Positions 1 to 64,000 of a DNA stretch of 64,000 bases are shown here, piece by piece. The stretch lies in contig NZ_CP021780.1 in assembly GCF_002192415.1 (NCBI RefSeq), positions 6,200,001 through 6,264,000 of the forward strand, read 5' to 3'. Positions within the stretch are counted from its first letter, which is position 1; every line of letters starts with the position of its first letter. The notes below the pieces were generated by a model. That model was not told the origin of the DNA, made no database searches, and saw only the letters and a program-made list of their open reading frames with translations. The translations under genes and the position numbers were made by a program. The stretch comes from Paenibacillus donghaensis (GTDB taxonomy: Bacteria > Bacillota > Bacilli > Paenibacillales > Paenibacillaceae).

Positions 1-20
1 ATTACTACTCATATTAAAAA

Positions 21-239
21 TTATTTACTCTCTTTCTTTAAAGTTAACACTCTTTCGAAATGTATATAACTTTGCTTGGTCATATCAAAAAGATAAATAC
101 TTGTAGGATAATGGGAATTTTCATCTTCAGAAAGAACAAGTTGTGTGGCTGATATTGCATATAAAACATGTAAATATCGCTCTTCTATTTTTTCAGGAGT
201 CGGAGATAATACGTAACTCCAACATCTTCTTTTAAAGCC
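21..239 (-). pseudogene. C-terminal remnant of an unidentified protein
   Basis: On the minus strand an open stretch runs from just after a stop at 240-242 down to a stop at 21-23. Its amino acid composition is protein-like (a long amphipathic segment, then a charged LKKESK tail), but it has no usable start codon. A second frame in the same stretch reads sensibly upstream of about position 195, which suggests one gene with a frameshift. It lies in line with the interrupted membrane protein upstream, so both may come from the same decayed operon. Family not recognised. Confidence 0.3.
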
Positions 240-502
240 TTATAAGTAAAGTTGTGCTTTCATTAAAAGATACGTAATCATAAAAAACACAATAATACAT
301 GAAATAAGATCCCAATAATATGCTCCATTTTTCACACCCGAATTAAAGTAGGATTCGTTTAAAAAGTATGCATAAATAATAAGATTTAGAAAAACCATAC
401 CTATGGTTATATATTCAACTTTTTTCTCAGAGTAATTGATTTCGTTACCTGTCTTTTTTTCTTTTTGTTTTTTTGATATACAGGTACAACCAATGATTAT
501 TA

Positions 503-1881
503 ACTATAAATGAGCAAATTCGCTTCCAGTAAACTGTAAAATCAAAAAGAATAGAGACAAAGTGCTCTCCTTGTGTTAAAAAGTAGTCACCACAACACAC
601 TTTTTAGCCGAAGGAGAACTCACAATGTCCCATACCGCCATCGTACCTGATCATCAAATGCTTCGCAACTATTTATTGCAGCACCGGTTGCCTTTATATT
701 TCTCTAAACCCGTGATGAATCATATCCTATCTTACATGGCAGCAGCAACGTCCAAAGGATTTCGGGGTAAGGTCGTAGATCTAGCCGATTATAGCCCGTG
801 TCACCGCACTGCTCTCGGGCACTTTTTGACTCACGGGCACTGGGACGAAAGGATTCTTCAACATAAAGTGAAGCAAGAATCTATTCGTCATGTACTCCGC
901 GAGTCCACACAAACGGCGGAGCCTCTATTTGTGATTCATGATGATTCGATTTGCAAGAAGACCAAGCCTTCGTCACAGGCCAAGTCTCCCATCGAACAGA
1001 CTGGATATCATCATTCGCATCTCGAAGGTAAAACCGTCTGGGGCCATCAGGTTCAGGCCACTATCGTACAATGTGGTGCAGCGGCATTGATTCATTCTAT
1101 AGATCTATACGACAGAAAAAAAGTTCATCCGGATGGCTCCGTCTATACTAAAATCGATCATGTGTGTGACATGGCTGCGACGATGCCTTTGCCTCCATAT
1201 GGGGGATATGCGCTTGTCGATTCCTGGTTTACTTGCTCCCGGATCATTGACAGCTACGCGACTGCAGGATACCACCTGATTGGCGCTTTAAAAACCAATC
1301 GTATTCTCTATCCGCAAGGCATCCGGATCTCGGTTCAGCATTTTGCCGCGCATGTGTCCAAAAAAGACGTTCACCTCGTGACCGTGAATGGTTCTTCGTA
1401 CTGGACGTACCGATATGAGGGAGCCTTAAACGACATCCCGAATGCAGTCGTACTTCTCTGTTGGCCTGAGCAAGCCTTTGGTCAGCCGAAAGCTTTACGC
1501 GCCTTTTTGTGCACGAATGTGTCTTTAGAGACAGAGACGATTTGTACGTATTACAGCAAAAGATGGCCGATTGAAATCTTCTTTAGACAATCCAAAGGTA
1601 ATTTAGGATTCGAGACGTATCAAGTTCGCTCGGCCACTGCGTTTATTCGTCTATGGGCACTACTCGCCTGGACACATTTGTTCTGTACCGTGGGGCTTGA
1701 ACAGCCTTGTTCCTTTGGCGATGGGCTACGCACCGTTCGCAAGCAAGTCAAACAAGATATCGCCCAGTTTATCTATGACTGCGGCCGAAAGAACATTCCT
1801 TTTCAAGTGATTCAAAAACGATTAAAATTAGCATGATCTTTGATTTGGAATTTTTTGTATCCGTTTTTGCTCATTTATAGT
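503..1881 (+). mobile_element. IS4-superfamily insertion sequence with TATTA duplication
   Basis: The element is 1379 bp long. Its ends are perfect 16-bp inverted repeats (ACTATAAATGAGCAAA at 503-518 and its complement at 1866-1881). It is flanked by a direct 5-bp duplication TATTA at 498-502 and 1882-1886. It holds one transposase gene. Intact ends and an intact transposase suggest a recent, possibly active copy. It splits a minus-strand membrane protein gene. Confidence 0.9.
625..1836 (+). CDS. IS4-superfamily DDE transposase
   Basis: A 403-residue transposase that would catalyse cut-and-paste movement of the surrounding element. The C-terminal part carries the YREK signature of the IS4 group, Y-x2-R-x3-E-x6-K, in YYSKRWPIEIFFRQSK (about residues 313-328); the E is the third acid of the DDE triad. 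Earlier acids are likely in VIHDDS (about 103-108) and ALVDSW (about 196-201). The start follows AAGGAG at 611-616 with 8-nt spacing. The gene fills most of the element, is full length and has no frameshift, so it is probably functional. Assignment to a subgroup within IS4/IS701-like elements is not possible by eye. Confidence 0.9.
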   Translation: MSHTAIVPDHQMLRNYLLQHRLPLYFSKPVMNHILSYMAAATSKGFRGKVVDLADYSPCHRTALGHFLTHGHWDERILQHKVKQESIRHVLRESTQTAEPLFVIHDDSICKKTKPSSQAKSPIEQTGYHHSHLEGKTVWGHQVQATIVQCGAAALIHSIDLYDRKKVHPDGSVYTKIDHVCDMAATMPLPPYGGYALVDSWFTCSRIIDSYATAGYHLIGALKTNRILYPQGIRISVQHFAAHVSKKDVHLVTVNGSSYWTYRYEGALNDIPNAVVLLCWPEQAFGQPKALRAFLCTNVSLETETICTYYSKRWPIEIFFRQSKGNLGFETYQVRSATAFIRLWALLAWTHLFCTVGLEQPCSFGDGLRTVRKQVKQDIAQFIYDCGRKNIPFQVIQKRLKLA

Positions 1882-2012
1882 TATTAACGCAATAATATAT
1901 ACAAGTAAAAGGATGCCTATCGCAAAATCCGTATATCTAAGTTCTTTGACTTGATTCATAAGGAACGCGAATAACACTCCATACCCAATGAATAGAGCAA
2001 TTAGAAGTATAA

Positions 2013-2252
2013 ATGCACCGAGGAGGAAAAGGAAGAACCGGTACAGTAGCCGCAGGTATCTTACTTACTCTAGGGCTAAATGACACATTTGACGAAGCCA
2101 CCGTGATCCAAATGGCCATGAAAGCCGCAATTCCTCGTAAGTTTTTGAAAAAACAACTTTTTTGCTTTGATGGTAAGCTGTCAGTGGTAGCTCGGATTGC
2201 TTGCTCAAAGCGTCTTTCTTGCGATGGTCTTCTTTCTTTTTTGCTTCCCTGA
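2013..2252 (+). pseudogene. tyrosine/dual-specificity phosphatase fragment
   Basis: The first about 40 codons read H-R-G-G-K-G-R-T-G followed by a helix-like TVAAGILLTLG segment. This is the P-loop of cysteine phosphatases (HCxxGxxRTG) with the catalytic cysteine missing exactly at the junction with the upstream membrane-protein remnant. After about position 2135 the reading no longer looks like the family. It is therefore an internal scrap of a phosphatase gene, not a working enzyme. The 140 bases between its stop and the next gene hold nothing recognisable. Confidence 0.5.
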
Positions 2253-2402
2253 TTCTATATTTTTTTCAATTTTGCTGTAAATTTGTCGCTTACAAGAGGG
2301 AAATAAAGGACAGAGATAGAACTACATTGATGGGGAACAGAACCATAAGAGCTGCAATATGGTTTTTTGTCTATTCAGGCTGACTAGATGAGGGGTGACA
2401 TG

Positions 2403-5400
2403 ATGACCGTTGAAATCGCAGGAGTTCGAGGCTATGAGTACCAGTATCTTGTTTCTGCTTATGTGGCGCTGAAGCTGCTAGATCAAGAAAACGTTGGCAT
2501 CTATATCGAATGTGCGGATGGTGAAGATTCGCGGATTACTTTTCAGGCCGCGGGCGAGCCTTATATTTTGGACGTGCAAGTGAAGGATCGCTCCGCTCAA
2601 ATTGATTTAGCGGAGTTTTCGAGTTGGATTAGCCATTTTGACAAGTATAGCGGGGAAATGAACTTGCTGGAGAAATTAAAGCAAGACGCCAATCGCTTTG
2701 TATTATTTATAACGAATGCCCGCTGCCAGGACGACGTGAGCCTCTTTGTAGATTCCAATGAGGTTTATTTGCCGTTAACGGCAGGGATGGGCAACGACTT
2801 ATTGGATCGGGTCAAAACAAATGTGTTGGCTCACTACACAGATGCAACTCCTGCTGGGCAGGGACGTCGGCGTTTTTTGCAGCAGTTTTTTAGAGATAAC
2901 TCAAAAAATCAGCTTAGGAAGATTTTGAAAAAGAACCGCGTCTGGGAGTCTATGGACTGGGATACTGTTTATGAACGGCTAGCACGGTTGCTCAATAGAA
3001 AATACGCCGTTCCGCAAAGCAAAACAGATGACGTCATTAGCAAGCTGGATGAGCTAGTTCGGCAAGGACGCGATTCCGGGCAATCCATCATGGAGGATGT
3101 TGTTAGACTGCTTGCTGCTTACAACGGCAATCGAATATTCCCCTATGATGAGAAGCTCGTGCCGCGCGCCGAAATGTCCCTCTGCAGTGAAGTTTTAGAA
3201 GCTTCCCATGTGCTGCTGTTGACAGGGGTATCCTTCTGTGGCAAAACGTATTTGGCGAAGGAGATTGCCCAACGTTATCAGGAGTCTGGCTTTAGAGTGA
3301 AAATAACAAGTGAGCTAGATGGGGATAGCGGTGCGCTCGCTTTTTTGCGGCATGTGAGCCATGAGGAGAGGCTGCTTGTACTGGAAGACCCGTTTGGCTC
3401 GATGACGGCTCATGCACAAAGGGCCGAGCTTATTGCAAAAGTGGAACGGCTGCTGGACGCCTGCGGCCCATATCGCAAACTGATCGTGACAACCCGCAGC
3501 GATATTTTGCTTCATGCTTTGCGTCGCGACACGATTGCGGAATGCCACATGAAGGCACATATATGGCATGATTTGACGTCTAATGAAGTTGCAACCGGAG
3601 AGAAAATTTGGAGTCGCTATTATGGTGAGTCGGATCCATCTAAGGTATTGTTTAAGCGGCTGCAGGACTGGTTGGAGCGTTATGAACGTACGAGCGTCTT
3701 GCAACCGGGACAAATCGTGCACCTCTATTATGCGCAGCCTGATCTGGGTGTGCTGGAGCAATGGGATGAGTCGGCAATCGTTAATGAAGCACGGATCGAC
3801 TCTAATCGCTTGGCACGGCAAATTGACGAGCAGGGACAGTACAGCAAGCATGTGTTTATAGCGCTTGGTTTAAGCTGCAACACCTATCGAGCGGTCAAGC
3901 TCGACGATTTGGCGTTTCTGTTAAGTGAATCGACGGAGGAGCCAGCGCTTAACTCCCAGTATGACGAGCCGGTTTCTTATCATATCGGGGGCAAAGTAGC
4001 GGAGACGCCGCCATATCCAGCCTACCAGGCAGCGTATGAGATTACGGGCGACGATAGGGCAGCGCTTCGAGATTTACGCGACCGCGGCTATATCAAAGTT
4101 GATTCGTTTTATAAAACGATTGTGTTTACCCATCCGATTTACTACCACGCGAGCAAAATCTTATTCCAAACGAATCTGGAAGACGTTTTTGCCGACAAGG
4201 ATAGCAACTTCCGCTTGTTAGGTCGAAGTTTGGCTTCACCATCTAAAGACGGAAACCTATGCGCGCTTATGATGGCAGAGTGGCAGTATGCCGAGACACA
4301 AGATGCCACGCTTAAACAGCGAATCAAGGTATTACTTCTAAGAAGTCTACATTCGTTGTTTCCGTCTGTGAAGGATCGGGTCATTATGTATTTCAATAGT
4401 CGGCTGGATGAGCTGAACGATCAGGAGCAGAAGGCGTTTGTGCGTGCTGTAAAAATTCAAAACTCGATGAACGACGATGATATTTTGTGGCATAAGGGCG
4501 AGCCGTATTTTAATACAGCAACGGAGCGTCGGTCCAGTTTCGACTGGCTGGACTGGGATGAGGACAGACATGCAGCAAGTCTGCAAAAATTGGCGGCAAG
4601 CGAGCTACTTACTGCTGAAGAAATACGGGATATGCTAGCAGTTCGCGTTGCAGACAAAATGGAGCCTGCGGATCTGCTGCACGTTATTCGGCTGGCGCTA
4701 GCTTATGATGAAAGCTTTATTCGAGCGAAAGCGGTGAAACTGCTGTTTCAACAGTTCGCTTATACGTTCGAGGATATTGCAGGCTACTTGGAGCCGCAAG
4801 AGCATCCGGACTATATTTATAAGCTGTTTCGCGGCGCTTTGTCCAGTTGGAGCAGCTATAAACCACAAGCGAAGTCTGCGATTTTAGATTATGTTCGGAA
4901 ATCGCTGTCAATTATGTCCGTTGCGCTGCGCTCCAAACGTTTTTTGGAATATTTCGAGGATCAGTATGCGCGGGATGGCCTAGATTGGGATAAACTCACA
5001 GACGAGGAGGCCCGAGAGCTATGGCTTGTTTGGTACGATGTGTTTATTGCGCTACTAAACCATTTTCCGTCCCAATATATCCGGATGAATGAAGCTCATA
5101 TGGTGAAAGCAGCGAGAGAGTCACTCGCTCATGTTGATGATTTGGAGCGGATTGTCCAATTGGCGAGCTCTTGGCATCGTTGGCTGCATCATTATAGCGA
5201 GCATCATTTGCCGGAGGATTATGGCATGAATGTTGCGGATTATTTGCTGAAAGGAACAGGACAGGCTGCTGACGTTAGAGCAGAACTATTTCAAGAACTG
5301 CTTTCAGTCCGGCAAACTAGTCTGCTCACGGTTACGATCGGCACATTGGTAGACCATTGGCCCTCGCTGTCAATTGGCGAACGGGCTGAGCTAATAGCGG

Positions 5401-6347
5401 TATTGCAAGCCAAGCGAGAGGATGTCCGGTGGCTGCGTGGAGTTGCGCTGAACCGCCGCATTGTTCCTGATGAAGTGCAAATTGCGATTGTGGGCGAGGT
5501 CTTATTTGGACAAGAGATTGGTGCTGTAGTGGATCGGCTGATGGCGGAAGGACTGCTAGAATGCTGCCTCAACGTCCATTGCGGTTACCCGCAGCCGTTA
5601 TGGTGGAATGGCTATCATCATCATAACGAAAAGGTATGGAATCGTGTTATTGTGGAGGTTTTGGGGCGACCACCGGAGGGGCGATGCTTCGATATTGCAT
5701 TGCGGGAGTTTATAGATGCGCTTTACTATAAAGATACGGACCGATTTCAAGACGGTATGGCCGTGTATACGAGACTGGTCGCTAATCTCGCTCAACGACA
5801 GAAGCTGTTTCGTCAGTTGCTGACCGTTACAGCAACAAACAACCAAAGCAATAAACAAATGTGGGATCTGCTGCTTGCCCATAGCTCCGAGGAGGAGCGA
5901 CAGCAATTTTTCACGCTCATCGCAGAGAATATTGAAGCTGTGCAATACCAGTGTGATGATAGAAAAGATTTGTTGGAGCTATTTGAGAGGGATGTTGTAT
6001 TTGGCCAGTTGTGCTCTAGACTGAGCATCGACCATAAGGTGGTAGATATTTGCTTCCAGTATATGAATTATGCTGAGCAGCAAGCAACGACCTCTCTTGC
6101 CGACGATGAGAAGCATGGACAACAGCTCGACAATTTTAAAACATTTATTAGCTTGGTATATGAGCATAATCCGCCGAGAATGACGTTAACAAACAGGATA
6201 GTTGGCAAAACGCTGCGCAAATTGCGTATTGCCGATGACGAAATTGATCGGCTGCTTGAAGCTAATCGACATCAGCTTATCGAGTCGGGCTCCGAGCAAG
6301 CGCGATCGTTTGAAGATCATTACGAGTTGGAGCATTGGGTGCTGTGA
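2403..6347 (+). CDS. Avs-like STAND NTPase with N-terminal nuclease-like domain
   Basis: About 1314 residues. The N-terminus has a G-x-x-YQY start typical of DUF4297/Cap4-like effector domains and a PD-(D/E)xK-like pattern: acids in GEDSRI (about residue 40) and a Q-V-K in LDVQVKDR (about 57-61). A P-loop NTPase follows: Walker A GVSFCGKT (about 275-282), Walker B RLLVLEDPFG (about 325), and a KLIVTTRSD strand (about 359) as in NACHT/STAND proteins. The remaining 850 residues are helical and repeat-like, fitting a sensor region. Start chosen at the second ATG of a pair, 5 nt after AGGGGTG. The gene stands alone. Known Avs proteins bind phage proteins and then activate the nuclease; that role here is inferred from architecture. 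Confidence 0.7.
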   Translation: MTVEIAGVRGYEYQYLVSAYVALKLLDQENVGIYIECADGEDSRITFQAAGEPYILDVQVKDRSAQIDLAEFSSWISHFDKYSGEMNLLEKLKQDANRFVLFITNARCQDDVSLFVDSNEVYLPLTAGMGNDLLDRVKTNVLAHYTDATPAGQGRRRFLQQFFRDNSKNQLRKILKKNRVWESMDWDTVYERLARLLNRKYAVPQSKTDDVISKLDELVRQGRDSGQSIMEDVVRLLAAYNGNRIFPYDEKLVPRAEMSLCSEVLEASHVLLLTGVSFCGKTYLAKEIAQRYQESGFRVKITSELDGDSGALAFLRHVSHEERLLVLEDPFGSMTAHAQRAELIAKVERLLDACGPYRKLIVTTRSDILLHALRRDTIAECHMKAHIWHDLTSNEVATGEKIWSRYYGESDPSKVLFKRLQDWLERYERTSVLQPGQIVHLYYAQPDLGVLEQWDESAIVNEARIDSNRLARQIDEQGQYSKHVFIALGLSCNTYRAVKLDDLAFLLSESTEEPALNSQYDEPVSYHIGGKVAETPPYPAYQAAYEITGDDRAALRDLRDRGYIKVDSFYKTIVFTHPIYYHASKILFQTNLEDVFADKDSNFRLLGRSLASPSKDGNLCALMMAEWQYAETQDATLKQRIKVLLLRSLHSLFPSVKDRVIMYFNSRLDELNDQEQKAFVRAVKIQNSMNDDDILWHKGEPYFNTATERRSSFDWLDWDEDRHAASLQKLAASELLTAEEIRDMLAVRVADKMEPADLLHVIRLALAYDESFIRAKAVKLLFQQFAYTFEDIAGYLEPQEHPDYIYKLFRGALSSWSSYKPQAKSAILDYVRKSLSIMSVALRSKRFLEYFEDQYARDGLDWDKLTDEEARELWLVWYDVFIALLNHFPSQYIRMNEAHMVKAARESLAHVDDLERIVQLASSWHRWLHHYSEHHLPEDYGMNVADYLLKGTGQAADVRAELFQELLSVRQTSLLTVTIGTLVDHWPSLSIGERAELIAVLQAKREDVRWLRGVALNRRIVPDEVQIAIVGEVLFGQEIGAVVDRLMAEGLLECCLNVHCGYPQPLWWNGYHHHNEKVWNRVIVEVLGRPPEGRCFDIALREFIDALYYKDTDRFQDGMAVYTRLVANLAQRQKLFRQLLTVTATNNQSNKQMWDLLLAHSSEEERQQFFTLIAENIEAVQYQCDDRKDLLELFERDVVFGQLCSRLSIDHKVVDICFQYMNYAEQQATTSLADDEKHGQQLDNFKTFISLVYEHNPPRMTLTNRIVGKTLRKLRIADDEIDRLLEANRHQLIESGSEQARSFEDHYELEHWVL

Positions 6348-6525
6348 TGGCGCAACGGCTGTTGTAGGAAGCGATAAGCTTACATTATACGCACAGCATA
6401 CATCTCGTGAACGTGAACATTGCAGATTGGCGGCGGACAAAGCAAATTAAGCAGAAAACACAGCACAAGAACAATGGTAGCTTATCGCTAGTGCCCATCT
6501 TAAAAGTAGTTGGTAAAACGTAACA

Positions 6526-6620
6526 AAACCTCCCTTTAGAAGCTATTAAATTTAGTTTGCTTCTAAGGGGAGGTTTAATCTGCCTGCTGTATTAAACTAG
6601 CGTTTTCCGTTAGTTTAATA
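6526..6620. terminator. two inverted repeats between convergent genes
   Basis: The 360-base gap between the STAND gene and the convergent metalloprotease gene holds two hairpins. The first has arms AAACCTCCCTTTAGAAGC (6526-6543) and its near-complement at 6558-6575. The second has arms TATTAAACTA (6590-6599) and TAGTTTAATA (6611-6620). The first is long enough to end transcription from both sides. The rest of the gap (6348-6525) contains no supported gene. Confidence 0.6.
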
Positions 6621-6707
6621 CCTCCAATTTTCAAAAAAATATTTACTATTCTTATCTCGGCTAATTAGTACTTCAAGTACCAAACGACTAACATAACATT
6701 AATATAC

Positions 6708-7799
6708 TTAATTGATTTTAGCGTTTTTTCTTATTTCCGGTAGTTTTTCTTCAATTTTTTCAAAAAACTCTGGAGAAATAACCCACCATTTTTCATCCCA
6801 TGAATGTAGTTTGGTTTCTTCGCAAGTACATTTTACAATTTCAACCAAATCCATAGCACACTTCTTACTAAATCTATTGAAAATAGAGAAAATAACTAAC
6901 AAATATCTTTTTCTTAATGAAGGATGTGTACTATCAAATTGAAATGGAGATTTTGTACTTGATATTGCCATATATATTATTGCTGAAGCTATTCCACTTA
7001 ACTGCAATTCTTCATGCCCCTGATCAATTTTTTGCTTATAAAAATTTAGAAACTCTTTAATAAACAATACAGCACACTCATCCGCTTCAATTTCCATATC
7101 ATGGTTAATCTGAGTATCGTCAGAATAACCACTATGTTCCAAATAACAATGACCAACTTCATGACCGATTATAAAACCTAAAGATACCTCGTAAATTTCG
7201 CTTAAAAGTATTGCGTAATTATCAAATAATTCTTCTCCGCCACTAGTTATAATATAATCCTCATACTCAAACAAGTATTTTTTAGAATACGGATCTTTAA
7301 ATTTAAACAGTAATTTATTAAGCAAAGACTCATCAAAATCCTTACTTAATTTATCAAAATAGCCATATTTACGCATGAACTTTATGGTTATTATCTCATT
7401 TATCTGATCTAGTTGGTATGCTGTTGTGGCATCTATAATTACCAAACGAGATTTATCATAAAAAGGTATGTAAACATATGGCCTTGGTAACCTTCTCTCC
7501 ATAGCAACATAACCAACATATATTGAACGAATGATTTCCCCTAATTTTTTATTCATTGTGTTAAGAAACACTAATTTAACAATAAAATCACATGTTAGAT
7601 CATTGCTGAAGGGTAATGGATCATTATTAATAGCTTCTATTAAGGTACTAGTTTTTAGATGCTCAATTATTTCAGGACTAAGCAGATTGTTTTCGATAGC
7701 ATCGCTTAATATTTTAGATTCTACATTAGCTGATTCACCTTTGAAAAAATTTGTAAAAAATACTTGTTTGGCAAATTGGTTTCTAAGTTCCACAATCAT
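6708..7799 (-). CDS. M48-like zinc metalloprotease, function unknown
   Basis: 363 residues. It has a gluzincin zinc site: HEVGH at about residue 211, a glutamate in EIEADE about 24 residues later, and a THPS-x-x-R motif near residue 292, the combination seen in M48-type peptidases. No clear signal peptide or membrane segment is visible, unlike HtpX or Oma1 relatives, so it is probably cytoplasmic. The start follows AAGGGGG closely. It is AT-rich (many AAA/TTT codons), unlike the core genes to the right. It sits between a putative Avs protein and a HEPN module, so a role in defence or in releasing a toxin is possible but unproven. Confidence 0.55.
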   Translation of the reverse strand: MIVELRNQFAKQVFFTNFFKGESANVESKILSDAIENNLLSPEIIEHLKTSTLIEAINNDPLPFSNDLTCDFIVKLVFLNTMNKKLGEIIRSIYVGYVAMERRLPRPYVYIPFYDKSRLVIIDATTAYQLDQINEIITIKFMRKYGYFDKLSKDFDESLLNKLLFKFKDPYSKKYLFEYEDYIITSGGEELFDNYAILLSEIYEVSLGFIIGHEVGHCYLEHSGYSDDTQINHDMEIEADECAVLFIKEFLNFYKQKIDQGHEELQLSGIASAIIYMAISSTKSPFQFDSTHPSLRKRYLLVIFSIFNRFSKKCAMDLVEIVKCTCEETKLHSWDEKWWVISPEFFEKIEEKLPEIRKNAKIN

Positions 7800-7879
7800 T
7801 CCCCCTTCTTATCTTATACATTTGTCATTAAGTAGTATGATATAAAAATTAACTTATTGTATCTATTCTGTCCGTTGCA

Positions 7880-7956
7880 CATGCATTGCGACGTCCCTTT
7901 GAAATATTTACTTAAGTTTGACTTGAGTGTAATAGTGATATGCCTTGCGGCGTCCC
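7880..7956. repeat. short imperfect direct repeat in a gene-free gap
   Basis: In the 270-base gap between two minus-strand genes a GC-rich word, ATGCATTGCGACGTCCC near 7881, returns with two changes near 7939 as ATGCCTTGCGGCGTCCC. The surroundings are AT-rich. An inverted pair ACTTAAGT/ACTTGAGT lies between them. Function unknown; could be a binding site pair. Confidence 0.35.
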
Positions 7957-8019
7957 GACGATTCAAAGATATTATTTTGTAAGGTACACAGAAGATGCCC
8001 TCTCACAGAAATCAAGCAC

Positions 8020-8061
8020 AAAAAGAGAGTTGCCACTAGTCTAAAATTCTCGAGGCAACTC
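8020..8061 (-). terminator. rho-independent terminator of the HEPN operon
   Basis: Read on the minus strand, GAGTTGCC and GGCAACTC arms (8054-8061 and 8027-8034) are followed by a T-run at 8024-8020, 10 nt after the stop of the HEPN gene. Confidence 0.75.
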
Positions 8062-8070
8062 CCCTATTCG

Positions 8071-8607
8071 TTATTCTTTATAGCTGATATTATTAATGTA
8101 GTCGACCACTTTTTGATGTAATTCAGAATATAAATCTTTGCTTTTTATATTAAGTTCTTTCTCTTCACGTGCCTTTTTCATTGAAAAGTTGTGGTGTATT
8201 ATATAATTCCTAAGCATTGATAGTTTTTTAAGAGAGCCCTTTTCATTAATAACCAGGCGTGACTTAAGTACGTCTTCAAGATCCTTAATTATATTGTTAT
8301 CATTACTTTTGCTATAGGGGTCAGAGTGCAAACATTCATACATTTCTTTCAGCATTTGTTCAGTAATTGCATATAACTCTACGGTTAATGATGCGTATTT
8401 TCGATCTTTTCTCTTCGTGAATATATCCTTAATATCACTATCTGTGAAATCAACAAAATCAATTTCATCAAAAAGAGAAATTGATTTTTGTTTTCTTGTG
8501 TGTTCAACTATCAGTTCAAATTCGTGTTTGAGTAATTCGACTTCTGCAAGTGCAGCCCTCTGTAATCGAGAAATTTTGTATTCATCCTTCAAAGTAATCT
8601 TAGTCAT
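8071..8607 (-). CDS. HEPN-motif protein, putative RNase toxin
   Basis: 178 residues, all helical by composition. Near residues 132-138 it has RNYIIHH, which matches the R-(N/D/H)-x3-H (Rx4-6H) catalytic motif of HEPN ribonucleases found in toxins and abortive-infection proteins. The start codon is the ATG at 8605-8607, preceded by AAAGGAGG with good spacing; an upstream in-frame ATG lacks this. It is the second gene of a two-gene unit, 20 nt downstream of the 165-residue protein. The family may be close to the MAE_28990/MAE_18760 HEPN pairs, but this is inference from size and motif only. Confidence 0.55.
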   Translation of the reverse strand: MTKITLKDEYKISRLQRAALAEVELLKHEFELIVEHTRKQKSISLFDEIDFVDFTDSDIKDIFTKRKDRKYASLTVELYAITEQMLKEMYECLHSDPYSKSNDNNIIKDLEDVLKSRLVINEKGSLKKLSMLRNYIIHHNFSMKKAREEKELNIKSKDLYSELHQKVVDYINNISYKE

Positions 8608-8627
8608 TTTGGTTCCTCCTTTAGATT

Positions 8628-9125
8628 TCAAAGATCCTCGTCACTGTCTTCATCAACATCGCTTTCAATTTCCCCGGTATAAATTGCAGAATGAAAATCC
8701 CTGTAAATAATATACTGAGCTATTAAATAACGTCGTAAGTAAGATTCGAATTCTTCATCCACCACTAATTCGTCGAGAGATTCTATTGCGTCATTGGTAA
8801 TTGTCATCTGATGATCTAAATACTCAAGGAGAATTGCCATCCTAACCCCTGCGAATGCCTTCTTATTAAAGTCCCGCTTTACAAGGCTATCAACGTCAAA
8901 TGATTCCTTTATGTAACGTTTTAACGTCTGGAGTGCGACAAACTTTCCATGATTATGAGCTTTAAGCAACATATCATCCTCAAGAAAATAACGGATTTCA
9001 CGTTTGGACTTAAAAACCTGACTTTTACTCCGTTTGATCCATTTCAATAGCTTCCTTACACGACTACCGCGGAAAGGTTTTACCTTAAAGACGGGATACG
9101 TGCGTCCGTCGAACAAGTTTGTCAT
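8628..9125 (-). CDS. unknown protein, partner of the HEPN gene
   Basis: 165 residues, family not recognised. The N-terminal third is strongly basic (RGSRVRKLLKWIKRSK region), the middle is helical, and the last ten residues are almost all acidic. That charge layout would suit an RNA- or nucleic-acid-linked protein. The annotated ATG directly touches its AGGAG, which is too close; a TTG three codons later would have about 9-nt spacing and may be the real start. It is the first gene of an operon with the HEPN protein, so antitoxin or co-effector are the natural guesses. The GC-rich RNA-like region begins about 80 bases upstream. Confidence 0.5.
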   Translation of the reverse strand: MTNLFDGRTYPVFKVKPFRGSRVRKLLKWIKRSKSQVFKSKREIRYFLEDDMLLKAHNHGKFVALQTLKRYIKESFDVDSLVKRDFNKKAFAGVRMAILLEYLDHQMTITNDAIESLDELVVDEEFESYLRRYLIAQYIIYRDFHSAIYTGEIESDVDEDSDEDL

Positions 9126-9203
9126 CTCCTATTGTAAATTATTTAGTTAATCAGTAGTATACAATCAATCAATCGAAAAGTATACTTTAATTTTACAATT
9201 TAA

Positions 9204-9770
9204 TGAGGTTCACTGATACCGACGGGTTATGCCCGGAAGCAACAAGGTGAACACAGATACAGCAGCAAGCCATCCTGCCGTCCACCAACTGCTGACGGGA
9301 TTCTCCAGGGCGCAATTTGAAACGCGGGGCCACTGCAGATGATATTCACCTAGAACCGGTGACCCCATCCTGCTTCGCCCGAGAGCAACCCTATGCTCGG
9401 AAGGGTAGCAGCAAGATCTTCCCCTAGGTCCGCCGGTATCAACCTGCAGAGCCATGGAGAAACCCAATATTTCTGTACAACTAGGAGCTCGATTCGCAAT
9501 TTCGTCACGCAGCCGGTCGCCGCAGTACCGATCGCGCCGAGTCGGCGCTTCTTTATGAACTACCAGGAGCCTAAATTGCGAATCCGCCCCGCTGCTAGCA
9601 ACGCCGGTTCCGTCTAAACGACGCTTCCTAGAAAACAACCTAGGTGAGCATGAGCCGCTGCTTAGCCGCGTACCTGATCGCCGGCGTGTCAATCTTGCTG
9701 AACCGACGCTTTCAGAAGATTAACCAGGAGTACGAGCCGCGCATATGGCTGCCGACGTATTAGTCTGTAA
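9204..9770 (+). ncRNA. candidate large structured RNA or degenerate 80-nt unit array
   Basis: About 570 bases of GC-rich sequence between AT-rich flanks, without a credible gene. It is full of hairpins: GGTTCAC/GTGAAC enclosing CGGG-TTATG-CCCG at the left end; GCGCCGA/TCGGCGC near 9535; and a perfect 12-base pairing GATTCGCAATTT (9491) with AAATTGCGAATC (9574). Four units about 80 nt apart share a GCCGG start (9432, 9512, 9603, 9680) and a later A-(C/A)C-x-AGG(A/T)G block (9483, 9565, 9642, 9726). A weak plus-strand promoter, TATACA-17-TATACT at 9158-9186, would start RNA near 9193. Size and structure recall the ROOL/GOLLD/OLE classes; type III antitoxin repeats read from the other strand are an alternative. 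Strand is not certain. Confidence 0.4.
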
Positions 9771-9987
9771 TCCTATTTTCGCATTCTAATACTTTACCTA
9801 CTGAGTCTAATCCTTATATTGTCTTTCAACAGCCGGACTTCGTCTCGGAGCAAGCAGTGCGTGAATCTGAAGTAGCAAGCAGCACCTACTGACTACGATA
9901 TCGCCTTTTCAGTTTGGTGAAAATAAAACGCGGTTTTTGAATTGAAGAATCGTCAGCTTTTGAAAAATAAGTTTTTGACTGATTGAT

Positions 9988-10044
9988 TAAAAGAAACAGC
10001 GGCAGTCCAAGACTTGATAAATAAAGTCTTAGACTGCCGCTGTT
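9988..10044 (-). terminator. strong terminator hairpin
   Basis: A 21-bp stem with arms 9995-10015 and 10024-10044 (one bulged base) and an 8-nt loop. On the minus strand it is followed by TTTCTTTT, so it should end transcripts from the gene at 10220-11488. The 170 bases between that gene and the hairpin hold nothing else. Confidence 0.8.
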
Positions 10045-10219
10045 GTCGTTAAACTAACGTTGCTGTTCAATAGGTTAGTATTCAACATTTTTTGGAATTT
10101 TATTTGGGAAAGGCATTATCGGAAACAAAAGATAAAAGATGCAGATTCCTCGGCTATTTCGGAATTCCTTACCGTACATACTTTTGAAAAGAATCCAGAA
10201 AGGGTTTAAGAAAAGCACT

Positions 10220-11488
10220 TCAATCTTTCAAATCTATGCTCGTCTTCTGTTTCAACTTCTTACTACCAATAGATATAAGACCCGGACTATTGTCATCCTC
10301 AGAAGTCAATTCGTAGTTCTCACAAATATAGTTTACAAAGTCTTTTAATGAAGACGGTCGTTCATTAATATATTTTTGTTCTTCGTCAGTTAAACCGTTC
10401 AGCGTTGAATCATAAAGAGCTGTCATTTGATTTACAACCTTTTCTATCGGCTGGAAGCCAAGCATAATCTCATTCATGAATCTTGGGTGAAATTGTATTG
10501 GATCTCCACCTTTACTTAGCTGAGGAAACCCCTCCTTCGAGGTAGTATATTCAAAGCCCTTAATTCGGAACTTATCTTTAAGTACCTCATGATCAAGGTA
10601 ACAAAGAATTATGACGCCTACTTCCATTAAAAGCTTTTTACTTTTCAGAGAAATTGGAAATGCAAGTGGTGGCATGTGAAATATGCTTTCTCGTGGTTCC
10701 TCGACCAACCCTGAAAGCCCAGTCCAAAAAGGTTCTTTAAAATCGTACAGGCCGGTGATGAGCTCAGGATCAACTTCTTTGGGATCCTCCTCATACTTGA
10801 TTGCTGCATAAACCAAACCCGGTTCAGCTAATACGGAGGAGTTCCCTGATTTGTTTCTCATACATTCCTCAATAAGTTGATCAAGCAACGAAAAGTGTTC
10901 TTGATATCCCGTTACATCAACTTCAATTGTTCTCGTAATCAAATCCGCTCTATATAGCGTTCCATAGCCTCTTTCTAAATACTCCTGGAGCCAGAAATTT
11001 TTGGAGAATTGTCTTCCTACCCTTCCCCTTACCATTTCTTCAATCTCCATTGGCGTCGACGTTTTACATTCGTAGATATGAATCTGATCAGTTGCCTTCA
11101 CCTCAATTAGGTCCCCAGTTGTGATGCAACGAGTTGTATCTGCAAGAATAAATATTTTCTCATTCGCTAAAGGTTCAAATTTTTCTATTATCCCCATAAT
11201 AGTATCTTTTTGGGGCAAAAGTGCGGTCCTCCCAGACTCAAACTTTCCTAGTTGTCTTATTGTGAAGGTTTCTAGCACGGACCACACCATAGCTTCGCTG
11301 ATCGAGTAAAGCCGAGCCTGATGATAAAGCCACTCATCCTTTTCAGCTTCATTTCCTTTAATTAGTTCCTCCTCACACTTAAGTAGTGCTTTAACTAATT
11401 CTTTTTGTAGATTCCAGAAGGAGTACGTGCTACTTATATTCTCAAACCTATCGTATAATTCATACCTATAAGCCAATAGTGTGTCCAT
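10220..11488 (-). CDS. unknown protein with D...ExK nuclease-like motif
   Basis: 422 residues, family not recognised. Around residues 123-143 it reads TTGDLIEV, then IYECKTS, giving D126 and E140-x-K142. This fits the PD-(D/E)xK fold, where the acid and the E-x-K line up on adjacent strands. Other stretches are mixed helix and strand with no membrane segment or signal peptide. AGGAG lies 7 nt before the ATG. It forms a single-gene unit ending at the hairpin at 9988-10044. It lies in the same AT-rich block as the STAND and HEPN genes, so a defence nuclease is a reasonable guess, but the acid spacing alone does not prove activity. Confidence 0.45.
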   Translation of the reverse strand: MDTLLAYRYELYDRFENISSTYSFWNLQKELVKALLKCEEELIKGNEAEKDEWLYHQARLYSISEAMVWSVLETFTIRQLGKFESGRTALLPQKDTIMGIIEKFEPLANEKIFILADTTRCITTGDLIEVKATDQIHIYECKTSTPMEIEEMVRGRVGRQFSKNFWLQEYLERGYGTLYRADLITRTIEVDVTGYQEHFSLLDQLIEECMRNKSGNSSVLAEPGLVYAAIKYEEDPKEVDPELITGLYDFKEPFWTGLSGLVEEPRESIFHMPPLAFPISLKSKKLLMEVGVIILCYLDHEVLKDKFRIKGFEYTTSKEGFPQLSKGGDPIQFHPRFMNEIMLGFQPIEKVVNQMTALYDSTLNGLTDEEQKYINERPSSLKDFVNYICENYELTSEDDNSPGLISIGSKKLKQKTSIDLKD

Positions 11489-11856
11489 ACAATACTCCTT
11501 TCAATCTTCTCAAGTAACTGACCATGAGCTTATTTTTACCTGTGTCCGAAAACTTATTAATATTACTTACAGTTCATAGAGCTGCTCCATTTGAACTAGA
11601 TTGAATTCTTAAAATTTTATGATTTGATAAATTGCCAAACTACGACGGTTGTCGGATTACTTTTATTATCGACCACATTAAGTCTTGCGCCTGAGTTGGC
11701 GATATTAAGTTCATCCGCCGCTTCACTCAACACGAAGCTAACTAATCGATTAAAAGGATCTCCTATGATATTGTCATTACCATGATTGAGGCTGGTTGGG
11801 ACGTAATATCCTGTATTACAAGCGATGCTGTGGAGCGCCAAGAAGAACAATAGGGG
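11489..11856. other. gap without a supported gene
   Basis: Between the nuclease-like gene and the IS110 remnant. A minus-strand frame of 77 codons (11617-11850) ends in a plausible beta-rich segment (ARLNVVDNKS) and may be the tail of a gene cut by the IS, but it has no ribosome binding site and no family is recognised. Confidence 0.4.
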
Positions 11857-12630
11857 ATGCCGGTGAATCTAAACTTACAGGGAGAGATTGTCGGTCTAGA
11901 TATTTCAAAAGAAGAAATTCATGGACAAGCCTTTTTAGCGAGCGGAAAGCCCTTCAGAGGGACATTCCACTTCGTGCCACTCGTGATGGACTAGCAAATC
12001 CATATCAAGTTTTAACGGATGTTGAATTAGTATCTAAACAACGTTCTTTACTTATTCTAGAAGCAACCGGACATTACCAAAGCCCTGTTGTTCAGTTCCT
12101 AGTATTGAATATTTTAAGAAAAGAGGGGTTCAACTTCTCAATCTGCGCTATCACTGGATTAATCAACGGGTTCAATGACTAGTAGATGCGGCAAAACAAA
12201 ACCCATTTCAGCAAACCATGTATAAAAGTCATTTAATCAATTTGAAAGTTCTTATTACCCGTATTCTTCAATACCAAGAGCATATTTCTGAACTGGAACA
12301 GAACATAGATGCTCTAGCTAAAAAAATTGAAGATTATGTAATTAATTTATTCGATTTCCAGCATTGGGCATAAAGTATCTTTGCTTCCGGTAAGTTTACA
12401 GCGACTCAAAACCAAATCACGAAACGTGGTTTTAAGTATTTGCGTTACGCGCTGGTGATGGCTGTTCCGTGTAGACTTATCCCCTCCCAAATATGCGAAT
12501 CAAAGAGTTCTATGATCGCAAGAGAGCCGAAGGAAAACAGCATAAAGTAGCTCTAATCGCGTGTGCAAATAAGCTCGTGCATTGGCTGTACGCTATCTTG
12601 AAAAACAATAAGGTATTCCATCCAAATTAA
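11857..12630 (+). pseudogene. IS110-family transposase remnant
   Basis: Several frames carry matching pieces of an IS110 transposase in the correct order. The N-terminal piece has VGLDISKEEIHGQAF and ASGKPFRGTF. Next come ILEATGHYQSPVVQFL, a segment QNPFQQTMYKSHL, a leucine-rich coiled part, then GKFTATQNQITKRG-KYLRYALVMAV. The end reads CANKLVHWLYAILKNNK, stopping at 12628-12630. Stops and frame changes separate the pieces, and the middle of the catalytic region is missing, so the roughly 400-residue enzyme is reduced to fragments. No terminal repeats are evident, which is normal for IS110. Confidence 0.8.
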
Positions 12631-12778
12631 AGGAATCTTATTGTAATAATATTCTAATACAGACTGGAAATTGGAGGGTTATTTGGCATTCTCATTTTAA
12701 CTATATCACATGATTTAAAATCACCTTTCTGGTAATATTTACAAGCTATTAGCAGGATAGTTTAATGAAGCATCCGCT

Positions 12779-12840
12779 AGTCTAATAACTTTATTTTCTT
12801 AGTCTAACACTTTATTTTTCAGTCTAATGCTTTACTTTCT
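12779..12840. repeat. three tandem AGTCTAAT repeats
   Basis: Three head-to-tail copies of 20-22 bp, each starting AGTCTAA and continuing with CTTTA(C/T)TTTTC-like sequence. A related word (TTCTAATACTTTACC then GAGTCTAATCC) appears at about 9784-9815, past the structured-RNA region. The surrounding gap (12631-12890) has no gene. Confidence 0.65.
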
Positions 12841-12891
12841 TTTTTAAATATAATAATTAATTTTAACAATTCCCCCTTAATATCCATTTCC

Positions 12892-12926
12892 GAAAAACAA
12901 AGCCGTCCTGAGATGTCAGGACGGCT
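12892..12926 (-). terminator. glmS terminator
   Basis: Perfect 11-bp stem AGCCGTCCTGA (12901-12911) with loop GATG. On the minus strand it is followed by TTTGTTTTT. It lies about 160 bases after the glmS stop, past a tandem-repeat block. Confidence 0.85.
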
Positions 12927-12968
12927 CATGCTGTCTGGGTTATTGTCTAAGTTTTTATTATCAGACAA

Positions 12969-13048
12969 CTTCATAACTTTAATGTGCACTTCACAACTTT
13001 AATGTCTTCTTCATAACTTTAATGTCTACTTCACAACTATATTGTTTC
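12969..13048. repeat. four tandem 20-bp repeats downstream of glmS
   Basis: Exactly four 20-bp units fill 80 bases: CTTCATAACTTTAATGTGCA and three variants in which TCATAAC and TCACAAC alternate; the fourth unit has diverged in its second half. They lie between the glmS stop and its terminator, so they are part of the glmS mRNA 3' end. Confidence 0.8.
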
Positions 13049-13085
13049 TATACAACTGGACACTTCCAATATAAACAACCCAAAC

Positions 13086-14918
13086 CTACTCCACCGTAAC
13101 ACTCTTCGCCAGGTTACGGGGCTTATCGACATCGTGACCCAGGGCCAGCGAAGCGTAGTAAGCCAGCAGCTGCAGGGTAACTACGGACAGAGCCGCACTC
13201 AGCAATGGCAGGGTTCTTGGAATTACAAACACCTGATCCACGGATCTAAGCAGGTCAGTGACATTCTCTTCTTGCGTAATGGCCATGACTACGGCACCGC
13301 GTGCTTTGACTTCCTTGATGTTGCTGACGGTTTTCTCCAGAACGGACTCCTGGGTTGCCAGGGCAATGACCGGCACGCCTTCCTGAATCAATGCGAGCGT
13401 ACCATGCTTCAGCTCACCGGCAGCATAAGCTTCGGAGTGAATGTAAGAGATCTCTTTCAGCTTCAGTGAACCTTCCTGGGCTACTGCGTAATCGACACCG
13501 CGTCCAAGGAAGAACAGGTGCTCATGCTTGGAGATCTGCTCTGCATATTCCTTGATGGCATCCTTCTGAGCCAGAATCTGCTCTACTTGCTCCGGCAGGG
13601 ATTGCATAGCCGCGAGAATAGCAGTCACCTCTGCTTCGGTCTGAGTGCCACGCACTTCAGCCAGATACAGCGCCAGCAAAGTGAATACGATCAGCTGGGA
13701 AGTGTACGCCTTAGTCGAAGCTACGGCGATTTCCGGTCCAGCCAGTGTGACCAGCACGCTGTCCGCTTCACGGGCAATCGAGCTGCCCACTACATTGGTT
13801 ACAGCCAGCACATGCGCTCCATTGGCATGGCCTTCACGCAGGGCAGCCAGGGTATCTGCAGTTTCGCCGGATTGGCTGACTACGATAACCAGGGTTTCCG
13901 GCGATACGATCGGTGACCGGTAACGGTATTCGGATGCGATATCATTCTCTACCGGAATACGTACCAGCGTTTCGATCAGATTGCGTCCAACCAGTCCTGC
14001 ATTGTAGGCCGTACCACAAGCAACGATCTGAATGTTCTTGATGTTCTTAATCTGCTCTTTGGTCAGGTTCAGTTCAGGCAAGATAACCTGATTGCCTTCA
14101 GCATTGATACGACCGCGCATGGTGTCGCGGTATGCCTTAGGCTGCTCGTGAATTTCCTTCAGCATGAAATGCTCGTATCCGCCTTTTTCTGCGGTAACGG
14201 CGTCCCAATCGACAGTAATCATTTCCCGAGCAATAAAGTTACCTTCAATCGTCATCAGTTCGACAGCATCGCGTGTCAGTACCGCCATTTCGCCGTCGTT
14301 TAGAATATATACGTTGCGGGTGTATTCCAGTAGAGCGGGAATATCGGACCCGATAAAGTTCTCTCCATCGCCAAGACCAATAATCAGCGGACTGGCTTGA
14401 CGCACAGCTACCAATTTGTCCGGCTCATATTCAGTCAGAACGCCAAGGGCAAACGCACCGCGCATGAAAGTAATTGCTTTCTGCACAGCCTTCACAATGT
14501 CACCCTCATATTCACGGGCGATCAGGTGTGAAATCACCTCAGTATCAGTCTCGGATGTAAAGTGGCATCCTCCGGCCATCAGCTCTTCCTTCAAGTCCAG
14601 ATAGTTCTCTACGATGCCGTTATGCACTACAGAGAATTTCTGGCTCTCATCGGTGTGGGGATGGGAGTTCTCATCCGAAGGTTTGCCATGAGTCGCCCAG
14701 CGAGTGTGTCCGATTCCGGCACTGCCTGTCAGCGGATGAGTATCAAGCTTGGTTTCCAGGTTCATCAAACGTCCTTTGGCTTTGACTACCTGAAGACCTT
14801 CCTGGGTGAACACAGCGATACCAGCGGAATCATACCCGCGATACTCCAGCTTCTTCAACCCATTGACCAAGATCCCCTGCGAATTCTGATTGCCAATATA
14901 TCCTACGATACCACACAT
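13086..14918 (-). CDS. glmS: glutamine--fructose-6-phosphate aminotransferase
   Basis: GlmS makes glucosamine-6-phosphate from fructose-6-phosphate and glutamine, the first committed step to UDP-GlcNAc. The 610-residue product starts MCGIVGYIG, so the catalytic Cys is exposed after Met removal. The N-terminal glutaminase domain (1 to about 220) is followed by two SIS sugar-isomerase domains with the VSQSGETADT phosphosugar loop, and ends in the conserved KSVTVE. The start was set at 14918 behind GGAGG; the longer frame has no support. It is regulated by the glmS ribozyme in its leader and is the last gene of the cdaA-cdaR-glmM-glmS cluster. Confidence 0.97.
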   Translation of the reverse strand: MCGIVGYIGNQNSQGILVNGLKKLEYRGYDSAGIAVFTQEGLQVVKAKGRLMNLETKLDTHPLTGSAGIGHTRWATHGKPSDENSHPHTDESQKFSVVHNGIVENYLDLKEELMAGGCHFTSETDTEVISHLIAREYEGDIVKAVQKAITFMRGAFALGVLTEYEPDKLVAVRQASPLIIGLGDGENFIGSDIPALLEYTRNVYILNDGEMAVLTRDAVELMTIEGNFIAREMITVDWDAVTAEKGGYEHFMLKEIHEQPKAYRDTMRGRINAEGNQVILPELNLTKEQIKNIKNIQIVACGTAYNAGLVGRNLIETLVRIPVENDIASEYRYRSPIVSPETLVIVVSQSGETADTLAALREGHANGAHVLAVTNVVGSSIAREADSVLVTLAGPEIAVASTKAYTSQLIVFTLLALYLAEVRGTQTEAEVTAILAAMQSLPEQVEQILAQKDAIKEYAEQISKHEHLFFLGRGVDYAVAQEGSLKLKEISYIHSEAYAAGELKHGTLALIQEGVPVIALATQESVLEKTVSNIKEVKARGAVVMAITQEENVTDLLRSVDQVFVIPRTLPLLSAALSVVTLQLLAYYASLALGHDVDKPRNLAKSVTVE

Positions 14919-15109
14919 TATAATTTTCCTCCGTCCATGATTTGGGGTATGGGCGGCATAAGGAAAGAAACGTGCCGTGCGGCATGTTGATGAGAAAAAG
15001 CACAATATTCAGTTGTATACTCTCTTCTTCTCTGCCGTGGCAGAACAACGCTGTTTCTTCTGATGCACGCATCCAACTACTTCTTTACGCACCCATACGA
15101 AACGTTGTG

Positions 15110-15290
15110 TGAAAGGTCGCCCTAACATTTTCCGTTTTGTATTTACGGCTCTGGTGCATCACCGGGAGGTCCCCGCCGAACATTTCGAACACCCCCACCT
15201 CGTCAGCTTACGTCGGCCGTGATCCGTTCCAGCCTTCTTCCTGGCTGTCCCTTCTCCCCCGCGCGCGACCAAGCTCTGGCGCTTGCTGTT
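15110..15290 (-). ncRNA. glmS self-cleaving ribozyme/riboswitch
   Basis: In the 570-base glmS leader the minus strand carries the ribozyme core in order: AAGCGCCAGAGC (cleavage expected between A15283 and G15282), GCTGACGAGGTGG, TTCGAAA, TTCGGCGG, then GACCTCCCGGTG. These match the conserved core of glmS ribozymes from Bacillus. When glucosamine-6-phosphate binds, the RNA cuts itself and the glmS message is degraded. The 190 bases between its 3' end and glmS hold no other element I recognise. Confidence 0.93.
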
Positions 15291-15336
15291 GCCAACCTCA
15301 CAATCCCCGCTTTCCTTCTGGAATGACACTTAACCT

Positions 15337-15365
15337 ATTATATGCACCTTACATCATTTTGGCAA
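15337..15365 (-). promoter_or_regulatory. SigA promoter of glmS
   Basis: Minus strand TTGCCA (15365-15360), 17-nt spacer, TATAAT (15342-15337). Transcription would begin near 15330, about 45 nt before the ribozyme cleavage site, as expected for this leader. Confidence 0.85.
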
Positions 15366-15439
15366 TGCCATAGGTCCCAAATACTTGCCGAAGCCTGTCA
15401 TATGGATATAGTATGAACAGCCTAGAATGGAATAAAGCC

Positions 15440-15467
15440 GGAAAATGCGCATTGAAACAGCATTTCC
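15440..15467 (-). terminator. weak hairpin after glmM
   Basis: Minus strand GGAAATGC ... GCATTTTCC stem followed by GGCTTTATTCC, 20 nt after the glmM stop. It may end part of the cdaA-cdaR-glmM transcript before the separate glmS promoter. Confidence 0.4.
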
Positions 15468-15484
15468 CAGCCACCTAAATAATA

Positions 15485-16825
15485 TTATACCAATTCGCGC
15501 TGCACAACATCCACAATTTGGCCGACATAATGATCCAGCTCTGCCTTATCCGGCCCCTCCGCCATCACGCGGATCAGCGGCTCTGTACCGGATGGACGCA
15601 CCAGCACACGGCCGTTGTCGCCCAGCTTGCCTTCGACTTCCAGGATGGCGGCTTCAATCGCAGGATTGTTCGGATAATTGGTTTTATCCTGCACACGCAC
15701 GTTAACCAGCACCTGCGGGTATTTAGTCATCATCGCTTTGAGGTCGCTAAGCTTCTTGCCGGAAGACTTCAGGGTATCCACCAGCTGAATCGCAGTCAGA
15801 ATGCCGTCGCCAGTCGTATTGTAATCCAGAAAAATCACATGGCCGGACTGTTCTCCGCCCAGGTTGTAGCCGCCGCGGCGCATCTCTTCCATCACGTAGC
15901 GGTCGCCTACGGCTGTCTTGGCGGTATTCAGCTGTAATTGCTCAGTCGCCTTATAGAAGCCGATGTTGCTCATGACAGTGGACACAATGGTGCCGTCCTT
16001 CAGCTTGCCCGCCCGGTTCATCGCGTCTCCGCAGATGCAGAGGATAAAGTCTCCATCCACTTCCTCACCGGTCTCGTCGATAGCGATCAGGCGGTCAGCG
16101 TCTCCGTCAAAAGCAAGTCCCAAAGCCGCGCCATGGCGCAGCACTTCCTCTCGCAGTGTCTCCGGATGGGTGGAGCCGAAACCGTCGTTAATGTTCAGTC
16201 CGTCCGGTTCAGAACCAATCGCAATCACTTCAGCGCCCAGTTCCTTAAAAAGACGTGGTGCCAGCTCATAGGCCGCTCCATGTGCGCAGTCGAGCACGAT
16301 TTTGATCCCGCTGAAGTTCTGGGAAATCGTTGTTTTGAGATAATCCAGGTAGAGATATTTGGCATCATTATTGACCGTAACCGTACCCAGACCGGAGCCT
16401 ACAGGGCGAGGCAGCTCATCCTGCTCGGCATCCATCAGCTCTTCGATCCGCAGTTCGGTTTCATCCGTCAGCTTAAAGCCGTCTCCGCCAAAAAACTTAA
16501 TGCCGTTATCTTCCACCGGATTATGGGAAGCCGAGATCATCACTCCGGCGTCAGCCTTCAGCAGTCTTGTAATATAAGCAACCGCAGGTGTACTCACTAC
16601 ACCCAGACGAATCACTTTAGCGCCAATCGAGAGCATCCCGGCAACCAGCGCCGACTCCAGCAATGGTCCGGAAATACGAGTATCCATTCCGATGACAACC
16701 TTCGGTTTCTCTATATTTCCGGCCAGCACATAACCACCGCAGCGGCCAATGCTATAGGCCATCTCCGCAGTTAATTCACGGTTTGCGACTCCGCGCACAC
16801 CGTCTGTTCCAAAATACTTACCCAT
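15485..16825 (-). CDS. glmM: phosphoglucosamine mutase
   Basis: GlmM converts glucosamine-6-phosphate to glucosamine-1-phosphate for UDP-GlcNAc and peptidoglycan. 446 residues, the usual length. The phosphoserine loop ISASHNP has Ser100 at the expected position, the Mg site is FDGDADR, the sugar loop GGEQSGH is present, and the C-terminal phosphate-binding VRPSGTEP is intact. AAAGGAG lies 8 nt before the ATG. It follows cdaR by about 95 bases and precedes glmS; in related bacteria the enzyme is inhibited by CdaA contact, which fits the gene order. Confidence 0.97.
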
Positions 16826-16921
16826 CTCTTTTCTCCTTTAAATACGCTGCTTCAGCTTAATGTTATATGATATGAATGAATAACTGTCAGGGTGAATCTC
16901 AGTGAATCACAACCACAACAG

Positions 16922-18409
16922 CTATGTACCACCGGTACTCCCGGTGTTTCCGGTGTTCCCAGTGTTCCCGGTGTTTCCGGTATTGCCGCCTTCATTGCCC
17001 GCATCACTCGGATTAGGGCTCTCGGCAGGAGGCGAAGGAGTTGCTGTTGGCGTAACCTCAATACTTGGCACAGGCGTCAAGCTCGGCACAATCTCATCGC
17101 CTGTGACAGGCTGAGAGCTTGGCTCCGGCGACGCTGTGCTGCTTGAATCCGTCTCAGGAGAAGCCTCGGGTGTCGCAGACGGCGGCTGCAGTTGCACGCC
17201 CACATCCAGCGGCTGTCCGGCATTGCCAAGTGTGATGAATTGCGGGAGCGAGACCTGCAGCGGGACCACATGCGGGCCTGCCCCCAGACCACTGACGTCG
17301 GCAACCACTGTAATACTGCCCGGGTCCAGCTGATCCAGCAGCGCGGGTGCGCCGGAGAGGGTCAGCGATATCGTCTGGGCAGCAGGCGAAGTAATCGCTG
17401 CGTCCAAACCGTCCGCTACCCCTTCCAGCTTAATCGGGATCCCGTCGAGGGTCCGCTGGGCAACCGCTGAGGTGCTTACGGTGATATTCAGAGTTCCTGG
17501 CTCCACCCGCTCGGTGCCTTCCGGCGGAACAAGCTTCACTTTCAGCTCGGTGGTGCCTGCGATTTTGATAGCTGCAAGATCAACGACTGCTTCGTAAGAG
17601 GTTAATGGCGCTAGTGCAGCCTCCTGGGCATAGACAACGACCTTGTCCTGCTGAGCAGTCACTTCGGACAAGACAAGCGTGTCCGGAAGCTTGCCGGTAT
17701 AGCTGATCTCCAGCGGAAGCTCCTTGGAAGGCAGCGTGACCGGTACCTCAACCGCTACGGTAGCCGGCTCAATCACCGCATCTGGGATCTCCTTACCGTT
17801 GCTGTCATAGGCGTAGAGCTTCATCCGCTTCTCCTTGAAGGTAGTGGTCTCCCCGTCCAGCTCAATCGTACCCTGGACCTTGGCTACCCTGGTCAGATCG
17901 CTGGTCGGCAGGGTGACCTCGGCGGTCCCTGTAGGCTGGATAACCGGCGTTCCCAGCTTATATCCTTTGGCAGGCTCCCCCTTGGTGTTCAGGGTAATCG
18001 GGAACGACTTCGTGGTGCGCAGTTCTACCGTCACACGGACCACATCCGGCGTCATGCGGATAAGCCGCACTCCGCTCGGCAGCTTGTATTCCAGCGGAAG
18101 CGTATAGCTCCCCGGCTTCACATCGCTTAGATCGAGGGTGACGGAATAATCATCGGACAGCTTGTAGGTCAGGTCCGAGCTTCTCCCCTCAACCTCCAGC
18201 CGCACACTTTTCGCATCCACGGATATCGCATATTTATCCTCATCGTAGCCGGGAGTCTCAATCTTTACATTCTCAATGATTTTGGGTTCGGTAAGTACGG
18301 TTGATTGCGGCAGCGGAGCAGTGTCCACATGCACCATCGCCCACAGAATAATCCCGAGGGCAAGTGCAAGAACCTTGTTGAAGTTGTTATTCTTCATCCA
18401 CTTATCCAT
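16922..18409 (-). CDS. cdaR: CdaR, YbbR-domain regulator of diadenylate cyclase
   Basis: 495 residues. One N-terminal membrane anchor (about residues 11-29, ALALGIILWAMVHV) is followed by four YbbR domains of about 85 residues each, which lie outside the cell. The C-terminus is a low-complexity Pro/Ser/Thr tail ending in tandem G-N-T triplets, an unusual and probably flexible extension. CdaR modulates the cyclase CdaA. Its ATG lies inside the end of cdaA (ATGGATAA overlap of 8 nt), so the two are translationally coupled. Confidence 0.92.
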   Translation of the reverse strand: MDKWMKNNNFNKVLALALGIILWAMVHVDTAPLPQSTVLTEPKIIENVKIETPGYDEDKYAISVDAKSVRLEVEGRSSDLTYKLSDDYSVTLDLSDVKPGSYTLPLEYKLPSGVRLIRMTPDVVRVTVELRTTKSFPITLNTKGEPAKGYKLGTPVIQPTGTAEVTLPTSDLTRVAKVQGTIELDGETTTFKEKRMKLYAYDSNGKEIPDAVIEPATVAVEVPVTLPSKELPLEISYTGKLPDTLVLSEVTAQQDKVVVYAQEAALAPLTSYEAVVDLAAIKIAGTTELKVKLVPPEGTERVEPGTLNITVSTSAVAQRTLDGIPIKLEGVADGLDAAITSPAAQTISLTLSGAPALLDQLDPGSITVVADVSGLGAGPHVVPLQVSLPQFITLGNAGQPLDVGVQLQPPSATPEASPETDSSSTASPEPSSQPVTGDEIVPSLTPVPSIEVTPTATPSPPAESPNPSDAGNEGGNTGNTGNTGNTGNTGSTGGT

Positions 18410-19232
18410 TGGTCTTGTCCCCCTTCCGTTTCCAGAAAGCAGAACTCCTCTCCTTCAGCGGAGAAGTTGCACGCAGCTCTTGATACAGCTTCGAGATCAG
18501 CGATTCTTCCTTGATATCCCGCACGATCTGGCCATTGAGCGCCAGCGAGATCTGTCCGGTCTCCTCGGAGACCACTACTGAAACGGAGTCGGCCACTTCG
18601 CTGATCCCAATTGCCGCACGATGCCGGGTCCCCAGTTCCTTGCTGATAAAAGGGTTCTCGGACAACGGCAGATAACATGCTGCCGCGGCAATCGTGCTGC
18701 CCTGCATAATGAGCGCTCCGTCATGGAGCGGTGTATTCGGTATAAAAATATTAATCAGCAGCTCCGAGCTGACTACCGAACGCATCGGGATGCCCGATTC
18801 TGTATATTCGTTGAGTCCTGTTGTCCGCTCGAATACTATTAATGCACCTATTTTTCTACGCGATAAATAATTCACCGCCTTAATAACTTCACCGATCAGC
18901 TTGTTGATCTCCTCGTCGTCCTCCGACCAGCGGCCGAGGAATTTCCCACGCCCGAGCTGCTCAAGCCCGCGCCTCAGCTCCGGCTGGAAGATGATAAATA
19001 CGGCGAAGATCCCGAACGTAAACACCTGGTTCATCAGCCACTTCAGTGTGTACAGGTCAAGAAGCGTGCTGACGGCCCAAATGACAACGAGCACCAGGAT
19101 ACCCTTCAGCAGTTGAACCGCGCGGGTACCGCGCACCATATTGAGCACTTTATAGATAATGTAGCTGACAATTAGGATGTCAATTATATCTTTAATGGAC
19201 TCTTTCCATGTAAAATCCGTAAAATAGCTCAT
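18402..19232 (-). CDS. cdaA: diadenylate cyclase CdaA
   Basis: CdaA joins two ATP into c-di-AMP, which controls potassium, osmolyte and cell-wall balance. 276 residues: three N-terminal transmembrane helices (to about residue 80), a short coiled linker, then the DAC domain with the DGA motif (LHDGALIMQG) and the GTRHRAAIG motif, both complete. A GGGGG site lies about 10 nt before the ATG. It heads cdaA-cdaR-glmM-glmS, the order known from Bacillus. The 306-base gap upstream contains the rsiW terminator and nothing else clear. Confidence 0.96.
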   Translation of the reverse strand: MSYFTDFTWKESIKDIIDILIVSYIIYKVLNMVRGTRAVQLLKGILVLVVIWAVSTLLDLYTLKWLMNQVFTFGIFAVFIIFQPELRRGLEQLGRGKFLGRWSEDDEEINKLIGEVIKAVNYLSRRKIGALIVFERTTGLNEYTESGIPMRSVVSSELLINIFIPNTPLHDGALIMQGSTIAAAACYLPLSENPFISKELGTRHRAAIGISEVADSVSVVVSEETGQISLALNGQIVRDIKEESLISKLYQELRATSPLKERSSAFWKRKGDKTNG

Positions 19233-19474
19233 TGCCTAAAACCCCCGTCATTTCATATTAGCTGGGTTTATGTAAATTGTCTGTTAGTTCTGTACCATAT
19301 CTAGGTTATAACGTTCCCGGTCCAGTTGCAAGTTTAAGGCATAATTCCGTGCATATACAGAGTTTTCCAGTTAAGAAGAAACGGCTTCGCCGTCCTTTGA
19401 GGAAGGGCAACCGTTTCTGTAGGAAGTTAGAAGAATCATTTATTGTGTGAAGCATATAACTGCTTATATTCAAC

Positions 19475-19507
19475 AAAAAAGCGCCATCTTTCCGGAAAAA
19501 GAGGCGC
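19475..19507 (-). terminator. rsiW terminator
   Basis: Minus strand GCGCC ... GGCGC with a 17-nt loop that can pair further, then TTTTTTG. It lies 33 nt after the rsiW stop. A second, larger hairpin (GAAACGG/CCGTTTC) follows at about 19377-19420. Confidence 0.75.
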
Positions 19508-19539
19508 AAATAATATTCCTGCTTAGCGACCAGTCAAGC

Positions 19540-20154
19540 TTAACGGTAGGCAACTTCAGAGAACATGTTCGTCACTTTATACCAGAGCCAACTTACCGCT
19601 TGGTCTATATTTTTGGCTTGCCCCGAGATATGGGCAGTTGAAGCTTTGTAGAGCGACCCGTCGATGACAGTCACATTGCCGTTCACTTCGCCATATACCT
19701 GCGTTTTGCCATTCTCCACAGTAAGATCGCCGGTGATGGTATGTCCGGACGGCACAATAACCGTATCACCCTTGATCACTACCTGATCCAGGTCCGATCC
19801 TCTGACTACCAGCTGGGTGTTCTGATTCCAGAAAGTGGCTGCGCTCATCAGCATGACTACAAGAAACAACGATGCCGCCGTTAACGCGGGATGTCTCTTG
19901 ATCCAGGTGACAAAAGCTTTCTCTTTCTTAGGTTTCGGCAACGCGTTCATGATGCGGCCCACTAGTTCGTCGGAGGCTGCTGCGTTCTGATGCATCAGAG
20001 AGAACATCAGCATATCCGTCTGTTCCAATTCTTTGAACTTGATACGGCAATCCGGACAGGATAGAAGATGCTCCTTCAATTCCTTCTGCTGCTGTGCAGG
20101 CAAGTCGTCATCCAGGTAGTCATGCATCATAGAGACGGCCAGTTTGCATTCCAT
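19540..20154 (-). CDS. rsiW: anti-sigma-W factor RsiW
   Basis: 204 residues. The cytoplasmic N-terminal zinc anti-sigma domain has H29-x3-C33-x2-C36 (HLLSCPDC). A single membrane helix lies at about 90-108. The outside part is beta-rich with GDLTVENG- and GNVTV-type repeats, like a short bactofilin-like helix. It holds SigW at the membrane until regulated proteolysis. The start is ATG 20154, 9 nt after AAAGGA; a Met six codons earlier lacks a site. It follows sigW by 123 bases, longer than the near overlap in Bacillus, and that gap carries its own SigW-type promoter. Confidence 0.9.
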   Translation of the reverse strand: MECKLAVSMMHDYLDDDLPAQQQKELKEHLLSCPDCRIKFKELEQTDMLMFSLMHQNAAASDELVGRIMNALPKPKKEKAFVTWIKRHPALTAASLFLVVMLMSAATFWNQNTQLVVRGSDLDQVVIKGDTVIVPSGHTITGDLTVENGKTQVYGEVNGNVTVIDGSLYKASTAHISGQAKNIDQAVSWLWYKVTNMFSEVAYR

Positions 20155-20234
20155 AGGAGCCAATCCTTTCATGAGTGCTATTTAATTATTCTGTGACTAA
20201 GGGGGCAGGAGACATAAGACTTGCTTAACTTACA

Positions 20235-20260
20235 TACGTCCCCGCCAGTCAGACGTTTCA
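20235..20260 (-). promoter_or_regulatory. SigW-type ECF promoter between sigW and rsiW
   Basis: Minus strand TGAAAC (20260-20255), exactly 16 nt, then CGTA (20238-20235). This is the full consensus for SigW-class promoters. A transcript would begin near 20228 and contain rsiW but not sigW. Confidence 0.75.
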
Positions 20261-20277
20261 CAAACTTTAATCTTATT

Positions 20278-20844
20278 TTACATTTTGGGACCTAATTTTT
20301 TACGCAAGAACTCACGCCCGCGATGCACCCGGGTCTTAATTGTAGTGACTGGCATATCCAGCACATCACTGATCTCCTGCAGCGACAGATCCTGCAGATA
20401 GCGGAGGATCATCACGGAACGGTACTTCACGGGCAGGCTGTCAATGGCCTCGTAGATCACCCTCTGTGTCTCGGAGAGCAGCAGTTCGGTCTCCGGAGTC
20501 ACATTGTCGCTTGGAATCAGGGAATAGCCGTCAATGCCCTCCTGGTCGTTCATTTCGGCATCCAGCGAATAGACTGGCTTGCGCTTGCGCAGCCTGTCGA
20601 TACACAGGTTGGTGCCGATACGGTAGATCCAGGTAGAGAACTTCTGTTTATCATCATACCGGTCAAGGTTTCTGTACACACGCAAAAAGGTTTCCTGGAC
20701 GATGTCCTCCGCCTCATGACGGTTGTTCAACATCCGGTATGCCAAATGATATATTTTGTCTTTATATAGCTCCACAAGCTCGGCAAAAGCCCTTTGGTCG
20801 CCCTTCAAGGCGAGCTTTGTCAATCTGCCTTCCAAATTCTCCAC
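20278..20844 (-). CDS. sigW: ECF RNA polymerase sigma factor SigW
   Basis: 188 residues. Region 2 (about 15-90) has the RNA polymerase and -10 binding helices (LAYRMLNNRHEAEDIVQETF, then FSTWIYRIGTN). Region 4 (about 130-185) has YLQDLSLQEISDVL and a recognition helix TTIKTRVHRGREFL. It directs polymerase to envelope-stress genes. It starts with GTG, with GGGGGAG about 8 nt upstream. No SigW-type promoter was found in the 250 bases upstream, unlike the Bacillus gene, but one sits directly downstream. Confidence 0.95.
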   Translation of the reverse strand: MENLEGRLTKLALKGDQRAFAELVELYKDKIYHLAYRMLNNRHEAEDIVQETFLRVYRNLDRYDDKQKFSTWIYRIGTNLCIDRLRKRKPVYSLDAEMNDQEGIDGYSLIPSDNVTPETELLLSETQRVIYEAIDSLPVKYRSVMILRYLQDLSLQEISDVLDMPVTTIKTRVHRGREFLRKKLGPKM

Positions 20845-21096
20845 CTGTTAACTCCCCCAGACTTGCCGCCCCTCGGTATTCTGCTTACAAATATCCACGG
20901 TACAAGCATTTAAATCGTAATTCAAGTCTGTGTAAAAATCAAGGATAGTCTTGTTACCTTTATCACTGACTCCCTACTCAAACAGCACAAACGAATAGTC
21001 CTTTTTTACGATCAATCAATTGTTCGCCAATCCGTAGATTTCACACGCATATGATAAGTACGCATATTAGCTTCATTGTTTTTCATTCGCTTCTCT

Positions 21097-21939
21097 TCAA
21101 ATCAGGCGCGCAATCTTTTCGATCTCCACTGCGGAAGCGGCCAACTGCTGCATGGAGGCGGTGATTTCCTCAGTGGCAGCAGCTTGGCGCTCGCTCTGTG
21201 CCAGACAATCCAGCAGGGTTTCATCCATCAGCGTAATGTTCTTCTTAATTGTCTGCAGAATGCCGGTGATTTCTTTGGCGGAGATTGCGCTGGAGACCGA
21301 CATTTTTCGGATTTCCTGCGCGACTACCCCAAATCCCCGGCCGTACTCGGCGGCATGCGCAGCTTCAATTGCGGCGTTCAGGCCCAGCAGATTGGAGTTG
21401 TCCGCCACTTTTTTGATGAAATCCAAAATCTCGTCCGTCTTATGCAGCTCTTCAACAACCTTGTGACCAAGCAGCTTAAGATCGCTTACGGTATTCGCCA
21501 AATCGGAGGCAGTCCCCGCTATTTCCCCGGAGGTGGAGCTTATCTCTTCAGAGGTTGTCGCCAAGGTATTGGCAGCATAGCTTAACGTTTCTTGATTGCT
21601 TAGACTGATCCCGATCGTAAAAACCCCGATAACCTTCCCGTCTTGTCCCCGAACCGGCATGGAGGAGGATTTGAAGGGCAATCCGTAGATTTCCTTCGGA
21701 ATATTTGCACTGACCACCTCGCCGGTGTCCAGAGATCTTCGGATCCCGCCATTCTGCGGAACCGATGTTCCTTCTTGAATTCGGATATCCAGCTCATTCC
21801 CCGGTAGATAATAGATAAACTTGTCCGAATCTGCTAATGCGAACATCACATCCAGCGGAAATAGCTGCTGCACGAGCGGCAACGATATTCTCAAAGCATT
21901 CAGCAATTGCTCAATATCCATTTCATTTTGACTCTTCAC
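21097..21939 (-). CDS. soluble methyl-accepting chemotaxis-like protein
   Basis: 280 residues, without any transmembrane segment. The N-terminal half (to about 125) is a PAS/GAF-like sensor. The C-terminal half is the coiled-coil signalling domain with the hairpin tip NSNLLGLNAAIEAAHAAEYG and VVAQEIRKMS that contacts CheA/CheW. It resembles B. subtilis YfmS in size and layout. Start is a GTG 10 nt after AGGAG; the longer upstream frame contains cysteine-rich, unlikely sequence. It stands alone. The 345 bases down to ppc hold only the ppc terminator hairpins. The ligand is unknown. Confidence 0.8.
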   Translation of the reverse strand: MKSQNEMDIEQLLNALRISLPLVQQLFPLDVMFALADSDKFIYYLPGNELDIRIQEGTSVPQNGGIRRSLDTGEVVSANIPKEIYGLPFKSSSMPVRGQDGKVIGVFTIGISLSNQETLSYAANTLATTSEEISSTSGEIAGTASDLANTVSDLKLLGHKVVEELHKTDEILDFIKKVADNSNLLGLNAAIEAAHAAEYGRGFGVVAQEIRKMSVSSAISAKEITGILQTIKKNITLMDETLLDCLAQSERQAAATEEITASMQQLAASAVEIEKIARLI

Positions 21940-22165
21940 TACACCACAGCTCCTAATACAGCATTTTAGATTATTATAGCACGGGGAAAAACGCACCCCA
22001 CAAAGCATTTAGTCCTTGCTATATGGGTTCACCACTGCGCTTCCTTCACACTTAAATTTGTCAGAACTGCGCTGAGGCAGATACGTCATAGTTCCGCTCG
22101 GAGGAGGCCAATGCGATCCTGTTGATCCGCTCAAAGGCTGTTAGCAGATGCGCTGCCAAGCGCAC

Positions 22166-22232
22166 AAAAGTCCGCCCCCGGAAGGAGCGGACTTAAACAC
22201 AGCAGCGGGACGGGATACCCGGCACCGCTGCT
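22166..22232 (-). terminator. ppc terminators, two hairpins
   Basis: Past the ppc stop the minus strand forms AGCAGCGG/CCGCTGCT (22232-22201), then AAGTCCGC/GCGGACTT (22194-22168) followed by TTTT. The second is the likely end point. Confidence 0.7.
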
Positions 22233-22284
22233 TATTATAGTACATAGCTGCGAAGCGCAGCAGCTCATCTGCGGCCTGCGGGCA

Positions 22285-25077
22285 TCAGCCCGTATTCCGC
22301 AGCCCTGCGGCAATGCCGTTGATCGTGAGCAGCACCTCGCGGAGCAGCTCGGGATCATCACCGTCGGCGTCGCGCAGCTCTCTCAGCTCAGCGAGCAGCT
22401 GCACCTGCAGATAGCTGAGTGGATCGACATAAGGATTGCGCAGACGGATGGATTCCTGGATCACCGGTACGTTGTCCAGAATATCCTGCTGGCGGGTAAT
22501 CTTCAGGATCAGCTCGGAGGTTAGTTTGAACTCCTCTTCAATCTGGCCGAAGATCCGCTCGCGCGCCTCGTCATTTTTGCCCATGCCGGCGTATTCCTTG
22601 GCGATAATCAAATCCGCCTTGGCGATCGCCATCTGCAGCGTATCAATCAGCGTGGTGAAGAACGAGAAGTTCTCATACATATGCTGCATGATCTTCAGGT
22701 TCTCTTCCTTGCCCTGATAGAAGCTCTGCAGTCCGGTGCCTGCAGCGTACCAGGCCGGGAGCAGATAACGGCTCTGTGTCCAGGCAAATACCCAAGGAAT
22801 CGCACGCAGGTCTTCGAAGCGGTCGCTGTTCTTGCGCTTGGAAGGACGGGAACCGATGTTCAGCTCTCCGACTTCAGGCAGCGGCGTGGATTCTTTGAAA
22901 TAGGTCAGGAAATCGGGATCACGGAAGATCAGATCCTGATATTTGTTCAAGGATACATCGGAGATGTTCTTGATAATCTCATCCCACTTCTCCTCATACA
23001 GATCCGCCTGTGGAGTTCTGGCATTAATCGCTGCTGTCACCAGCGCCGATGTAGCCTGTTCCAGACTGCGGTAAGCAATGCCCTGCATGGAGTAACGGGA
23101 GGAGATAACCTCACCCTGCTCCGTAATCTTGATCCCGCCGCCAATCGTCGAAGCTGGCTGAGCCAGGATACTGCGGTTCAGCGGCATGCCGCCGCGGCCC
23201 AGTGCCCCACCGCGGCCATGGAAGAACTTCAGCTTGATGCCGAATTCATCGGCTGTAGCTGTAATCTGCTTCAGTGCCACGCGAAGCTCCCAGTTCGCGG
23301 TAACCACGCCGCCGTCCTTGTTGCTGTCAGAATAACCAAGCATGATCTCCTGAAGATCATGCATGGCTCTGACCGCATCGCGGTAGATCGGCAGGCTAAG
23401 CAGTCTGTGCATAATCTGCGGTGCTTCATGCAGGTCATCAATGGTCTCGAAGAGCGGCACCGCCTGCAGTGTGCAGACTACGGTCCCATCATTGTCCTTG
23501 CGGAACAAGCCAACTTCCTTGGAGAACACCATCACTTCCAGGATATCACTGGCCGCTTCCGCCATACTGATCAGATAGCTGGTAATACACTGCTGGCCAT
23601 ACTCTTCCTGAGCCTGGAATACCGTGCGGTATACGCTGAGGCATTCTTCCGTGCTTTCGGAATACGATTGGTAAGGCGAAGTCAGCGGACGCGGATCATT
23701 CAGCAGCTTCTCCAGCAGATCCACCTTCTCGTCCTCCGAGAGCTTGGAGTAATCCGGCGTTACATTCATCTTCTCCAGAACCTCAGTCATCGCATTCTCA
23801 TGCTCCTGGCTGTGCTGGCGCACATCAAGAGTTGCCGTGTGGAAGCCGAACAGCTCCACCTGGCGGATCAGCTTCTTAATGTAGGTATCCGCTACATAAT
23901 CGGCATAATGATGCCGAAGGCTGCGGTCAATGACGTTCAGATCATCTATAAATTCCTCTGGTGAGGAATAACGCTCCGGTGTACCCTTGGTTTCATCATC
24001 GAGGACATTCTGTGTCTTCCCGATCATGTAACTCAGCTTAATCCGGTAAGGTTCATTATCGTTGTGCCAGGTCTTGCCTTTGTCGAGGTTGATAATATTG
24101 CGGTCCTGCTCAATGGAATCCAGCAGTTCCTGGGTTACGCTGACAATGCTTGTACTGAAGCTCAAATATTGCATCAGCTCGCGCATAATCCGCTGATATT
24201 CCCGAATGGCCAGCTTGCGCTGCATGCGCAGCGTTTCCAGCGTAACCGCAGAGGTTACCGAAGGGTTGCCGTCACGGTCGCCGCCGATCCACGATCCAAA
24301 CCGCAGATAGGTAGGCACATGCCAGTTCTGCCCCGGATAATATTTGCTCAGGCAGCGTTCAAGCTCCTGGTAGACATCAGGCAGCACATGAAAGATCGTC
24401 TCATGGAAATAATACATCCCGTTGCGCACTTCATCGAGCACTGTGGGCTTGCGGTCACGCAGCTCATCGGTCTGCCACAGTGTAATCACTTCGTTCAGCA
24501 GCTTCTCACGCAGTTGTTCACGTTCGCGGAAAGTTAGGGTAGGATTGTCCAACCCCGTCACATCGTCGGCAATCCGTTTATGGATGTCGAGGATGGCACG
24601 GCGCATGGCCTCTGTTGGGTGAGCCGTCATAACCAGCTCCAGCGACATCCCTTTGATGATCTCACGCACATCATCCTGGGAGAAATCACGCTCCCGCAGC
24701 TCTTGAATGGCGCTTTCGATGGACCCTGGCTGTACCGTTTCCCCGGCAGAACGCTCGTAATCACGTTTGCGGCGAATCCGGTGGTTTTGCTCAGCAATAT
24801 TCACCAATTGGAAATATATGGCGAATGCCCGTATCACCTGGTGGCGGTTCTCCGGATCCAGAGAAGTGATCAATTCCTTAAATTCAGTGTGCAGTTCAGG
24901 CAAAAACAATGAGCGCAGCGATTTGCTGGTCTCGCGGATTTTCTCCACAATCTCCAACAGCTCGTTGCCGCCTTGGTGAACCAAGACCTCGCCCAGTATA
25001 TTCCCCAAGAACCGTACGTCCCGCCGCAGCAGATTGTTAGAGTTGCTTTTGCTGACGGTAGTCGTAAGTTCTGTCAT
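22285..25077 (-). CDS. ppc: phosphoenolpyruvate carboxylase
   Basis: Adds bicarbonate to PEP to make oxaloacetate and so refills the TCA cycle. About 930 residues, full length. Catalytic landmarks are present: VMTAHPTE (His near 165), GSWIGGDRDGNPSV, GYSDSNKDGG, and the glycine-rich loop FHGRGGALGRGG. The C-terminus ends in RNTG, as usual for this family. Start taken at 25077, 4 nt after GGGGGGAG; ten extra N-terminal codons are unlikely. Single-gene unit. Bacillus relies on pyruvate carboxylase instead, and ppc is common in Paenibacillus. Confidence 0.97.
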   Translation of the reverse strand: MTELTTTVSKSNSNNLLRRDVRFLGNILGEVLVHQGGNELLEIVEKIRETSKSLRSLFLPELHTEFKELITSLDPENRHQVIRAFAIYFQLVNIAEQNHRIRRKRDYERSAGETVQPGSIESAIQELRERDFSQDDVREIIKGMSLELVMTAHPTEAMRRAILDIHKRIADDVTGLDNPTLTFREREQLREKLLNEVITLWQTDELRDRKPTVLDEVRNGMYYFHETIFHVLPDVYQELERCLSKYYPGQNWHVPTYLRFGSWIGGDRDGNPSVTSAVTLETLRMQRKLAIREYQRIMRELMQYLSFSTSIVSVTQELLDSIEQDRNIINLDKGKTWHNDNEPYRIKLSYMIGKTQNVLDDETKGTPERYSSPEEFIDDLNVIDRSLRHHYADYVADTYIKKLIRQVELFGFHTATLDVRQHSQEHENAMTEVLEKMNVTPDYSKLSEDEKVDLLEKLLNDPRPLTSPYQSYSESTEECLSVYRTVFQAQEEYGQQCITSYLISMAEAASDILEVMVFSKEVGLFRKDNDGTVVCTLQAVPLFETIDDLHEAPQIMHRLLSLPIYRDAVRAMHDLQEIMLGYSDSNKDGGVVTANWELRVALKQITATADEFGIKLKFFHGRGGALGRGGMPLNRSILAQPASTIGGGIKITEQGEVISSRYSMQGIAYRSLEQATSALVTAAINARTPQADLYEEKWDEIIKNISDVSLNKYQDLIFRDPDFLTYFKESTPLPEVGELNIGSRPSKRKNSDRFEDLRAIPWVFAWTQSRYLLPAWYAAGTGLQSFYQGKEENLKIMQHMYENFSFFTTLIDTLQMAIAKADLIIAKEYAGMGKNDEARERIFGQIEEEFKLTSELILKITRQQDILDNVPVIQESIRLRNPYVDPLSYLQVQLLAELRELRDADGDDPELLREVLLTINGIAAGLRNTG

Positions 25078-25277
25078 GCTGCTCCCCCCATCCTCTTTCC
25101 GGATCAATGTCTATAGCATTGTCTATTTAAATCTTTCCTCATATCATACAATAAAACTTCCCGGAAATCTTCAACTTTATTACGCGGTAAAGCAGTACAG
25201 CAATTACGATTATACACCAATCCTTGTATTTATACAGTCATAAATATTTACCTGGGTGATCAAATCCGCTTATCCGC

Positions 25278-25559
25278 TCATTCCCCCGCAGTGCCCGGAC
25301 GGTCCTTGAAGGCCAGCTCGAACAATCCTGTAGCCGACAAGCCGGCCAGTCCACCCGACCATAGTCTGAGCACCCACGTAAGTTCGGTAAAAGGGTATGC
25401 CACCGCGCCCACCGCCAGTCCCGCCACCAGTCCAATAAGCGGGAGGGCGTTGCGCGGGAGCTTGATTGTTTTTTTGATCAGCTGTACCAATGCTACAATA
25501 AATACGGCCAACACCGTAGCAAAAGCCAACACCTGTTCCAGATTGTTGAGGTTATTCAT
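25278..25559 (-). CDS. phage-type holin
   Basis: 93 residues with two or three membrane segments (about 8-28, 37-57, 65-85) and a short charged tail, like Hol44/A118-type holins. It would make membrane holes that release the endolysin and the tail particles. Two in-frame starts lie two codons apart: the first (25565) is almost on top of AAGGGGG, the second (25559) has 7-nt spacing. Dual starts are a known timing device in holins. It overlaps the endolysin end by 8-14 nt and is the last gene of the tail cluster. Confidence 0.8.
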   Translation of the reverse strand: MNNLNNLEQVLAFATVLAVFIVALVQLIKKTIKLPRNALPLIGLVAGLAVGAVAYPFTELTWVLRLWSGGLAGLSATGLFELAFKDRPGTAGE

Positions 25560-26268
25560 CTCCATTCCCCCTTAATTGTGAGCTGGTAACTTCAACCGTC
25601 CGCGTAGCCGCAATATATCTCACCTGTGCACCAAGCGCTTCCGCCAGACTTCGGACAGGTACATAGGTTATTCCCTTATTCAGCATACCGTCTGCAATCT
25701 TAACTCCGTTCACTTGTACAACTGCTGTGTGTTCTGTCTTCATATCCTGCTTCTCCCCTTCTTTGTTAATCTTTTGGTACAACGCCTCGACGGAAGCGGC
25801 AGAAGGCTCCGCCCCACCGCGCAATTGAGCCAGGCTTAATCCGAACGCAATCTGCAAATGGGGATAGTCCCGGAAGCTGGTCCAATCTCCACCCCATTCA
25901 AAACCGAGCGCTTTCGCCTCACGGACGACTTCCTGCCAATCGGCTATCTCATCCCCGTTACCGTCACTACCGGTATCCCAGGAAACAGTCCGCCCATCTT
26001 GCAGCAGCAGCGCAAAATCAACCGCCAGCCCATAATTATGATAGCTGTAGCCGCCACGGGCATTGGTGACTATGGCTCCCTTGACGGTGCGCCCTTGCGC
26101 ATACAACGCGTTCTGCTCGGCCACGGTACGTAGTCCTTGGGTAATCAGAATCGGAATTCCGCGCTGGCAGCAATGTTCGGTTAGAGTCTGGGCGGCAACC
26201 CGCACTGCGGGGTGGAGGCCTTTCAGGCGTGTGGCGGATTTACTTTTTAGCTGGGTCAGAGTCAGCAT
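25552..26268 (-). CDS. endolysin, M15 peptidase with C-terminal copper-amine-oxidase-like domain
   Basis: 238 residues. Residues 1 to about 145 are a D-Ala/L-Ala-type M15 peptidase: QGLRTVAEQNALYAQGR, the zinc site SYHNYGLAVD and the later HLQIAFG, as in CwlK/Ply500 enzymes. It cuts stem peptides of the wall. Residues about 185-235 match the short stalk-like domain often called copper amine oxidase N-terminal (VQVNGVKI, ITYVPVRSLAEALGAQV), probably a wall-binding part. AAAGGAG lies 6 nt before the ATG. Its start overlaps the gene above by 29 nt. Confidence 0.88.
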   Translation of the reverse strand: MLTLTQLKSKSATRLKGLHPAVRVAAQTLTEHCCQRGIPILITQGLRTVAEQNALYAQGRTVKGAIVTNARGGYSYHNYGLAVDFALLLQDGRTVSWDTGSDGNGDEIADWQEVVREAKALGFEWGGDWTSFRDYPHLQIAFGLSLAQLRGGAEPSAASVEALYQKINKEGEKQDMKTEHTAVVQVNGVKIADGMLNKGITYVPVRSLAEALGAQVRYIAATRTVEVTSSQLRGNGDE

Positions 26269-26635
26269 GGCGTTCTCCTTTGCGGTCGAATTTCTTAATA
26301 TGCATGAATTGATCGTAGTTCCCCGAGCGGGTCAGCAAGGCCAGAACAACCAATCCAACCGTAGTCCCCAGCTGAGCCAAGGTCCAGGCATATCTCAGCC
26401 CTGCCAGCAACTCCGGCGAAGATAGGTGGGCGGCATCGGCAACAAGGATGAACAGCACCACGAGCATTTTAAACGTATACGCCAGCAGAAAAAAAAGCAT
26501 CGCCAGCATGAAGAGACTGACTACGCCTTTTTGGAAACGTTCATAGAAATAGGACTTATGGCTGTACAGAATATACAGCGCGCAGGCGATGGCCATGCCG
26601 TACAATATCATCAGCATGTAATCAATCATGTCCAT
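26240..26635 (-). CDS. small membrane protein of the lysis module
   Basis: 131 residues with three hydrophobic segments (about 6-24, 35-60, 82-104) and a charged C-terminus. Family not recognised. Start at 26635 with GGGGTGAG 4 nt upstream. It sits between two other small lysis-side genes, each overlapping its neighbour, so it is likely an accessory holin or a regulator of lysis timing. Confidence 0.65.
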   Translation of the reverse strand: MDMIDYMLMILYGMAIACALYILYSHKSYFYERFQKGVVSLFMLAMLFFLLAYTFKMLVVLFILVADAAHLSSPELLAGLRYAWTLAQLGTTVGLVVLALLTRSGNYDQFMHIKKFDRKGERHADSDPAKK

Positions 26636-26822
26636 GATGCTCACCCCGATCATAGATTAAATATTTGGCGAAGCGGTTATGCTTAATCTCCTCCTGGATT
26701 TCCTGCGACACATTCTGGTATTGGCTGATCGTCAAGGTGACGCGGACGGAGGCTCTGCGCAATTCCTTTGCTCTGGCGGCGTGCCGGGGGAGCAGCAGGC
26801 GCCTGATCCAATCTGAGCGCAT
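26622..26822 (-). CDS. small basic protein of the tail cluster
   Basis: 66 residues, arginine-rich in the first half, with a His-rich end. No membrane segment and no family recognised. GGGGGAG 6 nt before the ATG and tight overlap with the next gene support it as real. Confidence 0.6.
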   Translation of the reverse strand: MRSDWIRRLLLPRHAARAKELRRASVRVTLTISQYQNVSQEIQEEIKHNRFAKYLIYDRGEHHGHD

Positions 26823-26824
26823 CG

Positions 26825-27106
26825 TTAACTCCCCCTGTCTTCCGTGTGGTCAATCTTCAGCTTCTTCAGCACATCCAGTGTGGGCTGCATAAACTCCGAG
26901 CGTTCCTTGTCCAGAATCGCCTGTAGCCGGTCACGGTCCTCTTCCGCACGATCCAGTAGCTCACGCGGCACCAGGTTTCCTTTGACGATGGAGCGCAGCA
27001 GCAGCAGCAGGGCGATCATCAGAATCAGCGCCACCATATACGCCAGCCCGTACTTGTCCGCCAGCGGCAGTAGCCGCTCCAGCTGTGTGATATCTCCCTC
27101 TTCCAT
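26825..27106 (-). CDS. XhlA-like membrane-anchored coiled-coil protein
   Basis: 93 residues: short N-terminus, one strong membrane helix (about 19-37, YMVALILMIALLLLL), then a charged coiled coil. Similar in size and layout to XhlA-type partners of PBSX holins. Two Met codons lie two apart; the second has 7-nt spacing to AAGGGAG and was chosen. A terminator-like hairpin lies just upstream. Confidence 0.6.
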   Translation of the reverse strand: MEEGDITQLERLLPLADKYGLAYMVALILMIALLLLLRSIVKGNLVPRELLDRAEEDRDRLQAILDKERSEFMQPTLDVLKKLKIDHTEDRGS

Positions 27107-27132
27107 CTTCATGCTCCCTTCTTGTAATATGA

Positions 27133-27158
27133 CAAAAGCCCCCGGGCAAGCCGGGGGC
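27133..27158 (-). terminator. terminator inside the tail cluster
   Basis: GCCCCCGG-CTTGC-CCGGGGGC stem on the minus strand followed by TTTTG. It separates the tail-fibre transcript from the lysis genes about 25 bases further on, so lysis genes may depend on read-through. Confidence 0.65.
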
Positions 27159-27281
27159 AGCAAAAAGTCCAATCGCGATTTAGTTGCAAAAATGGTAACT
27201 GCTTTGGCCCCCGTTGGGTTGGAGCAGGTAAGTCTGATGGCCGCATCATTCCAACCCACTCTAGTCCATTCCAATAAAGAG

Positions 27282-27472
27282 AATTTAGTTGCGAATCCGC
27301 ATCTAATTTTCCGGTTTTTTCCTTTTCAGAGCAAATAAGTGCGAAAACGCAACTAATTTCGGGTTTTGAGCACTACAGAAGCGATTTACGCAAAATTAGT
27401 TGCAGATTTGCACTTATTTTCCCTTATCCAGCAGCTTCACCTGAAATTAGATGCACTTTCGCATCTAATTTC
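27282..27472. repeat. four copies of a palindromic AAATTAG-TGC element
   Basis: In the 490-base gene-free gap four imperfect palindromes of 28-30 bp lie at about 27282, 27331, 27391 and 27443. The consensus is AAATTAGTTGC, 5-6 free bases, then GCAACTAATTT, with TTGC/ATGC/GTGC variants and changes in one arm compensated in the other in the last copy. A degenerate fifth copy may lie at 27177. They would form hairpins in RNA or bind a dimeric protein. Confidence 0.7.
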
Positions 27473-27597
27473 TCTGGAGGGAAGTTCCAACGCAACACTC
27501 TACATCCTACATAACACCTAACTACCTGTAACTTTTATCACGGCTGCTTTTAGGAAAAATAAGGCTTAATTCCCCTATAACTACGAACGTAGGGCAA

Positions 27598-27705
27598 TCA
27601 GCTGCGTTCTTCCAACAACAGCCTTACATCCTCGCGGATGACGTTCGGAACCTCATCAATAGTCTTCAGCCCTTTGCGGATTAAACTCGCATAAATCTTA
27701 GGCAT
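27598..27705 (-). CDS. CD1375/XkdX-type small phage protein
   Basis: 35 residues, starting MPKIYASLIRKGLKTIDEVP and ending in a RED-LLLEE helix. This matches the short CD1375-type proteins found after tail fibre genes in PBSX-like clusters; role unknown. GGGAGGTG lies 7 nt before the ATG and the ATG shares one base with the stop of the gene above (TGATG). Confidence 0.8.
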   Translation of the reverse strand: MPKIYASLIRKGLKTIDEVPNVIREDVRLLLEERS

Positions 27706-28223
27706 CACCGCTCACCTCCCGCGGCCTGCCCGGCCAGTACAATTTCATACAGCTCGGTCAATGCCATCTGCGCGGTCGTCGCCTCTTCTTGCGCAGCCTG
27801 CAGCCGATCGGAATGCTCCGCCAGCGCAGTTTGCGCCTGCGCCAGCTGCTCACGGACCTGCTCGATCTCCGTCAGCTGTGGAGGCTTGTTGGCCTCTTCT
27901 TCCTGATAGGCCTCCCAGGCGGCTTGCAGTTCTTCTTCAGTTGGCTGCGGAACATCCAGGTTCCAGGCAGCAATGTAGGGACCGCGCTCTACCAAGTCGT
28001 AATCTTCACCTTCAGTCAGCAGATTGTAGTCGATGCCATAGCGGTAATGGACTCCCTCGACTGGCTCTCCGCCTTCCGTCGGTGGTTTGATCTCGTAACG
28101 GACCCGGCCTTTTCCCTCGGCCCCTTCCCGTAGCACAGGCTCAGGCCCATTGTCCTGTACGATAAAATCCCACATTGACTCAGCTTGCGGGTATAAATAC
28201 ATGATTGATAGTGCTATATTCAT
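27705..28223 (-). CDS. XkdW-like phage protein
   Basis: 172 residues. The N-terminal part (YLYPQAESMWDFIVQDNG, then YIAAWNLD-QPTEEELQAAW) matches XkdW-type proteins that follow tail fibre genes. The C-terminal third is a glutamine/alanine-rich coiled coil, which would suit a trimer or a fibre chaperone. It lies 17 nt after the fibre gene and overlaps the next small gene. Confidence 0.75.
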   Translation of the reverse strand: MNIALSIMYLYPQAESMWDFIVQDNGPEPVLREGAEGKGRVRYEIKPPTEGGEPVEGVHYRYGIDYNLLTEGEDYDLVERGPYIAAWNLDVPQPTEEELQAAWEAYQEEEANKPPQLTEIEQVREQLAQAQTALAEHSDRLQAAQEEATTAQMALTELYEIVLAGQAAGGER

Positions 28224-28240
28224 GGGCTGTTCTTCCCTCC

Positions 28241-29758
28241 TTATGCAATCCTTATGATAGAGGCGTGTGTATTTTCGTCCTTATAATTCACAGTTGCAGC
28301 AGCATTTACAAAAACGTGAAAATCTACTGTGTAGCCTGCTAGGAGTCGTAAAATACTAGCGCCCGATATAGTCAATCCGTTAGTTGCATTTTGCCATGTT
28401 TCGGCCAATACCGTATTTACAGAGCCATTAACGTAAAGCATTAATTGATTATAACCAGATGCCCCCGTTATCCCAACGCGACAATTGACTAAATAATAAC
28501 CCGTTTCTGGTGCTACAAACCGGGAGTTTGGTATATCGCAAGTATTTTTTTGATTGTTTGCAGAAAAAGTGAAAATAATTTTTGAGATCGTACTAGCAGC
28601 GATGCTCTGCCCGCCGCTCGAAAACCTTGATAGGTCGCCAACGGGTCTTGTTGTATCCGTATTATCTCCCCATGGGTTAATAACACCACCACCCCCAATG
28701 TCACCGCCCGCTGTCACATACTCAGGGGTCGCGCCTGATGGTTGCGTACCATGTTTAGACACCTTCCCAAAGTAAACTGATATGCCATATGCGTTACCTG
28801 TACCCACTTGCCACACATATGACACAACGGTCACCGCACCGTTTACGTTTAGTGCTGCATTACGGTTACTTGCCAAACATCCGTTTACGGCCACCATTCC
28901 ACCGCCACCAATGTCGAACCCCGGTTGAGTAGGTGCGGATGAAATAATGCTGCAAGCATCAAATCCTAAGTTAAGATTACTACTTGCGTAGAAGCCCGCT
29001 CCTGCTGTGTTTGTTGCTCTGAATCCTTTAATATATATCGCAATCGTATTATGAATCACATAAAATCCTGTAGCTTGGCGACTTAAACTAACTACTGTAT
29101 CGCCTAGTAAGTCCAATCTCCCCGAACCAAAAAAACCTTGAATGGTTACGACTTCAGCGTAAGTTCCCGCAGCCACATTAATCGTTACGGCATGATTCAC
29201 AATCTGTGGAATGACACTTATGGCCTTCCCAATCGTTCTGAAAGCCCCACCCGTCGTATTCGCCAGCCCATTATTGCTGTCATTCCCATCCGTCCGCACA
29301 TAATACGTCAGCGCCGCCGTAGTCTGCTGCGGTGTGGTCACCAGCGGAGCCTTCCCATTCAACTGCCCCTGAATCCCGCCAGTCAAACCATCCAGATAAC
29401 CAAACTCCGTATTGGAGACTACGCCGGTTCCGATCTTGGTGGCATCAATCGCAGCAGCGGCGTTCACGTCTGCATTCACAATGGCTCCGGCGGCAATCGC
29501 GGTCACTCCGTCTCCGGTGCTGATTACATCCCCTGTATGATTCGGATGAGTATAGGCGTTGGCTCCCGCCGCGATCCCCGCCAGCTTGCTTTTCTCGGCT
29601 GCCGTATAATCATTAGTCGACAGTTGCTTGCCGCTGACCTTATCCACTTTGGCGGCAACAGCCGTGTCCAGTACATCCATATTGCCGTTCAGATCGGCGA
29701 TATCGACAATGTCCGTCCCTTCCGGCTTCTTCAGTCCCAGATTTCCAGTTGTCTTCAT
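28241..29758 (-). CDS. tail fibre / receptor-binding protein
   Basis: 505 residues. The N-terminal part (1 to about 145) is a typical fibre shaft with LKKPEGTDIVDIADLNGNMDVLD and short collagen-like or repeat strands. The middle (about 150-385) is a right-handed beta-helix beginning YVRTDGNDSNNGLANTTGG, a DUF1565-like start. The last about 110 residues form a C1q/TNF-like jelly roll (GYYLVNCRVGITGASGYNQL region). This last part should contact the target cell. Base use shifts from GC-rich in the N-terminal coding part to AT-rich from about 29200 downwards, which suggests that the receptor end was swapped in. Confidence 0.85.
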   Translation of the reverse strand: MKTTGNLGLKKPEGTDIVDIADLNGNMDVLDTAVAAKVDKVSGKQLSTNDYTAAEKSKLAGIAAGANAYTHPNHTGDVISTGDGVTAIAAGAIVNADVNAAAAIDATKIGTGVVSNTEFGYLDGLTGGIQGQLNGKAPLVTTPQQTTAALTYYVRTDGNDSNNGLANTTGGAFRTIGKAISVIPQIVNHAVTINVAAGTYAEVVTIQGFFGSGRLDLLGDTVVSLSRQATGFYVIHNTIAIYIKGFRATNTAGAGFYASSNLNLGFDACSIISSAPTQPGFDIGGGGMVAVNGCLASNRNAALNVNGAVTVVSYVWQVGTGNAYGISVYFGKVSKHGTQPSGATPEYVTAGGDIGGGGVINPWGDNTDTTRPVGDLSRFSSGGQSIAASTISKIIFTFSANNQKNTCDIPNSRFVAPETGYYLVNCRVGITGASGYNQLMLYVNGSVNTVLAETWQNATNGLTISGASILRLLAGYTVDFHVFVNAAATVNYKDENTHASIIRIA

Positions 29759-29769
29759 CTCACACTCTC

Positions 29770-30381
29770 CTAACTGTAGATTCTTAACTCATTCCAGCTT
29801 CTGGTCTGGGCCTGATTCCAGGTCATTGCCCGGAGCGTAGTCCACCAGGTATAGCTGTAGATAAATTCATAATCCAGATGTGCCGGTTTAATCTCCTCAA
29901 TCATCTGGATCAACCCTGCCATATTCGGCGGAATGCCCAGTGTGCTGACAAAACGGATCTGGAAGCGGTATTCGCCCGGCACCTCACTCACCTCGACCAC
30001 GCCTCCGGAGAAGGCCGATGCCGTCCGCTGAATCATCTCTGGCGTAGTCGTACCTGCTCCCCGCAGCTTAGCCTTGATCATCTCTCGTCGGGTGGCATAG
30101 GACTTCGAAGTGTCCTGGGTTAATCCCACTTCCGACTCCCAGCGTCCCAGACCCCAGGTAGCCGTCTCTACAAATGCCTGATCCAGTACATCCAACCCAT
30201 CTGCCAGGAGACGACCGATTTCCAGGCCGATCCTCTCCTGCAGCTCCTCCATTTCCCTGACACCCTGGTAATAGTCCGGGAGATAACGCATCAAATCGCG
30301 CGGCACGCTGCCGCCGGGATCAACCGCCGGATCTGTACCGGCGTACAACAAGGAGCCGTAACGCGATTCACCATAGTTCAT
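29770..30381 (-). CDS. XkdU/YmfQ-like baseplate protein (DUF2313)
   Basis: 203 residues. It has the DUF2313 pattern: LMRYLPDYYQGVREMEELQ near the start, an acidic-helical middle (WGLGRWESEVGL), then a beta-strand end with PAHLDYEFIY. In contractile tails this is a small wedge component that links the baseplate to the fibres. It follows baseplate J with two fibre-like genes in between, an order slightly different from PBSX. Confidence 0.85.
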   Translation of the reverse strand: MNYGESRYGSLLYAGTDPAVDPGGSVPRDLMRYLPDYYQGVREMEELQERIGLEIGRLLADGLDVLDQAFVETATWGLGRWESEVGLTQDTSKSYATRREMIKAKLRGAGTTTPEMIQRTASAFSGGVVEVSEVPGEYRFQIRFVSTLGIPPNMAGLIQMIEEIKPAHLDYEFIYSYTWWTTLRAMTWNQAQTRSWNELRIYS

Positions 30382-30384
30382 TCG

Positions 30385-30723
30385 CTACACTCCCTTCAGC
30401 TGATTCCAGGTCAGTGGGCCTGTATTCAAATATTCGCTATGCGTATGTGTCGCTGGCGGATAAAGCGCCGGTTTCCCGGCCACGCCCGACCAAGCCACGC
30501 TGTCCGCCATCTGGGCATAATCGACTTTGCCGTTATTATTCGTGTCATAGATGCTTTTGAGCATATCGCCGGTGCTTTGGGCAGCCACCAGCAGCACATT
30601 GCTGACCGTGGTTCCGATGTACAGCTTGCCTGTATCTGTACAATAGCCCAGCTCGCCGACGGCCAGCCTGCCCAAGGCGCTTTCCAGTCCGCGGCGAATC
30701 TGGATCAATGTCTTCAGAGCCAT
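30385..30723 (-). CDS. short fibre-like protein
   Basis: 112 residues. It begins with the same repeat module (RRGLESALGRLAVGELGYCTDTGKLYIGT) that opens the neighbouring large fibre, then has a calcium-loop-like DTNNNGKVD and the fibre word THTHSEYL. It looks like a duplicated and shortened adapter domain. Function inferred only from position and sequence style. Confidence 0.65.
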   Translation of the reverse strand: MALKTLIQIRRGLESALGRLAVGELGYCTDTGKLYIGTTVSNVLLVAAQSTGDMLKSIYDTNNNGKVDYAQMADSVAWSGVAGKPALYPPATHTHSEYLNTGPLTWNQLKGV

Positions 30724-30735
30724 TGCGCTCGCCTC

Positions 30736-31758
30736 CTAAAATGTACCCCCGTCGATACTCGCGACTGTGAGCTTATTGCCATTGGCCGCATCATACACGA
30801 TGCTGCTTCCATCAATATTCGCGGCTACGCCAGCCGCATCCACACTAATGCCCTTGCCGGCAGTCACGGCGATGGCATCCGCGCTGACTCCAATCCCGTA
30901 GCCTGTGCCGATATGGAGCGTTACACTGTCAGCTTGCCCTCCGCCGGTCAGGCCGTTGCCGGCGGTAATCGTCTGCAGTGCGCCTCCGGTCCGCACCCAG
31001 GCGCTGCCGTTCCAGCTGTAGATTTTCTGCTCATCGTCCACATAAGCCGTCCAGCCTACTGCCGGAGCATAGAACACCCAGGCGGAGGATTGGTATTCCG
31101 CGATCTGCCCCGTCTTCCCTGACCATGCACCAGTCGCTAACGCTGGAATGATATACCGGTCGCCTTCCACCGGACTGGCGAGCGGAGCCGCCAGATTCTG
31201 GTCTTTGACCGAAGCCTGCGGTTCAATGTTGTGCTTCGCCAGCTCAATCTCATTCCTGATCTTCTGCGCAGACCAGAGATCTGTAATGGCCGCTCCGGCA
31301 TCATTAATCGTCCGGTGCTTGGAAGCATCCTCGAGATGGGTTCTGATCTCGGCGGCCGTCTTCACATTCGTTCCATCCGATACCTTATTGACATGCCCTG
31401 CGCTGATATCTGCCTTCAGCACCTTCGCATAGGTGGAGCCATCGGCAATATCGTCAACGCTTCCGGTAAGATCGCTCAGCTTCTGGGCATTGACCCGCCG
31501 CCAACCACTGGCGTCATCGAAATAGAGGTAACCTGCATTCGTGCCTGTGGTTACATAATAGAGCCGTCCGGCCGCTCCTGCGGCAGGCCGCGAAGCCTCC
31601 GGCCCGGACAAAGCCCGGCCCACCAGCGAATTCGCAGTTCCATCGCCAATGTATACCTCCTTCGTATCTGTACAGAAGCCCAGTTCCCCGGCCTTTAGAG
31701 CACCATAAGTGGTCAGCTCAGCCTTGGTGCCGCGTTTCATTTGAATGGTCTGTGCCAT
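30736..31758 (-). CDS. tail fibre protein with DUF2793-like domain
   Basis: 340 residues. Start chosen at MAQTIQMKRG (31758) with AGAGGTG 4 nt upstream. The N-terminal adapter GELGFCTDTKEVYIGDGT is shared with the short neighbour. Residues about 185-270 form a DUF2793-like domain (ASPVEGDRYIIP ... AWVFYAP-GWTAYV). The C-terminal part is a glycine-rich beta-strand repeat. It ends in IDGGTF, a motif also seen at the end of the next upstream gene, as if one handled the assembly of the other. Confidence 0.75.
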   Translation of the reverse strand: MAQTIQMKRGTKAELTTYGALKAGELGFCTDTKEVYIGDGTANSLVGRALSGPEASRPAAGAAGRLYYVTTGTNAGYLYFDDASGWRRVNAQKLSDLTGSVDDIADGSTYAKVLKADISAGHVNKVSDGTNVKTAAEIRTHLEDASKHRTINDAGAAITDLWSAQKIRNEIELAKHNIEPQASVKDQNLAAPLASPVEGDRYIIPALATGAWSGKTGQIAEYQSSAWVFYAPAVGWTAYVDDEQKIYSWNGSAWVRTGGALQTITAGNGLTGGGQADSVTLHIGTGYGIGVSADAIAVTAGKGISVDAAGVAANIDGSSIVYDAANGNKLTVASIDGGTF

Positions 31759-31759
31759 G

Positions 31760-32173
31760 TTACACCTCTTCCTTAAATGTGCCGCCGTCGATCCGACCAT
31801 CCAGCTTGTACCACTCCAGCTCCCCTTGTACAGCTGTTAGCCCCCGCTGCAGCCTGTTGATATCATCCGCTTCAATTGTGTCGCCCGTGGTTTCATAGGT
31901 TACATAAACCTCGGGAACCTCAGCATAGATCCTGATCTCGCGCCGCCAAGGCAGATCATCGGGAAAGCCAACAGTGAAGTTGCGCAGCTCCACACCTGAA
32001 TATCCAGGTCCGGTGTACACAGAAATGCTCTGGTTGTTGATGTTGTCATGGGCAAGCGGCCCGCTGTACGCCCCCTTCACCAGCTCCAGGCGTTCTTCAA
32101 TGACATGGCTTGCGCCGCCCACTTTGCGGTTAAGCTTGTCTGTGAATCTATCTATACTATCCGGGTATCCCAT
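31760..32173 (-). CDS. baseplate-associated protein of unknown role
   Basis: 137 residues. Acidic, beta-strand-rich, with RFTDKLNRKVGG near the start and KLDGRIDGGTF at the end. It lies between baseplate J and the fibre genes, two bases from each neighbour, so it is likely a fibre adapter. No enzyme motif visible; similar phage proteins have sometimes been named phosphoglucomutase in databases, which nothing here supports. Confidence 0.65.
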   Translation of the reverse strand: MGYPDSIDRFTDKLNRKVGGASHVIEERLELVKGAYSGPLAHDNINNQSISVYTGPGYSGVELRNFTVGFPDDLPWRREIRIYAEVPEVYVTYETTGDTIEADDINRLQRGLTAVQGELEWYKLDGRIDGGTFKEEV

Positions 32174-32175
32174 AG

Positions 32176-33234
32176 CTACACCTCCAGCACAACGCTGCCG
32201 AACAGCGGCACTTCTTCTTCAGTTAACGTTACATTGCCTGCCACGCCGCCAAGCTGAAGTTCTCTGTAATCAAGAACCCCTTCTACCGCCAGCAATAGGG
32301 CACCTAGCACCGAATGGCTGACATAGGCTGCATTCAGAGCCTGCTCCTTGCGGTACTTCTCCAGTGTCTGTTTGAATTGTTCCTGCACCTGTTGCAGGGT
32401 ATAGCCCGGGTCAAGGATGACCTTGGCGGTAATGGGAATGTTTTTGCCGGCTGCAGCGGCCACCGTAACTACGGCTCCTACCGGGGCTTGCCCCTCGCCT
32501 CTTCCGGGGAGCGGATCGATATATTGCTGCACCTTGGAGACCAGCAGGGCCGAAGCAGGAAGCTTGGCAGCATCCACAACAACGACCTTCACCGTCTTAG
32601 GTCCATTCCACAGCGGAAATACACGCGCTCCGCCTACCCCTTCAACCTGGACAGCCCATTCCATATAATGATATTTGTTGCCGCTTGTCGCAGGCCTTCT
32701 GGCCGAAGCATAATATCGCTGGCGCAGCGCCTCGTCACTCTCCGCATCTTCACCGGGAATCAGCAGCGCCGTAATCTCGCCACGAGCCAAACCGGCAATA
32801 TAGTTTACCGGCAGCAGGGCACCGAAATAGCGGTTGCCTATCGCTCCGGACTGCTCACTCTGCAGACGGTAGATCCCTGGCGACAGCTTCTCCACAGCGG
32901 TGTAATTCATCAGCTCCAGCGAGAAACGGCTGCCAACAGGAAGCTCCAGCAGAGTACCGTCCTCGCGATAAAAACTTCCCTGCAGCTGCGCCTGGCTTGC
33001 CGGACGCCGCCGGATACCTGACCAGGCGATGCTTCGCTCCAGATATTCGCCTGCCGCCGTGTCGGCAAAAACCAAATTATGATTCACATCCAGCTCAATA
33101 TACATCTGGGCCAGCTCGGCGGCTGCCGGAGCGAGCGCATCATAAATGATACTCCCCTCCCGTTTATCCAGTCCCTGCGGCACCCGATCAAGCATCCGTT
33201 CCAGCAGAGCTTCATAGGTCTGATCCTCATACAC
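32176..33234 (-). CDS. xkdT: baseplate J/gp47-like protein XkdT
   Basis: 352 residues, the core wedge protein of contractile tails. The family signs are the N-terminal YEALLERMLDRVP, REGSIIYDALAPAAAELAQMY, the central VPVNYIAGLARGEIT-like linker and AESDEALRQRYYASARRPAT. It overlaps the gene above by 8 nt. Confidence 0.93.
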   Translation of the reverse strand: MYEDQTYEALLERMLDRVPQGLDKREGSIIYDALAPAAAELAQMYIELDVNHNLVFADTAAGEYLERSIAWSGIRRRPASQAQLQGSFYREDGTLLELPVGSRFSLELMNYTAVEKLSPGIYRLQSEQSGAIGNRYFGALLPVNYIAGLARGEITALLIPGEDAESDEALRQRYYASARRPATSGNKYHYMEWAVQVEGVGGARVFPLWNGPKTVKVVVVDAAKLPASALLVSKVQQYIDPLPGRGEGQAPVGAVVTVAAAAGKNIPITAKVILDPGYTLQQVQEQFKQTLEKYRKEQALNAAYVSHSVLGALLLAVEGVLDYRELQLGGVAGNVTLTEEEVPLFGSVVLEV

Positions 33235-33655
33235 TTGCAGTCATCTCCTTCCTGAGCTGAAAGCTTCCATATGTGGTGGCAACCTGGCATGACACACTCA
33301 GATTGTCTCCGCTGAACGCAGCCTCCAGATGGTCTATTCCCGTGATCCGCTCATCCTGCAGCAAAGCCTCGGTAATCATCCGCCGCAGCTCGGCTCTGGC
33401 CAGCAGGCGGTTCTGGCCTAGTACCAGCCTCCACTCTGTGCCGTATTCGAAGCTGTAGATCAGATGATCGTAGCGTTCGGTACGCAGCACTTTGACCACG
33501 GCCTGCTCAACAGCCTTCAGCCCATCCAGCTGGCCTATAATCCGCTTATTTTCCCAATCCATCCGGTACGTTAAGCTGGGGGCTTCCGCACTGCCTAAGG
33601 TGGTCCCTTCCAGAAATGCTGTTACAGGCCCCGACTGTCCAATTACAGGGATCAT
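33227..33655 (-). CDS. xkdS: XkdS-like baseplate protein (DUF2634)
   Basis: 142 residues, with LTYRMDWENKRIIGQLDGL, the central IYSFEYGTEW and the C-terminal acid-helix of gp25/DUF2634 proteins. This wedge component starts sheath polymerisation. Its ATG overlaps the stop of xkdR by four bases (ATGA). Confidence 0.9.
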   Translation of the reverse strand: MIPVIGQSGPVTAFLEGTTLGSAEAPSLTYRMDWENKRIIGQLDGLKAVEQAVVKVLRTERYDHLIYSFEYGTEWRLVLGQNRLLARAELRRMITEALLQDERITGIDHLEAAFSGDNLSVSCQVATTYGSFQLRKEMTASV

Positions 33656-33948
33656 ATCGCGTTCACCAGCCTGTCCAGCACCACATAACTTTGCCCGCCC
33701 TGCATGCGGACCATCAGCACACGGTCGCCTGCCTCAAGCCCTCTGCGCAGCAGGATCTCCCTGCCATCCAGCATAAGCTTGCTCTCAATCACCGATTCGG
33801 GCAGCACCAGCACTGGTCCGGAGAGGACAAACCGCTGATCTACCTGGATCTGCAGCGGTACCGCACTAGTCACCATTCCATAAGAAAAAGCCACCGGATT
33901 CGTGCTTCCCACCGCCCCGAGGCTCGCTTTTTTAATAATATCCAGCAT
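33652..33948 (-). CDS. xkdR: XkdR-like baseplate protein (DUF2577)
   Basis: 98 residues. It starts MLDIIKKASLGAVGSTNPVA and ends with the beta-rich RGLEAGDRVLMVRMQGGQSY, which is the DUF2577 pattern. Start set at 33948, where AAGGTGG lies 9 nt upstream; a longer frame running into xkdQ is not coding. Located between the hub protein XkdQ and XkdS as in PBSX. Confidence 0.88.
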   Translation of the reverse strand: MLDIIKKASLGAVGSTNPVAFSYGMVTSAVPLQIQVDQRFVLSGPVLVLPESVIESKLMLDGREILLRRGLEAGDRVLMVRMQGGQSYVVLDRLVNAI

Positions 33949-33952
33949 CCTT

Positions 33953-34915
33953 CTACACCACCTTAATATCGAGGGACATCGTATGCTCCCCTCCATTGAT
34001 CTTATGGCTGCACGTATCCACCAGAAACAGCTGGGTCTGGAATTCGTCCAGCAGCACATAGATGAAATTGCCCGCCCTGACCCGCAGATCGCCGATCGCC
34101 TGTACAGACAGACTGAGTTTCTCGCGGTTATGCAGCCGCAGCAACTGGCCCGCCTGCTCCTGAATCTGAGCCGCATTCGCCTTATCGTCAGCCTTCTGAT
34201 ACAGATGAAGCAGACCCCAGCGCTCCACATTTCCCTTGTCACTTACCGGATAGAACTCACGTTTGCCCGTCTGCTCATTGTCCTGATAGAGAAATATCGT
34301 GTTGTACGTATCCTGATCGATGCTTTTTTTGAGCGAATAATCATATAAGGAATGACCGGCTCCCAGCACCAGATTCAGCAGCATTGAAGCCGGTTTACGC
34401 AGCGTAAGCTTGCCGAAATCATCATAAAAAGCCATCAGCTGGCCCTTATACTGCAGTTCACTGCCAAGGGCGCCCATAATAATATCCAGCAGCTTCTTGT
34501 CATCTTCAATGAGCGAAGGAATGTGATATAACGTCTCCTCCAGCACACCGGTCTTCAGCCCGTAATCCTTGGCGATCTTACGGATCACCTCCTGGGCGGT
34601 CACATCCTGCAGCACATAACTCCCATTGCCGAGCAGATAGCGAATCTGGTCATAGGCCGTCAGCTTGATCAGTTGGTCCGACCCCGTATCCATGCTGAAC
34701 ACAAAGCCATAAAATACATCCAGGCCATCTTTGCTGAACTGTACAATGTCACCGTTGCTGATATCGAATTTGGGATGCTGATAGATGCCGCTGTCCACCA
34801 AGGTCAGCTCCAGTGTAGCTGGCTTGCCGCTGCGGGAAGTCTTCCAGGCCAGATCTGAGACCATGCCCGAGATATCCCAGAGCCTGCCTTCTTTGTTCTT
34901 TACAAGCAGTTCCAT
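33953..34915 (-). CDS. xkdQ: XkdQ-like hub protein (gpD/gp27 type)
   Basis: 320 residues. A tail hub protein of the phage late-control D family: FDISNGDIVQFSKDGLDVFYG, TAYDQIRYLLGNGSY, LIEDDKKLLDIIMGAL, and a C-terminal VRAGNFIYVLLDEF. It forms the ring at the tube tip that holds the puncturing device. Spacing to its neighbours is short on both sides. Confidence 0.92.
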   Translation of the reverse strand: MELLVKNKEGRLWDISGMVSDLAWKTSRSGKPATLELTLVDSGIYQHPKFDISNGDIVQFSKDGLDVFYGFVFSMDTGSDQLIKLTAYDQIRYLLGNGSYVLQDVTAQEVIRKIAKDYGLKTGVLEETLYHIPSLIEDDKKLLDIIMGALGSELQYKGQLMAFYDDFGKLTLRKPASMLLNLVLGAGHSLYDYSLKKSIDQDTYNTIFLYQDNEQTGKREFYPVSDKGNVERWGLLHLYQKADDKANAAQIQEQAGQLLRLHNREKLSLSVQAIGDLRVRAGNFIYVLLDEFQTQLFLVDTCSHKINGGEHTMSLDIKVV

Positions 34916-34926
34916 ACGTTTCCCTC

Positions 34927-35628
34927 CTAAGGCAGCTTGATGACTTTGCCTACCGGAAGCTTGTTCAGCTCACTGTCTGCAATGCCGTTCAGCTTCTGGA
35001 TGGTTTTGTACTTCTGGCCATCGCCAAGGAGTTTGCGCGCTACGCTCCACAGGTTGTCACCGGGCTTCAGGGTGTAAGTAGCCGGAGCCTTCTTCTCATT
35101 CGCCCGCTTCTGCTCAGCTCTGACCTCACCTTTCACAACCTTTACAGCTACCGCCTGGTAGAATACATACTTTTTGAGCGAAAGTGAATATTCAATGTCC
35201 CCAGACGTCCCCGCGCTCAGCTTCCAGGTGAAGCCTTCAATGCTCATCGCCATATTCACGGCAAAATCATCTAGGAAGGTCAGATCCTCACTCACACGGG
35301 TATCCTGCACCCCCTTCAGCCCCGAAAACACGAACCGGATTGGCCTGCGGCTTCCCATCCACTTTTTGATCAGCTCCACATATTCAAAGGGCCTGCGCAG
35401 CCCGTCTTCAGGCACCACCACGAACGGATACCGCTGCGCTGGGAAAATACTCTCAATCGTAAGCTCGGTAAGCTTCGGATAGGCAATCGAGTTAATTTCA
35501 CCCAGATCAATCAGCGTATAGCTTGTGCCATCGCCACTCTCCTTGATCTCCAGCGTCTCCGGGTTGACGGGTAGTCGAATCGACTCTTCCATGTTGTTGA
35601 AATTCAGAAACAATCCATACTCTTCCAC
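34927..35628 (-). CDS. xkdP: XkdP-like LysM hub protein
   Basis: 233 residues. The body is a gp53-like tail protein; the C-terminus is one LysM domain (YTLKPGDNLWSVARKLLGDG and LNGIADSELNKLPVGKVIKL) that can bind peptidoglycan. Start is GTG 35628, directly after the tape measure stop and 10 nt from AGGGGGTG. LysM on the hub should help the tube tip grip the wall. Confidence 0.88.
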   Translation of the reverse strand: MEEYGLFLNFNNMEESIRLPVNPETLEIKESGDGTSYTLIDLGEINSIAYPKLTELTIESIFPAQRYPFVVVPEDGLRRPFEYVELIKKWMGSRRPIRFVFSGLKGVQDTRVSEDLTFLDDFAVNMAMSIEGFTWKLSAGTSGDIEYSLSLKKYVFYQAVAVKVVKGEVRAEQKRANEKKAPATYTLKPGDNLWSVARKLLGDGQKYKTIQKLNGIADSELNKLPVGKVIKLP

Positions 35629-35629
35629 G

Positions 35630-37684
35630 TTAGGTGTACACCCCCTGCGCCGTAGAGACAAACTGCTCATTCAGCTTCTGTCCAATCTTGGTGATGATCG
35701 AGTCAATATCCCCTGCATTGTTGATATTCCCTGTGGTAACCTGCACCGTCGGCGTCAGTTCGACAAAATTCTGGATCGCCTGGATCTCCGCCAGCTCGCG
35801 CAGCATCTTCAGGTCGTCGCTCGAAATGTCCACAGTGCCGTCTACGGCCCCTACAGAATTTACTTTGTTGACGTTGTTGATGTTCGTTGGAGCAGATGTA
35901 TTTTGAAAAGAAGTATTGCGAACCGGCGTTGAATTCAATCCAGCTGGAGCATTAGGAACCTTTGGAAGCTTAGGCTGTTCAGGGACAGGAGGCATTTGAG
36001 GAATCTTCGCTTCGTCACCCGGATGCATATTGTTCCACTGAGTAGTGTTCGATTCATTATTCGTATTCCCGCCTATGTTCATGCCTTCCTTTAACTTGTT
36101 GATATCGAAATTCTGTGTAAAATCGGCAGCAGAGTCAAATGTATTCTCAATACTCATTTGTACATCCTGTTTGAACTGGCTGCTGTCTACATTTTCGAGA
36201 TGAAGATTAATTGCCGACTCAATCCCTACAAATTTCCCGACTGCCCCAACGACTTTATTAATTCCGCTTAACAAAAAATTGGCGGCGTCAATCACACCGT
36301 TAATAAAACCGGTCCAAAGATCAATCACATACCCTACGAAATCAGCCACGATTTGCCCCAATGCGCGAAACATATTAGCCAGAAAATCACGCACAGGCTG
36401 AAGGGCTGCAACGATACCGAGAAAAGCCACAATCAACGCAATGACCAGACCGATCACAAGCGCAATCGGATTGGCATTCAGTATGGCGTTATAAACCGCT
36501 TGTGCAGCAGTGGCAATACCGGTTGCTATGGCTGACATATTGGTAGCAATAGCCGCTGCTCCCATTGCTATCTGATAAGCTACAACGCCCGCAACAATCC
36601 CCAGCAATAGCGGAAGAACCACAGGCAGTGTGCTGCTCAGTACGCTCCAGAGGAACAGCGCACCTTCCACTACAGCGGAGAAGCCTTGTGCCAATAAGGC
36701 AAGCCCGATGGCCATCCCGTCAATAATCGGCTGGAAGGTTCCGTCTGCGAACGCTGTATTCAACATCTCAAGCAGTGGAGCCAGGGCTTGCAAAGCCCCT
36801 TCCCCCATTAACGCCAATGAATTATTGTAATTGCCAAGCAGTGTCTGCCACTGGTTCACCGGAGAATCCATCATGGTCTGCAGCGCAGCGCTGGTCATTC
36901 CGGCTGTGGTCATAATGTTGCCCAGTGTGCTTAAGAAGGCTTCCATATTGCCCGTTTCTGCTACCAGATCGAGGCCTCCCAGCTCTTCTTCATCCAACTG
37001 CAGCATCGAGGCCAGATCCCCCGAATCCCCCTCAAAAGCAGACGTGATCGCGGATGAAGTATCCCCAATATCCTTGCCTTCCGGTGACATCATACTGAGT
37101 CTGGTGGAATAATCCATCAGCTGATCCAGTTGCTCGGTATTCTGCGTCTTGGGATAGAACGTCAAGGCACTTTCCATGGACTTGTTCACATCCTGGCCGG
37201 TTGCAAGTGCCCGCTGTTTGAATTTCTCAAACATGGCCAATCCCACATCGGCATTGCCTGTTTTGGCTTTAAACAGATCCTCCCATTTCTGCTGTTCCGC
37301 TGCAGGTCCAAGCACTTTTTCCATGACAGCTTTGACTTTCTCCGCGACTCCCTTGACCTTCTCAAAGACTCCGGTAAATTTCTCCCAGGTTCCCGCCTGC
37401 TGCTCTGCCCCTTCAGCGCCATCCCCTGCGGCATCGTTAAGTCTCCCCTGGGCTTGAGCAGCGCTATTGATTGAGGCCTCAATCCGGGTATATGCAGAAC
37501 TGTAATCATTAATAATGTTATACACCGGTTTGTTGACTACCTTCATACTGATCCGGTTCAGCGTTGCCGAGAAGGAATTCGAGATATTCGCCGACACCTG
37601 AGTACTGATCTGATTTGTAATATCAGTAAGACATTGATTGGAGATTTGCTGGATGCCTGCCATGTTGTTTTGTACACCTGCCAT
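35630..37684 (-). CDS. xkdO: tape measure protein
   Basis: 684 residues. Helical N-terminal half, a glycine/alanine-rich hydrophobic block of several membrane-like helices (about 335-470, e.g. VVLPLLLGIVAGVVAYQI), then a proline-rich linker and a Thr/Asn-rich end. It sets tail length; at roughly 0.15 nm per residue this would give a tail near 100 nm. Start at 37684 with GGGGGGTG upstream. The C-terminal end has the VDISSDDLKMLRELAEIQA segment common to these proteins. Confidence 0.92.
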   Translation of the reverse strand: MAGVQNNMAGIQQISNQCLTDITNQISTQVSANISNSFSATLNRISMKVVNKPVYNIINDYSSAYTRIEASINSAAQAQGRLNDAAGDGAEGAEQQAGTWEKFTGVFEKVKGVAEKVKAVMEKVLGPAAEQQKWEDLFKAKTGNADVGLAMFEKFKQRALATGQDVNKSMESALTFYPKTQNTEQLDQLMDYSTRLSMMSPEGKDIGDTSSAITSAFEGDSGDLASMLQLDEEELGGLDLVAETGNMEAFLSTLGNIMTTAGMTSAALQTMMDSPVNQWQTLLGNYNNSLALMGEGALQALAPLLEMLNTAFADGTFQPIIDGMAIGLALLAQGFSAVVEGALFLWSVLSSTLPVVLPLLLGIVAGVVAYQIAMGAAAIATNMSAIATGIATAAQAVYNAILNANPIALVIGLVIALIVAFLGIVAALQPVRDFLANMFRALGQIVADFVGYVIDLWTGFINGVIDAANFLLSGINKVVGAVGKFVGIESAINLHLENVDSSQFKQDVQMSIENTFDSAADFTQNFDINKLKEGMNIGGNTNNESNTTQWNNMHPGDEAKIPQMPPVPEQPKLPKVPNAPAGLNSTPVRNTSFQNTSAPTNINNVNKVNSVGAVDGTVDISSDDLKMLRELAEIQAIQNFVELTPTVQVTTGNINNAGDIDSIITKIGQKLNEQFVSTAQGVYT

Positions 37685-37699
37685 CTTTTCACCCCCCAA

Positions 37700-38301
37700 C
37701 TATCTTTTCCTGCCCTTACTGCGCGCACGCTCCTGCTTCTCCTTCTCCACCCGGACAGAGATCATCGCATAGATCGCCGCGCGTTCGCGGGAAGAGAACT
37801 TCATCAGCTCATGCGGCAGAATATGCAGCTCATGGAGGGCGTAGTAAGCCAGATTGGCTTCACTGTCGCCCTCGTTGATTAGTTTTTTACGTCGTCCACC
37901 AGCTCGTTCATATCGGTGCCGAAGCCGTTCAGCGCCTGCACCCGCTCACCGAGCGCCGCGAACTCGCCGGGGAGCAGCATTTTGCGCAGCAGCGCTTCAG
38001 CGCCAAGCACATTGTACGAGCGCTGCAGCTCGGCATTTTTCAGATCCGGGTGTACCACACTGGAGGTCATCAGCTTGGCCATGTAATCGTTGGGCTCGAT
38101 CTCCGAGGTGTACACCCCGTTTTTGCCCTTGATTTTGCGGGTAGCAGCCTTGCGGCATTCCTGGTTCTCATCTTCGTTCATGCTGCGCAGCTTCCAGGCT
38201 ACCGCCTTGCCCTCTTGATCCTTAAAACGCAGGGAAACTACGTAGTCCTCCGTGGCATCACATGCCGCATTCTGTGCATAGAACAAACTTAATTCACTCA
38301 T
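37700..38301 (-). CDS. tail chaperone long form made by -1 frameshift
   Basis: At 37888-37882 the minus strand has the heptamer A AAA AAC in the zero frame. A -1 slip there avoids the stop at 37881-37879 and continues for 60 codons to a TAG at 37702-37700. The extension reads L-I-N-E-G-D, then YYALHELHILPHELMKFSSR, then a coiled KEKQERARSKGRKR tail. Short-plus-long chaperone pairs made this way (gpG/gpGT) are a known rule in long-tailed phages. The 200-residue form would recruit tube protein to the tape measure. Seen in sequence; slippage itself is inferred. Confidence 0.85.
37879..38301 (-). CDS. xkdN: XkdN-like tail assembly chaperone, short form
   Basis: 140 residues. Carries the family pattern: LRSMNEDENQECRKAATRK, IEPNDYMAKLMTSSVVHPDL and LLPGEFAALGERVQALNGFG. 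It binds the tape measure while the tube grows. AAAGGAGG lies upstream of the ATG. The last codons are GTA AAA AAC followed by TAA, a slippery site, so a longer form is also made (next entry). Confidence 0.92.
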   Translation of the reverse strand: MSELSLFYAQNAACDATEDYVVSLRFKDQEGKAVAWKLRSMNEDENQECRKAATRKIKGKNGVYTSEIEPNDYMAKLMTSSVVHPDLKNAELQRSYNVLGAEALLRKMLLPGEFAALGERVQALNGFGTDMNELVDDVKN

Positions 38302-38320
38302 TGTTATCCTCCTTTAGGTG

Positions 38321-38352
38321 AAAGACCCGCCGCATCAACACGTCCGGGTCTT
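38321..38352 (-). terminator. intercistronic hairpin after the tube gene
   Basis: AAGACCCG/CGGGTCTT stem with a 16-nt loop, followed on the minus strand by TTTCACC. The weak U-run suggests partial termination or a stability element, which would give more sheath and tube than downstream baseplate products. Confidence 0.55.
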
Positions 38353-38386
38353 ATTTACTCTTCATTCAGTTCTTGATGTCAGTGTC

Positions 38387-38857
38387 CTACAGCCCCGCTC
38401 CCGCCGGAGTGCCAAAAGGCTTCACAAGCTGCACATCCTCAAACGTGAAGCTAACCTCCTCTTCCAGCGCATCCGACTCTGTATCCAGTGAGGCCATAAT
38501 CACACTGTCCAGGTTCACACCCTTCAACATAATCCGCTGCGCCCCCACACTGGAGGATGGATCATCATTGGTGACCTCAATATCGAAATATTGGTCAATC
38601 CCTGTATTCATATAGCTCAGCATCATCTCACGGAAACGGCTGGTCATATAAAAAATCGTCATCGTGCCGCTCCCCGACCAGCCGGTCGCTTTATGCTGCA
38701 CCCCGCGGCGTCCCAGCGTCTTCACTTCAGCTTTCGTTTTCTCTACTGTTGCTTCCAGCGTCTTCACATAGAACATTTCCTCCGTCTGGGTACCAATTAC
38801 CGCATAGGCACGGCCCTCCTGGCCGGAGATCGTATCACTTGCTTTCAAAAATGCCAT
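38387..38857 (-). CDS. xkdM: tail tube protein XkdM
   Basis: 156 residues. Matches XkdM: starts MAFLKASDTISGQEGRAYAV, with VKTLGRRGVQHKATGWSGSG and the C-terminal VSFTFEDVQLVKPF. It polymerises into the inner tube. AAGGTGG precedes the ATG, overlapping the end of the sheath gene. Confidence 0.95.
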   Translation of the reverse strand: MAFLKASDTISGQEGRAYAVIGTQTEEMFYVKTLEATVEKTKAEVKTLGRRGVQHKATGWSGSGTMTIFYMTSRFREMMLSYMNTGIDQYFDIEVTNDDPSSSVGAQRIMLKGVNLDSVIMASLDTESDALEEEVSFTFEDVQLVKPFGTPAGAGL

Positions 38858-38858
38858 C

Positions 38859-40181
38859 TTAAACCACCTTCACTTTCATATATACTTTTTCTACGGAATC
38901 CACAGGTTTCACGGCAACCTCAAGTACGATACTGTCGCTGTCCGCTCCGGCGGCCACCACAATATCACTCTGGGCATCGAAGTTGTCAATGGCTCCCAGG
39001 TTCTGCAGTTCATTCATATACGTGGCGCACTGGGACCAGAACAACGCACGACCATCTTCATTATTGGCAACCTTGCCAATATAATAGCGCTCAAACATCG
39101 TCTTTAGATCATTCGCAATCCCGTCCAGTACCCGCAGCACACGGTTTTTAGAGAAGGCCTTACCTTTTTCAGGAGAGTAGCTTGTAAAAGTATTAATATC
39201 CTGCTCCACCACCGCGCGGCCTCCACTATACGTAAACACCAGCTCACCGCCGAGCAGCGCAGCTGATGTTGAAGAGTGGCTGAGGCGCACATCGGCATCC
39301 ACCGCATCATCGTAACCCTGGTAGGTCAGCGATTCATTGACGGCAGCTGCGGCGGTTGCACCGGCAACCCAGGCTACGGCAGCGGTTTTGTTGATCACCG
39401 TGCCGTCGCTCAGCACCACACCGTTCTTGACGCTGATTACTCCTTCATATCCGGCTGTCGCGTAATCCGCCACTACGGCTTGTACCTTCTTGCCTTCTGT
39501 TTCACGCAGCCGCTTCACAAAAGCGCTATACAGCGCCTTCAGCGTATTCTCATCAGACAGCAGCCCCACGGTCTGGAAGTTCTGCACCTCCAGGGCCGTC
39601 AGGAAATCACTATGCTGCTGAGGAGTTACCACCCCATTGGCCCCACCTGCAAGCGGCATGCCGGCAGTCACTTTCAACCCCTCCGTACCGTCCTTTTCAA
39701 AATCGAGAACATCGTTCGCAGCCAGTTCCTCAGCCTTGCTAACGGTTTGTTTGTCGTATTCGGCTCCCGCCAGCAATGTCTTCACATCGTAAAGCGTGTT
39801 ATTCTCCACGTTCTTCTCGATCACTACCGAAACATCATTACCGCGTTCACCGCCATAGCGGGCAGTAACATGCAGGCCATTCGCGGTAGCTTGCGCCTTT
39901 ACTCCTTCATTCAGCCGGTATAGTAGCAGTGTTCCTGCCCGCTTCAGCGCCTCACGCACGGGACGCAGGCTGCTGTGGGTCAGCCCATAGCCGAGCAACT
40001 TCTCCATATCGTCCTGTGGGGTAAGCTTCAAGATGGCTCCAGCCTGGCCCCAGGAGAGTGTCAGCGCCAGCGCCGTCACCCCGCGTTCTCCCATTTTGCC
40101 GATGCTGCTCTGATTTGTTGCCACATTTACATAAACTCCGGGTCGCACCTTGTTTTGTGTTGTCCATGTTCCTCCAGCCAT
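38859..40181 (-). CDS. xkdK: contractile tail sheath protein XkdK
   Basis: 440 residues. Opens MAGGTWTTQNKVRPGVYVN, the sheath family start, and has the subtilisin-like fold words GGANGVVTPQQHSDFLTAL and a C-terminal helical part ending KVDSVEKVYMKVKVV-like. Presence of a sheath proves that the particle is contractile. Start at 40181 behind TAGGAGG; 12 earlier codons were left out. Confidence 0.95.
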   Translation of the reverse strand: MAGGTWTTQNKVRPGVYVNVATNQSSIGKMGERGVTALALTLSWGQAGAILKLTPQDDMEKLLGYGLTHSSLRPVREALKRAGTLLLYRLNEGVKAQATANGLHVTARYGGERGNDVSVVIEKNVENNTLYDVKTLLAGAEYDKQTVSKAEELAANDVLDFEKDGTEGLKVTAGMPLAGGANGVVTPQQHSDFLTALEVQNFQTVGLLSDENTLKALYSAFVKRLRETEGKKVQAVVADYATAGYEGVISVKNGVVLSDGTVINKTAAVAWVAGATAAAAVNESLTYQGYDDAVDADVRLSHSSTSAALLGGELVFTYSGGRAVVEQDINTFTSYSPEKGKAFSKNRVLRVLDGIANDLKTMFERYYIGKVANNEDGRALFWSQCATYMNELQNLGAIDNFDAQSDIVVAAGADSDSIVLEVAVKPVDSVEKVYMKVKVV

Positions 40182-40235
40182 TGAATAACCTCCTAAATAA
40201 ATTGTTGGATAATCCACATCTGCCTGAATACAGCC

Positions 40236-40415
40236 CTACAGCGCAAGCGGGGTCTTCAGATACGATTCCAGCTTTTGCTTGCTTTCTTCCAGCGTATACT
40301 GCTGATCTGCCTGCAAAATAACCTGCAGCACATCTTTTTCCGCCGCTGCAAACAACGCCGAGTTTACCAGCTGCGTTTTGCCAAACACTGGCTCATTAGT
40401 TCTATTTGCCTTCAT
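40236..40415 (-). CDS. small tail-cluster protein
   Basis: 59 residues, starting MKANRTNEPVFGKTQLVNSA and ending in a lysine/leucine helix (EESKQKLESYLKTPLAL). Its ATG overlaps the stop of the tail terminator gene by four bases (ATGA), and GGGGAG precedes it. Its position between the tail terminator and the sheath matches a small gene seen in PBSX-like clusters. Function unknown. Confidence 0.75.
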   Translation of the reverse strand: MKANRTNEPVFGKTQLVNSALFAAAEKDVLQVILQADQQYTLEESKQKLESYLKTPLAL

Positions 40416-40825
40416 TTCAACCGCTCCCCTCCCGACATCCGGGCAATCTTCTGTGCCTCAGTCCGTTCACTCTGCAGATAGAGCATGAAATCCGCTGTAA
40501 ACAGTGGCCCCTCCTCTGCTGCTCCTGCTTCCCAGGCTTGTCTGACAATTCGGTAAGCCCCCGCTTCGCCTTGCATCATTGCCAGTGCTTCACTCAGCCC
40601 GTCAGCGCAATGTTCGCCTTCCAGCAGGCTTGCTTTCTTGTACCGGATGCCAAACCGATAGATCGCCATATATCTTCCCTCACGCTGTCTGTCATAGGTT
40701 GCCGAGATTAATCCGGGATAGAAATAAGCTTCCCCCGGTTCCTCGCCCCCGTCATACACCGGCACTTCAGGATAATACTGTTCAAGCGCTCTAATAATCT
40801 GGCCTCTCAGCTGTTCTACTGACAT
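40412..40825 (-). CDS. tail terminator-like protein
   Basis: 137 residues. Starts MSVEQLRGQIIRALEQYYPE, then a beta-rich core with YMAIYRFGIRYKKASLLEG, as in phage tail-terminator family proteins (DUF6838 type). It would cap the tube and sheath. In a tailocin this is the top end, since no head is attached. Start at 40825 with GGGAGG well placed; the 34 earlier codons overlap a hairpin leader and are not coding. Confidence 0.8.
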   Translation of the reverse strand: MSVEQLRGQIIRALEQYYPEVPVYDGGEEPGEAYFYPGLISATYDRQREGRYMAIYRFGIRYKKASLLEGEHCADGLSEALAMMQGEAGAYRIVRQAWEAGAAEEGPLFTADFMLYLQSERTEAQKIARMSGGERLK

Positions 40826-40859
40826 CTTTAGGCCTCCCCTCCCAGATCTGCCGATAAAT

Positions 40860-40898
40860 AAAGACGGATACAATCCAATGTGGATCATATCCGTCTTT
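40860..40898 (-). terminator. hairpin in the leader of the tail operon
   Basis: Perfect 11-bp stem AAAGACGGATA/TATCCGTCTTT followed on the minus strand by TTTATTTATC, only 35 nt before the first tail gene and about 65 nt after a candidate promoter. It could act as an attenuator that ArpU or another factor must overcome. The rest of the 389-base gap holds no gene. Confidence 0.6.
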
Positions 40899-40962
40899 CC
40901 TAGGCTCCTGCCAAAAGAATCTTTCACCGCGACAGTGGTTCCAAGCCCTTGACGGGCGGGAC

Positions 40963-40985
40963 ATTATAGTAGAGCATTCATGCTC
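40963..40985 (-). promoter_or_regulatory. candidate tail-operon promoter with dyad
   Basis: Minus strand TATAAT at 40968-40963. Directly upstream is a 14-bp dyad GAGCATGAATGCTC (40985-40972) in place of a good -35 box, which fits an activator-dependent promoter. Confidence 0.45.
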
Positions 40986-41156
40986 CTGCGGTGTTCTTTT
41001 GCTTCATTTGCCATGTTATAATCTTACACCCCCGGCTGCAGCATGGAGACGGCTTAAGGGCTGTCTTAGGATGAACATAGGGATGGAATACAGCGGTTTT
41101 GAGTTGGTGCAAATGCTGGAACCCAAGCAAAGCAGACTTTCCCTCTTCACACCACA

Positions 41157-41193
41157 ACAAAAAAGCCGTACCGCCCATATTGGGCAATACAGC
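41157..41193 (-). terminator. arpU terminator
   Basis: Stem arms GCTGTATTGCCC and GGGCGGTACGGC (with G-U pairs) and TTTTTT on the minus strand, about 20 nt after the arpU stop. It isolates arpU from the tail operon. Confidence 0.8.
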
Positions 41194-41214
41194 TCCTGTT
41201 CGTCTGCTTACTTG

Positions 41215-41727
41215 TTACTTGTACATATCCGTATGCTGCATCTCTGCCTCTGCACCCGGCTGTCTGTTTGTCAGCAGGGAGTGAAGCGAGATCAAGCCCA
41301 GGTCGGTCAGCGCCAGTGCCATTTTATAAAAAGCCTTGGAACGGATCTTCACATACGTATCCTTGCTGACCGGTGGATCAAACACATGATTGTATACCGT
41401 ATAGTCATACGTCTCATCCCTGCGCATATAACGCTCGCGGACCAGTTGCTGTTCTCTTGTATCCAATCTTTCGACAACGGAGTCTATGGCTGAGCAGAAG
41501 GCTCTTCGAGCGGCAGGCACGTCCACATTATGAGCAGCTATAGCCGCAGTCTGATCAGTAATCTTATGGGTAGGTCCGTGAAATCTTTCGGTATACGAAT
41601 AAGTCGTTCCAGCCTCCTTGGCTTCAAAGGTCACCGTCTTAAATATCCGGTATTTCTCCAGCATGTTCTCTATGGCTACCTGTGTCCGCCGACGGTCGAG
41701 CTCAGGCAGAGAAGATAAATTCATCAT
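41215..41727 (-). CDS. ArpU-family late transcription regulator
   Basis: 170 residues. Matches ArpU-type phage late activators: RRRTQVAIENMLEKYRIFK, then REQQLVRERYMRRDETYDY, and a C-terminal helix-turn-helix resembling sigma region 4 (PVSKDTYVKIRSKAFYKMA). It probably turns on the tail operon directly downstream. AAAGGAG lies 7 nt before the ATG. It is divergent from the XRE repressor; the shared 281-base region should contain their operators. Confidence 0.85.
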   Translation of the reverse strand: MMNLSSLPELDRRRTQVAIENMLEKYRIFKTVTFEAKEAGTTYSYTERFHGPTHKITDQTAAIAAHNVDVPAARRAFCSAIDSVVERLDTREQQLVRERYMRRDETYDYTVYNHVFDPPVSKDTYVKIRSKAFYKMALALTDLGLISLHSLLTNRQPGAEAEMQHTDMYK

Positions 41728-41801
41728 ATTAACACTCCTTTAGATTAAGTAATTGATATTAATCTTGCAGTTTTCCCTTCAAAAATATGATAGAATAACT
41801 C

Positions 41802-41822
41802 TTGTTCGTATGTTGTTCGTAT
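41802..41822. promoter_or_regulatory. direct-repeat operator between arpU and xre
   Basis: TTGTTCGTAT occurs twice, at 41802-41811 and 41813-41822, an 11-bp spacing that puts both on the same helix face. It is just upstream of a TATAAT-like box. A likely site for the XRE protein; it does not match the inverted LexA box. Confidence 0.5.
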
Positions 41823-41912
41823 TTTTCTATAATATACCACTTCTTTCCCAAATTCGTAAAACCCGGTTTACGGCCATTTAAGCTCATGTACAGTGGATTA
41901 TCTCAGCTTCTC

Positions 41913-41926
41913 TTGCCTTTTGGCAA
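41913..41926. promoter_or_regulatory. TTGCC-N4-GGCAA palindrome upstream of xre
   Basis: A perfect palindrome 83 bases before the xre start. It overlaps a TTGGCA word that may serve as -35 box. Possible autoregulatory site. Confidence 0.35.
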
Positions 41927-42008
41927 TGATATACGCATTACTGTTTACCTATTGGCATATTTAGCTTATATTAATAGCAAGAGCTAATAGGGATAGGAGT
42001 CGGTAGTG

Positions 42009-42461
42009 ATGAGACCAACATTTGGAGATTATCTGAAACAGCTTCGTGAGGCTAAAGGACTGACGATTAACGATCTGGCGGCTTCCGCCGGAATCAGCGG
42101 TTCACAAATATCAAGGATAGAGAATGGAATACGTGGAGTTCCCAAGCCGGTTACACTGCGCAAAATTGCCGAAGCTACAGGTGTGGCTTATGAGGAATTG
42201 ATGGACCATGCAGGCTATATGCAGGAGACGAAGCAGAGTGAAGAGGCTATCCCGGCTTGGGCTACCTCCAAGGACAAACGAGATTTCCGCAAAATGCTTG
42301 AGGACGACGGAGAACTGATGTTTGACGGAATCCCACTGGATAAAGAAGATCGGCAGCGCATTAAGGATGTGCTGACAGGGCTGTTCTGGGAAGCGAAGCA
42401 GATGAATAAAAGGAACAAGAAACCGGACGATACTGAACCAAAATCAGGTAAACAACGCTAA
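42009..42461 (+). CDS. XRE-family repressor
   Basis: 150 residues. N-terminal helix-turn-helix (about 8-65): FGDYLKQLREAKGLTINDLA and GISGSQISRIENGIR. The C-terminal part is charged and may oligomerise. Start at ATG 42009, 9 nt after AGGAG; a GTG directly before it is possible. It likely represses arpU or the tail operon. It is followed after about 30 nt by an ImmA-type protease, the known pairing in which the protease cuts the repressor on induction. Confidence 0.85.
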   Translation: MRPTFGDYLKQLREAKGLTINDLAASAGISGSQISRIENGIRGVPKPVTLRKIAEATGVAYEELMDHAGYMQETKQSEEAIPAWATSKDKRDFRKMLEDDGELMFDGIPLDKEDRQRIKDVLTGLFWEAKQMNKRNKKPDDTEPKSGKQR

Positions 42462-42494
42462 TTCAACCCTAATAACTGGCTGCAGGTGAAGAGA

Positions 42495-42908
42495 ATGGAT
42501 AAACTGATCAATAAACTGATTCATAAATACAAAACCAACTGTCCTTTTGAGCTATCTAAGGCACTGGGTATCCATATCCGTTTTATCAACCTGGGTACGG
42601 GGACTAAGGGGTTATACTACCGTAAATTAAGAAGAAGATTTATTGTCATCCATAATGAGTTGCCTCTGGAATGGCAGCGTTTTGTTTGCGCGCATGAACT
42701 GGGACATGACCGGCTGCATAAGGGGGTCAACCGTTTTTTTCTCGAAGAGAAGTCCTATTTCTCACCCGGCAAGCTGGAACGGCAGGCCAATGTATTTGCG
42801 TTGAAGCTGCTGTCCGCAGGAACCTCACCAGATCCGGATGAATCGTGGCATAGTTATTATTTAAGAATCGGGCTTCCGCACGAGGTCCATTTTTTGCAGG
42901 ATGATTAA
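42495..42908 (+). CDS. ImmA/IrrE-family metallopeptidase
   Basis: 137 residues. Zinc site HELGH (about residue 67) with a later glutamate in LERQANVFA, the pattern of ImmA/IrrE proteases. It would cleave the XRE repressor encoded just upstream and so switch on the tail cluster, as in ICEBs1 and several prophages. ATG 42495 follows AGGTGA; three earlier codons from a GTG are possible. Confidence 0.88.
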   Translation: MDKLINKLIHKYKTNCPFELSKALGIHIRFINLGTGTKGLYYRKLRRRFIVIHNELPLEWQRFVCAHELGHDRLHKGVNRFFLEEKSYFSPGKLERQANVFALKLLSAGTSPDPDESWHSYYLRIGLPHEVHFLQDD

Positions 42909-42940
42909 AACGGGGAGACGGTTCTCGCGATTGTTTGTGC

Positions 42941-42980
42941 AAAAAAACACAAAAACACCCTTACCGAAGTAAGAGTGTTT
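42941..42980 (-). terminator. terminator of the rRNA-tRNA operon
   Basis: Minus strand AAACACTCTTA ... TAAGGGTGTTT stem with TTCGGT-type loop, then a long run TTTGTGTTTTTTT. It ends the operon 18 nt after the last tRNA. Confidence 0.9.
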
Positions 42981-42997
42981 GTTGATCTAGCCAAGTA

Positions 42998-43071
42998 TCG
43001 GGATGACACGATTTGAACATGCGACCCCCTGGTCCCAAACCAGGTGCTCTACCAAGCTGAGCTACATCCCG
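42998..43071 (-). tRNA. tRNA-Pro (TGG)
   Basis: Full cloverleaf; anticodon loop TTTGGGA; CCA not encoded. Identical to the copy at 43174. Confidence 0.95.
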
Positions 43072-43085
43072 TAACTATGAAATTA

Positions 43086-43159
43086 TGGAGCGGGTGATGG
43101 GAATCGAACCCACGCTATCAGCTTGGAAGGCTGAAGTTCTACCATTGAACTACACCCGC
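43086..43159 (-). tRNA. tRNA-Gly (TCC)
   Basis: Cloverleaf with anticodon loop CTTCCAA; 3' CCA encoded. Confidence 0.95.
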
Positions 43160-43173
43160 ATAGGTGTAAAATA

Positions 43174-43247
43174 TCGGGATGACACGATTTGAACATGCGA
43201 CCCCCTGGTCCCAAACCAGGTGCTCTACCAAGCTGAGCTACATCCCG
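43174..43247 (-). tRNA. tRNA-Pro (TGG), second copy
   Basis: Same sequence as the copy at 42998; the unit Pro has been duplicated around tRNA-Gly. No encoded CCA. Confidence 0.95.
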
Positions 43248-43273
43248 TAATCCTATAATTGCTTCATTAAAAA

Positions 43274-43350
43274 TGGCGCGCCCTGAGAGATTCGAACTCC
43301 CGGCCTTTTGATTCGTAGTCAAACGCTCTATCCAGCTGAGCTAAGGGCGC
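43274..43350 (-). tRNA. tRNA-Arg (ACG)
   Basis: Anticodon loop CTACGAA; the A is expected to be edited to inosine. CCA encoded. Confidence 0.95.
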
Positions 43351-43356
43351 ACAATT

Positions 43357-43431
43357 TGGAGCGGACGACGGGAATCGAACCCGCGACCCTCGCCTTGGCA
43401 AGGCGATGCTCTACCGCTGAGCCACGTCCGC
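43357..43431 (-). tRNA. tRNA-Gly (GCC)
   Basis: Anticodon loop TTGCCAA; CCA encoded. Confidence 0.95.
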
Positions 43432-43438
43432 AAATAAG

Positions 43439-43522
43439 TGGTGCGCGTGGAGGGACTTGAACCCCCACGTCAAAGACGCTAGATCCTAAGTCTAGTGCGT
43501 CTGCCAATTCCGCCACACGCGC
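43439..43522 (-). tRNA. tRNA-Leu (TAG)
   Basis: Long variable arm typical of Leu; anticodon loop CTTAGGA; CCA encoded. Confidence 0.95.
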
Positions 43523-43539
43523 ATAAATCATAATACAAG

Positions 43540-43612
43540 TGAGCCATGAAGGATTCGAACCTTCGACACCCTGATTAAAAGTCAGGTGCTCTACCAACTG
43601 AGCTAATGGCTC
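43540..43612 (-). tRNA. tRNA-Lys (TTT)
   Basis: Anticodon loop CTTTTAA; CCA not encoded. Confidence 0.95.
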
Positions 43613-43617
43613 GCATT

Positions 43618-43691
43618 TGGCAGGGGATATAGGATTCGAACCTATGATGACGGAGTCAGAGTCCGTTGCCTTACCACTTGGCGAATCCCCT
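43618..43691 (-). tRNA. tRNA-Gln (CTG)
   Basis: Stem ACGGA/TCCGT with loop CTCTGAC, so anticodon CTG, rather than the more usual TTG at this type of locus. CCA encoded. Confidence 0.88.
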
Positions 43692-43742
43692 AAGGTGTTA
43701 ACTTGATGTGTTCCCATAGAAGCATGCTCACGCAATACAATA

Positions 43743-43818
43743 TGGTGGAGGCTGAGGGGATCGAACCCCCGACCCTCTGCTTGTAAGGCAGATGCTCTCC
43801 CAGCTGAGCTAAGCCTCC
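43743..43818 (-). tRNA. tRNA-Val (TAC)
   Basis: Anticodon loop CTTACAA; CCA encoded. Confidence 0.95.
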
Positions 43819-43856
43819 ATATGTATGGTGACCCAAAAGGGACAAAACAGATAAAA

Positions 43857-43931
43857 TGGTGACCCGTATGGGATTCGAACCCATGTTACCTCCGTGAAAG
43901 GGAGGTGTCTTAACCCCTTGACCAACGGGCC
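43857..43931 (-). tRNA. tRNA-Glu (TTC)
   Basis: Anticodon loop CTTTCAC; CCA encoded. Confidence 0.95.
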
Positions 43932-43941
43932 TAAAAATTTG

Positions 43942-44017
43942 TGGAGCTCTCAACCGGATTCGAACCGGTGACCTCTTCCTTACCATGGAAGCACTCTACC
44001 TACTGAGCTATGAGAGC
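43942..44017 (-). tRNA. tRNA-Thr (GGT)
   Basis: Stem CTTCC/GGAAG with loop ATGGTAA; CCA encoded. Confidence 0.93.
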
Positions 44018-44018
44018 A

Positions 44019-44094
44019 TGGCTCCCCGAACAGGACTCGAACCTGTGACAACTCGATTAACAGTCGAGTGCTCTACCAACTGAGCTATCAGGGA
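44019..44094 (-). tRNA. tRNA-Asn (GTT)
   Basis: Anticodon loop CTGTTAA; CCA encoded. First tRNA after the 5S gene. Confidence 0.95.
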
Positions 44095-44100
44095 ATATCC

Positions 44101-44217
44101 GCTTGGCGGCGTCCTACTCTCCCAGGACCCTTCGGTCCAAGTACCATCGGCGCTGGAGGGCTTAACGGTCGTGTTCGGGATGGGTACGCGTGGAACCCCT
44201 CCGCTATCGCCACCAAA
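44101..44217 (-). rRNA. 5S ribosomal RNA, copy distal to 23S
   Basis: 117 nt starting TTTGGTGGCGATAGCG and ending ACGCCGCCAAGC. It differs from the second copy at 47866 in two places (ACGCGT/ACACGT, CCCTCC/TCCTCC). Confidence 0.95.
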
Positions 44218-44351
44218 CGGGTTTTTTCCGCTCGTGCTACTCCCCCGAATTCCTTCAGGAAAATAACCGACTACAGAAAAGACATGCAGCTTAAAATCTT
44301 TCAGGCTTAATCGCCTGAAAACTGAATCCGAAACAAATCTGCGTTTTAAGA

Positions 44352-47401
<3,050 letters not shown>

Positions 47402-47650
47402 AGCGCTACGATGTTTGGCTGATTTGCTCATCTTGTTTTGAATGCCGCTCGCGGATTGCTCCACTCACTAACACATTCAAAGCCAAAGGTCGCTTCATCA
47501 TCCAAAATCTTCGCTAGCAGCATCTAATGCACGTTCACTTGCTTACGCAAGCTTCAGTTAAAAGATGTTCTAAAACGCAAATTCGTTTCGGTATCCAGTT
47601 TTCAAGGATCAAGTTTACTATTCAAGACATAACAAATTGATGAAGTTTGT

Positions 47651-47726
47651 TGGTGGAGCCAAGCGGGATCGAACCGCTGACCTCCTGCTTGCAAGGCAGG
47701 CGCTCTCCCAGCTGAGCTATGGCCCC
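47651..47726 (-). tRNA. tRNA-Ala (TGC)
   Basis: Anticodon loop CTTGCAA; CCA encoded. In the spacer just upstream of 23S. Confidence 0.96.
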
Positions 47727-47748
47727 ATAATAGGATATGAAGTTGAAA

Positions 47749-47825
<77 letters not shown>

Positions 47826-47865
47826 TTATTCATATCAATGACGCTTATGAAATTCATAAGTGTGC

Positions 47866-47982
47866 GCTTGGCGGCGTCCTACTCTCCCAGGACCCTTCGG
47901 TCCAAGTACCATCGGCGCTGGAGGACTTAACGGTCGTGTTCGGGATGGGTACGTGTGGAACCCCTCCGCTATCGCCACCAAA
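47866..47982 (-). rRNA. 5S ribosomal RNA between 16S and tRNA-Ile
   Basis: Complete 117-nt 5S gene, near-identical to the one after 23S. Its place between 16S and the spacer tRNAs is unusual; the normal order has 5S only after 23S. Confidence 0.95.
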
Positions 47983-48101
47983 CGCATACGAAAGAGACTT
48001 GCTCTTTCAAAACTGAACACGAGTGAGTGTGTTGAACCCGAAGGTTCTATAGAAGCTTACGCTTCTGTTCGAATGTTTCCGTCTCAGGAAACGATTCTCC
48101 A

Positions 48102-49662
<1,561 letters not shown>

Positions 49663-49879
49663 GGTTTTATCGGATACATCCGATAAAGTATTGAAAAGAG
49701 CGATATGCTCATTTTGAAACATCTGACGAGAATTTGCATTCTCTACCGACAAGCTTCACTTGCGTGAAACTCATCTTCTTTTGGATTTTACTTTCGCAAA
49801 ATCCCACTCACTCGTTGTTCAGTTTTCAAAGATCAATGTCTCATTTGCTTCATCGTCGCTTGTCAGCGGCGACCTTTAT

Positions 49880-49909
49880 AATATATCATAGCACCAGGCT
49901 GTTTGGCAA
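49880..49909 (-). promoter_or_regulatory. rRNA promoter P2
   Basis: Minus strand TTGCCA (49909-49904), 18 nt, TATATT (49885-49880). About 220 nt upstream of 16S. Confidence 0.7.
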
Positions 49910-49988
49910 GCTTTTTTTGAAAAATGTTCTTTTCAACATTTCTTGCTTTCCAGCCGCCTTTTTCACATTCAAAAGGAGCGCGAGATAT

Positions 49989-50018
49989 AATGTATCACAG
50001 CAGCTCCTTTATAGTCAA
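49989..50018 (-). promoter_or_regulatory. rRNA promoter P1
   Basis: Minus strand TTGACT (50018-50013), 18 nt, TACATT (49994-49989). Tandem with P2, as usual for rRNA operons. Confidence 0.65.
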
Positions 50019-50075
50019 CCTATTTTATTAATTAATCAAAAACGGTAATTTTTCACCATAGCATTCATTGGTTAC

Positions 50076-50306
50076 TTAATGTTTGAACTGGGATGAACGT
50101 CCGCCCCATGCGTACTTGGACAACTCTTTCTGAGGAGCAAACCTCGCATACATCCGGAAGACCGTTTTATATCGATTGGCAATGGCATGCCTAATATTCT
50201 GGTCCAAGCGCTGATCGCTCAAGTCTAACAGCATCTCATCAAGCTCTTTACGTAAGACATAGTCCAGCTCCTTGCACTCCTTCTCATTAAACAGCATTCC
50301 GAGCAT
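50076..50306 (-). CDS. small conserved-looking hypothetical protein
   Basis: 76 residues, charged and helical (NEKECKELDYVLRKELDEML), ending in an Arg/Gly segment. No family recognised. GAAGGAGG lies 8 nt upstream. It sits just before the rRNA promoters. The 240 bases to the next gene upstream hold nothing recognised. Confidence 0.65.
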   Translation of the reverse strand: MLGMLFNEKECKELDYVLRKELDEMLLDLSDQRLDQNIRHAIANRYKTVFRMYARFAPQKELSKYAWGGRSSQFKH

Positions 50307-50547
50307 AGGCTTGACCTCCTTCGTGAATTCAAAATAGCATCATTCTCAACTGCCGGCTCTTGTGCGAAGAAGCGGTCCATCAGATGGAAAAGCCGATTAT
50401 ACATCCACTTACACTAGATTAACCGGAGGATCTAATCCGTAACCATAATTATGATAAATTTCCTATATGGTTCAGAACGCTTTATTTCCGCACATTCATC
50501 TGACTCCGGGTAATATGCTCTAATGTTATGCTCTATTTCGTCCCATT

Positions 50548-51159
50548 TTATGAAAGCAGCGCAAATGTTAATGTACTTTCTATCACGGCGGCCACAAACA
50601 GCAGAATGATCGTCCAGAAGGAAGCCGTTAAGGTCTGGCGCATAAAGATGGACCAGCCGACGCTTCGGCTCTCCTTCTCGGAGGTTCTATTGAACATACT
50701 GCTGAACACTTTGGCGCCAAAATGCAGTCCGAATGCACAGGCAATAATAATTGCCGGAATTTCTATAATTCCATGCGGCAGCAGCCCTTTGACAATCAGC
50801 GTGAACAAGTCCTGTCCCTGCTGTGCTGAGATATGAATCAGATAGCCTATAACCGCTCCGTTAATCAGCAGGAACAAAGCCGGCAGAATGCCAAACAATG
50901 CCCCGAGGAAGATAATAACTACCCCCTTGATTACATTATTCCAGAAAATAAATACAAAAAAGCTCCATTGCGGATTCTCCGAATCCTTAAGTTTGGTGCT
51001 GATCTCGCCCAATCCCTCCAGCTGCTGCAGCAGGATCTTCTCCAACGTACTGGTGCCAAACCAGCCGGCAATGCCGCCAACCACGAACAACACTATAGAA
51101 ATCAGCAATGCGGTGCGGATCGTTCTTATATCTCTGAGAAATGTAAAAAAAGATAACAT
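50548..51159 (-). CDS. spoIIM: stage II sporulation protein M-like membrane protein
   Basis: 203 residues with five or six membrane helices and the family sequence FWNNVIKGVVIIFLGALFGI, then LLPHGIIEIPAIIIA. SpoIIM is the scaffold of the DMP complex that drives septal wall thinning during engulfment. It is divergent from pdaB with a 135-base gap. Other DUF95 proteins look alike, so the exact sporulation role is inferred. Confidence 0.85.
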   Translation of the reverse strand: MLSFFTFLRDIRTIRTALLISIVLFVVGGIAGWFGTSTLEKILLQQLEGLGEISTKLKDSENPQWSFFVFIFWNNVIKGVVIIFLGALFGILPALFLLINGAVIGYLIHISAQQGQDLFTLIVKGLLPHGIIEIPAIIIACAFGLHFGAKVFSSMFNRTSEKESRSVGWSIFMRQTLTASFWTIILLFVAAVIESTLTFALLS

Positions 51160-51224
51160 AATTACCTCCTGAATTAGTTATAGGTCCTGTATCGGCTTTT
51201 AGTAATTTTCACTCCCAACCGGGG

Positions 51225-51252
51225 TCATAACCGGAAGGTACGAGCATACATT
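51225..51252 (+). promoter_or_regulatory. candidate SigE promoter of pdaB
   Basis: TCATAA at 51225-51230, 14 nt, CATACATT at 51245-51252, which fits the mother-cell SigE consensus (-10 CATACANT). The start of pdaB follows about 40 nt later. Confidence 0.5.
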
Positions 51253-51294
51253 TAAAACAAACAAGTATGTATGGGAGAGGAGCGCTGCTATTTT

Positions 51295-52098
51295 ATGAAT
51301 TCTTTTTATGTATTCAGCGGCAAAAAGATAAAACGGTTCATCTACATCTGTGCCGCTGCGCTGCTGGCTGCCGGGATCGTCTATGTTGAGAGGGGCAATA
51401 TTACCGTATTCTCGGAATCTGCTCCGTCCGCTATTTACAGTGTACCGACAGAAAAGAAGCTGATCGCCCTGACTTTTGATATCAGCTGGGGGGAGAAACG
51501 GCCTGAGCCGATATTGAAGGTGCTGGAGGACAAAAAAGTGGATAAAGCTACCTTCTTCCTGTCTTCTCCATGGAGCAAGACTCACCCCGAAATCGTAACC
51601 AGCATTAAACAGTCAGGCTTCGAGATCGGCAGCCATGGCCATAAGCATGTTAACTACAGCGCGCTGAGCAGTGAAGAAATACGCACCCAGATCTCGACTG
51701 CACACAACGTATTAACTGAATTAACCGGAACTGCACCCAATTTGATTCGGATGCCCAACGGTGATTTTGACAAAAGAGTACTTCAGGTGGCCAGTGACCT
51801 CGGCTATAAAGTGATTCAGTGGGATACTGATTCACTCGACTGGAAGAACATCGGAGTCGACAATATCGTCAAACGTGTAACCACCAAGGCTCATCCCGGA
51901 GATATCGTGCTTATGCATGCCAGCGACTCCTGCAAGCAGACCCATGAAGCCCTCCCGCTCATTATTGATGAGCTGCGAAGACAAGGATATGAATTCGTCA
52001 CCGTCTCTGAGCTGATCAGCCAGAGCAGCACCGAAGGCAAGGAAGTCCGCGATTCTGCCTGGCTGGATGATAGCCTGGAGGATGCCGCAGGTATGTAA
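51295..52098 (+). CDS. pdaB: polysaccharide deacetylase PdaB-like, sporulation
   Basis: 267 residues. N-terminal membrane anchor (about 14-30), then a NodB deacetylase fold: LTFDISWGEKRPEPIL, IGSHGHKHVNY, RMPNGDFDKRV, and VIQWDTDSLDW. The usual TFDD metal site reads TFDIS, as in PdaB. It acts on spore peptidoglycan and keeps the spore stable late in sporulation. The ATG at 51295 is chosen because the ribosome binding site GAGAGGAG lies inside any longer reading. Confidence 0.88.
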   Translation: MNSFYVFSGKKIKRFIYICAAALLAAGIVYVERGNITVFSESAPSAIYSVPTEKKLIALTFDISWGEKRPEPILKVLEDKKVDKATFFLSSPWSKTHPEIVTSIKQSGFEIGSHGHKHVNYSALSSEEIRTQISTAHNVLTELTGTAPNLIRMPNGDFDKRVLQVASDLGYKVIQWDTDSLDWKNIGVDNIVKRVTTKAHPGDIVLMHASDSCKQTHEALPLIIDELRRQGYEFVTVSELISQSSTEGKEVRDSAWLDDSLEDAAGM

Positions 52099-52110
52099 CC
52101 GTCCCCTATG

Positions 52111-52144
52111 GGCCGCAGTGATCCATTCGCTGCGGTCCTCTTTT
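52111..52144 (+). terminator. pdaB terminator
   Basis: GGCCGCAG ... CTGCGGTC stem followed by CTCTTTTCG, 12 nt after the pdaB stop. Confidence 0.75.
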
Positions 52145-52152
52145 CGTGAGTA

Positions 52153-52974
52153 TTAATGGCGCGGCGAAATAAGCTCAGAGATATCGGGCGTTGGCGTGTT
52201 TAGCTTCGGATATCTCAAATCCAGTTTCTCCAGCGTCTTGACAACGATATCCAGAGCCAGGTAGTTGCGGTACCAGCGGTGATTGGCCGGAATCCAGAAC
52301 CAGGGGGTCTGCTCTGTGGAACTTTCTTTGAACACTTCTTCGTACGCTTCCTGGTAATTGTCCCAATATTCGCGCTCCTGCAGATCACTGGCATCAAACT
52401 TCCAGTGCTTCTTTGGATCTTCGAGCCGCTCCTGGATCTTTTCCAGCTGCTTTTCTTTGGATATATGCAAAAACAGTTTGATTATAGTTGTCCCTTCCTC
52501 CACGAGCATTTCTTCAAATTGACGGATATAACGGAAACGGTGCTTAGCATCCTCTTTGCTTAAGCTGCCATGCACACGCGGTACGAGGACATCTTCATAG
52601 TGGGAACGGTTGAAAGCGGAAATATAACCCTTGGGCGGGGTCTTCTGATGCACTCTCCACAGAAAATCATGCGCCTCTTCCTCCAGCGAAGGTTTCTTGA
52701 AGCTAGTCACAATAAAGCCCTGCGGATTAATTCCGGAGAAAATATGCTTAACCGTTCCATCCTTGCCGCTGGAATCCATGCCTTGCAGAATCACGAGCAG
52801 GGAATGTTTTTTCTGAGCGAACAGAATATCCTGCAGCTCGGCCAGCCGCTTCTTCAGCTTCGCTGTAGCTGCTTCGGCTTCCTTTTTCGTTTTGAAGTCA
52901 CCTGTTTCATTCGCATCCAGCTTGCTTAACCGGATTTCCTTGGTGTCTTTTATCATATATCGGTTGATGTTCAT
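52153..52974 (-). CDS. polyphosphate kinase 2 family protein
   Basis: 273 residues. PPK2 enzymes move phosphate between polyphosphate and nucleotides. Walker A GMDSSGKDG (about 70-78), the lid-side NRSHYEDVLVPRVHG and the WDNYQEAYEEVF helix are all present. Start at 52974 behind GGGAGGGG; the 15 codons before are not credible. Single gene between pdaB and kbaA. Whether it phosphorylates NDP or NMP cannot be read by eye. Confidence 0.9.
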   Translation of the reverse strand: MNINRYMIKDTKEIRLSKLDANETGDFKTKKEAEAATAKLKKRLAELQDILFAQKKHSLLVILQGMDSSGKDGTVKHIFSGINPQGFIVTSFKKPSLEEEAHDFLWRVHQKTPPKGYISAFNRSHYEDVLVPRVHGSLSKEDAKHRFRYIRQFEEMLVEEGTTIIKLFLHISKEKQLEKIQERLEDPKKHWKFDASDLQEREYWDNYQEAYEEVFKESSTEQTPWFWIPANHRWYRNYLALDIVVKTLEKLDLRYPKLNTPTPDISELISPRH

Positions 52975-53086
52975 ATATTCCCCTCCCGGTGTTTTATTGA
53001 GCATTTCCAGACATCTCATGAGCAGACAATCGTTTTATAACTTTAACCCTTTCGTCTTCATTTTAATCTCAAAATTGCTGAGGATG

Positions 53087-53124
53087 CAAAAACCCCGTGC
53101 TTCTGGCTGCCAGAGGTACGGGGT
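53087..53124 (-). terminator. kbaA terminator
   Basis: ACCCCGTAC/GTGCGGGGT-type stem with a 15-nt loop and TTTTT on the minus strand, 10 nt after the kbaA stop. Confidence 0.8.
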
Positions 53125-53134
53125 CTATTGCTGA

Positions 53135-53743
53135 TTAGGACGGATTAAGGACAGGTTTGCTCAGCACGCGGTGCAGGATCAGAATCTGGTATGCATTGCA
53201 GAGCAGCAGCGGAACCACAATAAATACAGTGGCACTGCCCACACCAATCTGCAGCACGCCGATAATTTCCACAATGGAAATGGCCGTCATGAAGAAGAAG
53301 GTAGGGACAAACGCTGTATCATTGGTGCTGCGGACTTTCCAGTAGGACACGATAATGGCAAATACGAGCAGACAAAGCCCGAGGATCAGATCAGGTGCAG
53401 CTGCTCTTTCCTTTCCCAGAGCCTGACGCAGAAACATCAGCTCCAGCAAGGCCAGCAGGGCCAAAGCCAGCTGGATGTAACGCCAGACCTTTCGCGGGAA
53501 CACACCGCTGCCTGTGTAGTTGAGAATCATGTACGCGAAGAAACCAAGCTGGGCATATACACTGACAAGCACTCCATAACCTAGCAAAATAAGCGGATAG
53601 ATGATGAAATCAGCCGTGCTTTTGAAATTGATTCTGCCATTCACCAGTTGCAGCGCGAGCCCCGCAATCAAAGCCCCACCTGCACCGATAAGCAGCGTAG
53701 TCCAGAATAGGTAAAACCACCTGTTGAGTCTCAGTCCCTTCAC
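53135..53743 (-). CDS. kbaA: KinB-signalling pathway activation protein KbaA
   Basis: 202 residues, six membrane helices, starting near MKGLRLNRWFYLFWTTLL with the family word YVLVSVYAQLGFFAYM-like in helix three. KbaA activates the KinB kinase that feeds the sporulation phosphorelay. The start is a GTG next to GGGGG and is not certain. It is divergent from gerD, in the neighbourhood kbaA-gerD-salA-cwlD known from Bacillus. Confidence 0.85.
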   Translation of the reverse strand: MKGLRLNRWFYLFWTTLLIGAGGALIAGLALQLVNGRINFKSTADFIIYPLILLGYGVLVSVYAQLGFFAYMILNYTGSGVFPRKVWRYIQLALALLALLELMFLRQALGKERAAAPDLILGLCLLVFAIIVSYWKVRSTNDTAFVPTFFFMTAISIVEIIGVLQIGVGSATVFIVVPLLLCNAYQILILHRVLSKPVLNPS

Positions 53744-53859
53744 CCCCAGTGTCAGATTTATTTTACCAAGGTTACCGACAAAAGACCATTAAGCAAAGAA
53801 CATAATTGCACAGCCTTGCGGCATACTACCTACAGGAATCCTAAAAGGAGGCAACGCCA

Positions 53860-54522
53860 ATGAAATGGAGGATGTTGTGGTCTGCAGGTATTGCCATAAG
53901 CTGTGTGATGGCCTTGACAGCCTGCGGAGGTGAACAAAGCAGTTCTTCTTCCGGCCAAGGCGGCTACAAGGAAATGAAGACCATGGTTGTAGATATATTG
54001 AAGAGTGATGACGGCCGCAAAGCGGTAGAGGAAGCCTTGTCGGGCAGCGAAAGCGGAGCTACCGGCTCTGGCCTATCCATGAAAATGATGCCGCTGCAGA
54101 CCAATGCAGAAATCAGGGTCGCCGTGAAGGACACACTTACGTCTCCGGAATATCAGAAGGAAATCGAGAAAATCATGACCGATCCGAAATTCGCCGGAGA
54201 TTTCGCCAAAGCGGTCAACTCCCAAAGCAAAGAGCTTCACCTGCAGCTGATCAAGGATCCTTCTTACCAGAAATCCGTCGGAGAAATCATGAAATCGCCG
54301 GAAATGACTAAAATGTTCCTGGATCTTACAAAAACAGCTGATTATCGCAAGCAGACCATGACCATCATGCAGGAGGCTATGCAGAACCCTTTATTCCGCA
54401 TGGAGGTACTAAACTTGCTCAAAACGGTGGTGCAGGAAGAGCTGCAGCCCAAGGTTGAGAAAAAAGGTGAAAAAGGAAAATCAGGTGGGGAACAAAGCGG
54501 CAGCGAGGATTCATCTTCATAA
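53860..54522 (+). CDS. gerD: spore germination lipoprotein GerD
   Basis: 220 residues. A lipoprotein signal peptide ends in LTAC (Cys22). A helical core follows (about 35-185: TMVVDILKSDDGRKAVEEAL, LTSPEYQKEIEKIM, KDPSYQKSVGEIMKSPEM), then a lysine/glycine/serine-rich tail. GerD is needed to cluster germinant receptors in the spore inner membrane. AAAAGGAGG lies 8 nt before the ATG. Confidence 0.93.
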   Translation: MKWRMLWSAGIAISCVMALTACGGEQSSSSSGQGGYKEMKTMVVDILKSDDGRKAVEEALSGSESGATGSGLSMKMMPLQTNAEIRVAVKDTLTSPEYQKEIEKIMTDPKFAGDFAKAVNSQSKELHLQLIKDPSYQKSVGEIMKSPEMTKMFLDLTKTADYRKQTMTIMQEAMQNPLFRMEVLNLLKTVVQEELQPKVEKKGEKGKSGGEQSGSEDSSS

Positions 54523-54532
54523 ACTTTATCCA

Positions 54533-54570
54533 AAAGAGACCTAGTCCGTATTGTCCGGACAGGTCTCTTT
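54533..54570. terminator. shared terminator of gerD and salA
   Basis: Perfect AAAGAGACCT/AGGTCTCTTT stem between the convergent gerD and salA; the plus strand continues TTTCTCTTT. Confidence 0.8.
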
Positions 54571-54585
54571 CTCTTTATCCTTCTG

Positions 54586-55695
54586 CTACTGCTCATGCTT
54601 GGCAATCAGCTTGTCCGCCACTTCAGCAAATATCTGCGCAGTTGCTGTTTCCTCCTTGTAGACGGAAGGAGAGAAGTCAGGCTCCGAAATATGGTTGTCC
54701 GGGGCGCCAAGCGGCACCTGCGCCAGCAGCTCTGTATGCAGGGTTTCCGCTAGCCTGCCGCCGCCGCCGCGCCCGAAGATATAATCCCTTTTGCCGCAGC
54801 CAGAGCATTCGTAATACGCCATATTCTCGATGACTCCCAGAATCTCATGATCCGTCTGCAACGCCATAGAGCCCGCCCTGGCCGCCACAAACGCCGCTGT
54901 AGCATGAGGGGTGGTTACAATAATCTCTTTGCTGTGCGGCAGCATCTGATGGACGTCAAGTGCCACATCGCCTGTGCCGGGCGGCAGGTCAAGCAGCATA
55001 TAATCAAGCTCTCCCCAGCTCACATCATTGAAGAACTGGCGCAGCATCTTGCCCAGCATCGGTCCGCGCCAGATTACAGGGCTGTTCTCACGTATGAAGA
55101 AGCCCATGGACATGACTTTTACTCCAAACCGTTCCACCGGAATAATAGTCCCGTCCTCCACGATCGGCCCCTCTTCGATGCCCATCATATCAGGAATACT
55201 GAACCCGTAGATATCCGCGTCGATCAGACCTACCTTTTTACCTTTGCGGGCAAGCGCAACAGCCAGATTTACCGTTACCGTAGATTTCCCTACGCCGCCT
55301 TTGCCGGAGGCCACCGCTATAAAGTTCACCCCGGAGTTCTCCCCGATCAGCTTATGCCCTTCAAGCCCTGCTGCATGCCCTTTCAATTTGCCGGGCTCAT
55401 CAGCCTGCGGCTCCTGTTCGGCGTTCTCTCCGCGGATCTGGGAGCGCTCATAGTCGGTCGCATCACGCAGCCGGATATGCACACTGCCGGCACCGCCCTC
55501 TTCAAGCACACCGCGTACCCGCTGCTCGAGCTCCATTCGGCTCTGCTCCTGAGCGTCCAGGCAGACAATGGATAAGGAGACGCGCTCCTCCTTGATCATA
55601 ATGTCACGTATTAACTGTAATTCAATTAGGCTTTTTCCGGATTCCGGGTCCTTGATCGGCTGTAGCAATTCAACAATTTGTTCCCTCGTCAGCAT
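54586..55695 (-). CDS. salA: Mrp/ApbC-family P-loop ATPase (SalA)
   Basis: 369 residues. N-terminal MIP18-like domain (1 to about 85), a charged linker, then the Mrp ATPase: Walker A GKGGVGKS, switch DADIYGFSIPDMMG, DLPPGTGDVALD, and CxxC in YYECSGCG. This family binds Fe-S clusters; in Bacillus it also acts as the regulator SalA. Start at 55695, with AGAGGTG upstream. Position between gerD and cwlD matches Bacillus. Confidence 0.92.
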   Translation of the reverse strand: MLTREQIVELLQPIKDPESGKSLIELQLIRDIMIKEERVSLSIVCLDAQEQSRMELEQRVRGVLEEGGAGSVHIRLRDATDYERSQIRGENAEQEPQADEPGKLKGHAAGLEGHKLIGENSGVNFIAVASGKGGVGKSTVTVNLAVALARKGKKVGLIDADIYGFSIPDMMGIEEGPIVEDGTIIPVERFGVKVMSMGFFIRENSPVIWRGPMLGKMLRQFFNDVSWGELDYMLLDLPPGTGDVALDVHQMLPHSKEIIVTTPHATAAFVAARAGSMALQTDHEILGVIENMAYYECSGCGKRDYIFGRGGGGRLAETLHTELLAQVPLGAPDNHISEPDFSPSVYKEETATAQIFAEVADKLIAKHEQ

Positions 55696-55757
55696 GGAAA
55701 GCACCTCTGTTTTCTTCCCGGATACAGATAGCCCCGGTATTTTTGTCTATTATAACA

Positions 55758-56531
55758 TTACCTTTCTGCGGAAGAGTAGTCCTTGGGCGCACCCTCTGAA
55801 GCATAGCGGAGAATGCCGCGGTAAATGCTGGTCGCCACCTTGCGCTGATAGATATCGCTGCCCAGCAGCAGGGACTCCTCAGGATTGGACAAGAAACCAA
55901 CCTCTACCAGCACAGACGGTATTCTAAGCGCCTTCAGCAAATATACGGTATTCACAGTTTTGGCCACACGTTCCGTATTCTCCAGTGTAACTCGAAGCTC
56001 ATCCTGTATAAATTCAGCTATGGCTTTATTATCTCCATGATTAGGGTAGTAGAAGGTCTGCGCGCCGCTCCAGCGTCCGGAAGGAATGCTGTTCATATGC
56101 ACGCTTATAAAAAGGTCCGCATCCTTCTCCTCAATGCTTCTCACTCTTTGCTTCAGATCTTCTGTCTTGCGTCTGGCATATCCCTTGGTCTCATCCTGGG
56201 CCAGGTCATAATCCCCTTCACGGGTCATGACCACAATGGCTCCGGCCTGCTGCAGGTAATCACGCAAATAGAGCGTCACTGCCAGATTGATGTCCTTCTC
56301 GATCAGCCCGTCCCGGCTGACCGCCCCCCCGTCCGGCCCTCCATGGCCGGCATCCAGCGCGATGACCTTGCCTGACAGGGGCAGACTCCAGTAATTCACT
56401 GTTCTGGCTGTGGGCATATCATAGGCAATAATACCGATCATTAAAGCCAGCAGAAGCATGCCGAACACCCCTTTTTTGATGCTGCTCCATGAGATCCAGA
56501 CCGAGACTTTACTGTGCTTTCGGCCAGACAT
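55758..56531 (-). CDS. cwlD: N-acetylmuramoyl-L-alanine amidase CwlD
   Basis: 257 residues. One N-terminal membrane helix (about 23-40), then an Amidase_3 domain with zinc ligands in LDAGHGGPDGGA, the glutamate in GLIEKDINL and SVHMNSIP, and a C-terminal VEVGFLSNPEE. CwlD makes muramic-lactam in the spore cortex. ATG 56531 is preceded by GAGGGGG, which lies inside the arm of a long hairpin. Confidence 0.93.
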   Translation of the reverse strand: MSGRKHSKVSVWISWSSIKKGVFGMLLLALMIGIIAYDMPTARTVNYWSLPLSGKVIALDAGHGGPDGGAVSRDGLIEKDINLAVTLYLRDYLQQAGAIVVMTREGDYDLAQDETKGYARRKTEDLKQRVRSIEEKDADLFISVHMNSIPSGRWSGAQTFYYPNHGDNKAIAEFIQDELRVTLENTERVAKTVNTVYLLKALRIPSVLVEVGFLSNPEESLLLGSDIYQRKVATSIYRGILRYASEGAPKDYSSAER

Positions 56532-56537
56532 AACAAA

Positions 56538-56587
56538 GACCCCCTCGTCCCGATAGATTCTACTCATCTATATGGGACAAGAGGGTC
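56538..56587 (-). terminator. long hairpin covering the cwlD ribosome binding site
   Basis: Arms of 20-21 bases (56567-56587 and 56538-56557) with a 9-nt loop; one bulge. On the minus strand it is followed by TTTGTT and then by the cwlD ATG. It lies about 30 nt after the sat stop, so it can end sat transcripts; it also hides GAGGGGG of cwlD. Confidence 0.75.
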
Positions 56588-56615
56588 AAATAGTACCCGC
56601 TCCTGTATTATTGGA

Positions 56616-57788
56616 CTATTGGACAGCCGCTTCCTGCGACATCCCTTCAATCAGCACCTCAGCTACCTCTGGACGCGTAAATTCCGGCGGCGGACACTGT
56701 CCGTCACGAAGCAGCGCGCGCACCTTGGTGCCCGACAGCGCCATATGATGTTCGCTTCCGTGCGGACAGGTTTTGTTGGAGGCCATGCTGCCGCATTTGG
56801 TGCAGAAGAAGCTGTGTTCAAAGAATAAAGGAGTAATGCCCAGTTCTTCCGCTGTAAAATTGGAGAAAATCTCCTGCGCCTCATAGGTACCGTAATAATC
56901 TCCCACCCCGGCATGGTCGCGGCCGACAATAAAGTGGGTACAGCCGTAATTCTTCCGCACCATCGCATGGAATATAGCCTCTCGGGGACCTGCATATCTC
57001 ATTGCTGCCGGAAAAACGCCCAGGAAGGTACGATCCTTCGGGTAGTAGTTCTCTAATAAAACAAGGTAGCTCTTCATCCGCACATTGGCTGGGACATCAT
57101 CCGATTTGGTCTCACCGACAAGCGGATTGAGGAAAAGGGCGTCTACAACCTCCATAGCACACTTCTGGATGTATTCATGAGCACGATGGACCGGATTGCG
57201 CGTCTGGAAGCCCACAACGGTTCTCCAGCCCTTGTCTGCAAAGATCTGGCGTGTCACCGCCGGGTCATAATAGAATTCCGAGAATTTCTCTGGCTGCGGC
57301 CGATTAAGCACAGTAATGGAGCCGCCCACATAAGTTGCCGGACGCGCCATCAGCTTGCTGACACCTGGATGGGCCGGATCAAGTGTTTTGAATACATTTT
57401 GTGCTTCCAGAGCTTGATCAACCTCATAGATGCTCTCGATATCCAGCAGTCCGTAGATTACACCATCCTCTTCACCTGTAAGAGACATGCGGTCACCCAC
57501 AGATAACAGAGCACGCTGCTCTTCTCCAATAGCCAGTGTAATCGGGATACTCCATACCGTGCCATCGGCAAGACGCATATTCTTCACCACAGAGTGGTAG
57601 TCTGCTTCGTTCAGGAATCCGGTAAGCGGCGAGAACGCGCCTACAGCAATCAGATCAAGATCAGACAAAGTCCAGGTATTCAAAGGAATCACAGGATATT
57701 CAAGGGCATCCTGCAGCAGTTTCGCTCTCTGCTCACCCTCCACTATACGCTGAACCAGTGTTCCGCCATGCGGAAGTATTGAAGTCAT
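56616..57788 (-). CDS. sat: sulfate adenylyltransferase
   Basis: 390 residues. Activates sulfate with ATP to APS. Single-polypeptide ATP sulfurylase type with [11 protein letters not shown] (the HxxH site), GRDHAGVG, and a zinc-binding-like [18 protein letters not shown] near the end. No APS kinase domain is fused. It follows cysH by 39 bases in one operon. Confidence 0.96.
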
Positions 57789-57827
57789 CTCATACTCTCC
57801 TTCTGTGTTGGTATTACAGAACCAAGC

Positions 57828-58520
57828 TTATTTGTGCAGTCCGCACTCTGTCTTCTCTGATCCTGACCAGCGTCCGGCACGCGGATCTTCACCCGGCATT
57901 ACTGCACGTGTGCATTGCTCACAGCCGATACTAGGGAAATTACGGTCATGCAGCGGGTTATAGATCACATCATTCTCGCGGATATAGTTCCAGACATCTT
58001 CTGTCGTCCAGTCGGCAATCGGATTAAATTTAACAAGTCCAAATTTGTAGTCGTATTCCACTTTCTTGGTGTTGGCGCGGGTAGGAGCTTGATCCCGGCG
58101 GATACCGGTAATCCAGGCATCATATTGAGATAGAATCCGTGTCAGCGGCTCAACCTTGCGAATTCCGCAGCACTGGTTAGGGTCAACGGTCCATAGGGAC
58201 TCCCCATACTGCAGAGCCTGTTCCTGTGGAGTAATCTGCGGAGCAACACGCACGAACTCTAAACCGTATTTCTCAGACATCATATCTCTGGTTTCATAGG
58301 TTTCCTTGAAGTGAAATTCAGTATCCAGATAAAATACATCCGTAGATGGACTGACCTTCTGTAGCATATCAACGAGCACTACATCCTCTGCACCAAAGCT
58401 GCAGGCAAATGTAAGGTTAGGAAATGTCTCAACAGCCCAGCGAATGATCTCCTCAGGAGATGCGGTTTCCAATTCCTCAGCTTTGATCTTAACGAGATCT
58501 TCCTTCTCAAGCAGATTCAT
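57828..58520 (-). CDS. cysH: adenylyl-sulfate (APS) reductase, assimilatory
   Basis: 230 residues. Reduces activated sulfate to sulfite with thioredoxin. It has FACSFGAEDVVLVDM (nucleotide loop), four cluster cysteines in CCGIRK and CEQC, and the catalytic C-terminal KTECGLHK. The CC...CxxC set marks the Fe-S type that can use APS. Start at 58520 behind GGAGG; first gene of cysH-sat. Confidence 0.95.
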   Translation of the reverse strand: MNLLEKEDLVKIKAEELETASPEEIIRWAVETFPNLTFACSFGAEDVVLVDMLQKVSPSTDVFYLDTEFHFKETYETRDMMSEKYGLEFVRVAPQITPQEQALQYGESLWTVDPNQCCGIRKVEPLTRILSQYDAWITGIRRDQAPTRANTKKVEYDYKFGLVKFNPIADWTTEDVWNYIRENDVIYNPLHDRNFPSIGCEQCTRAVMPGEDPRAGRWSGSEKTECGLHK

Positions 58521-58571
58521 TTGTTTTATTCCTCCATCCATATCTCAATTCCAACTATTCTCATATGAAAT

Positions 58572-58599
58572 AGTATATAGCTTTCAGGGAGGATGTCAA
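58572..58599 (-). promoter_or_regulatory. SigA promoter of cysH-sat
   Basis: Minus strand TTGACA (58599-58594), 16 nt, TATACT (58577-58572). Downstream lies GAATAGTTGGAATTGA, which may be a binding site for a CymR-like repressor (weak). Confidence 0.75.
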
Positions 58600-58645
58600 T
58601 GAAATTCGGGAGCAAGAGGTCGCAGGTTCAAACCCTCTTAATTTC
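58600..58645 (+). other. tRNA 3'-half-like fragment
   Basis: Plus strand GGGAGCAAGAGGTCGCAGG then TTCAAACCCTC, which looks like the variable loop and T-arm of a tRNA, but the T-stem is no longer complementary and no acceptor follows. It lies at the border between cysH-sat and the sulfatase cluster and may be the scar of an integration. Confidence 0.35.
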
Positions 58646-58654
58646 AGACATGCC

Positions 58655-59899
58655 CTACATACTCTCCATACAGCAATGTTTATACTTTTTACTGCTTCCG
58701 CATGCGCAGGGTTCATTTCTTCCCGGGGCATGCCCCTTAAGATAACGGTCCACATTCTTCTTGAACTGCTCCCTGCGCAGCTTGGCGGCAAGAAGCTTCA
58801 TTCGTTCATCCGCATGAGCGTAGATCTTTTTGTAGGAAGCGCAAAAGTAATCCGGGTCAGAGGACATCCGGTTATCGGACCAGGCTCTGTTCCGGGGACA
58901 ACCGCCGTGGCATAATGACTTCCATTCGCAAGTCCGGCACGGCTCGGGAAGGCGCGGCTTGAGCGACTTGAATTCCCGATAGACCGGACTCGACAGGAGT
59001 TCCTTCAGGGACTGAACGCCTACGTTGCCAAGCTTCCACTCTTCATTGATGAAAAAATCGCACGGAAAAGCATCCCCGTTCTGTTCCAGCACCAGCATAT
59101 CGGGACAAACGGAACGGTGAATGCACAGCTCTGCTTCAGCGTTCATATAGACGCCCATCATATTGTCAAAGAAACGGATGGACATGTCGGGACTGCCGTT
59201 ATTGTACCAGATATCGAAAGCCTCAAACTCCCCATACTCCTCGGGGGTGATTTCATATACTCCGGGCCTGTCTGTCTCCTGGGAGCGGAAATCCATGCAG
59301 GGAATAAACTGCACATAGTCAAAATTCTCCCGCTTATAGAAGTCCAGCAGCTCCGCCGCTTTATTCACGTTGCCTTTATGAATCACCGTCAGGATGTTGA
59401 AATCGACTCCATGCTGCCTTAAATGGCCAATGCCTTTCAAGACCCCGTTAAAGCTTCCTTGCCCCAGCGCATCCACTCTTCTGGCATCATGGATCTCCTG
59501 CGGTCCGTCCAGACTCACACCGACGAGAAAGTTGTAGCTCTTCAAAAATGCAGCCCACTTATCGGTCAGCAGCGTCCCGTTGGTTTGAAGGGAGTTGCTG
59601 ATGACCGTATGTGGAGGGGCATACTTCGCCTGCAAGCTCACAACTTCCTCAAAAAAATCCAGTCCCGCCAGTAAGGGCTCGCCGCCCTGCCAGGTAAAGG
59701 CGGCCACGCCGCTCGTCTGCCGCATATACCCTTTCATGAAGGTATCAAGGAGCGAGGATTCGATCCGGTTGATCTTTCCCGGCTTTCCTCCGCATGTGCT
59801 GTAATAGCAGTAATCACATGCCAGGTTGCAATCTTCCGAGACGGTTTTCCACATCACACTTACATGTCTTCCGCTTGCTCCGGCGCACATTTCGCCCAT
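58655..59899 (-). CDS. anaerobic sulfatase-maturating radical SAM enzyme with SEC-C tail
   Basis: 414 residues. Converts the active-site Cys of sulfatases to formylglycine. Radical SAM cluster C24-x3-C28-x2-C31 (CNLACDYC), TWQGGEPLL, SNSLQTNGTLL, VGVSLDGP, then the SPASM cysteines (CPDML ... CDFF, CRTCEWKSLCHGGCPR). The C-terminus adds a SEC-C zinc motif (RNEPCACGSSKKYKHCC), often attached for protein binding. Encoded directly after two Cys-type sulfatases, its expected substrates. Confidence 0.9.
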   Translation of the reverse strand: MGEMCAGASGRHVSVMWKTVSEDCNLACDYCYYSTCGGKPGKINRIESSLLDTFMKGYMRQTSGVAAFTWQGGEPLLAGLDFFEEVVSLQAKYAPPHTVISNSLQTNGTLLTDKWAAFLKSYNFLVGVSLDGPQEIHDARRVDALGQGSFNGVLKGIGHLRQHGVDFNILTVIHKGNVNKAAELLDFYKRENFDYVQFIPCMDFRSQETDRPGVYEITPEEYGEFEAFDIWYNNGSPDMSIRFFDNMMGVYMNAEAELCIHRSVCPDMLVLEQNGDAFPCDFFINEEWKLGNVGVQSLKELLSSPVYREFKSLKPRLPEPCRTCEWKSLCHGGCPRNRAWSDNRMSSDPDYFCASYKKIYAHADERMKLLAAKLRREQFKKNVDRYLKGHAPGRNEPCACGSSKKYKHCCMESM

Positions 59900-59946
59900 A
59901 CGCGTCCATTGCTCCTTTCTTCCTCCGCTCAGGCTTCTTGAGCCAT

Positions 59947-60870
59947 TCAGATCTCTCGTTTTGCTCTACCCCAGGGCACCGTATCGCAGGTTTCCTGATA
60001 GAAATCGAGCATGCGCTCTTTAAGGAAGGCAAGCTCCGCAGCCTGCGAATTGTCGTCGATTACATTGACGGTTTCGCCGGGATCGTTCAGAAGATCATAT
60101 AGCTCATCCTTTTCATAGAATCGGCAGACATATTTAAACCGCTTGGTGCGGATCATGGTCGCCTTCGTATGCTCCGCCCCTTCACTGCGCTGCATTTCAC
60201 CCCGGGGCCAGTACAGGCTGTGGGGATCTTCATTATAGGGTGTCGATTCATTGCAGTGCAGCTCGCCGTGAAGGCGGCCGCCTTCGCAGAATACGGCATC
60301 GCGGTGTTCTGCCGCATGGATGCGTTTCGGCAGGAGAGACCTGTCAACTGCGCTGTGCCACGGATCCTCGACGGCATAAGGCGGATGGGGATAGAGAATG
60401 GGAAGATAAATGCATAACGGCTGGTCTCTTGGCGGCTCTTTGTTCAAGTCGATCGCCCCCATGATATGTACCCAATCGCTGTCCCCGCATAATGCCTCTC
60501 CTTTTTCCGTTTCGATTTTGCCGGCATAGAAGGACCGGCATAGAAGGAATAGAAGGTATCATCTCCGAGCTGTCCTCTTTTCAGATTGGAACCGAAAATC
60601 GGTCTTCAGCAGCACCGGCTCATCGGGCTTCATCATATGATACATGGTGCGGTGTCCTCGTACATGCGGATACCAGCCCGACATAAACGAACAGCGGCTC
60701 GGCGTGCACACCGGGTTTTGGCAAAATGCGCTGCTAAACGAGACACCCTCCTTGGCCGCCAGCCGATCCAGATTGGGTGTCCGGGCGGCCGGATCGCCCA
60801 TGTGCCCCAGCACATCTCCCCTCCATTGATCAGGGTTAAACAGAATGATATGCGGACGTTTCCTTGACAT
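59947..60870 (-). pseudogene. Cys-type sulfatase, broken by deletions
   Basis: The 5' part (to about 60560) encodes a sulfatase start: ILFNPDQWRGDVLGHMGDPA and the modification motif C55-T-P-S-R in NPVCTPSRCSFMSG. After KTDF the frame is lost. A 14-base tandem duplication TCCTTCTATGCCGG lies near 60525-60552. The family sequence resumes in another frame (DSDWVHIMGAID, then LYLPILYPHPPYAVE-like) and ends with KATMIRTKRFKYVCRF and DELYDLLNDPGE. The total is about 300 codons against about 470 expected, with a second gap near 60330. Not functional. Confidence 0.75.
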
Positions 60871-60904
60871 GATTGCACTCCTTTTCTTTTCGAAGAGGCT
60901 GTTG

Positions 60905-62410
60905 TTATCCCTCTTCATCCAAACCGAGGCGCTGGAACTGTTCGCTCGGGGCAGCGCTATCCCTCATCAGTCCTTGAAGCAGCGCAATCATCCGCTTCTC
61001 CACTTGCTCATCATGAATAGGCTCGCGCTGCTGCGGGTCCTGCTCGAGATCAAACAGCAAGTTTCCGTAACGGTGAAGATGACCGTTGCCTCGGCTTGGA
61101 ATTTTCAGCACCTGCATACCTTTCGTGAATGAAAAAGGGCCGGCCAACTCAATCTCCTGCAACTCAGCGGGTTGAAACCGGCTCCTCATGTGTGTCGGCA
61201 TGAGCGTATACTCATACAGCGGCTCGTTCACTGACGTAACGGCAGCCCGCATATAGACATATCGACCGTCGGTCACGCAGACATGCCCGCCGTGAATGCC
61301 GAACAGCGCGGCCTGGCGCACCGGCTTGTCACTCTCGATCGTCTCCTTCAGTGCGGCACCCTGCATATCCTCCGGTTTCTCCAGACCGAAGAAGTCCAGC
61401 AGCGTCGCCGGCAGATCAATCGTCTGGACAAGACTGTTTCTGGTCTCGCCCTGTTTGCCGCTGCGCGGGTCCCAAATGAACAAAGGAGTATGAGCGACCT
61501 CATTGTAGAACGGCTGAACGCACTTGGCCCACTGGCCATGCTCGCCAAGCAGAAAGCCGTGATCCGTATTTACAATCAGCATTGTATCCTTCCATAGATC
61601 CAGTTCATCCATAGTGTCTACTACTTGTCCAAGATAATGGTCGCACATGCTGAGGAGCGCCGCGTACTGCAGGCGCATCTGCTCCACTTCCTCGTCCGCT
61701 TCGGTTACCGGACCGTAAACCGGCCAATCCCAGCCGGCCGAGTCATTCAATCCCGGGTACAGCTTCTTATATGCCGCCGGGCTGTAGAAAGGCTCATGGG
61801 GATCAAAGGTTTCCAATTGCAGGAACCAGCGGTCGGCCCCGGCATTGTTACGGATAAATTCGAGGCCTTCGGCAAAGGTTCGCGCTTGCGGAAACTCTTC
61901 TTCCGCTTGTATGTGCTTCCGGTTGATGCGGTCCTGGCGCTGCATCCTGCGCCATATGTTCAGCAGAGGCGCCGGTATGTTCGGATCCGCAGGCCTATTC
62001 GGTTCCCCCGTCCCATCATCCTCCACCTCTCCTTTCCAGGGGTCTCCCTCCTGGCCCCGCACGAATTCAAAGCTTTGGTAGCGGGGATGGTAAGTCCCTC
62101 CCCCGTCCTCCCAGTAATGCTGATGATCGGTTACCAGATGCGTGTATACGCCGGCCTGACCCAGCTGTTCAATGGCCGAATCATCGAACGGCTCCAGCGG
62201 CCCCCAACTGCGGTGCAAAAAATTATAACGTCCCGTGTGAAGCTCCCTGCGGGCCGGCATGCAGGGCATACTGCCGATGTAGCTGTTGCCGAATACGACG
62301 GACCGCTCGGCGAGCCGTTCAAATTGGGGCGTCTTTATCCATGTCGGTCCGCCGTAAGGAGAGAGCATATGCCGATTAAGCGTATCAAACATCACCATGA
62401 TTGCTTTCAC
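60905..62410 (-). CDS. Cys-type sulfatase
   Basis: 501 residues, full length. The modification motif is C50-M-P-A-R followed by RELHTGR, the Cys-type form. Metal ligands are near D9 (MFDTLN) and in NTDHGFLLGEHGQW. Cuts sulfate esters from glycans. No signal peptide, so it is cytoplasmic and its substrate must be imported, probably by the ABC permeases next to it. GTG start with AAAGGA about 10 nt upstream. The C-terminal FDLEQDPQQREPI is the usual end domain. Confidence 0.92.
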   Translation of the reverse strand: MKAIMVMFDTLNRHMLSPYGGPTWIKTPQFERLAERSVVFGNSYIGSMPCMPARRELHTGRYNFLHRSWGPLEPFDDSAIEQLGQAGVYTHLVTDHQHYWEDGGGTYHPRYQSFEFVRGQEGDPWKGEVEDDGTGEPNRPADPNIPAPLLNIWRRMQRQDRINRKHIQAEEEFPQARTFAEGLEFIRNNAGADRWFLQLETFDPHEPFYSPAAYKKLYPGLNDSAGWDWPVYGPVTEADEEVEQMRLQYAALLSMCDHYLGQVVDTMDELDLWKDTMLIVNTDHGFLLGEHGQWAKCVQPFYNEVAHTPLFIWDPRSGKQGETRNSLVQTIDLPATLLDFFGLEKPEDMQGAALKETIESDKPVRQAALFGIHGGHVCVTDGRYVYMRAAVTSVNEPLYEYTLMPTHMRSRFQPAELQEIELAGPFSFTKGMQVLKIPSRGNGHLHRYGNLLFDLEQDPQQREPIHDEQVEKRMIALLQGLMRDSAAPSEQFQRLGLDEEG

Positions 62411-62417
62411 AAATCGA

Positions 62418-63284
62418 TCATCCTTTCACACTTGATGAGATGGCACTACGAATGAACTGCTTTTGGAACAGCAGAAACATGACCAGAATCGGTATCGACA
62501 CCAGCAGAGTCGCCGCCATCAGAAGATTGTACTGAACTTGATTCTCTCCGCGAAACACCTGCAGCCCCAGCTGGACGGTCCGCATTGCCGGACTGTTCGT
62601 GTAGATTAGCGGATGGAAGAAATCGTTCCAGACTCCCACAAATTTGAAAATGCCCAAAGTCGCGATCAGCGGTCCGCTGAGGGGGAGATAAATAAAAAAG
62701 AACAGTCGGGTATAGCCCGATCCGTCAATATAAGCGGCTTCATCGAGTGCCTTGGGCATCTGCAGATAGAACTGCCGGGCCATAAATACACCGAAGGCTC
62801 CTGAAAGCTCCGGAACAATGAGCGCATAGTAGCTGTCCAACCAGCCATTTCCGCCATGCCCGAACATATCGTTCCCCCCGAACAGCGGAATTGATTTGAG
62901 TACAAGAAACTGGGGAATGACGGTGACCTGTGCGGGGATCATCAGCCCGACGAGCAGCAGAAGGAATAACAAGCTTCTCCCTTTGAAGCGGATTCTGGCA
63001 AAGGCAAATCCTGCCATGGTGTTGAAGATCAGGCTTCCGAGTACAGCTGCGCCCGTAACGACAACAGAGTTTTTGAGAAACAATCCCCATTCCGCCATTT
63101 GCAGAGCCCGGATATAGTTGGAAGGATGCCAGGCGGCGGGCAGCAGTCTTGTCGCGCCTGCCGCAAATTCTTCATCCCCCTTCATAGAGGTAAAGAACGT
63201 CATGAGCAGCGGCAGAACAGCAAGCAAAGTGATTACCGTTAAAATCAGATAAGCCGTAAAACGTTCGGTTTTCGTGGAGTTCAT
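62418..63284 (-). CDS. carbohydrate ABC transporter permease (MalG type)
   Basis: 288 residues, six membrane helices. The ATPase-contact EAA loop reads EAAYIDGSGYTRLFFFIYLPL. The start at 63284 was chosen since the 48 codons before it overlap the other permease. It lies 7 bases before the sulfatase start, so both are in one operon. Inner-membrane half of a sugar importer. Confidence 0.9.
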   Translation of the reverse strand: MNSTKTERFTAYLILTVITLLAVLPLLMTFFTSMKGDEEFAAGATRLLPAAWHPSNYIRALQMAEWGLFLKNSVVVTGAAVLGSLIFNTMAGFAFARIRFKGRSLLFLLLLVGLMIPAQVTVIPQFLVLKSIPLFGGNDMFGHGGNGWLDSYYALIVPELSGAFGVFMARQFYLQMPKALDEAAYIDGSGYTRLFFFIYLPLSGPLIATLGIFKFVGVWNDFFHPLIYTNSPAMRTVQLGLQVFRGENQVQYNLLMAATLLVSIPILVMFLLFQKQFIRSAISSSVKG

Positions 63285-63297
63285 CTCTTGCACTTCC

Positions 63298-64000
63298 CTA
63301 TTCCATTGATGAATTGCGGCTTCCCATCTTGTACTGGAGGAGCGTGATAGCCATGGTAACGGCAAGCAGAACAACAGACATAGCCGAAGCATAACCCATC
63401 CGATAATCCTGGAAGCTGGCGCTGACAATCTGCGTGACCACCGTCGTACTGGAGTTGGCTGGCCCTCCGCCCGTCAAAATATAGACCAGGTCAAACACTT
63501 GAAACGAGCGGATCGTTGAGATGATGAACAAGAACAGCAGAATCGGCTGCAGCAGAGGAAGTGTAATATGGATGAATTGCCTCACGCCCGAGGCTCCGTC
63601 CAGCGCTGCGGCTTCGTACAGACTCTCCGAAATGCCCTGAATGCCTCCAAGCAGAACAATCATTGCGAAGCCCATTCCGGTCCAGATACCGATGACAATG
63701 ACCGATCCGAGCGAGGTGTCGGGACTCTGCAGCCAGTTCCTTCCCGCCACTCCGAACAGGGACAGCATGCGGTTGACCGGACCCTGCAGCGGGTCCAGCA
63801 GCCATAGCCAGGTCATTGCGACGGCCACGGACGACAGTACTCCTGGCAGGTAGATCAGGGCACGGAAGGCAGCAAGTCCTTTGAGCCGCAAGGTCAATAC
63901 CGCCGCAAGCACCAGACCGAGCCCCATGGATGGAAGAACCGTGCCCAGCCAGTAGCAGGCTGTATTTCTCACGGCTTTTCCGAAGATGGGATCGTGAAGA
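63298..64000 (-). CDS. carbohydrate ABC transporter permease (MalF type), partial
   Basis: The C-terminal 234 residues of a permease whose start lies beyond the right edge; the open frame continues to base 64000 (HDPIFGKAVRNT). EAA loop EAAALDGASGVRQFIHITLPL. Pairs with the MalG-type permease 13 bases downstream. The binding protein is expected outside the window. Confidence 0.92.
   Translation of the reverse strand, partial: LHDPIFGKAVRNTACYWLGTVLPSMGLGLVLAAVLTLRLKGLAAFRALIYLPGVLSSVAVAMTWLWLLDPLQGPVNRMLSLFGVAGRNWLQSPDTSLGSVIVIGIWTGMGFAMIVLLGGIQGISESLYEAAALDGASGVRQFIHITLPLLQPILLFLFIISTIRSFQVFDLVYILTGGGPANSSTTVVTQIVSASFQDYRMGYASAMSVVLLAVTMAITLLQYKMGSRNSSME

What the first reader, a model, noticed from the sequence alone, without database searches (positions are those of the whole stretch)
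25278..42908. Complete headless contractile tail cluster: candidate tailocin
All parts of a PBSX-like tail and lysis module are present in order (tail terminator, sheath, tube, chaperone, tape, LysM hub, baseplate, fibres, holin, endolysin) with ArpU and XRE/ImmA control, yet portal, capsid, terminase, replication and integrase genes are absent. Genes are closely packed and intact. This fits an R-type bacteriocin rather than a decayed prophage.
Basis: partly seen in the sequence, partly recalled or inferred. Interest (0 to 1): 0.75.

Follow-up and report, generated by a model that had tools for sequence, protein, structure and literature searches.

The report
Genus-wide Paenibacillus headless phage-tail weapon
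A soil bacterium carries a phage tail without a head, very likely a weapon against rival bacteria, kept at the same chromosomal spot in many related species, with two swappable parts and an undescribed RNA at its start that it shares with prophages.

Summary
Window 25278-42908 encodes a contractile tail, two fibre genes, a lysis cassette, an ArpU-type activator and an XRE/ImmA pair; no capsid, portal, terminase, replication or integrase gene was matched. Best reading: a domesticated R-type tailocin. 48 of 100 genomes of the genus have a sheath at least 69% identical; in 45 of the 48 it lies on the ppc contig in the window's order. In 46 fetched loci the core is largely open and under purifying selection (sheath dN/dS 0.06); other lineages show remnants or an empty site.

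(1) Besides the fibre, the tape-measure gene is an exchange cassette: 23 of 56 locus pairs with sheaths at least 95% identical carry different tape-measure types, with limits at the gene in the three pairs mapped. (2) A structured leader RNA, unmatched in Rfam 15, lies between ArpU and the tail genes (40901-41014, minus strand). It covaries, starts 6 nt after a -10 hexamer, and also lies upstream of terminase/portal genes in related prophages, often with a terminator nested inside. Particles, killing and induction are inferred, not shown.

The parts
25278..25565 (-). holin (Hol118-like)
   Evidence: phrog_1299 E 1.5e-18, PF06946 E 8e-9; tblastn homologue in 35 of 46 loci
25552..26268 (-). M15 peptidase endolysin with a C-terminal Cu_amine_oxidN1-type domain
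   Evidence: phrog_2649 E 2e-45, PF13539; found in 45 of 46 loci
26240..26653 (-). small membrane protein (by eye), unknown
   Evidence: no family hit; homologue in 35 of 46 loci
26622..26822 (-). small protein, unknown
   Evidence: no family hit; homologue in 35 of 46 loci
26825..27130 (-). small membrane protein (by eye) of the lysis end; XhlA-like by position only
   Evidence: no family hit above cut-off; homologue in 35 of 46 loci, also left behind in remnant loci
27705..28223 (-). XkdW-type fibre partner/chaperone
   Evidence: PF09636 E 1.5e-21, phrog_8746
28241..29758 (-). variable tail fibre / receptor-binding protein; in many relatives only the N-terminus is conserved (weak C1q-like match, E 0.018, at the tip)
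29770..30381 (-). baseplate protein Gp48
   Evidence: PF10076 E 6e-34, phrog_521
30385..30723 (-). short Mtd_N-domain protein
   Evidence: PF18454 E 4e-10
30736..31764 (-). second fibre: Mtd_N + DUF2793
   Evidence: PF18454, PF10983; in 36 of 46 loci, well conserved
31760..32173 (-). phrog_18608 protein beside the fibres
   Evidence: E 2.6e-40
32176..33234 (-). Baseplate_J protein
   Evidence: PF04865 E 1e-57
33227..33655 (-). baseplate wedge subunit
   Evidence: phrog_120 E 1e-26
33652..33975 (-). DUF2577 protein
   Evidence: PF10844 E 8.5e-18
33953..34915 (-). XkdQ-like hub/tail protein
   Evidence: phrog_400 E 5e-91
34927..35670 (-). XkdP-like LysM protein
   Evidence: phrog_380 E 2.5e-65, LysM
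35630..37684 (-). tape measure protein, type C; central hydrophobic segments, conserved C-terminus; exchange cassette
   Evidence: phrog_1068 E 5.5e-76
37879..38301 (-). XkdN-like tail assembly chaperone
   Evidence: phrog_389 E 4e-44
38387..38857 (-). tail tube protein
   Evidence: phrog_365 E 2e-54; PBSX XkdM 2guj E 4e-37
38859..40184 (-). contractile tail sheath
   Evidence: phrog_279 E 1e-132; 3hxl E 3e-149, diffocin CD1363 E 4e-18
40236..40415 (-). small conserved ORF between terminator gene and sheath; not scanned against families
   Evidence: tblastn homologue in 46 of 46 loci
40412..40825 (-). tail terminator
   Evidence: PF20765 E 7.6e-11
40861..40897 (-). intrinsic-terminator-like hairpin with T-rich tail after the leader RNA
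   Evidence: -23.0 kcal/mol; such a site in 30 of 47 leader sequences
40901..41014 (-). conserved structured leader RNA (four helices)
   Evidence: no Rfam family at gathering score and only two chance-level matches at a lax threshold
41021..41026 (-). -10 hexamer of the late promoter (TAAGAT here)
   Evidence: within 2 mismatches of TATAAT in 48 of 48 tailocin-site leaders; background 4.1%
41051..41107 (-). CC-type motifs at roughly 11-bp steps upstream of the promoter; candidate activator site
   Evidence: seen by eye in alignment and consensus; periodicity not tested
41215..41727 (-). ArpU-type late transcription activator
   Evidence: phrog_248 E 7e-27
41728..42005 (.). divergent control region: two TTGCCTTTTGGCAA-type repeats near XRE and two TTGTTCGYAT direct repeats near ArpU (promoters read by eye)
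   Evidence: alignment of 22 of 46 loci; no exact CGAAC-N4-GTTCG in the 46 loci
42006..42461 (+). XRE repressor (resembles capH)
42486..42908 (+). ImmA/IrrE (M78) protease (resembles capP)
   Evidence: PF06114 E 2e-15; capP E 3.6e-11

Best explanation
This is a vertically inherited R-type tailocin (contractile phage-tail bacteriocin) of Paenibacillus, fixed between ppc and a tRNA/rRNA array. Shown by sequence: complete contractile tail, lysis cassette and regulators without head genes in the locus; synteny, mostly intact frames and purifying selection. Inferred mechanism: XRE keeps the ArpU-type activator off; DNA damage activates ImmA, which removes XRE; ArpU switches on the late promoter at about 41015; the transcript starts with a folded leader RNA and must pass a terminator before the tail genes, so the RNA most likely gates the operon (antitermination/attenuation). 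Tails assemble to the length set by the tape measure, holin and endolysin lyse the producer, the variable fibre binds a neighbour's wall, the sheath contracts, and the tube with the tape measure breaches the membrane. Fibre tip and tape measure are exchanged as cassettes between species, so the tape measure is probably a second specificity or killing module acting at the membrane.
For: Gene content. Sheath at least 69% identical in 48 of 100 genus genomes, 45 of 48 on the ppc contig. Empty site in related species: ppc and first tRNA roughly 360-630 bp apart in the 7 loci printed. dN/dS medians (up to 126 close pairs): tube 0.028, XkdN 0.029, ImmA 0.054, sheath 0.061, ArpU 0.061, XRE 0.067, lysin 0.143, with dS mostly 0.35-0.7 against 0.50 for ppc. 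Fibre: median identity 0.51 in 55 pairs with sheath >=95% identical. Tape measure: 23 of 56 such pairs differ in type; block limits at the gene in three pairs mapped; at least 13 type changes on the ppc tree. Leader RNA. XRE/ImmA resemble the capH/capP pair. Same arrangement, leader RNA included, in another genus (locus L193).
Against: No particle, induction or killing data. 52 of 100 genus genomes lack a close sheath, and of 16 sheath-less sites fetched six keep several gene fragments and one a lysin piece. Clear frame breaks: tape measure in G017, tube in G052, lysin in G095; some further short or off-length ORFs were flagged, e.g. s59 in G052, TM149 in G056, XkdW in several. G092, which has the tail genes, lacks the hairpin part of the RNA. 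The downstream terminator was found in 30 of 47. No exact LexA-type box. The own genome holds another contractile prophage with head genes. It also has three more ArpU-family matches but only one leader RNA, so the two are not always linked.
Confidence: 0.88

Rival explanations
1. A defective prophage remnant in slow decay, not selected for killing.
For: Seven of 16 sheath-less sites hold fragments of the cluster, and three of 46 full loci have a clear frame break in a core gene.
Against: Core genes open in nearly all of 46 loci, dN/dS of about 0.03-0.16 for core genes, and core-gene distances that correlate with ppc (Spearman 0.53-0.87) argue for long maintenance.
Confidence: 0.05
2. A tail module that completes head-bearing particles (PBSX-like or gene-transfer-agent-like), with heads encoded elsewhere.
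For: The own genome has a prophage at 3.40 Mb with terminase, portal, protease and a head-type structural gene.
Against: That prophage carries its own sheath (25% identical), XkdQ-type protein and tape measure; 36 of the 48 genomes with a close sheath show no second sheath at E <= 0.001. Head genes were not searched for in those genomes.
Confidence: 0.03
3. A contractile injection system with a role other than killing bacteria, delivering an effector or acting on eukaryotic cells.
For: Three ORFs at the lysis end have no known function.
Against: Lysis cassette, phage-type baseplate and fibres; no ATPase or effector-like protein among the scanned ORFs.
Confidence: 0.04
4. For the leader: not an RNA but a short coding sequence or a DNA operator, with pairing by chance.
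For: A short frame starts at ATG in the consensus; parts of the sequence are almost invariant, as an operator might be.
Against: Indels change that frame between relatives (seen). On the unfitted alignment 98.5% of 756 cells pair and 6 of 19 pairs have changes on both sides (3 of 500 shuffles reach that, 0 of 500 the covariation score); on the model-fitted alignment 12 of 19 pairs, 0 of 500.
Confidence: 0.05

Closest known systems
Diffocin and other R-type tailocins of Gram-positive bacteria (C. difficile CD1363/CD1364; PMC6088184, listing and start of abstract only)
   Same: Headless contractile tail; related sheath and tube (sheath 8v3t E 4e-18, tube E 1e-10)
   Different: Distant in sequence; different genus; its control region was not compared here
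PBSX-type elements of Bacillus and the Brevibacillus laterosporus phage tail-like bacteriocin (PMC9406221, passages read)
   Same: Xkd-type tail genes; tube relative of XkdM
   Different: PBSX has a capsid protein and PBSX-like elements a terminase per the passages read; none in this locus; an ArpU-type activator here, Xpf named in the Brevibacillus region
Jimmer1 and related Brevibacillus myophages
   Same: Closest phage sheaths in the phage collection: 48% identity; same tail gene order, with extra genes between tube and XkdN
   Different: Full phages with heads, terminase and portal
Carotovoricin of Pectobacterium (PMC13195805, passages read)
   Same: Genus-wide tailocin with an exchanged fibre locus; that paper also notes 9 homology groups of the tape measure
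   Different: Gram-negative host; tape-measure variation was mentioned while the authors focused on fibres; an invertase in about half; no leader RNA in the passages read
R-type syringacins (PMC6331570, passages read)
   Same: Localised recombination of receptor-binding protein and chaperone
   Different: Tape measure and sheath were used there together as the comparison phylogeny
Lambda PR'/Q/tR' and HK022 put antitermination (recalled)
   Same: Leader with a terminator right behind the late promoter
   Different: Unrelated sequence as far as recalled; I know of no report of ArpU as an antiterminator; mechanism untested

Membership tests
R-type tailocin | Contractile tail genes: sheath, tube, tape measure, hub, baseplate | tested here: met
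R-type tailocin | No head, packaging, replication or integrase genes in the locus | tested here: met
   28 ORFs of the window scanned by PHROGs (ORF 40236-40415 left out); in the other 45 loci judged only from ORF similarity and by eye
R-type tailocin | Lysis cassette for release | tested here: met
   holin and M15 endolysin
R-type tailocin | Fixed chromosomal site, kept largely intact and under purifying selection | tested here: met
R-type tailocin | Variable receptor-binding fibre with partner | tested here: met
R-type tailocin | Headless contractile particles that kill related bacteria; damage-inducible | not testable with these tools
   needs induction, microscopy and killing assays
PBSX-like defective phage | Heads that package host DNA (recalled) | tested here: not met
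   no capsid/portal/terminase match in the locus
Extracellular contractile injection system with cargo | Dedicated ATPase and effector genes in the cluster (recalled) | tested here: inconclusive
   none seen by PHROGs/Pfam; no eCIS-specific models were used
Known Rfam RNA family (leader) | Match at or above gathering score in Rfam 15 | tested here: not met
   window, the leader stretch at a lax threshold, 9 of the other loci
Late-operon antitermination leader (works-like claim) | Promoter-proximal RNA with a terminator before the late genes | tested here: met
   terminator-like site after the RNA in 30 of 47 tailocin-site leaders; nested inside in 16 of 23 other copies; not universal
Late-operon antitermination leader (works-like claim) | Readthrough that depends on the RNA or on ArpU | not testable with these tools
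   needs transcription assays

The most novel reading that the evidence does not exclude
The 114-nt leader is a new class of cis-acting RNA that gates late transcription: RNA polymerase starting at an ArpU-dependent promoter must read through an intrinsic terminator, and the folded leader (helix 3 closing around the terminator in many phage copies, in front of it in tailocins) makes it do so. One RNA thus controls both phage morphogenesis and the tailocin in this family, a Gram-positive counterpart of lambda Q/put control. In addition the tailocin carries two independent exchange modules, the fibre outside and the tape measure inside, the latter acting as membrane-level killing specificity.
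Probability: 0.4. Interest if true: 0.82.

Novelty: new variant of a known kind. Interest (0 to 1): 0.66.

Why it matters
Searches of an open-licence library (listings, 20 of 26 hits shown; passages of PMC9406221, PMC10931772, PMC9854653 and PMC12961389 read) showed me no tailocin described for Paenibacillus, a genus with biocontrol strains and bee pathogens (recalled); subscription journals are not covered. A tailocin conserved across the genus is a source of narrow antibacterials. The tape-measure cassette makes a testable case for a second specificity step after receptor binding, mentioned only in passing for carotovoricin in the passages I read. The leader RNA offers a way to ask how ArpU-type phages and tailocins control their late genes. 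Eleven IMG/VR contigs catalogued as viral carry genes of this bacterial locus.

Tried and rejected
Tried without result: a copy of the tRNA-Pro 3' end at the ppc side as an attachment scar, 0 loci. An exact LexA-type box in the loci, none. Rfam at a lax threshold for the leader: two chance-level matches. PADLOC for defence-like genes: of 9 proteins given only XRE and ImmA matched. Solved-structure search of sheath and tube gave relatives but no new idea. No structure prediction was run. Paper searches on ArpU, on processive antitermination and on tape-measure pores were seen as listings only and gave nothing on the leader.

Rejected: the idea that the leader is a small gene (indels in the frame; covariation); L198 as a leader RNA copy (by eye a terminator hairpin). 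In the broad search 12 of 398 genomes of the class matched, all in the window's own family, so a wide spread is not supported.

Rows dropped before counts: G021 and G043 (2 of 48 sheath carriers) were not fetched. The remnant G075 was left out of the leader set (48 to 47), six near-identical leaders were dropped (41 of 47 kept), and G092 was left out because it lacks the hairpin (40 aligned). Tape-measure types D and E (1 each) were left out of the change count. For frame-broken genes the longest ORF piece went into. G028 is missing from the ppc tree. The script stopped with an error after saving the types and printing part of a list; the comparison was redone.


Full report
OBSERVATION. The window is part of a single 8.54-Mb chromosome. 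The minus-strand ORFs 25278-41727 and the plus-strand pair 42006-42908 were scanned: 28 ORFs against PHROGs and 20 queries against Pfam. They give a complete contractile tail in PBSX order, two fibre genes, XkdW, holin, endolysin, an activator (phrog_248; I call it ArpU-type), XRE and an M78 protease. No capsid, portal, terminase, integrase or replication gene was matched; two proteins carry a secondary 'head and packaging' label. ORF 40236-40415 was not scanned. Flanking genes are housekeeping (10 proteins), and to the right lie 12 tRNA genes and an rRNA operon.

GENUS-WIDE SYNTENY. Of 100 genomes of the genus, 78 have some sheath match and 48 one at least 69% identical. All 100 have ppc. In 45 of the 48 the sheath lies on the ppc contig, same strand and order as in the window; in G021, G042 and G043 the two are on different contigs. 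I fetched 46 loci with tail genes (G000, the 44 other ppc-linked ones, and part of G042) and 16 sheath-less sites. Of the 16, six keep fragments of several genes (G064, G075, G071, G048, G044, G091), G090 keeps a match to 18% of the lysin, and nine show none of the genes. In the seven empty sites printed, ppc and the first tRNA are roughly 360-630 bp apart. On a ppc tree of 61 rows presence or absence needs at least 12 changes (quick method), in line with repeated loss, though the count cannot tell gain from loss.

INTEGRITY AND SELECTION. Over 46 loci, core genes are open with similar lengths. Clear breaks: G017 (tape measure), G052 (tube), G095 (lysin); further short ORFs were flagged, such as s59 in G052, TM149 in G056 and XkdW in seven loci. 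Nei-Gojobori dN/dS medians over close pairs (126 pairs, fewer for some genes): ppc 0.029; tube 0.028; XkdN 0.029; ImmA 0.054; sheath 0.061; ArpU 0.061; XkdQ 0.062; XRE 0.067; fibre354 0.077; Baseplate_J 0.096; Gp48 0.105; tape measure within type 0.108; lysin 0.143; terminator gene 0.155; TM137 0.269; variable fibre 0.392 with dS 1.6. Core-gene dS (mostly 0.35-0.7) is of the order of that of ppc (0.50), as expected for vertical descent.

TWO EXCHANGE MODULES. Among pairs with sheaths at least 95% identical, the other genes have median identities of 0.91-0.99 (TM137 0.88, XkdW 0.83), but the fibre has a median of 0.51 (55 pairs) and the tape measure a median of 0.90 with a 10th percentile of 0.29 (56 pairs). 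Tape measures fall into types A (18), B (14), C (12, window included), D (1) and E (1). 23 of 56 close pairs, in 25 genomes, differ in type. In the three pairs examined (G045/G066, G009/G059, G037/G057) DNA identity is 0.95-0.97 in the neighbouring genes and 0.39-0.48 in a block that runs from about the start of the tape-measure gene to 220-260 bp before its stop (profiles). The C-terminus stays conserved (84.5% over 84 residues between types C and D). Types change at least 13 times on the ppc tree among types A-C. All types have hydrophobic stretches in the middle. G009 and G095 have fibres 94% identical but different tape-measure types, so the two modules can move apart. Within a type, tape-measure identity falls with sheath identity, so the types look old and shared between species. 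A carotovoricin paper notes nine tape-measure homology groups but turns to the fibres (PMC13195805, passages); a review states that tape measures have membrane-spanning regions that help form a pore (PMC10538166, passage). That the tape measure sets killing specificity is my inference.

LEADER RNA. Between ArpU and the terminator gene a block starting 6 nt after a -10 hexamer is nearly invariant. An alignment of 40 leaders gives four nested helices: 98.5% of 756 cells paired, 6 of 19 pairs with changes on both sides (3 of 500 shuffles reach that), and no shuffle reaches the covariation score. A covariance model finds 1 place in the own genome, although that genome has four ArpU-family matches, and 55 of 100 genus genomes: 48 at the tailocin site (47 of the 48 sheath carriers, plus remnant G064; not G092) and 8 places in 7 further genomes. 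In 295 genomes of the family, 43 match, 13 of them from other genera (one of these, L198, looks false). With the other copies added to the model, 57 of 100 genus genomes match, and 12 of 398 genomes of the class, all in the same family.

COPIES ELSEWHERE. I fetched 20 neighbourhoods. In six (L183, L184, L185, L188, L196, L200) PHROGs confirms terminase or portal genes downstream on the same strand: nine proteins scanned, two small terminases, five large terminases, two portals. Several others look alike by eye but were not scanned; L187, L197, L198, L201 and L202 showed no clear late operon by eye. L193, from another genus, has ArpU, the RNA and the tail genes in the window's order with XRE/ImmA beside them; its wider surroundings were not examined. 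Seven of ten copies elsewhere in the genus have an ArpU-family match within 55 kb on the same contig. With 49 aligned copies (45 distinct): 95.2% of 831 cells paired, 12 of 19 pairs with changes on both sides, 99 such cells against 30.8 in shuffles, slid versions at most 56% paired (this alignment was fitted to the model, so it leans towards it). The hexamer at fixed spacing is within 2 mismatches of TATAAT in 48 of 48 tailocin-site copies (remnants included) and 14 of 19 others, against 4.1% background. A terminator-like hairpin with a T-run is nested inside the RNA in 16 of 23 other rows and 0 of 26 tailocin rows (some rows are near-identical), whereas 30 of 47 tailocin-site leaders have one just after it. 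No Rfam family matches. My reading is a gate on late transcription; this is inferred.

CONTROL. XRE and ImmA are related to the capH/capP pair in PADLOC, which suggests release by DNA damage (recalled for that pair); no exact LexA-type box was found. The XRE/ArpU region has two kinds of conserved repeats (22 of 46 loci aligned).

RELATIVES. The nearest phage sheaths are 48% identical, from Brevibacillus myophages with the same tail order. The nearest solved sheath is 3hxl, then Lin1278 and diffocin. XkdQ relatives at E 1e-60 occur in 143 of 295 family genomes; most of those listed outside the genus are 39-51% identical.

VERDICT. The interest lies in the tape-measure cassette and in the leader RNA.

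Noticed in passing
other genus genomes, e.g. G070:C1:6241063-6253658, G010:C27:139725-151457, G023:C5:179491-192135: A second sheath family (mostly 55-63% identical) lies elsewhere, often with another sheath (~33%) about 10-14 kb away: a tandem double-sheath cluster, possibly two tailocins in one locus.
   Followed up: no
window 47866-47982: The rRNA operon has an extra 5S gene between 16S and tRNA-Ile, besides the one after 23S.
   Followed up: no
L207-L217 (IMG/VR contigs of 15.7-17.7 kb): Eleven contigs catalogued as viral carry genes of this tailocin locus in the stretches fetched.
   Followed up: partly
G000:C1:3.395-3.42 Mb (L102, L103): Own genome has a second contractile-tailed prophage with terminase, portal, head protease and a head-type structural gene.
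   Followed up: partly
L197 8045-8149, 11153-11258, 15111-15223: Three matches to the leader RNA model within about 7 kb in a genome of another genus, among small membrane-protein-like ORFs, with no obvious phage genes by eye.
   Followed up: no
loci of G001, G002, G037, G038, G056, G057, G068, G078, G081 between ppc and the lysis genes: Four extra ORFs, by eye an ABC transporter set and a metallo-beta-lactamase-fold gene, plus a LysR-like ORF, sit between ppc and the tailocin.
   Followed up: no
window 15086-15294: glmS ribozyme beside glmS, ordinary.
   Followed up: no
window 40236-40415: A 59-residue ORF between terminator gene and sheath has a tblastn homologue in 46 of 46 loci; not scanned against families.
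   Followed up: no
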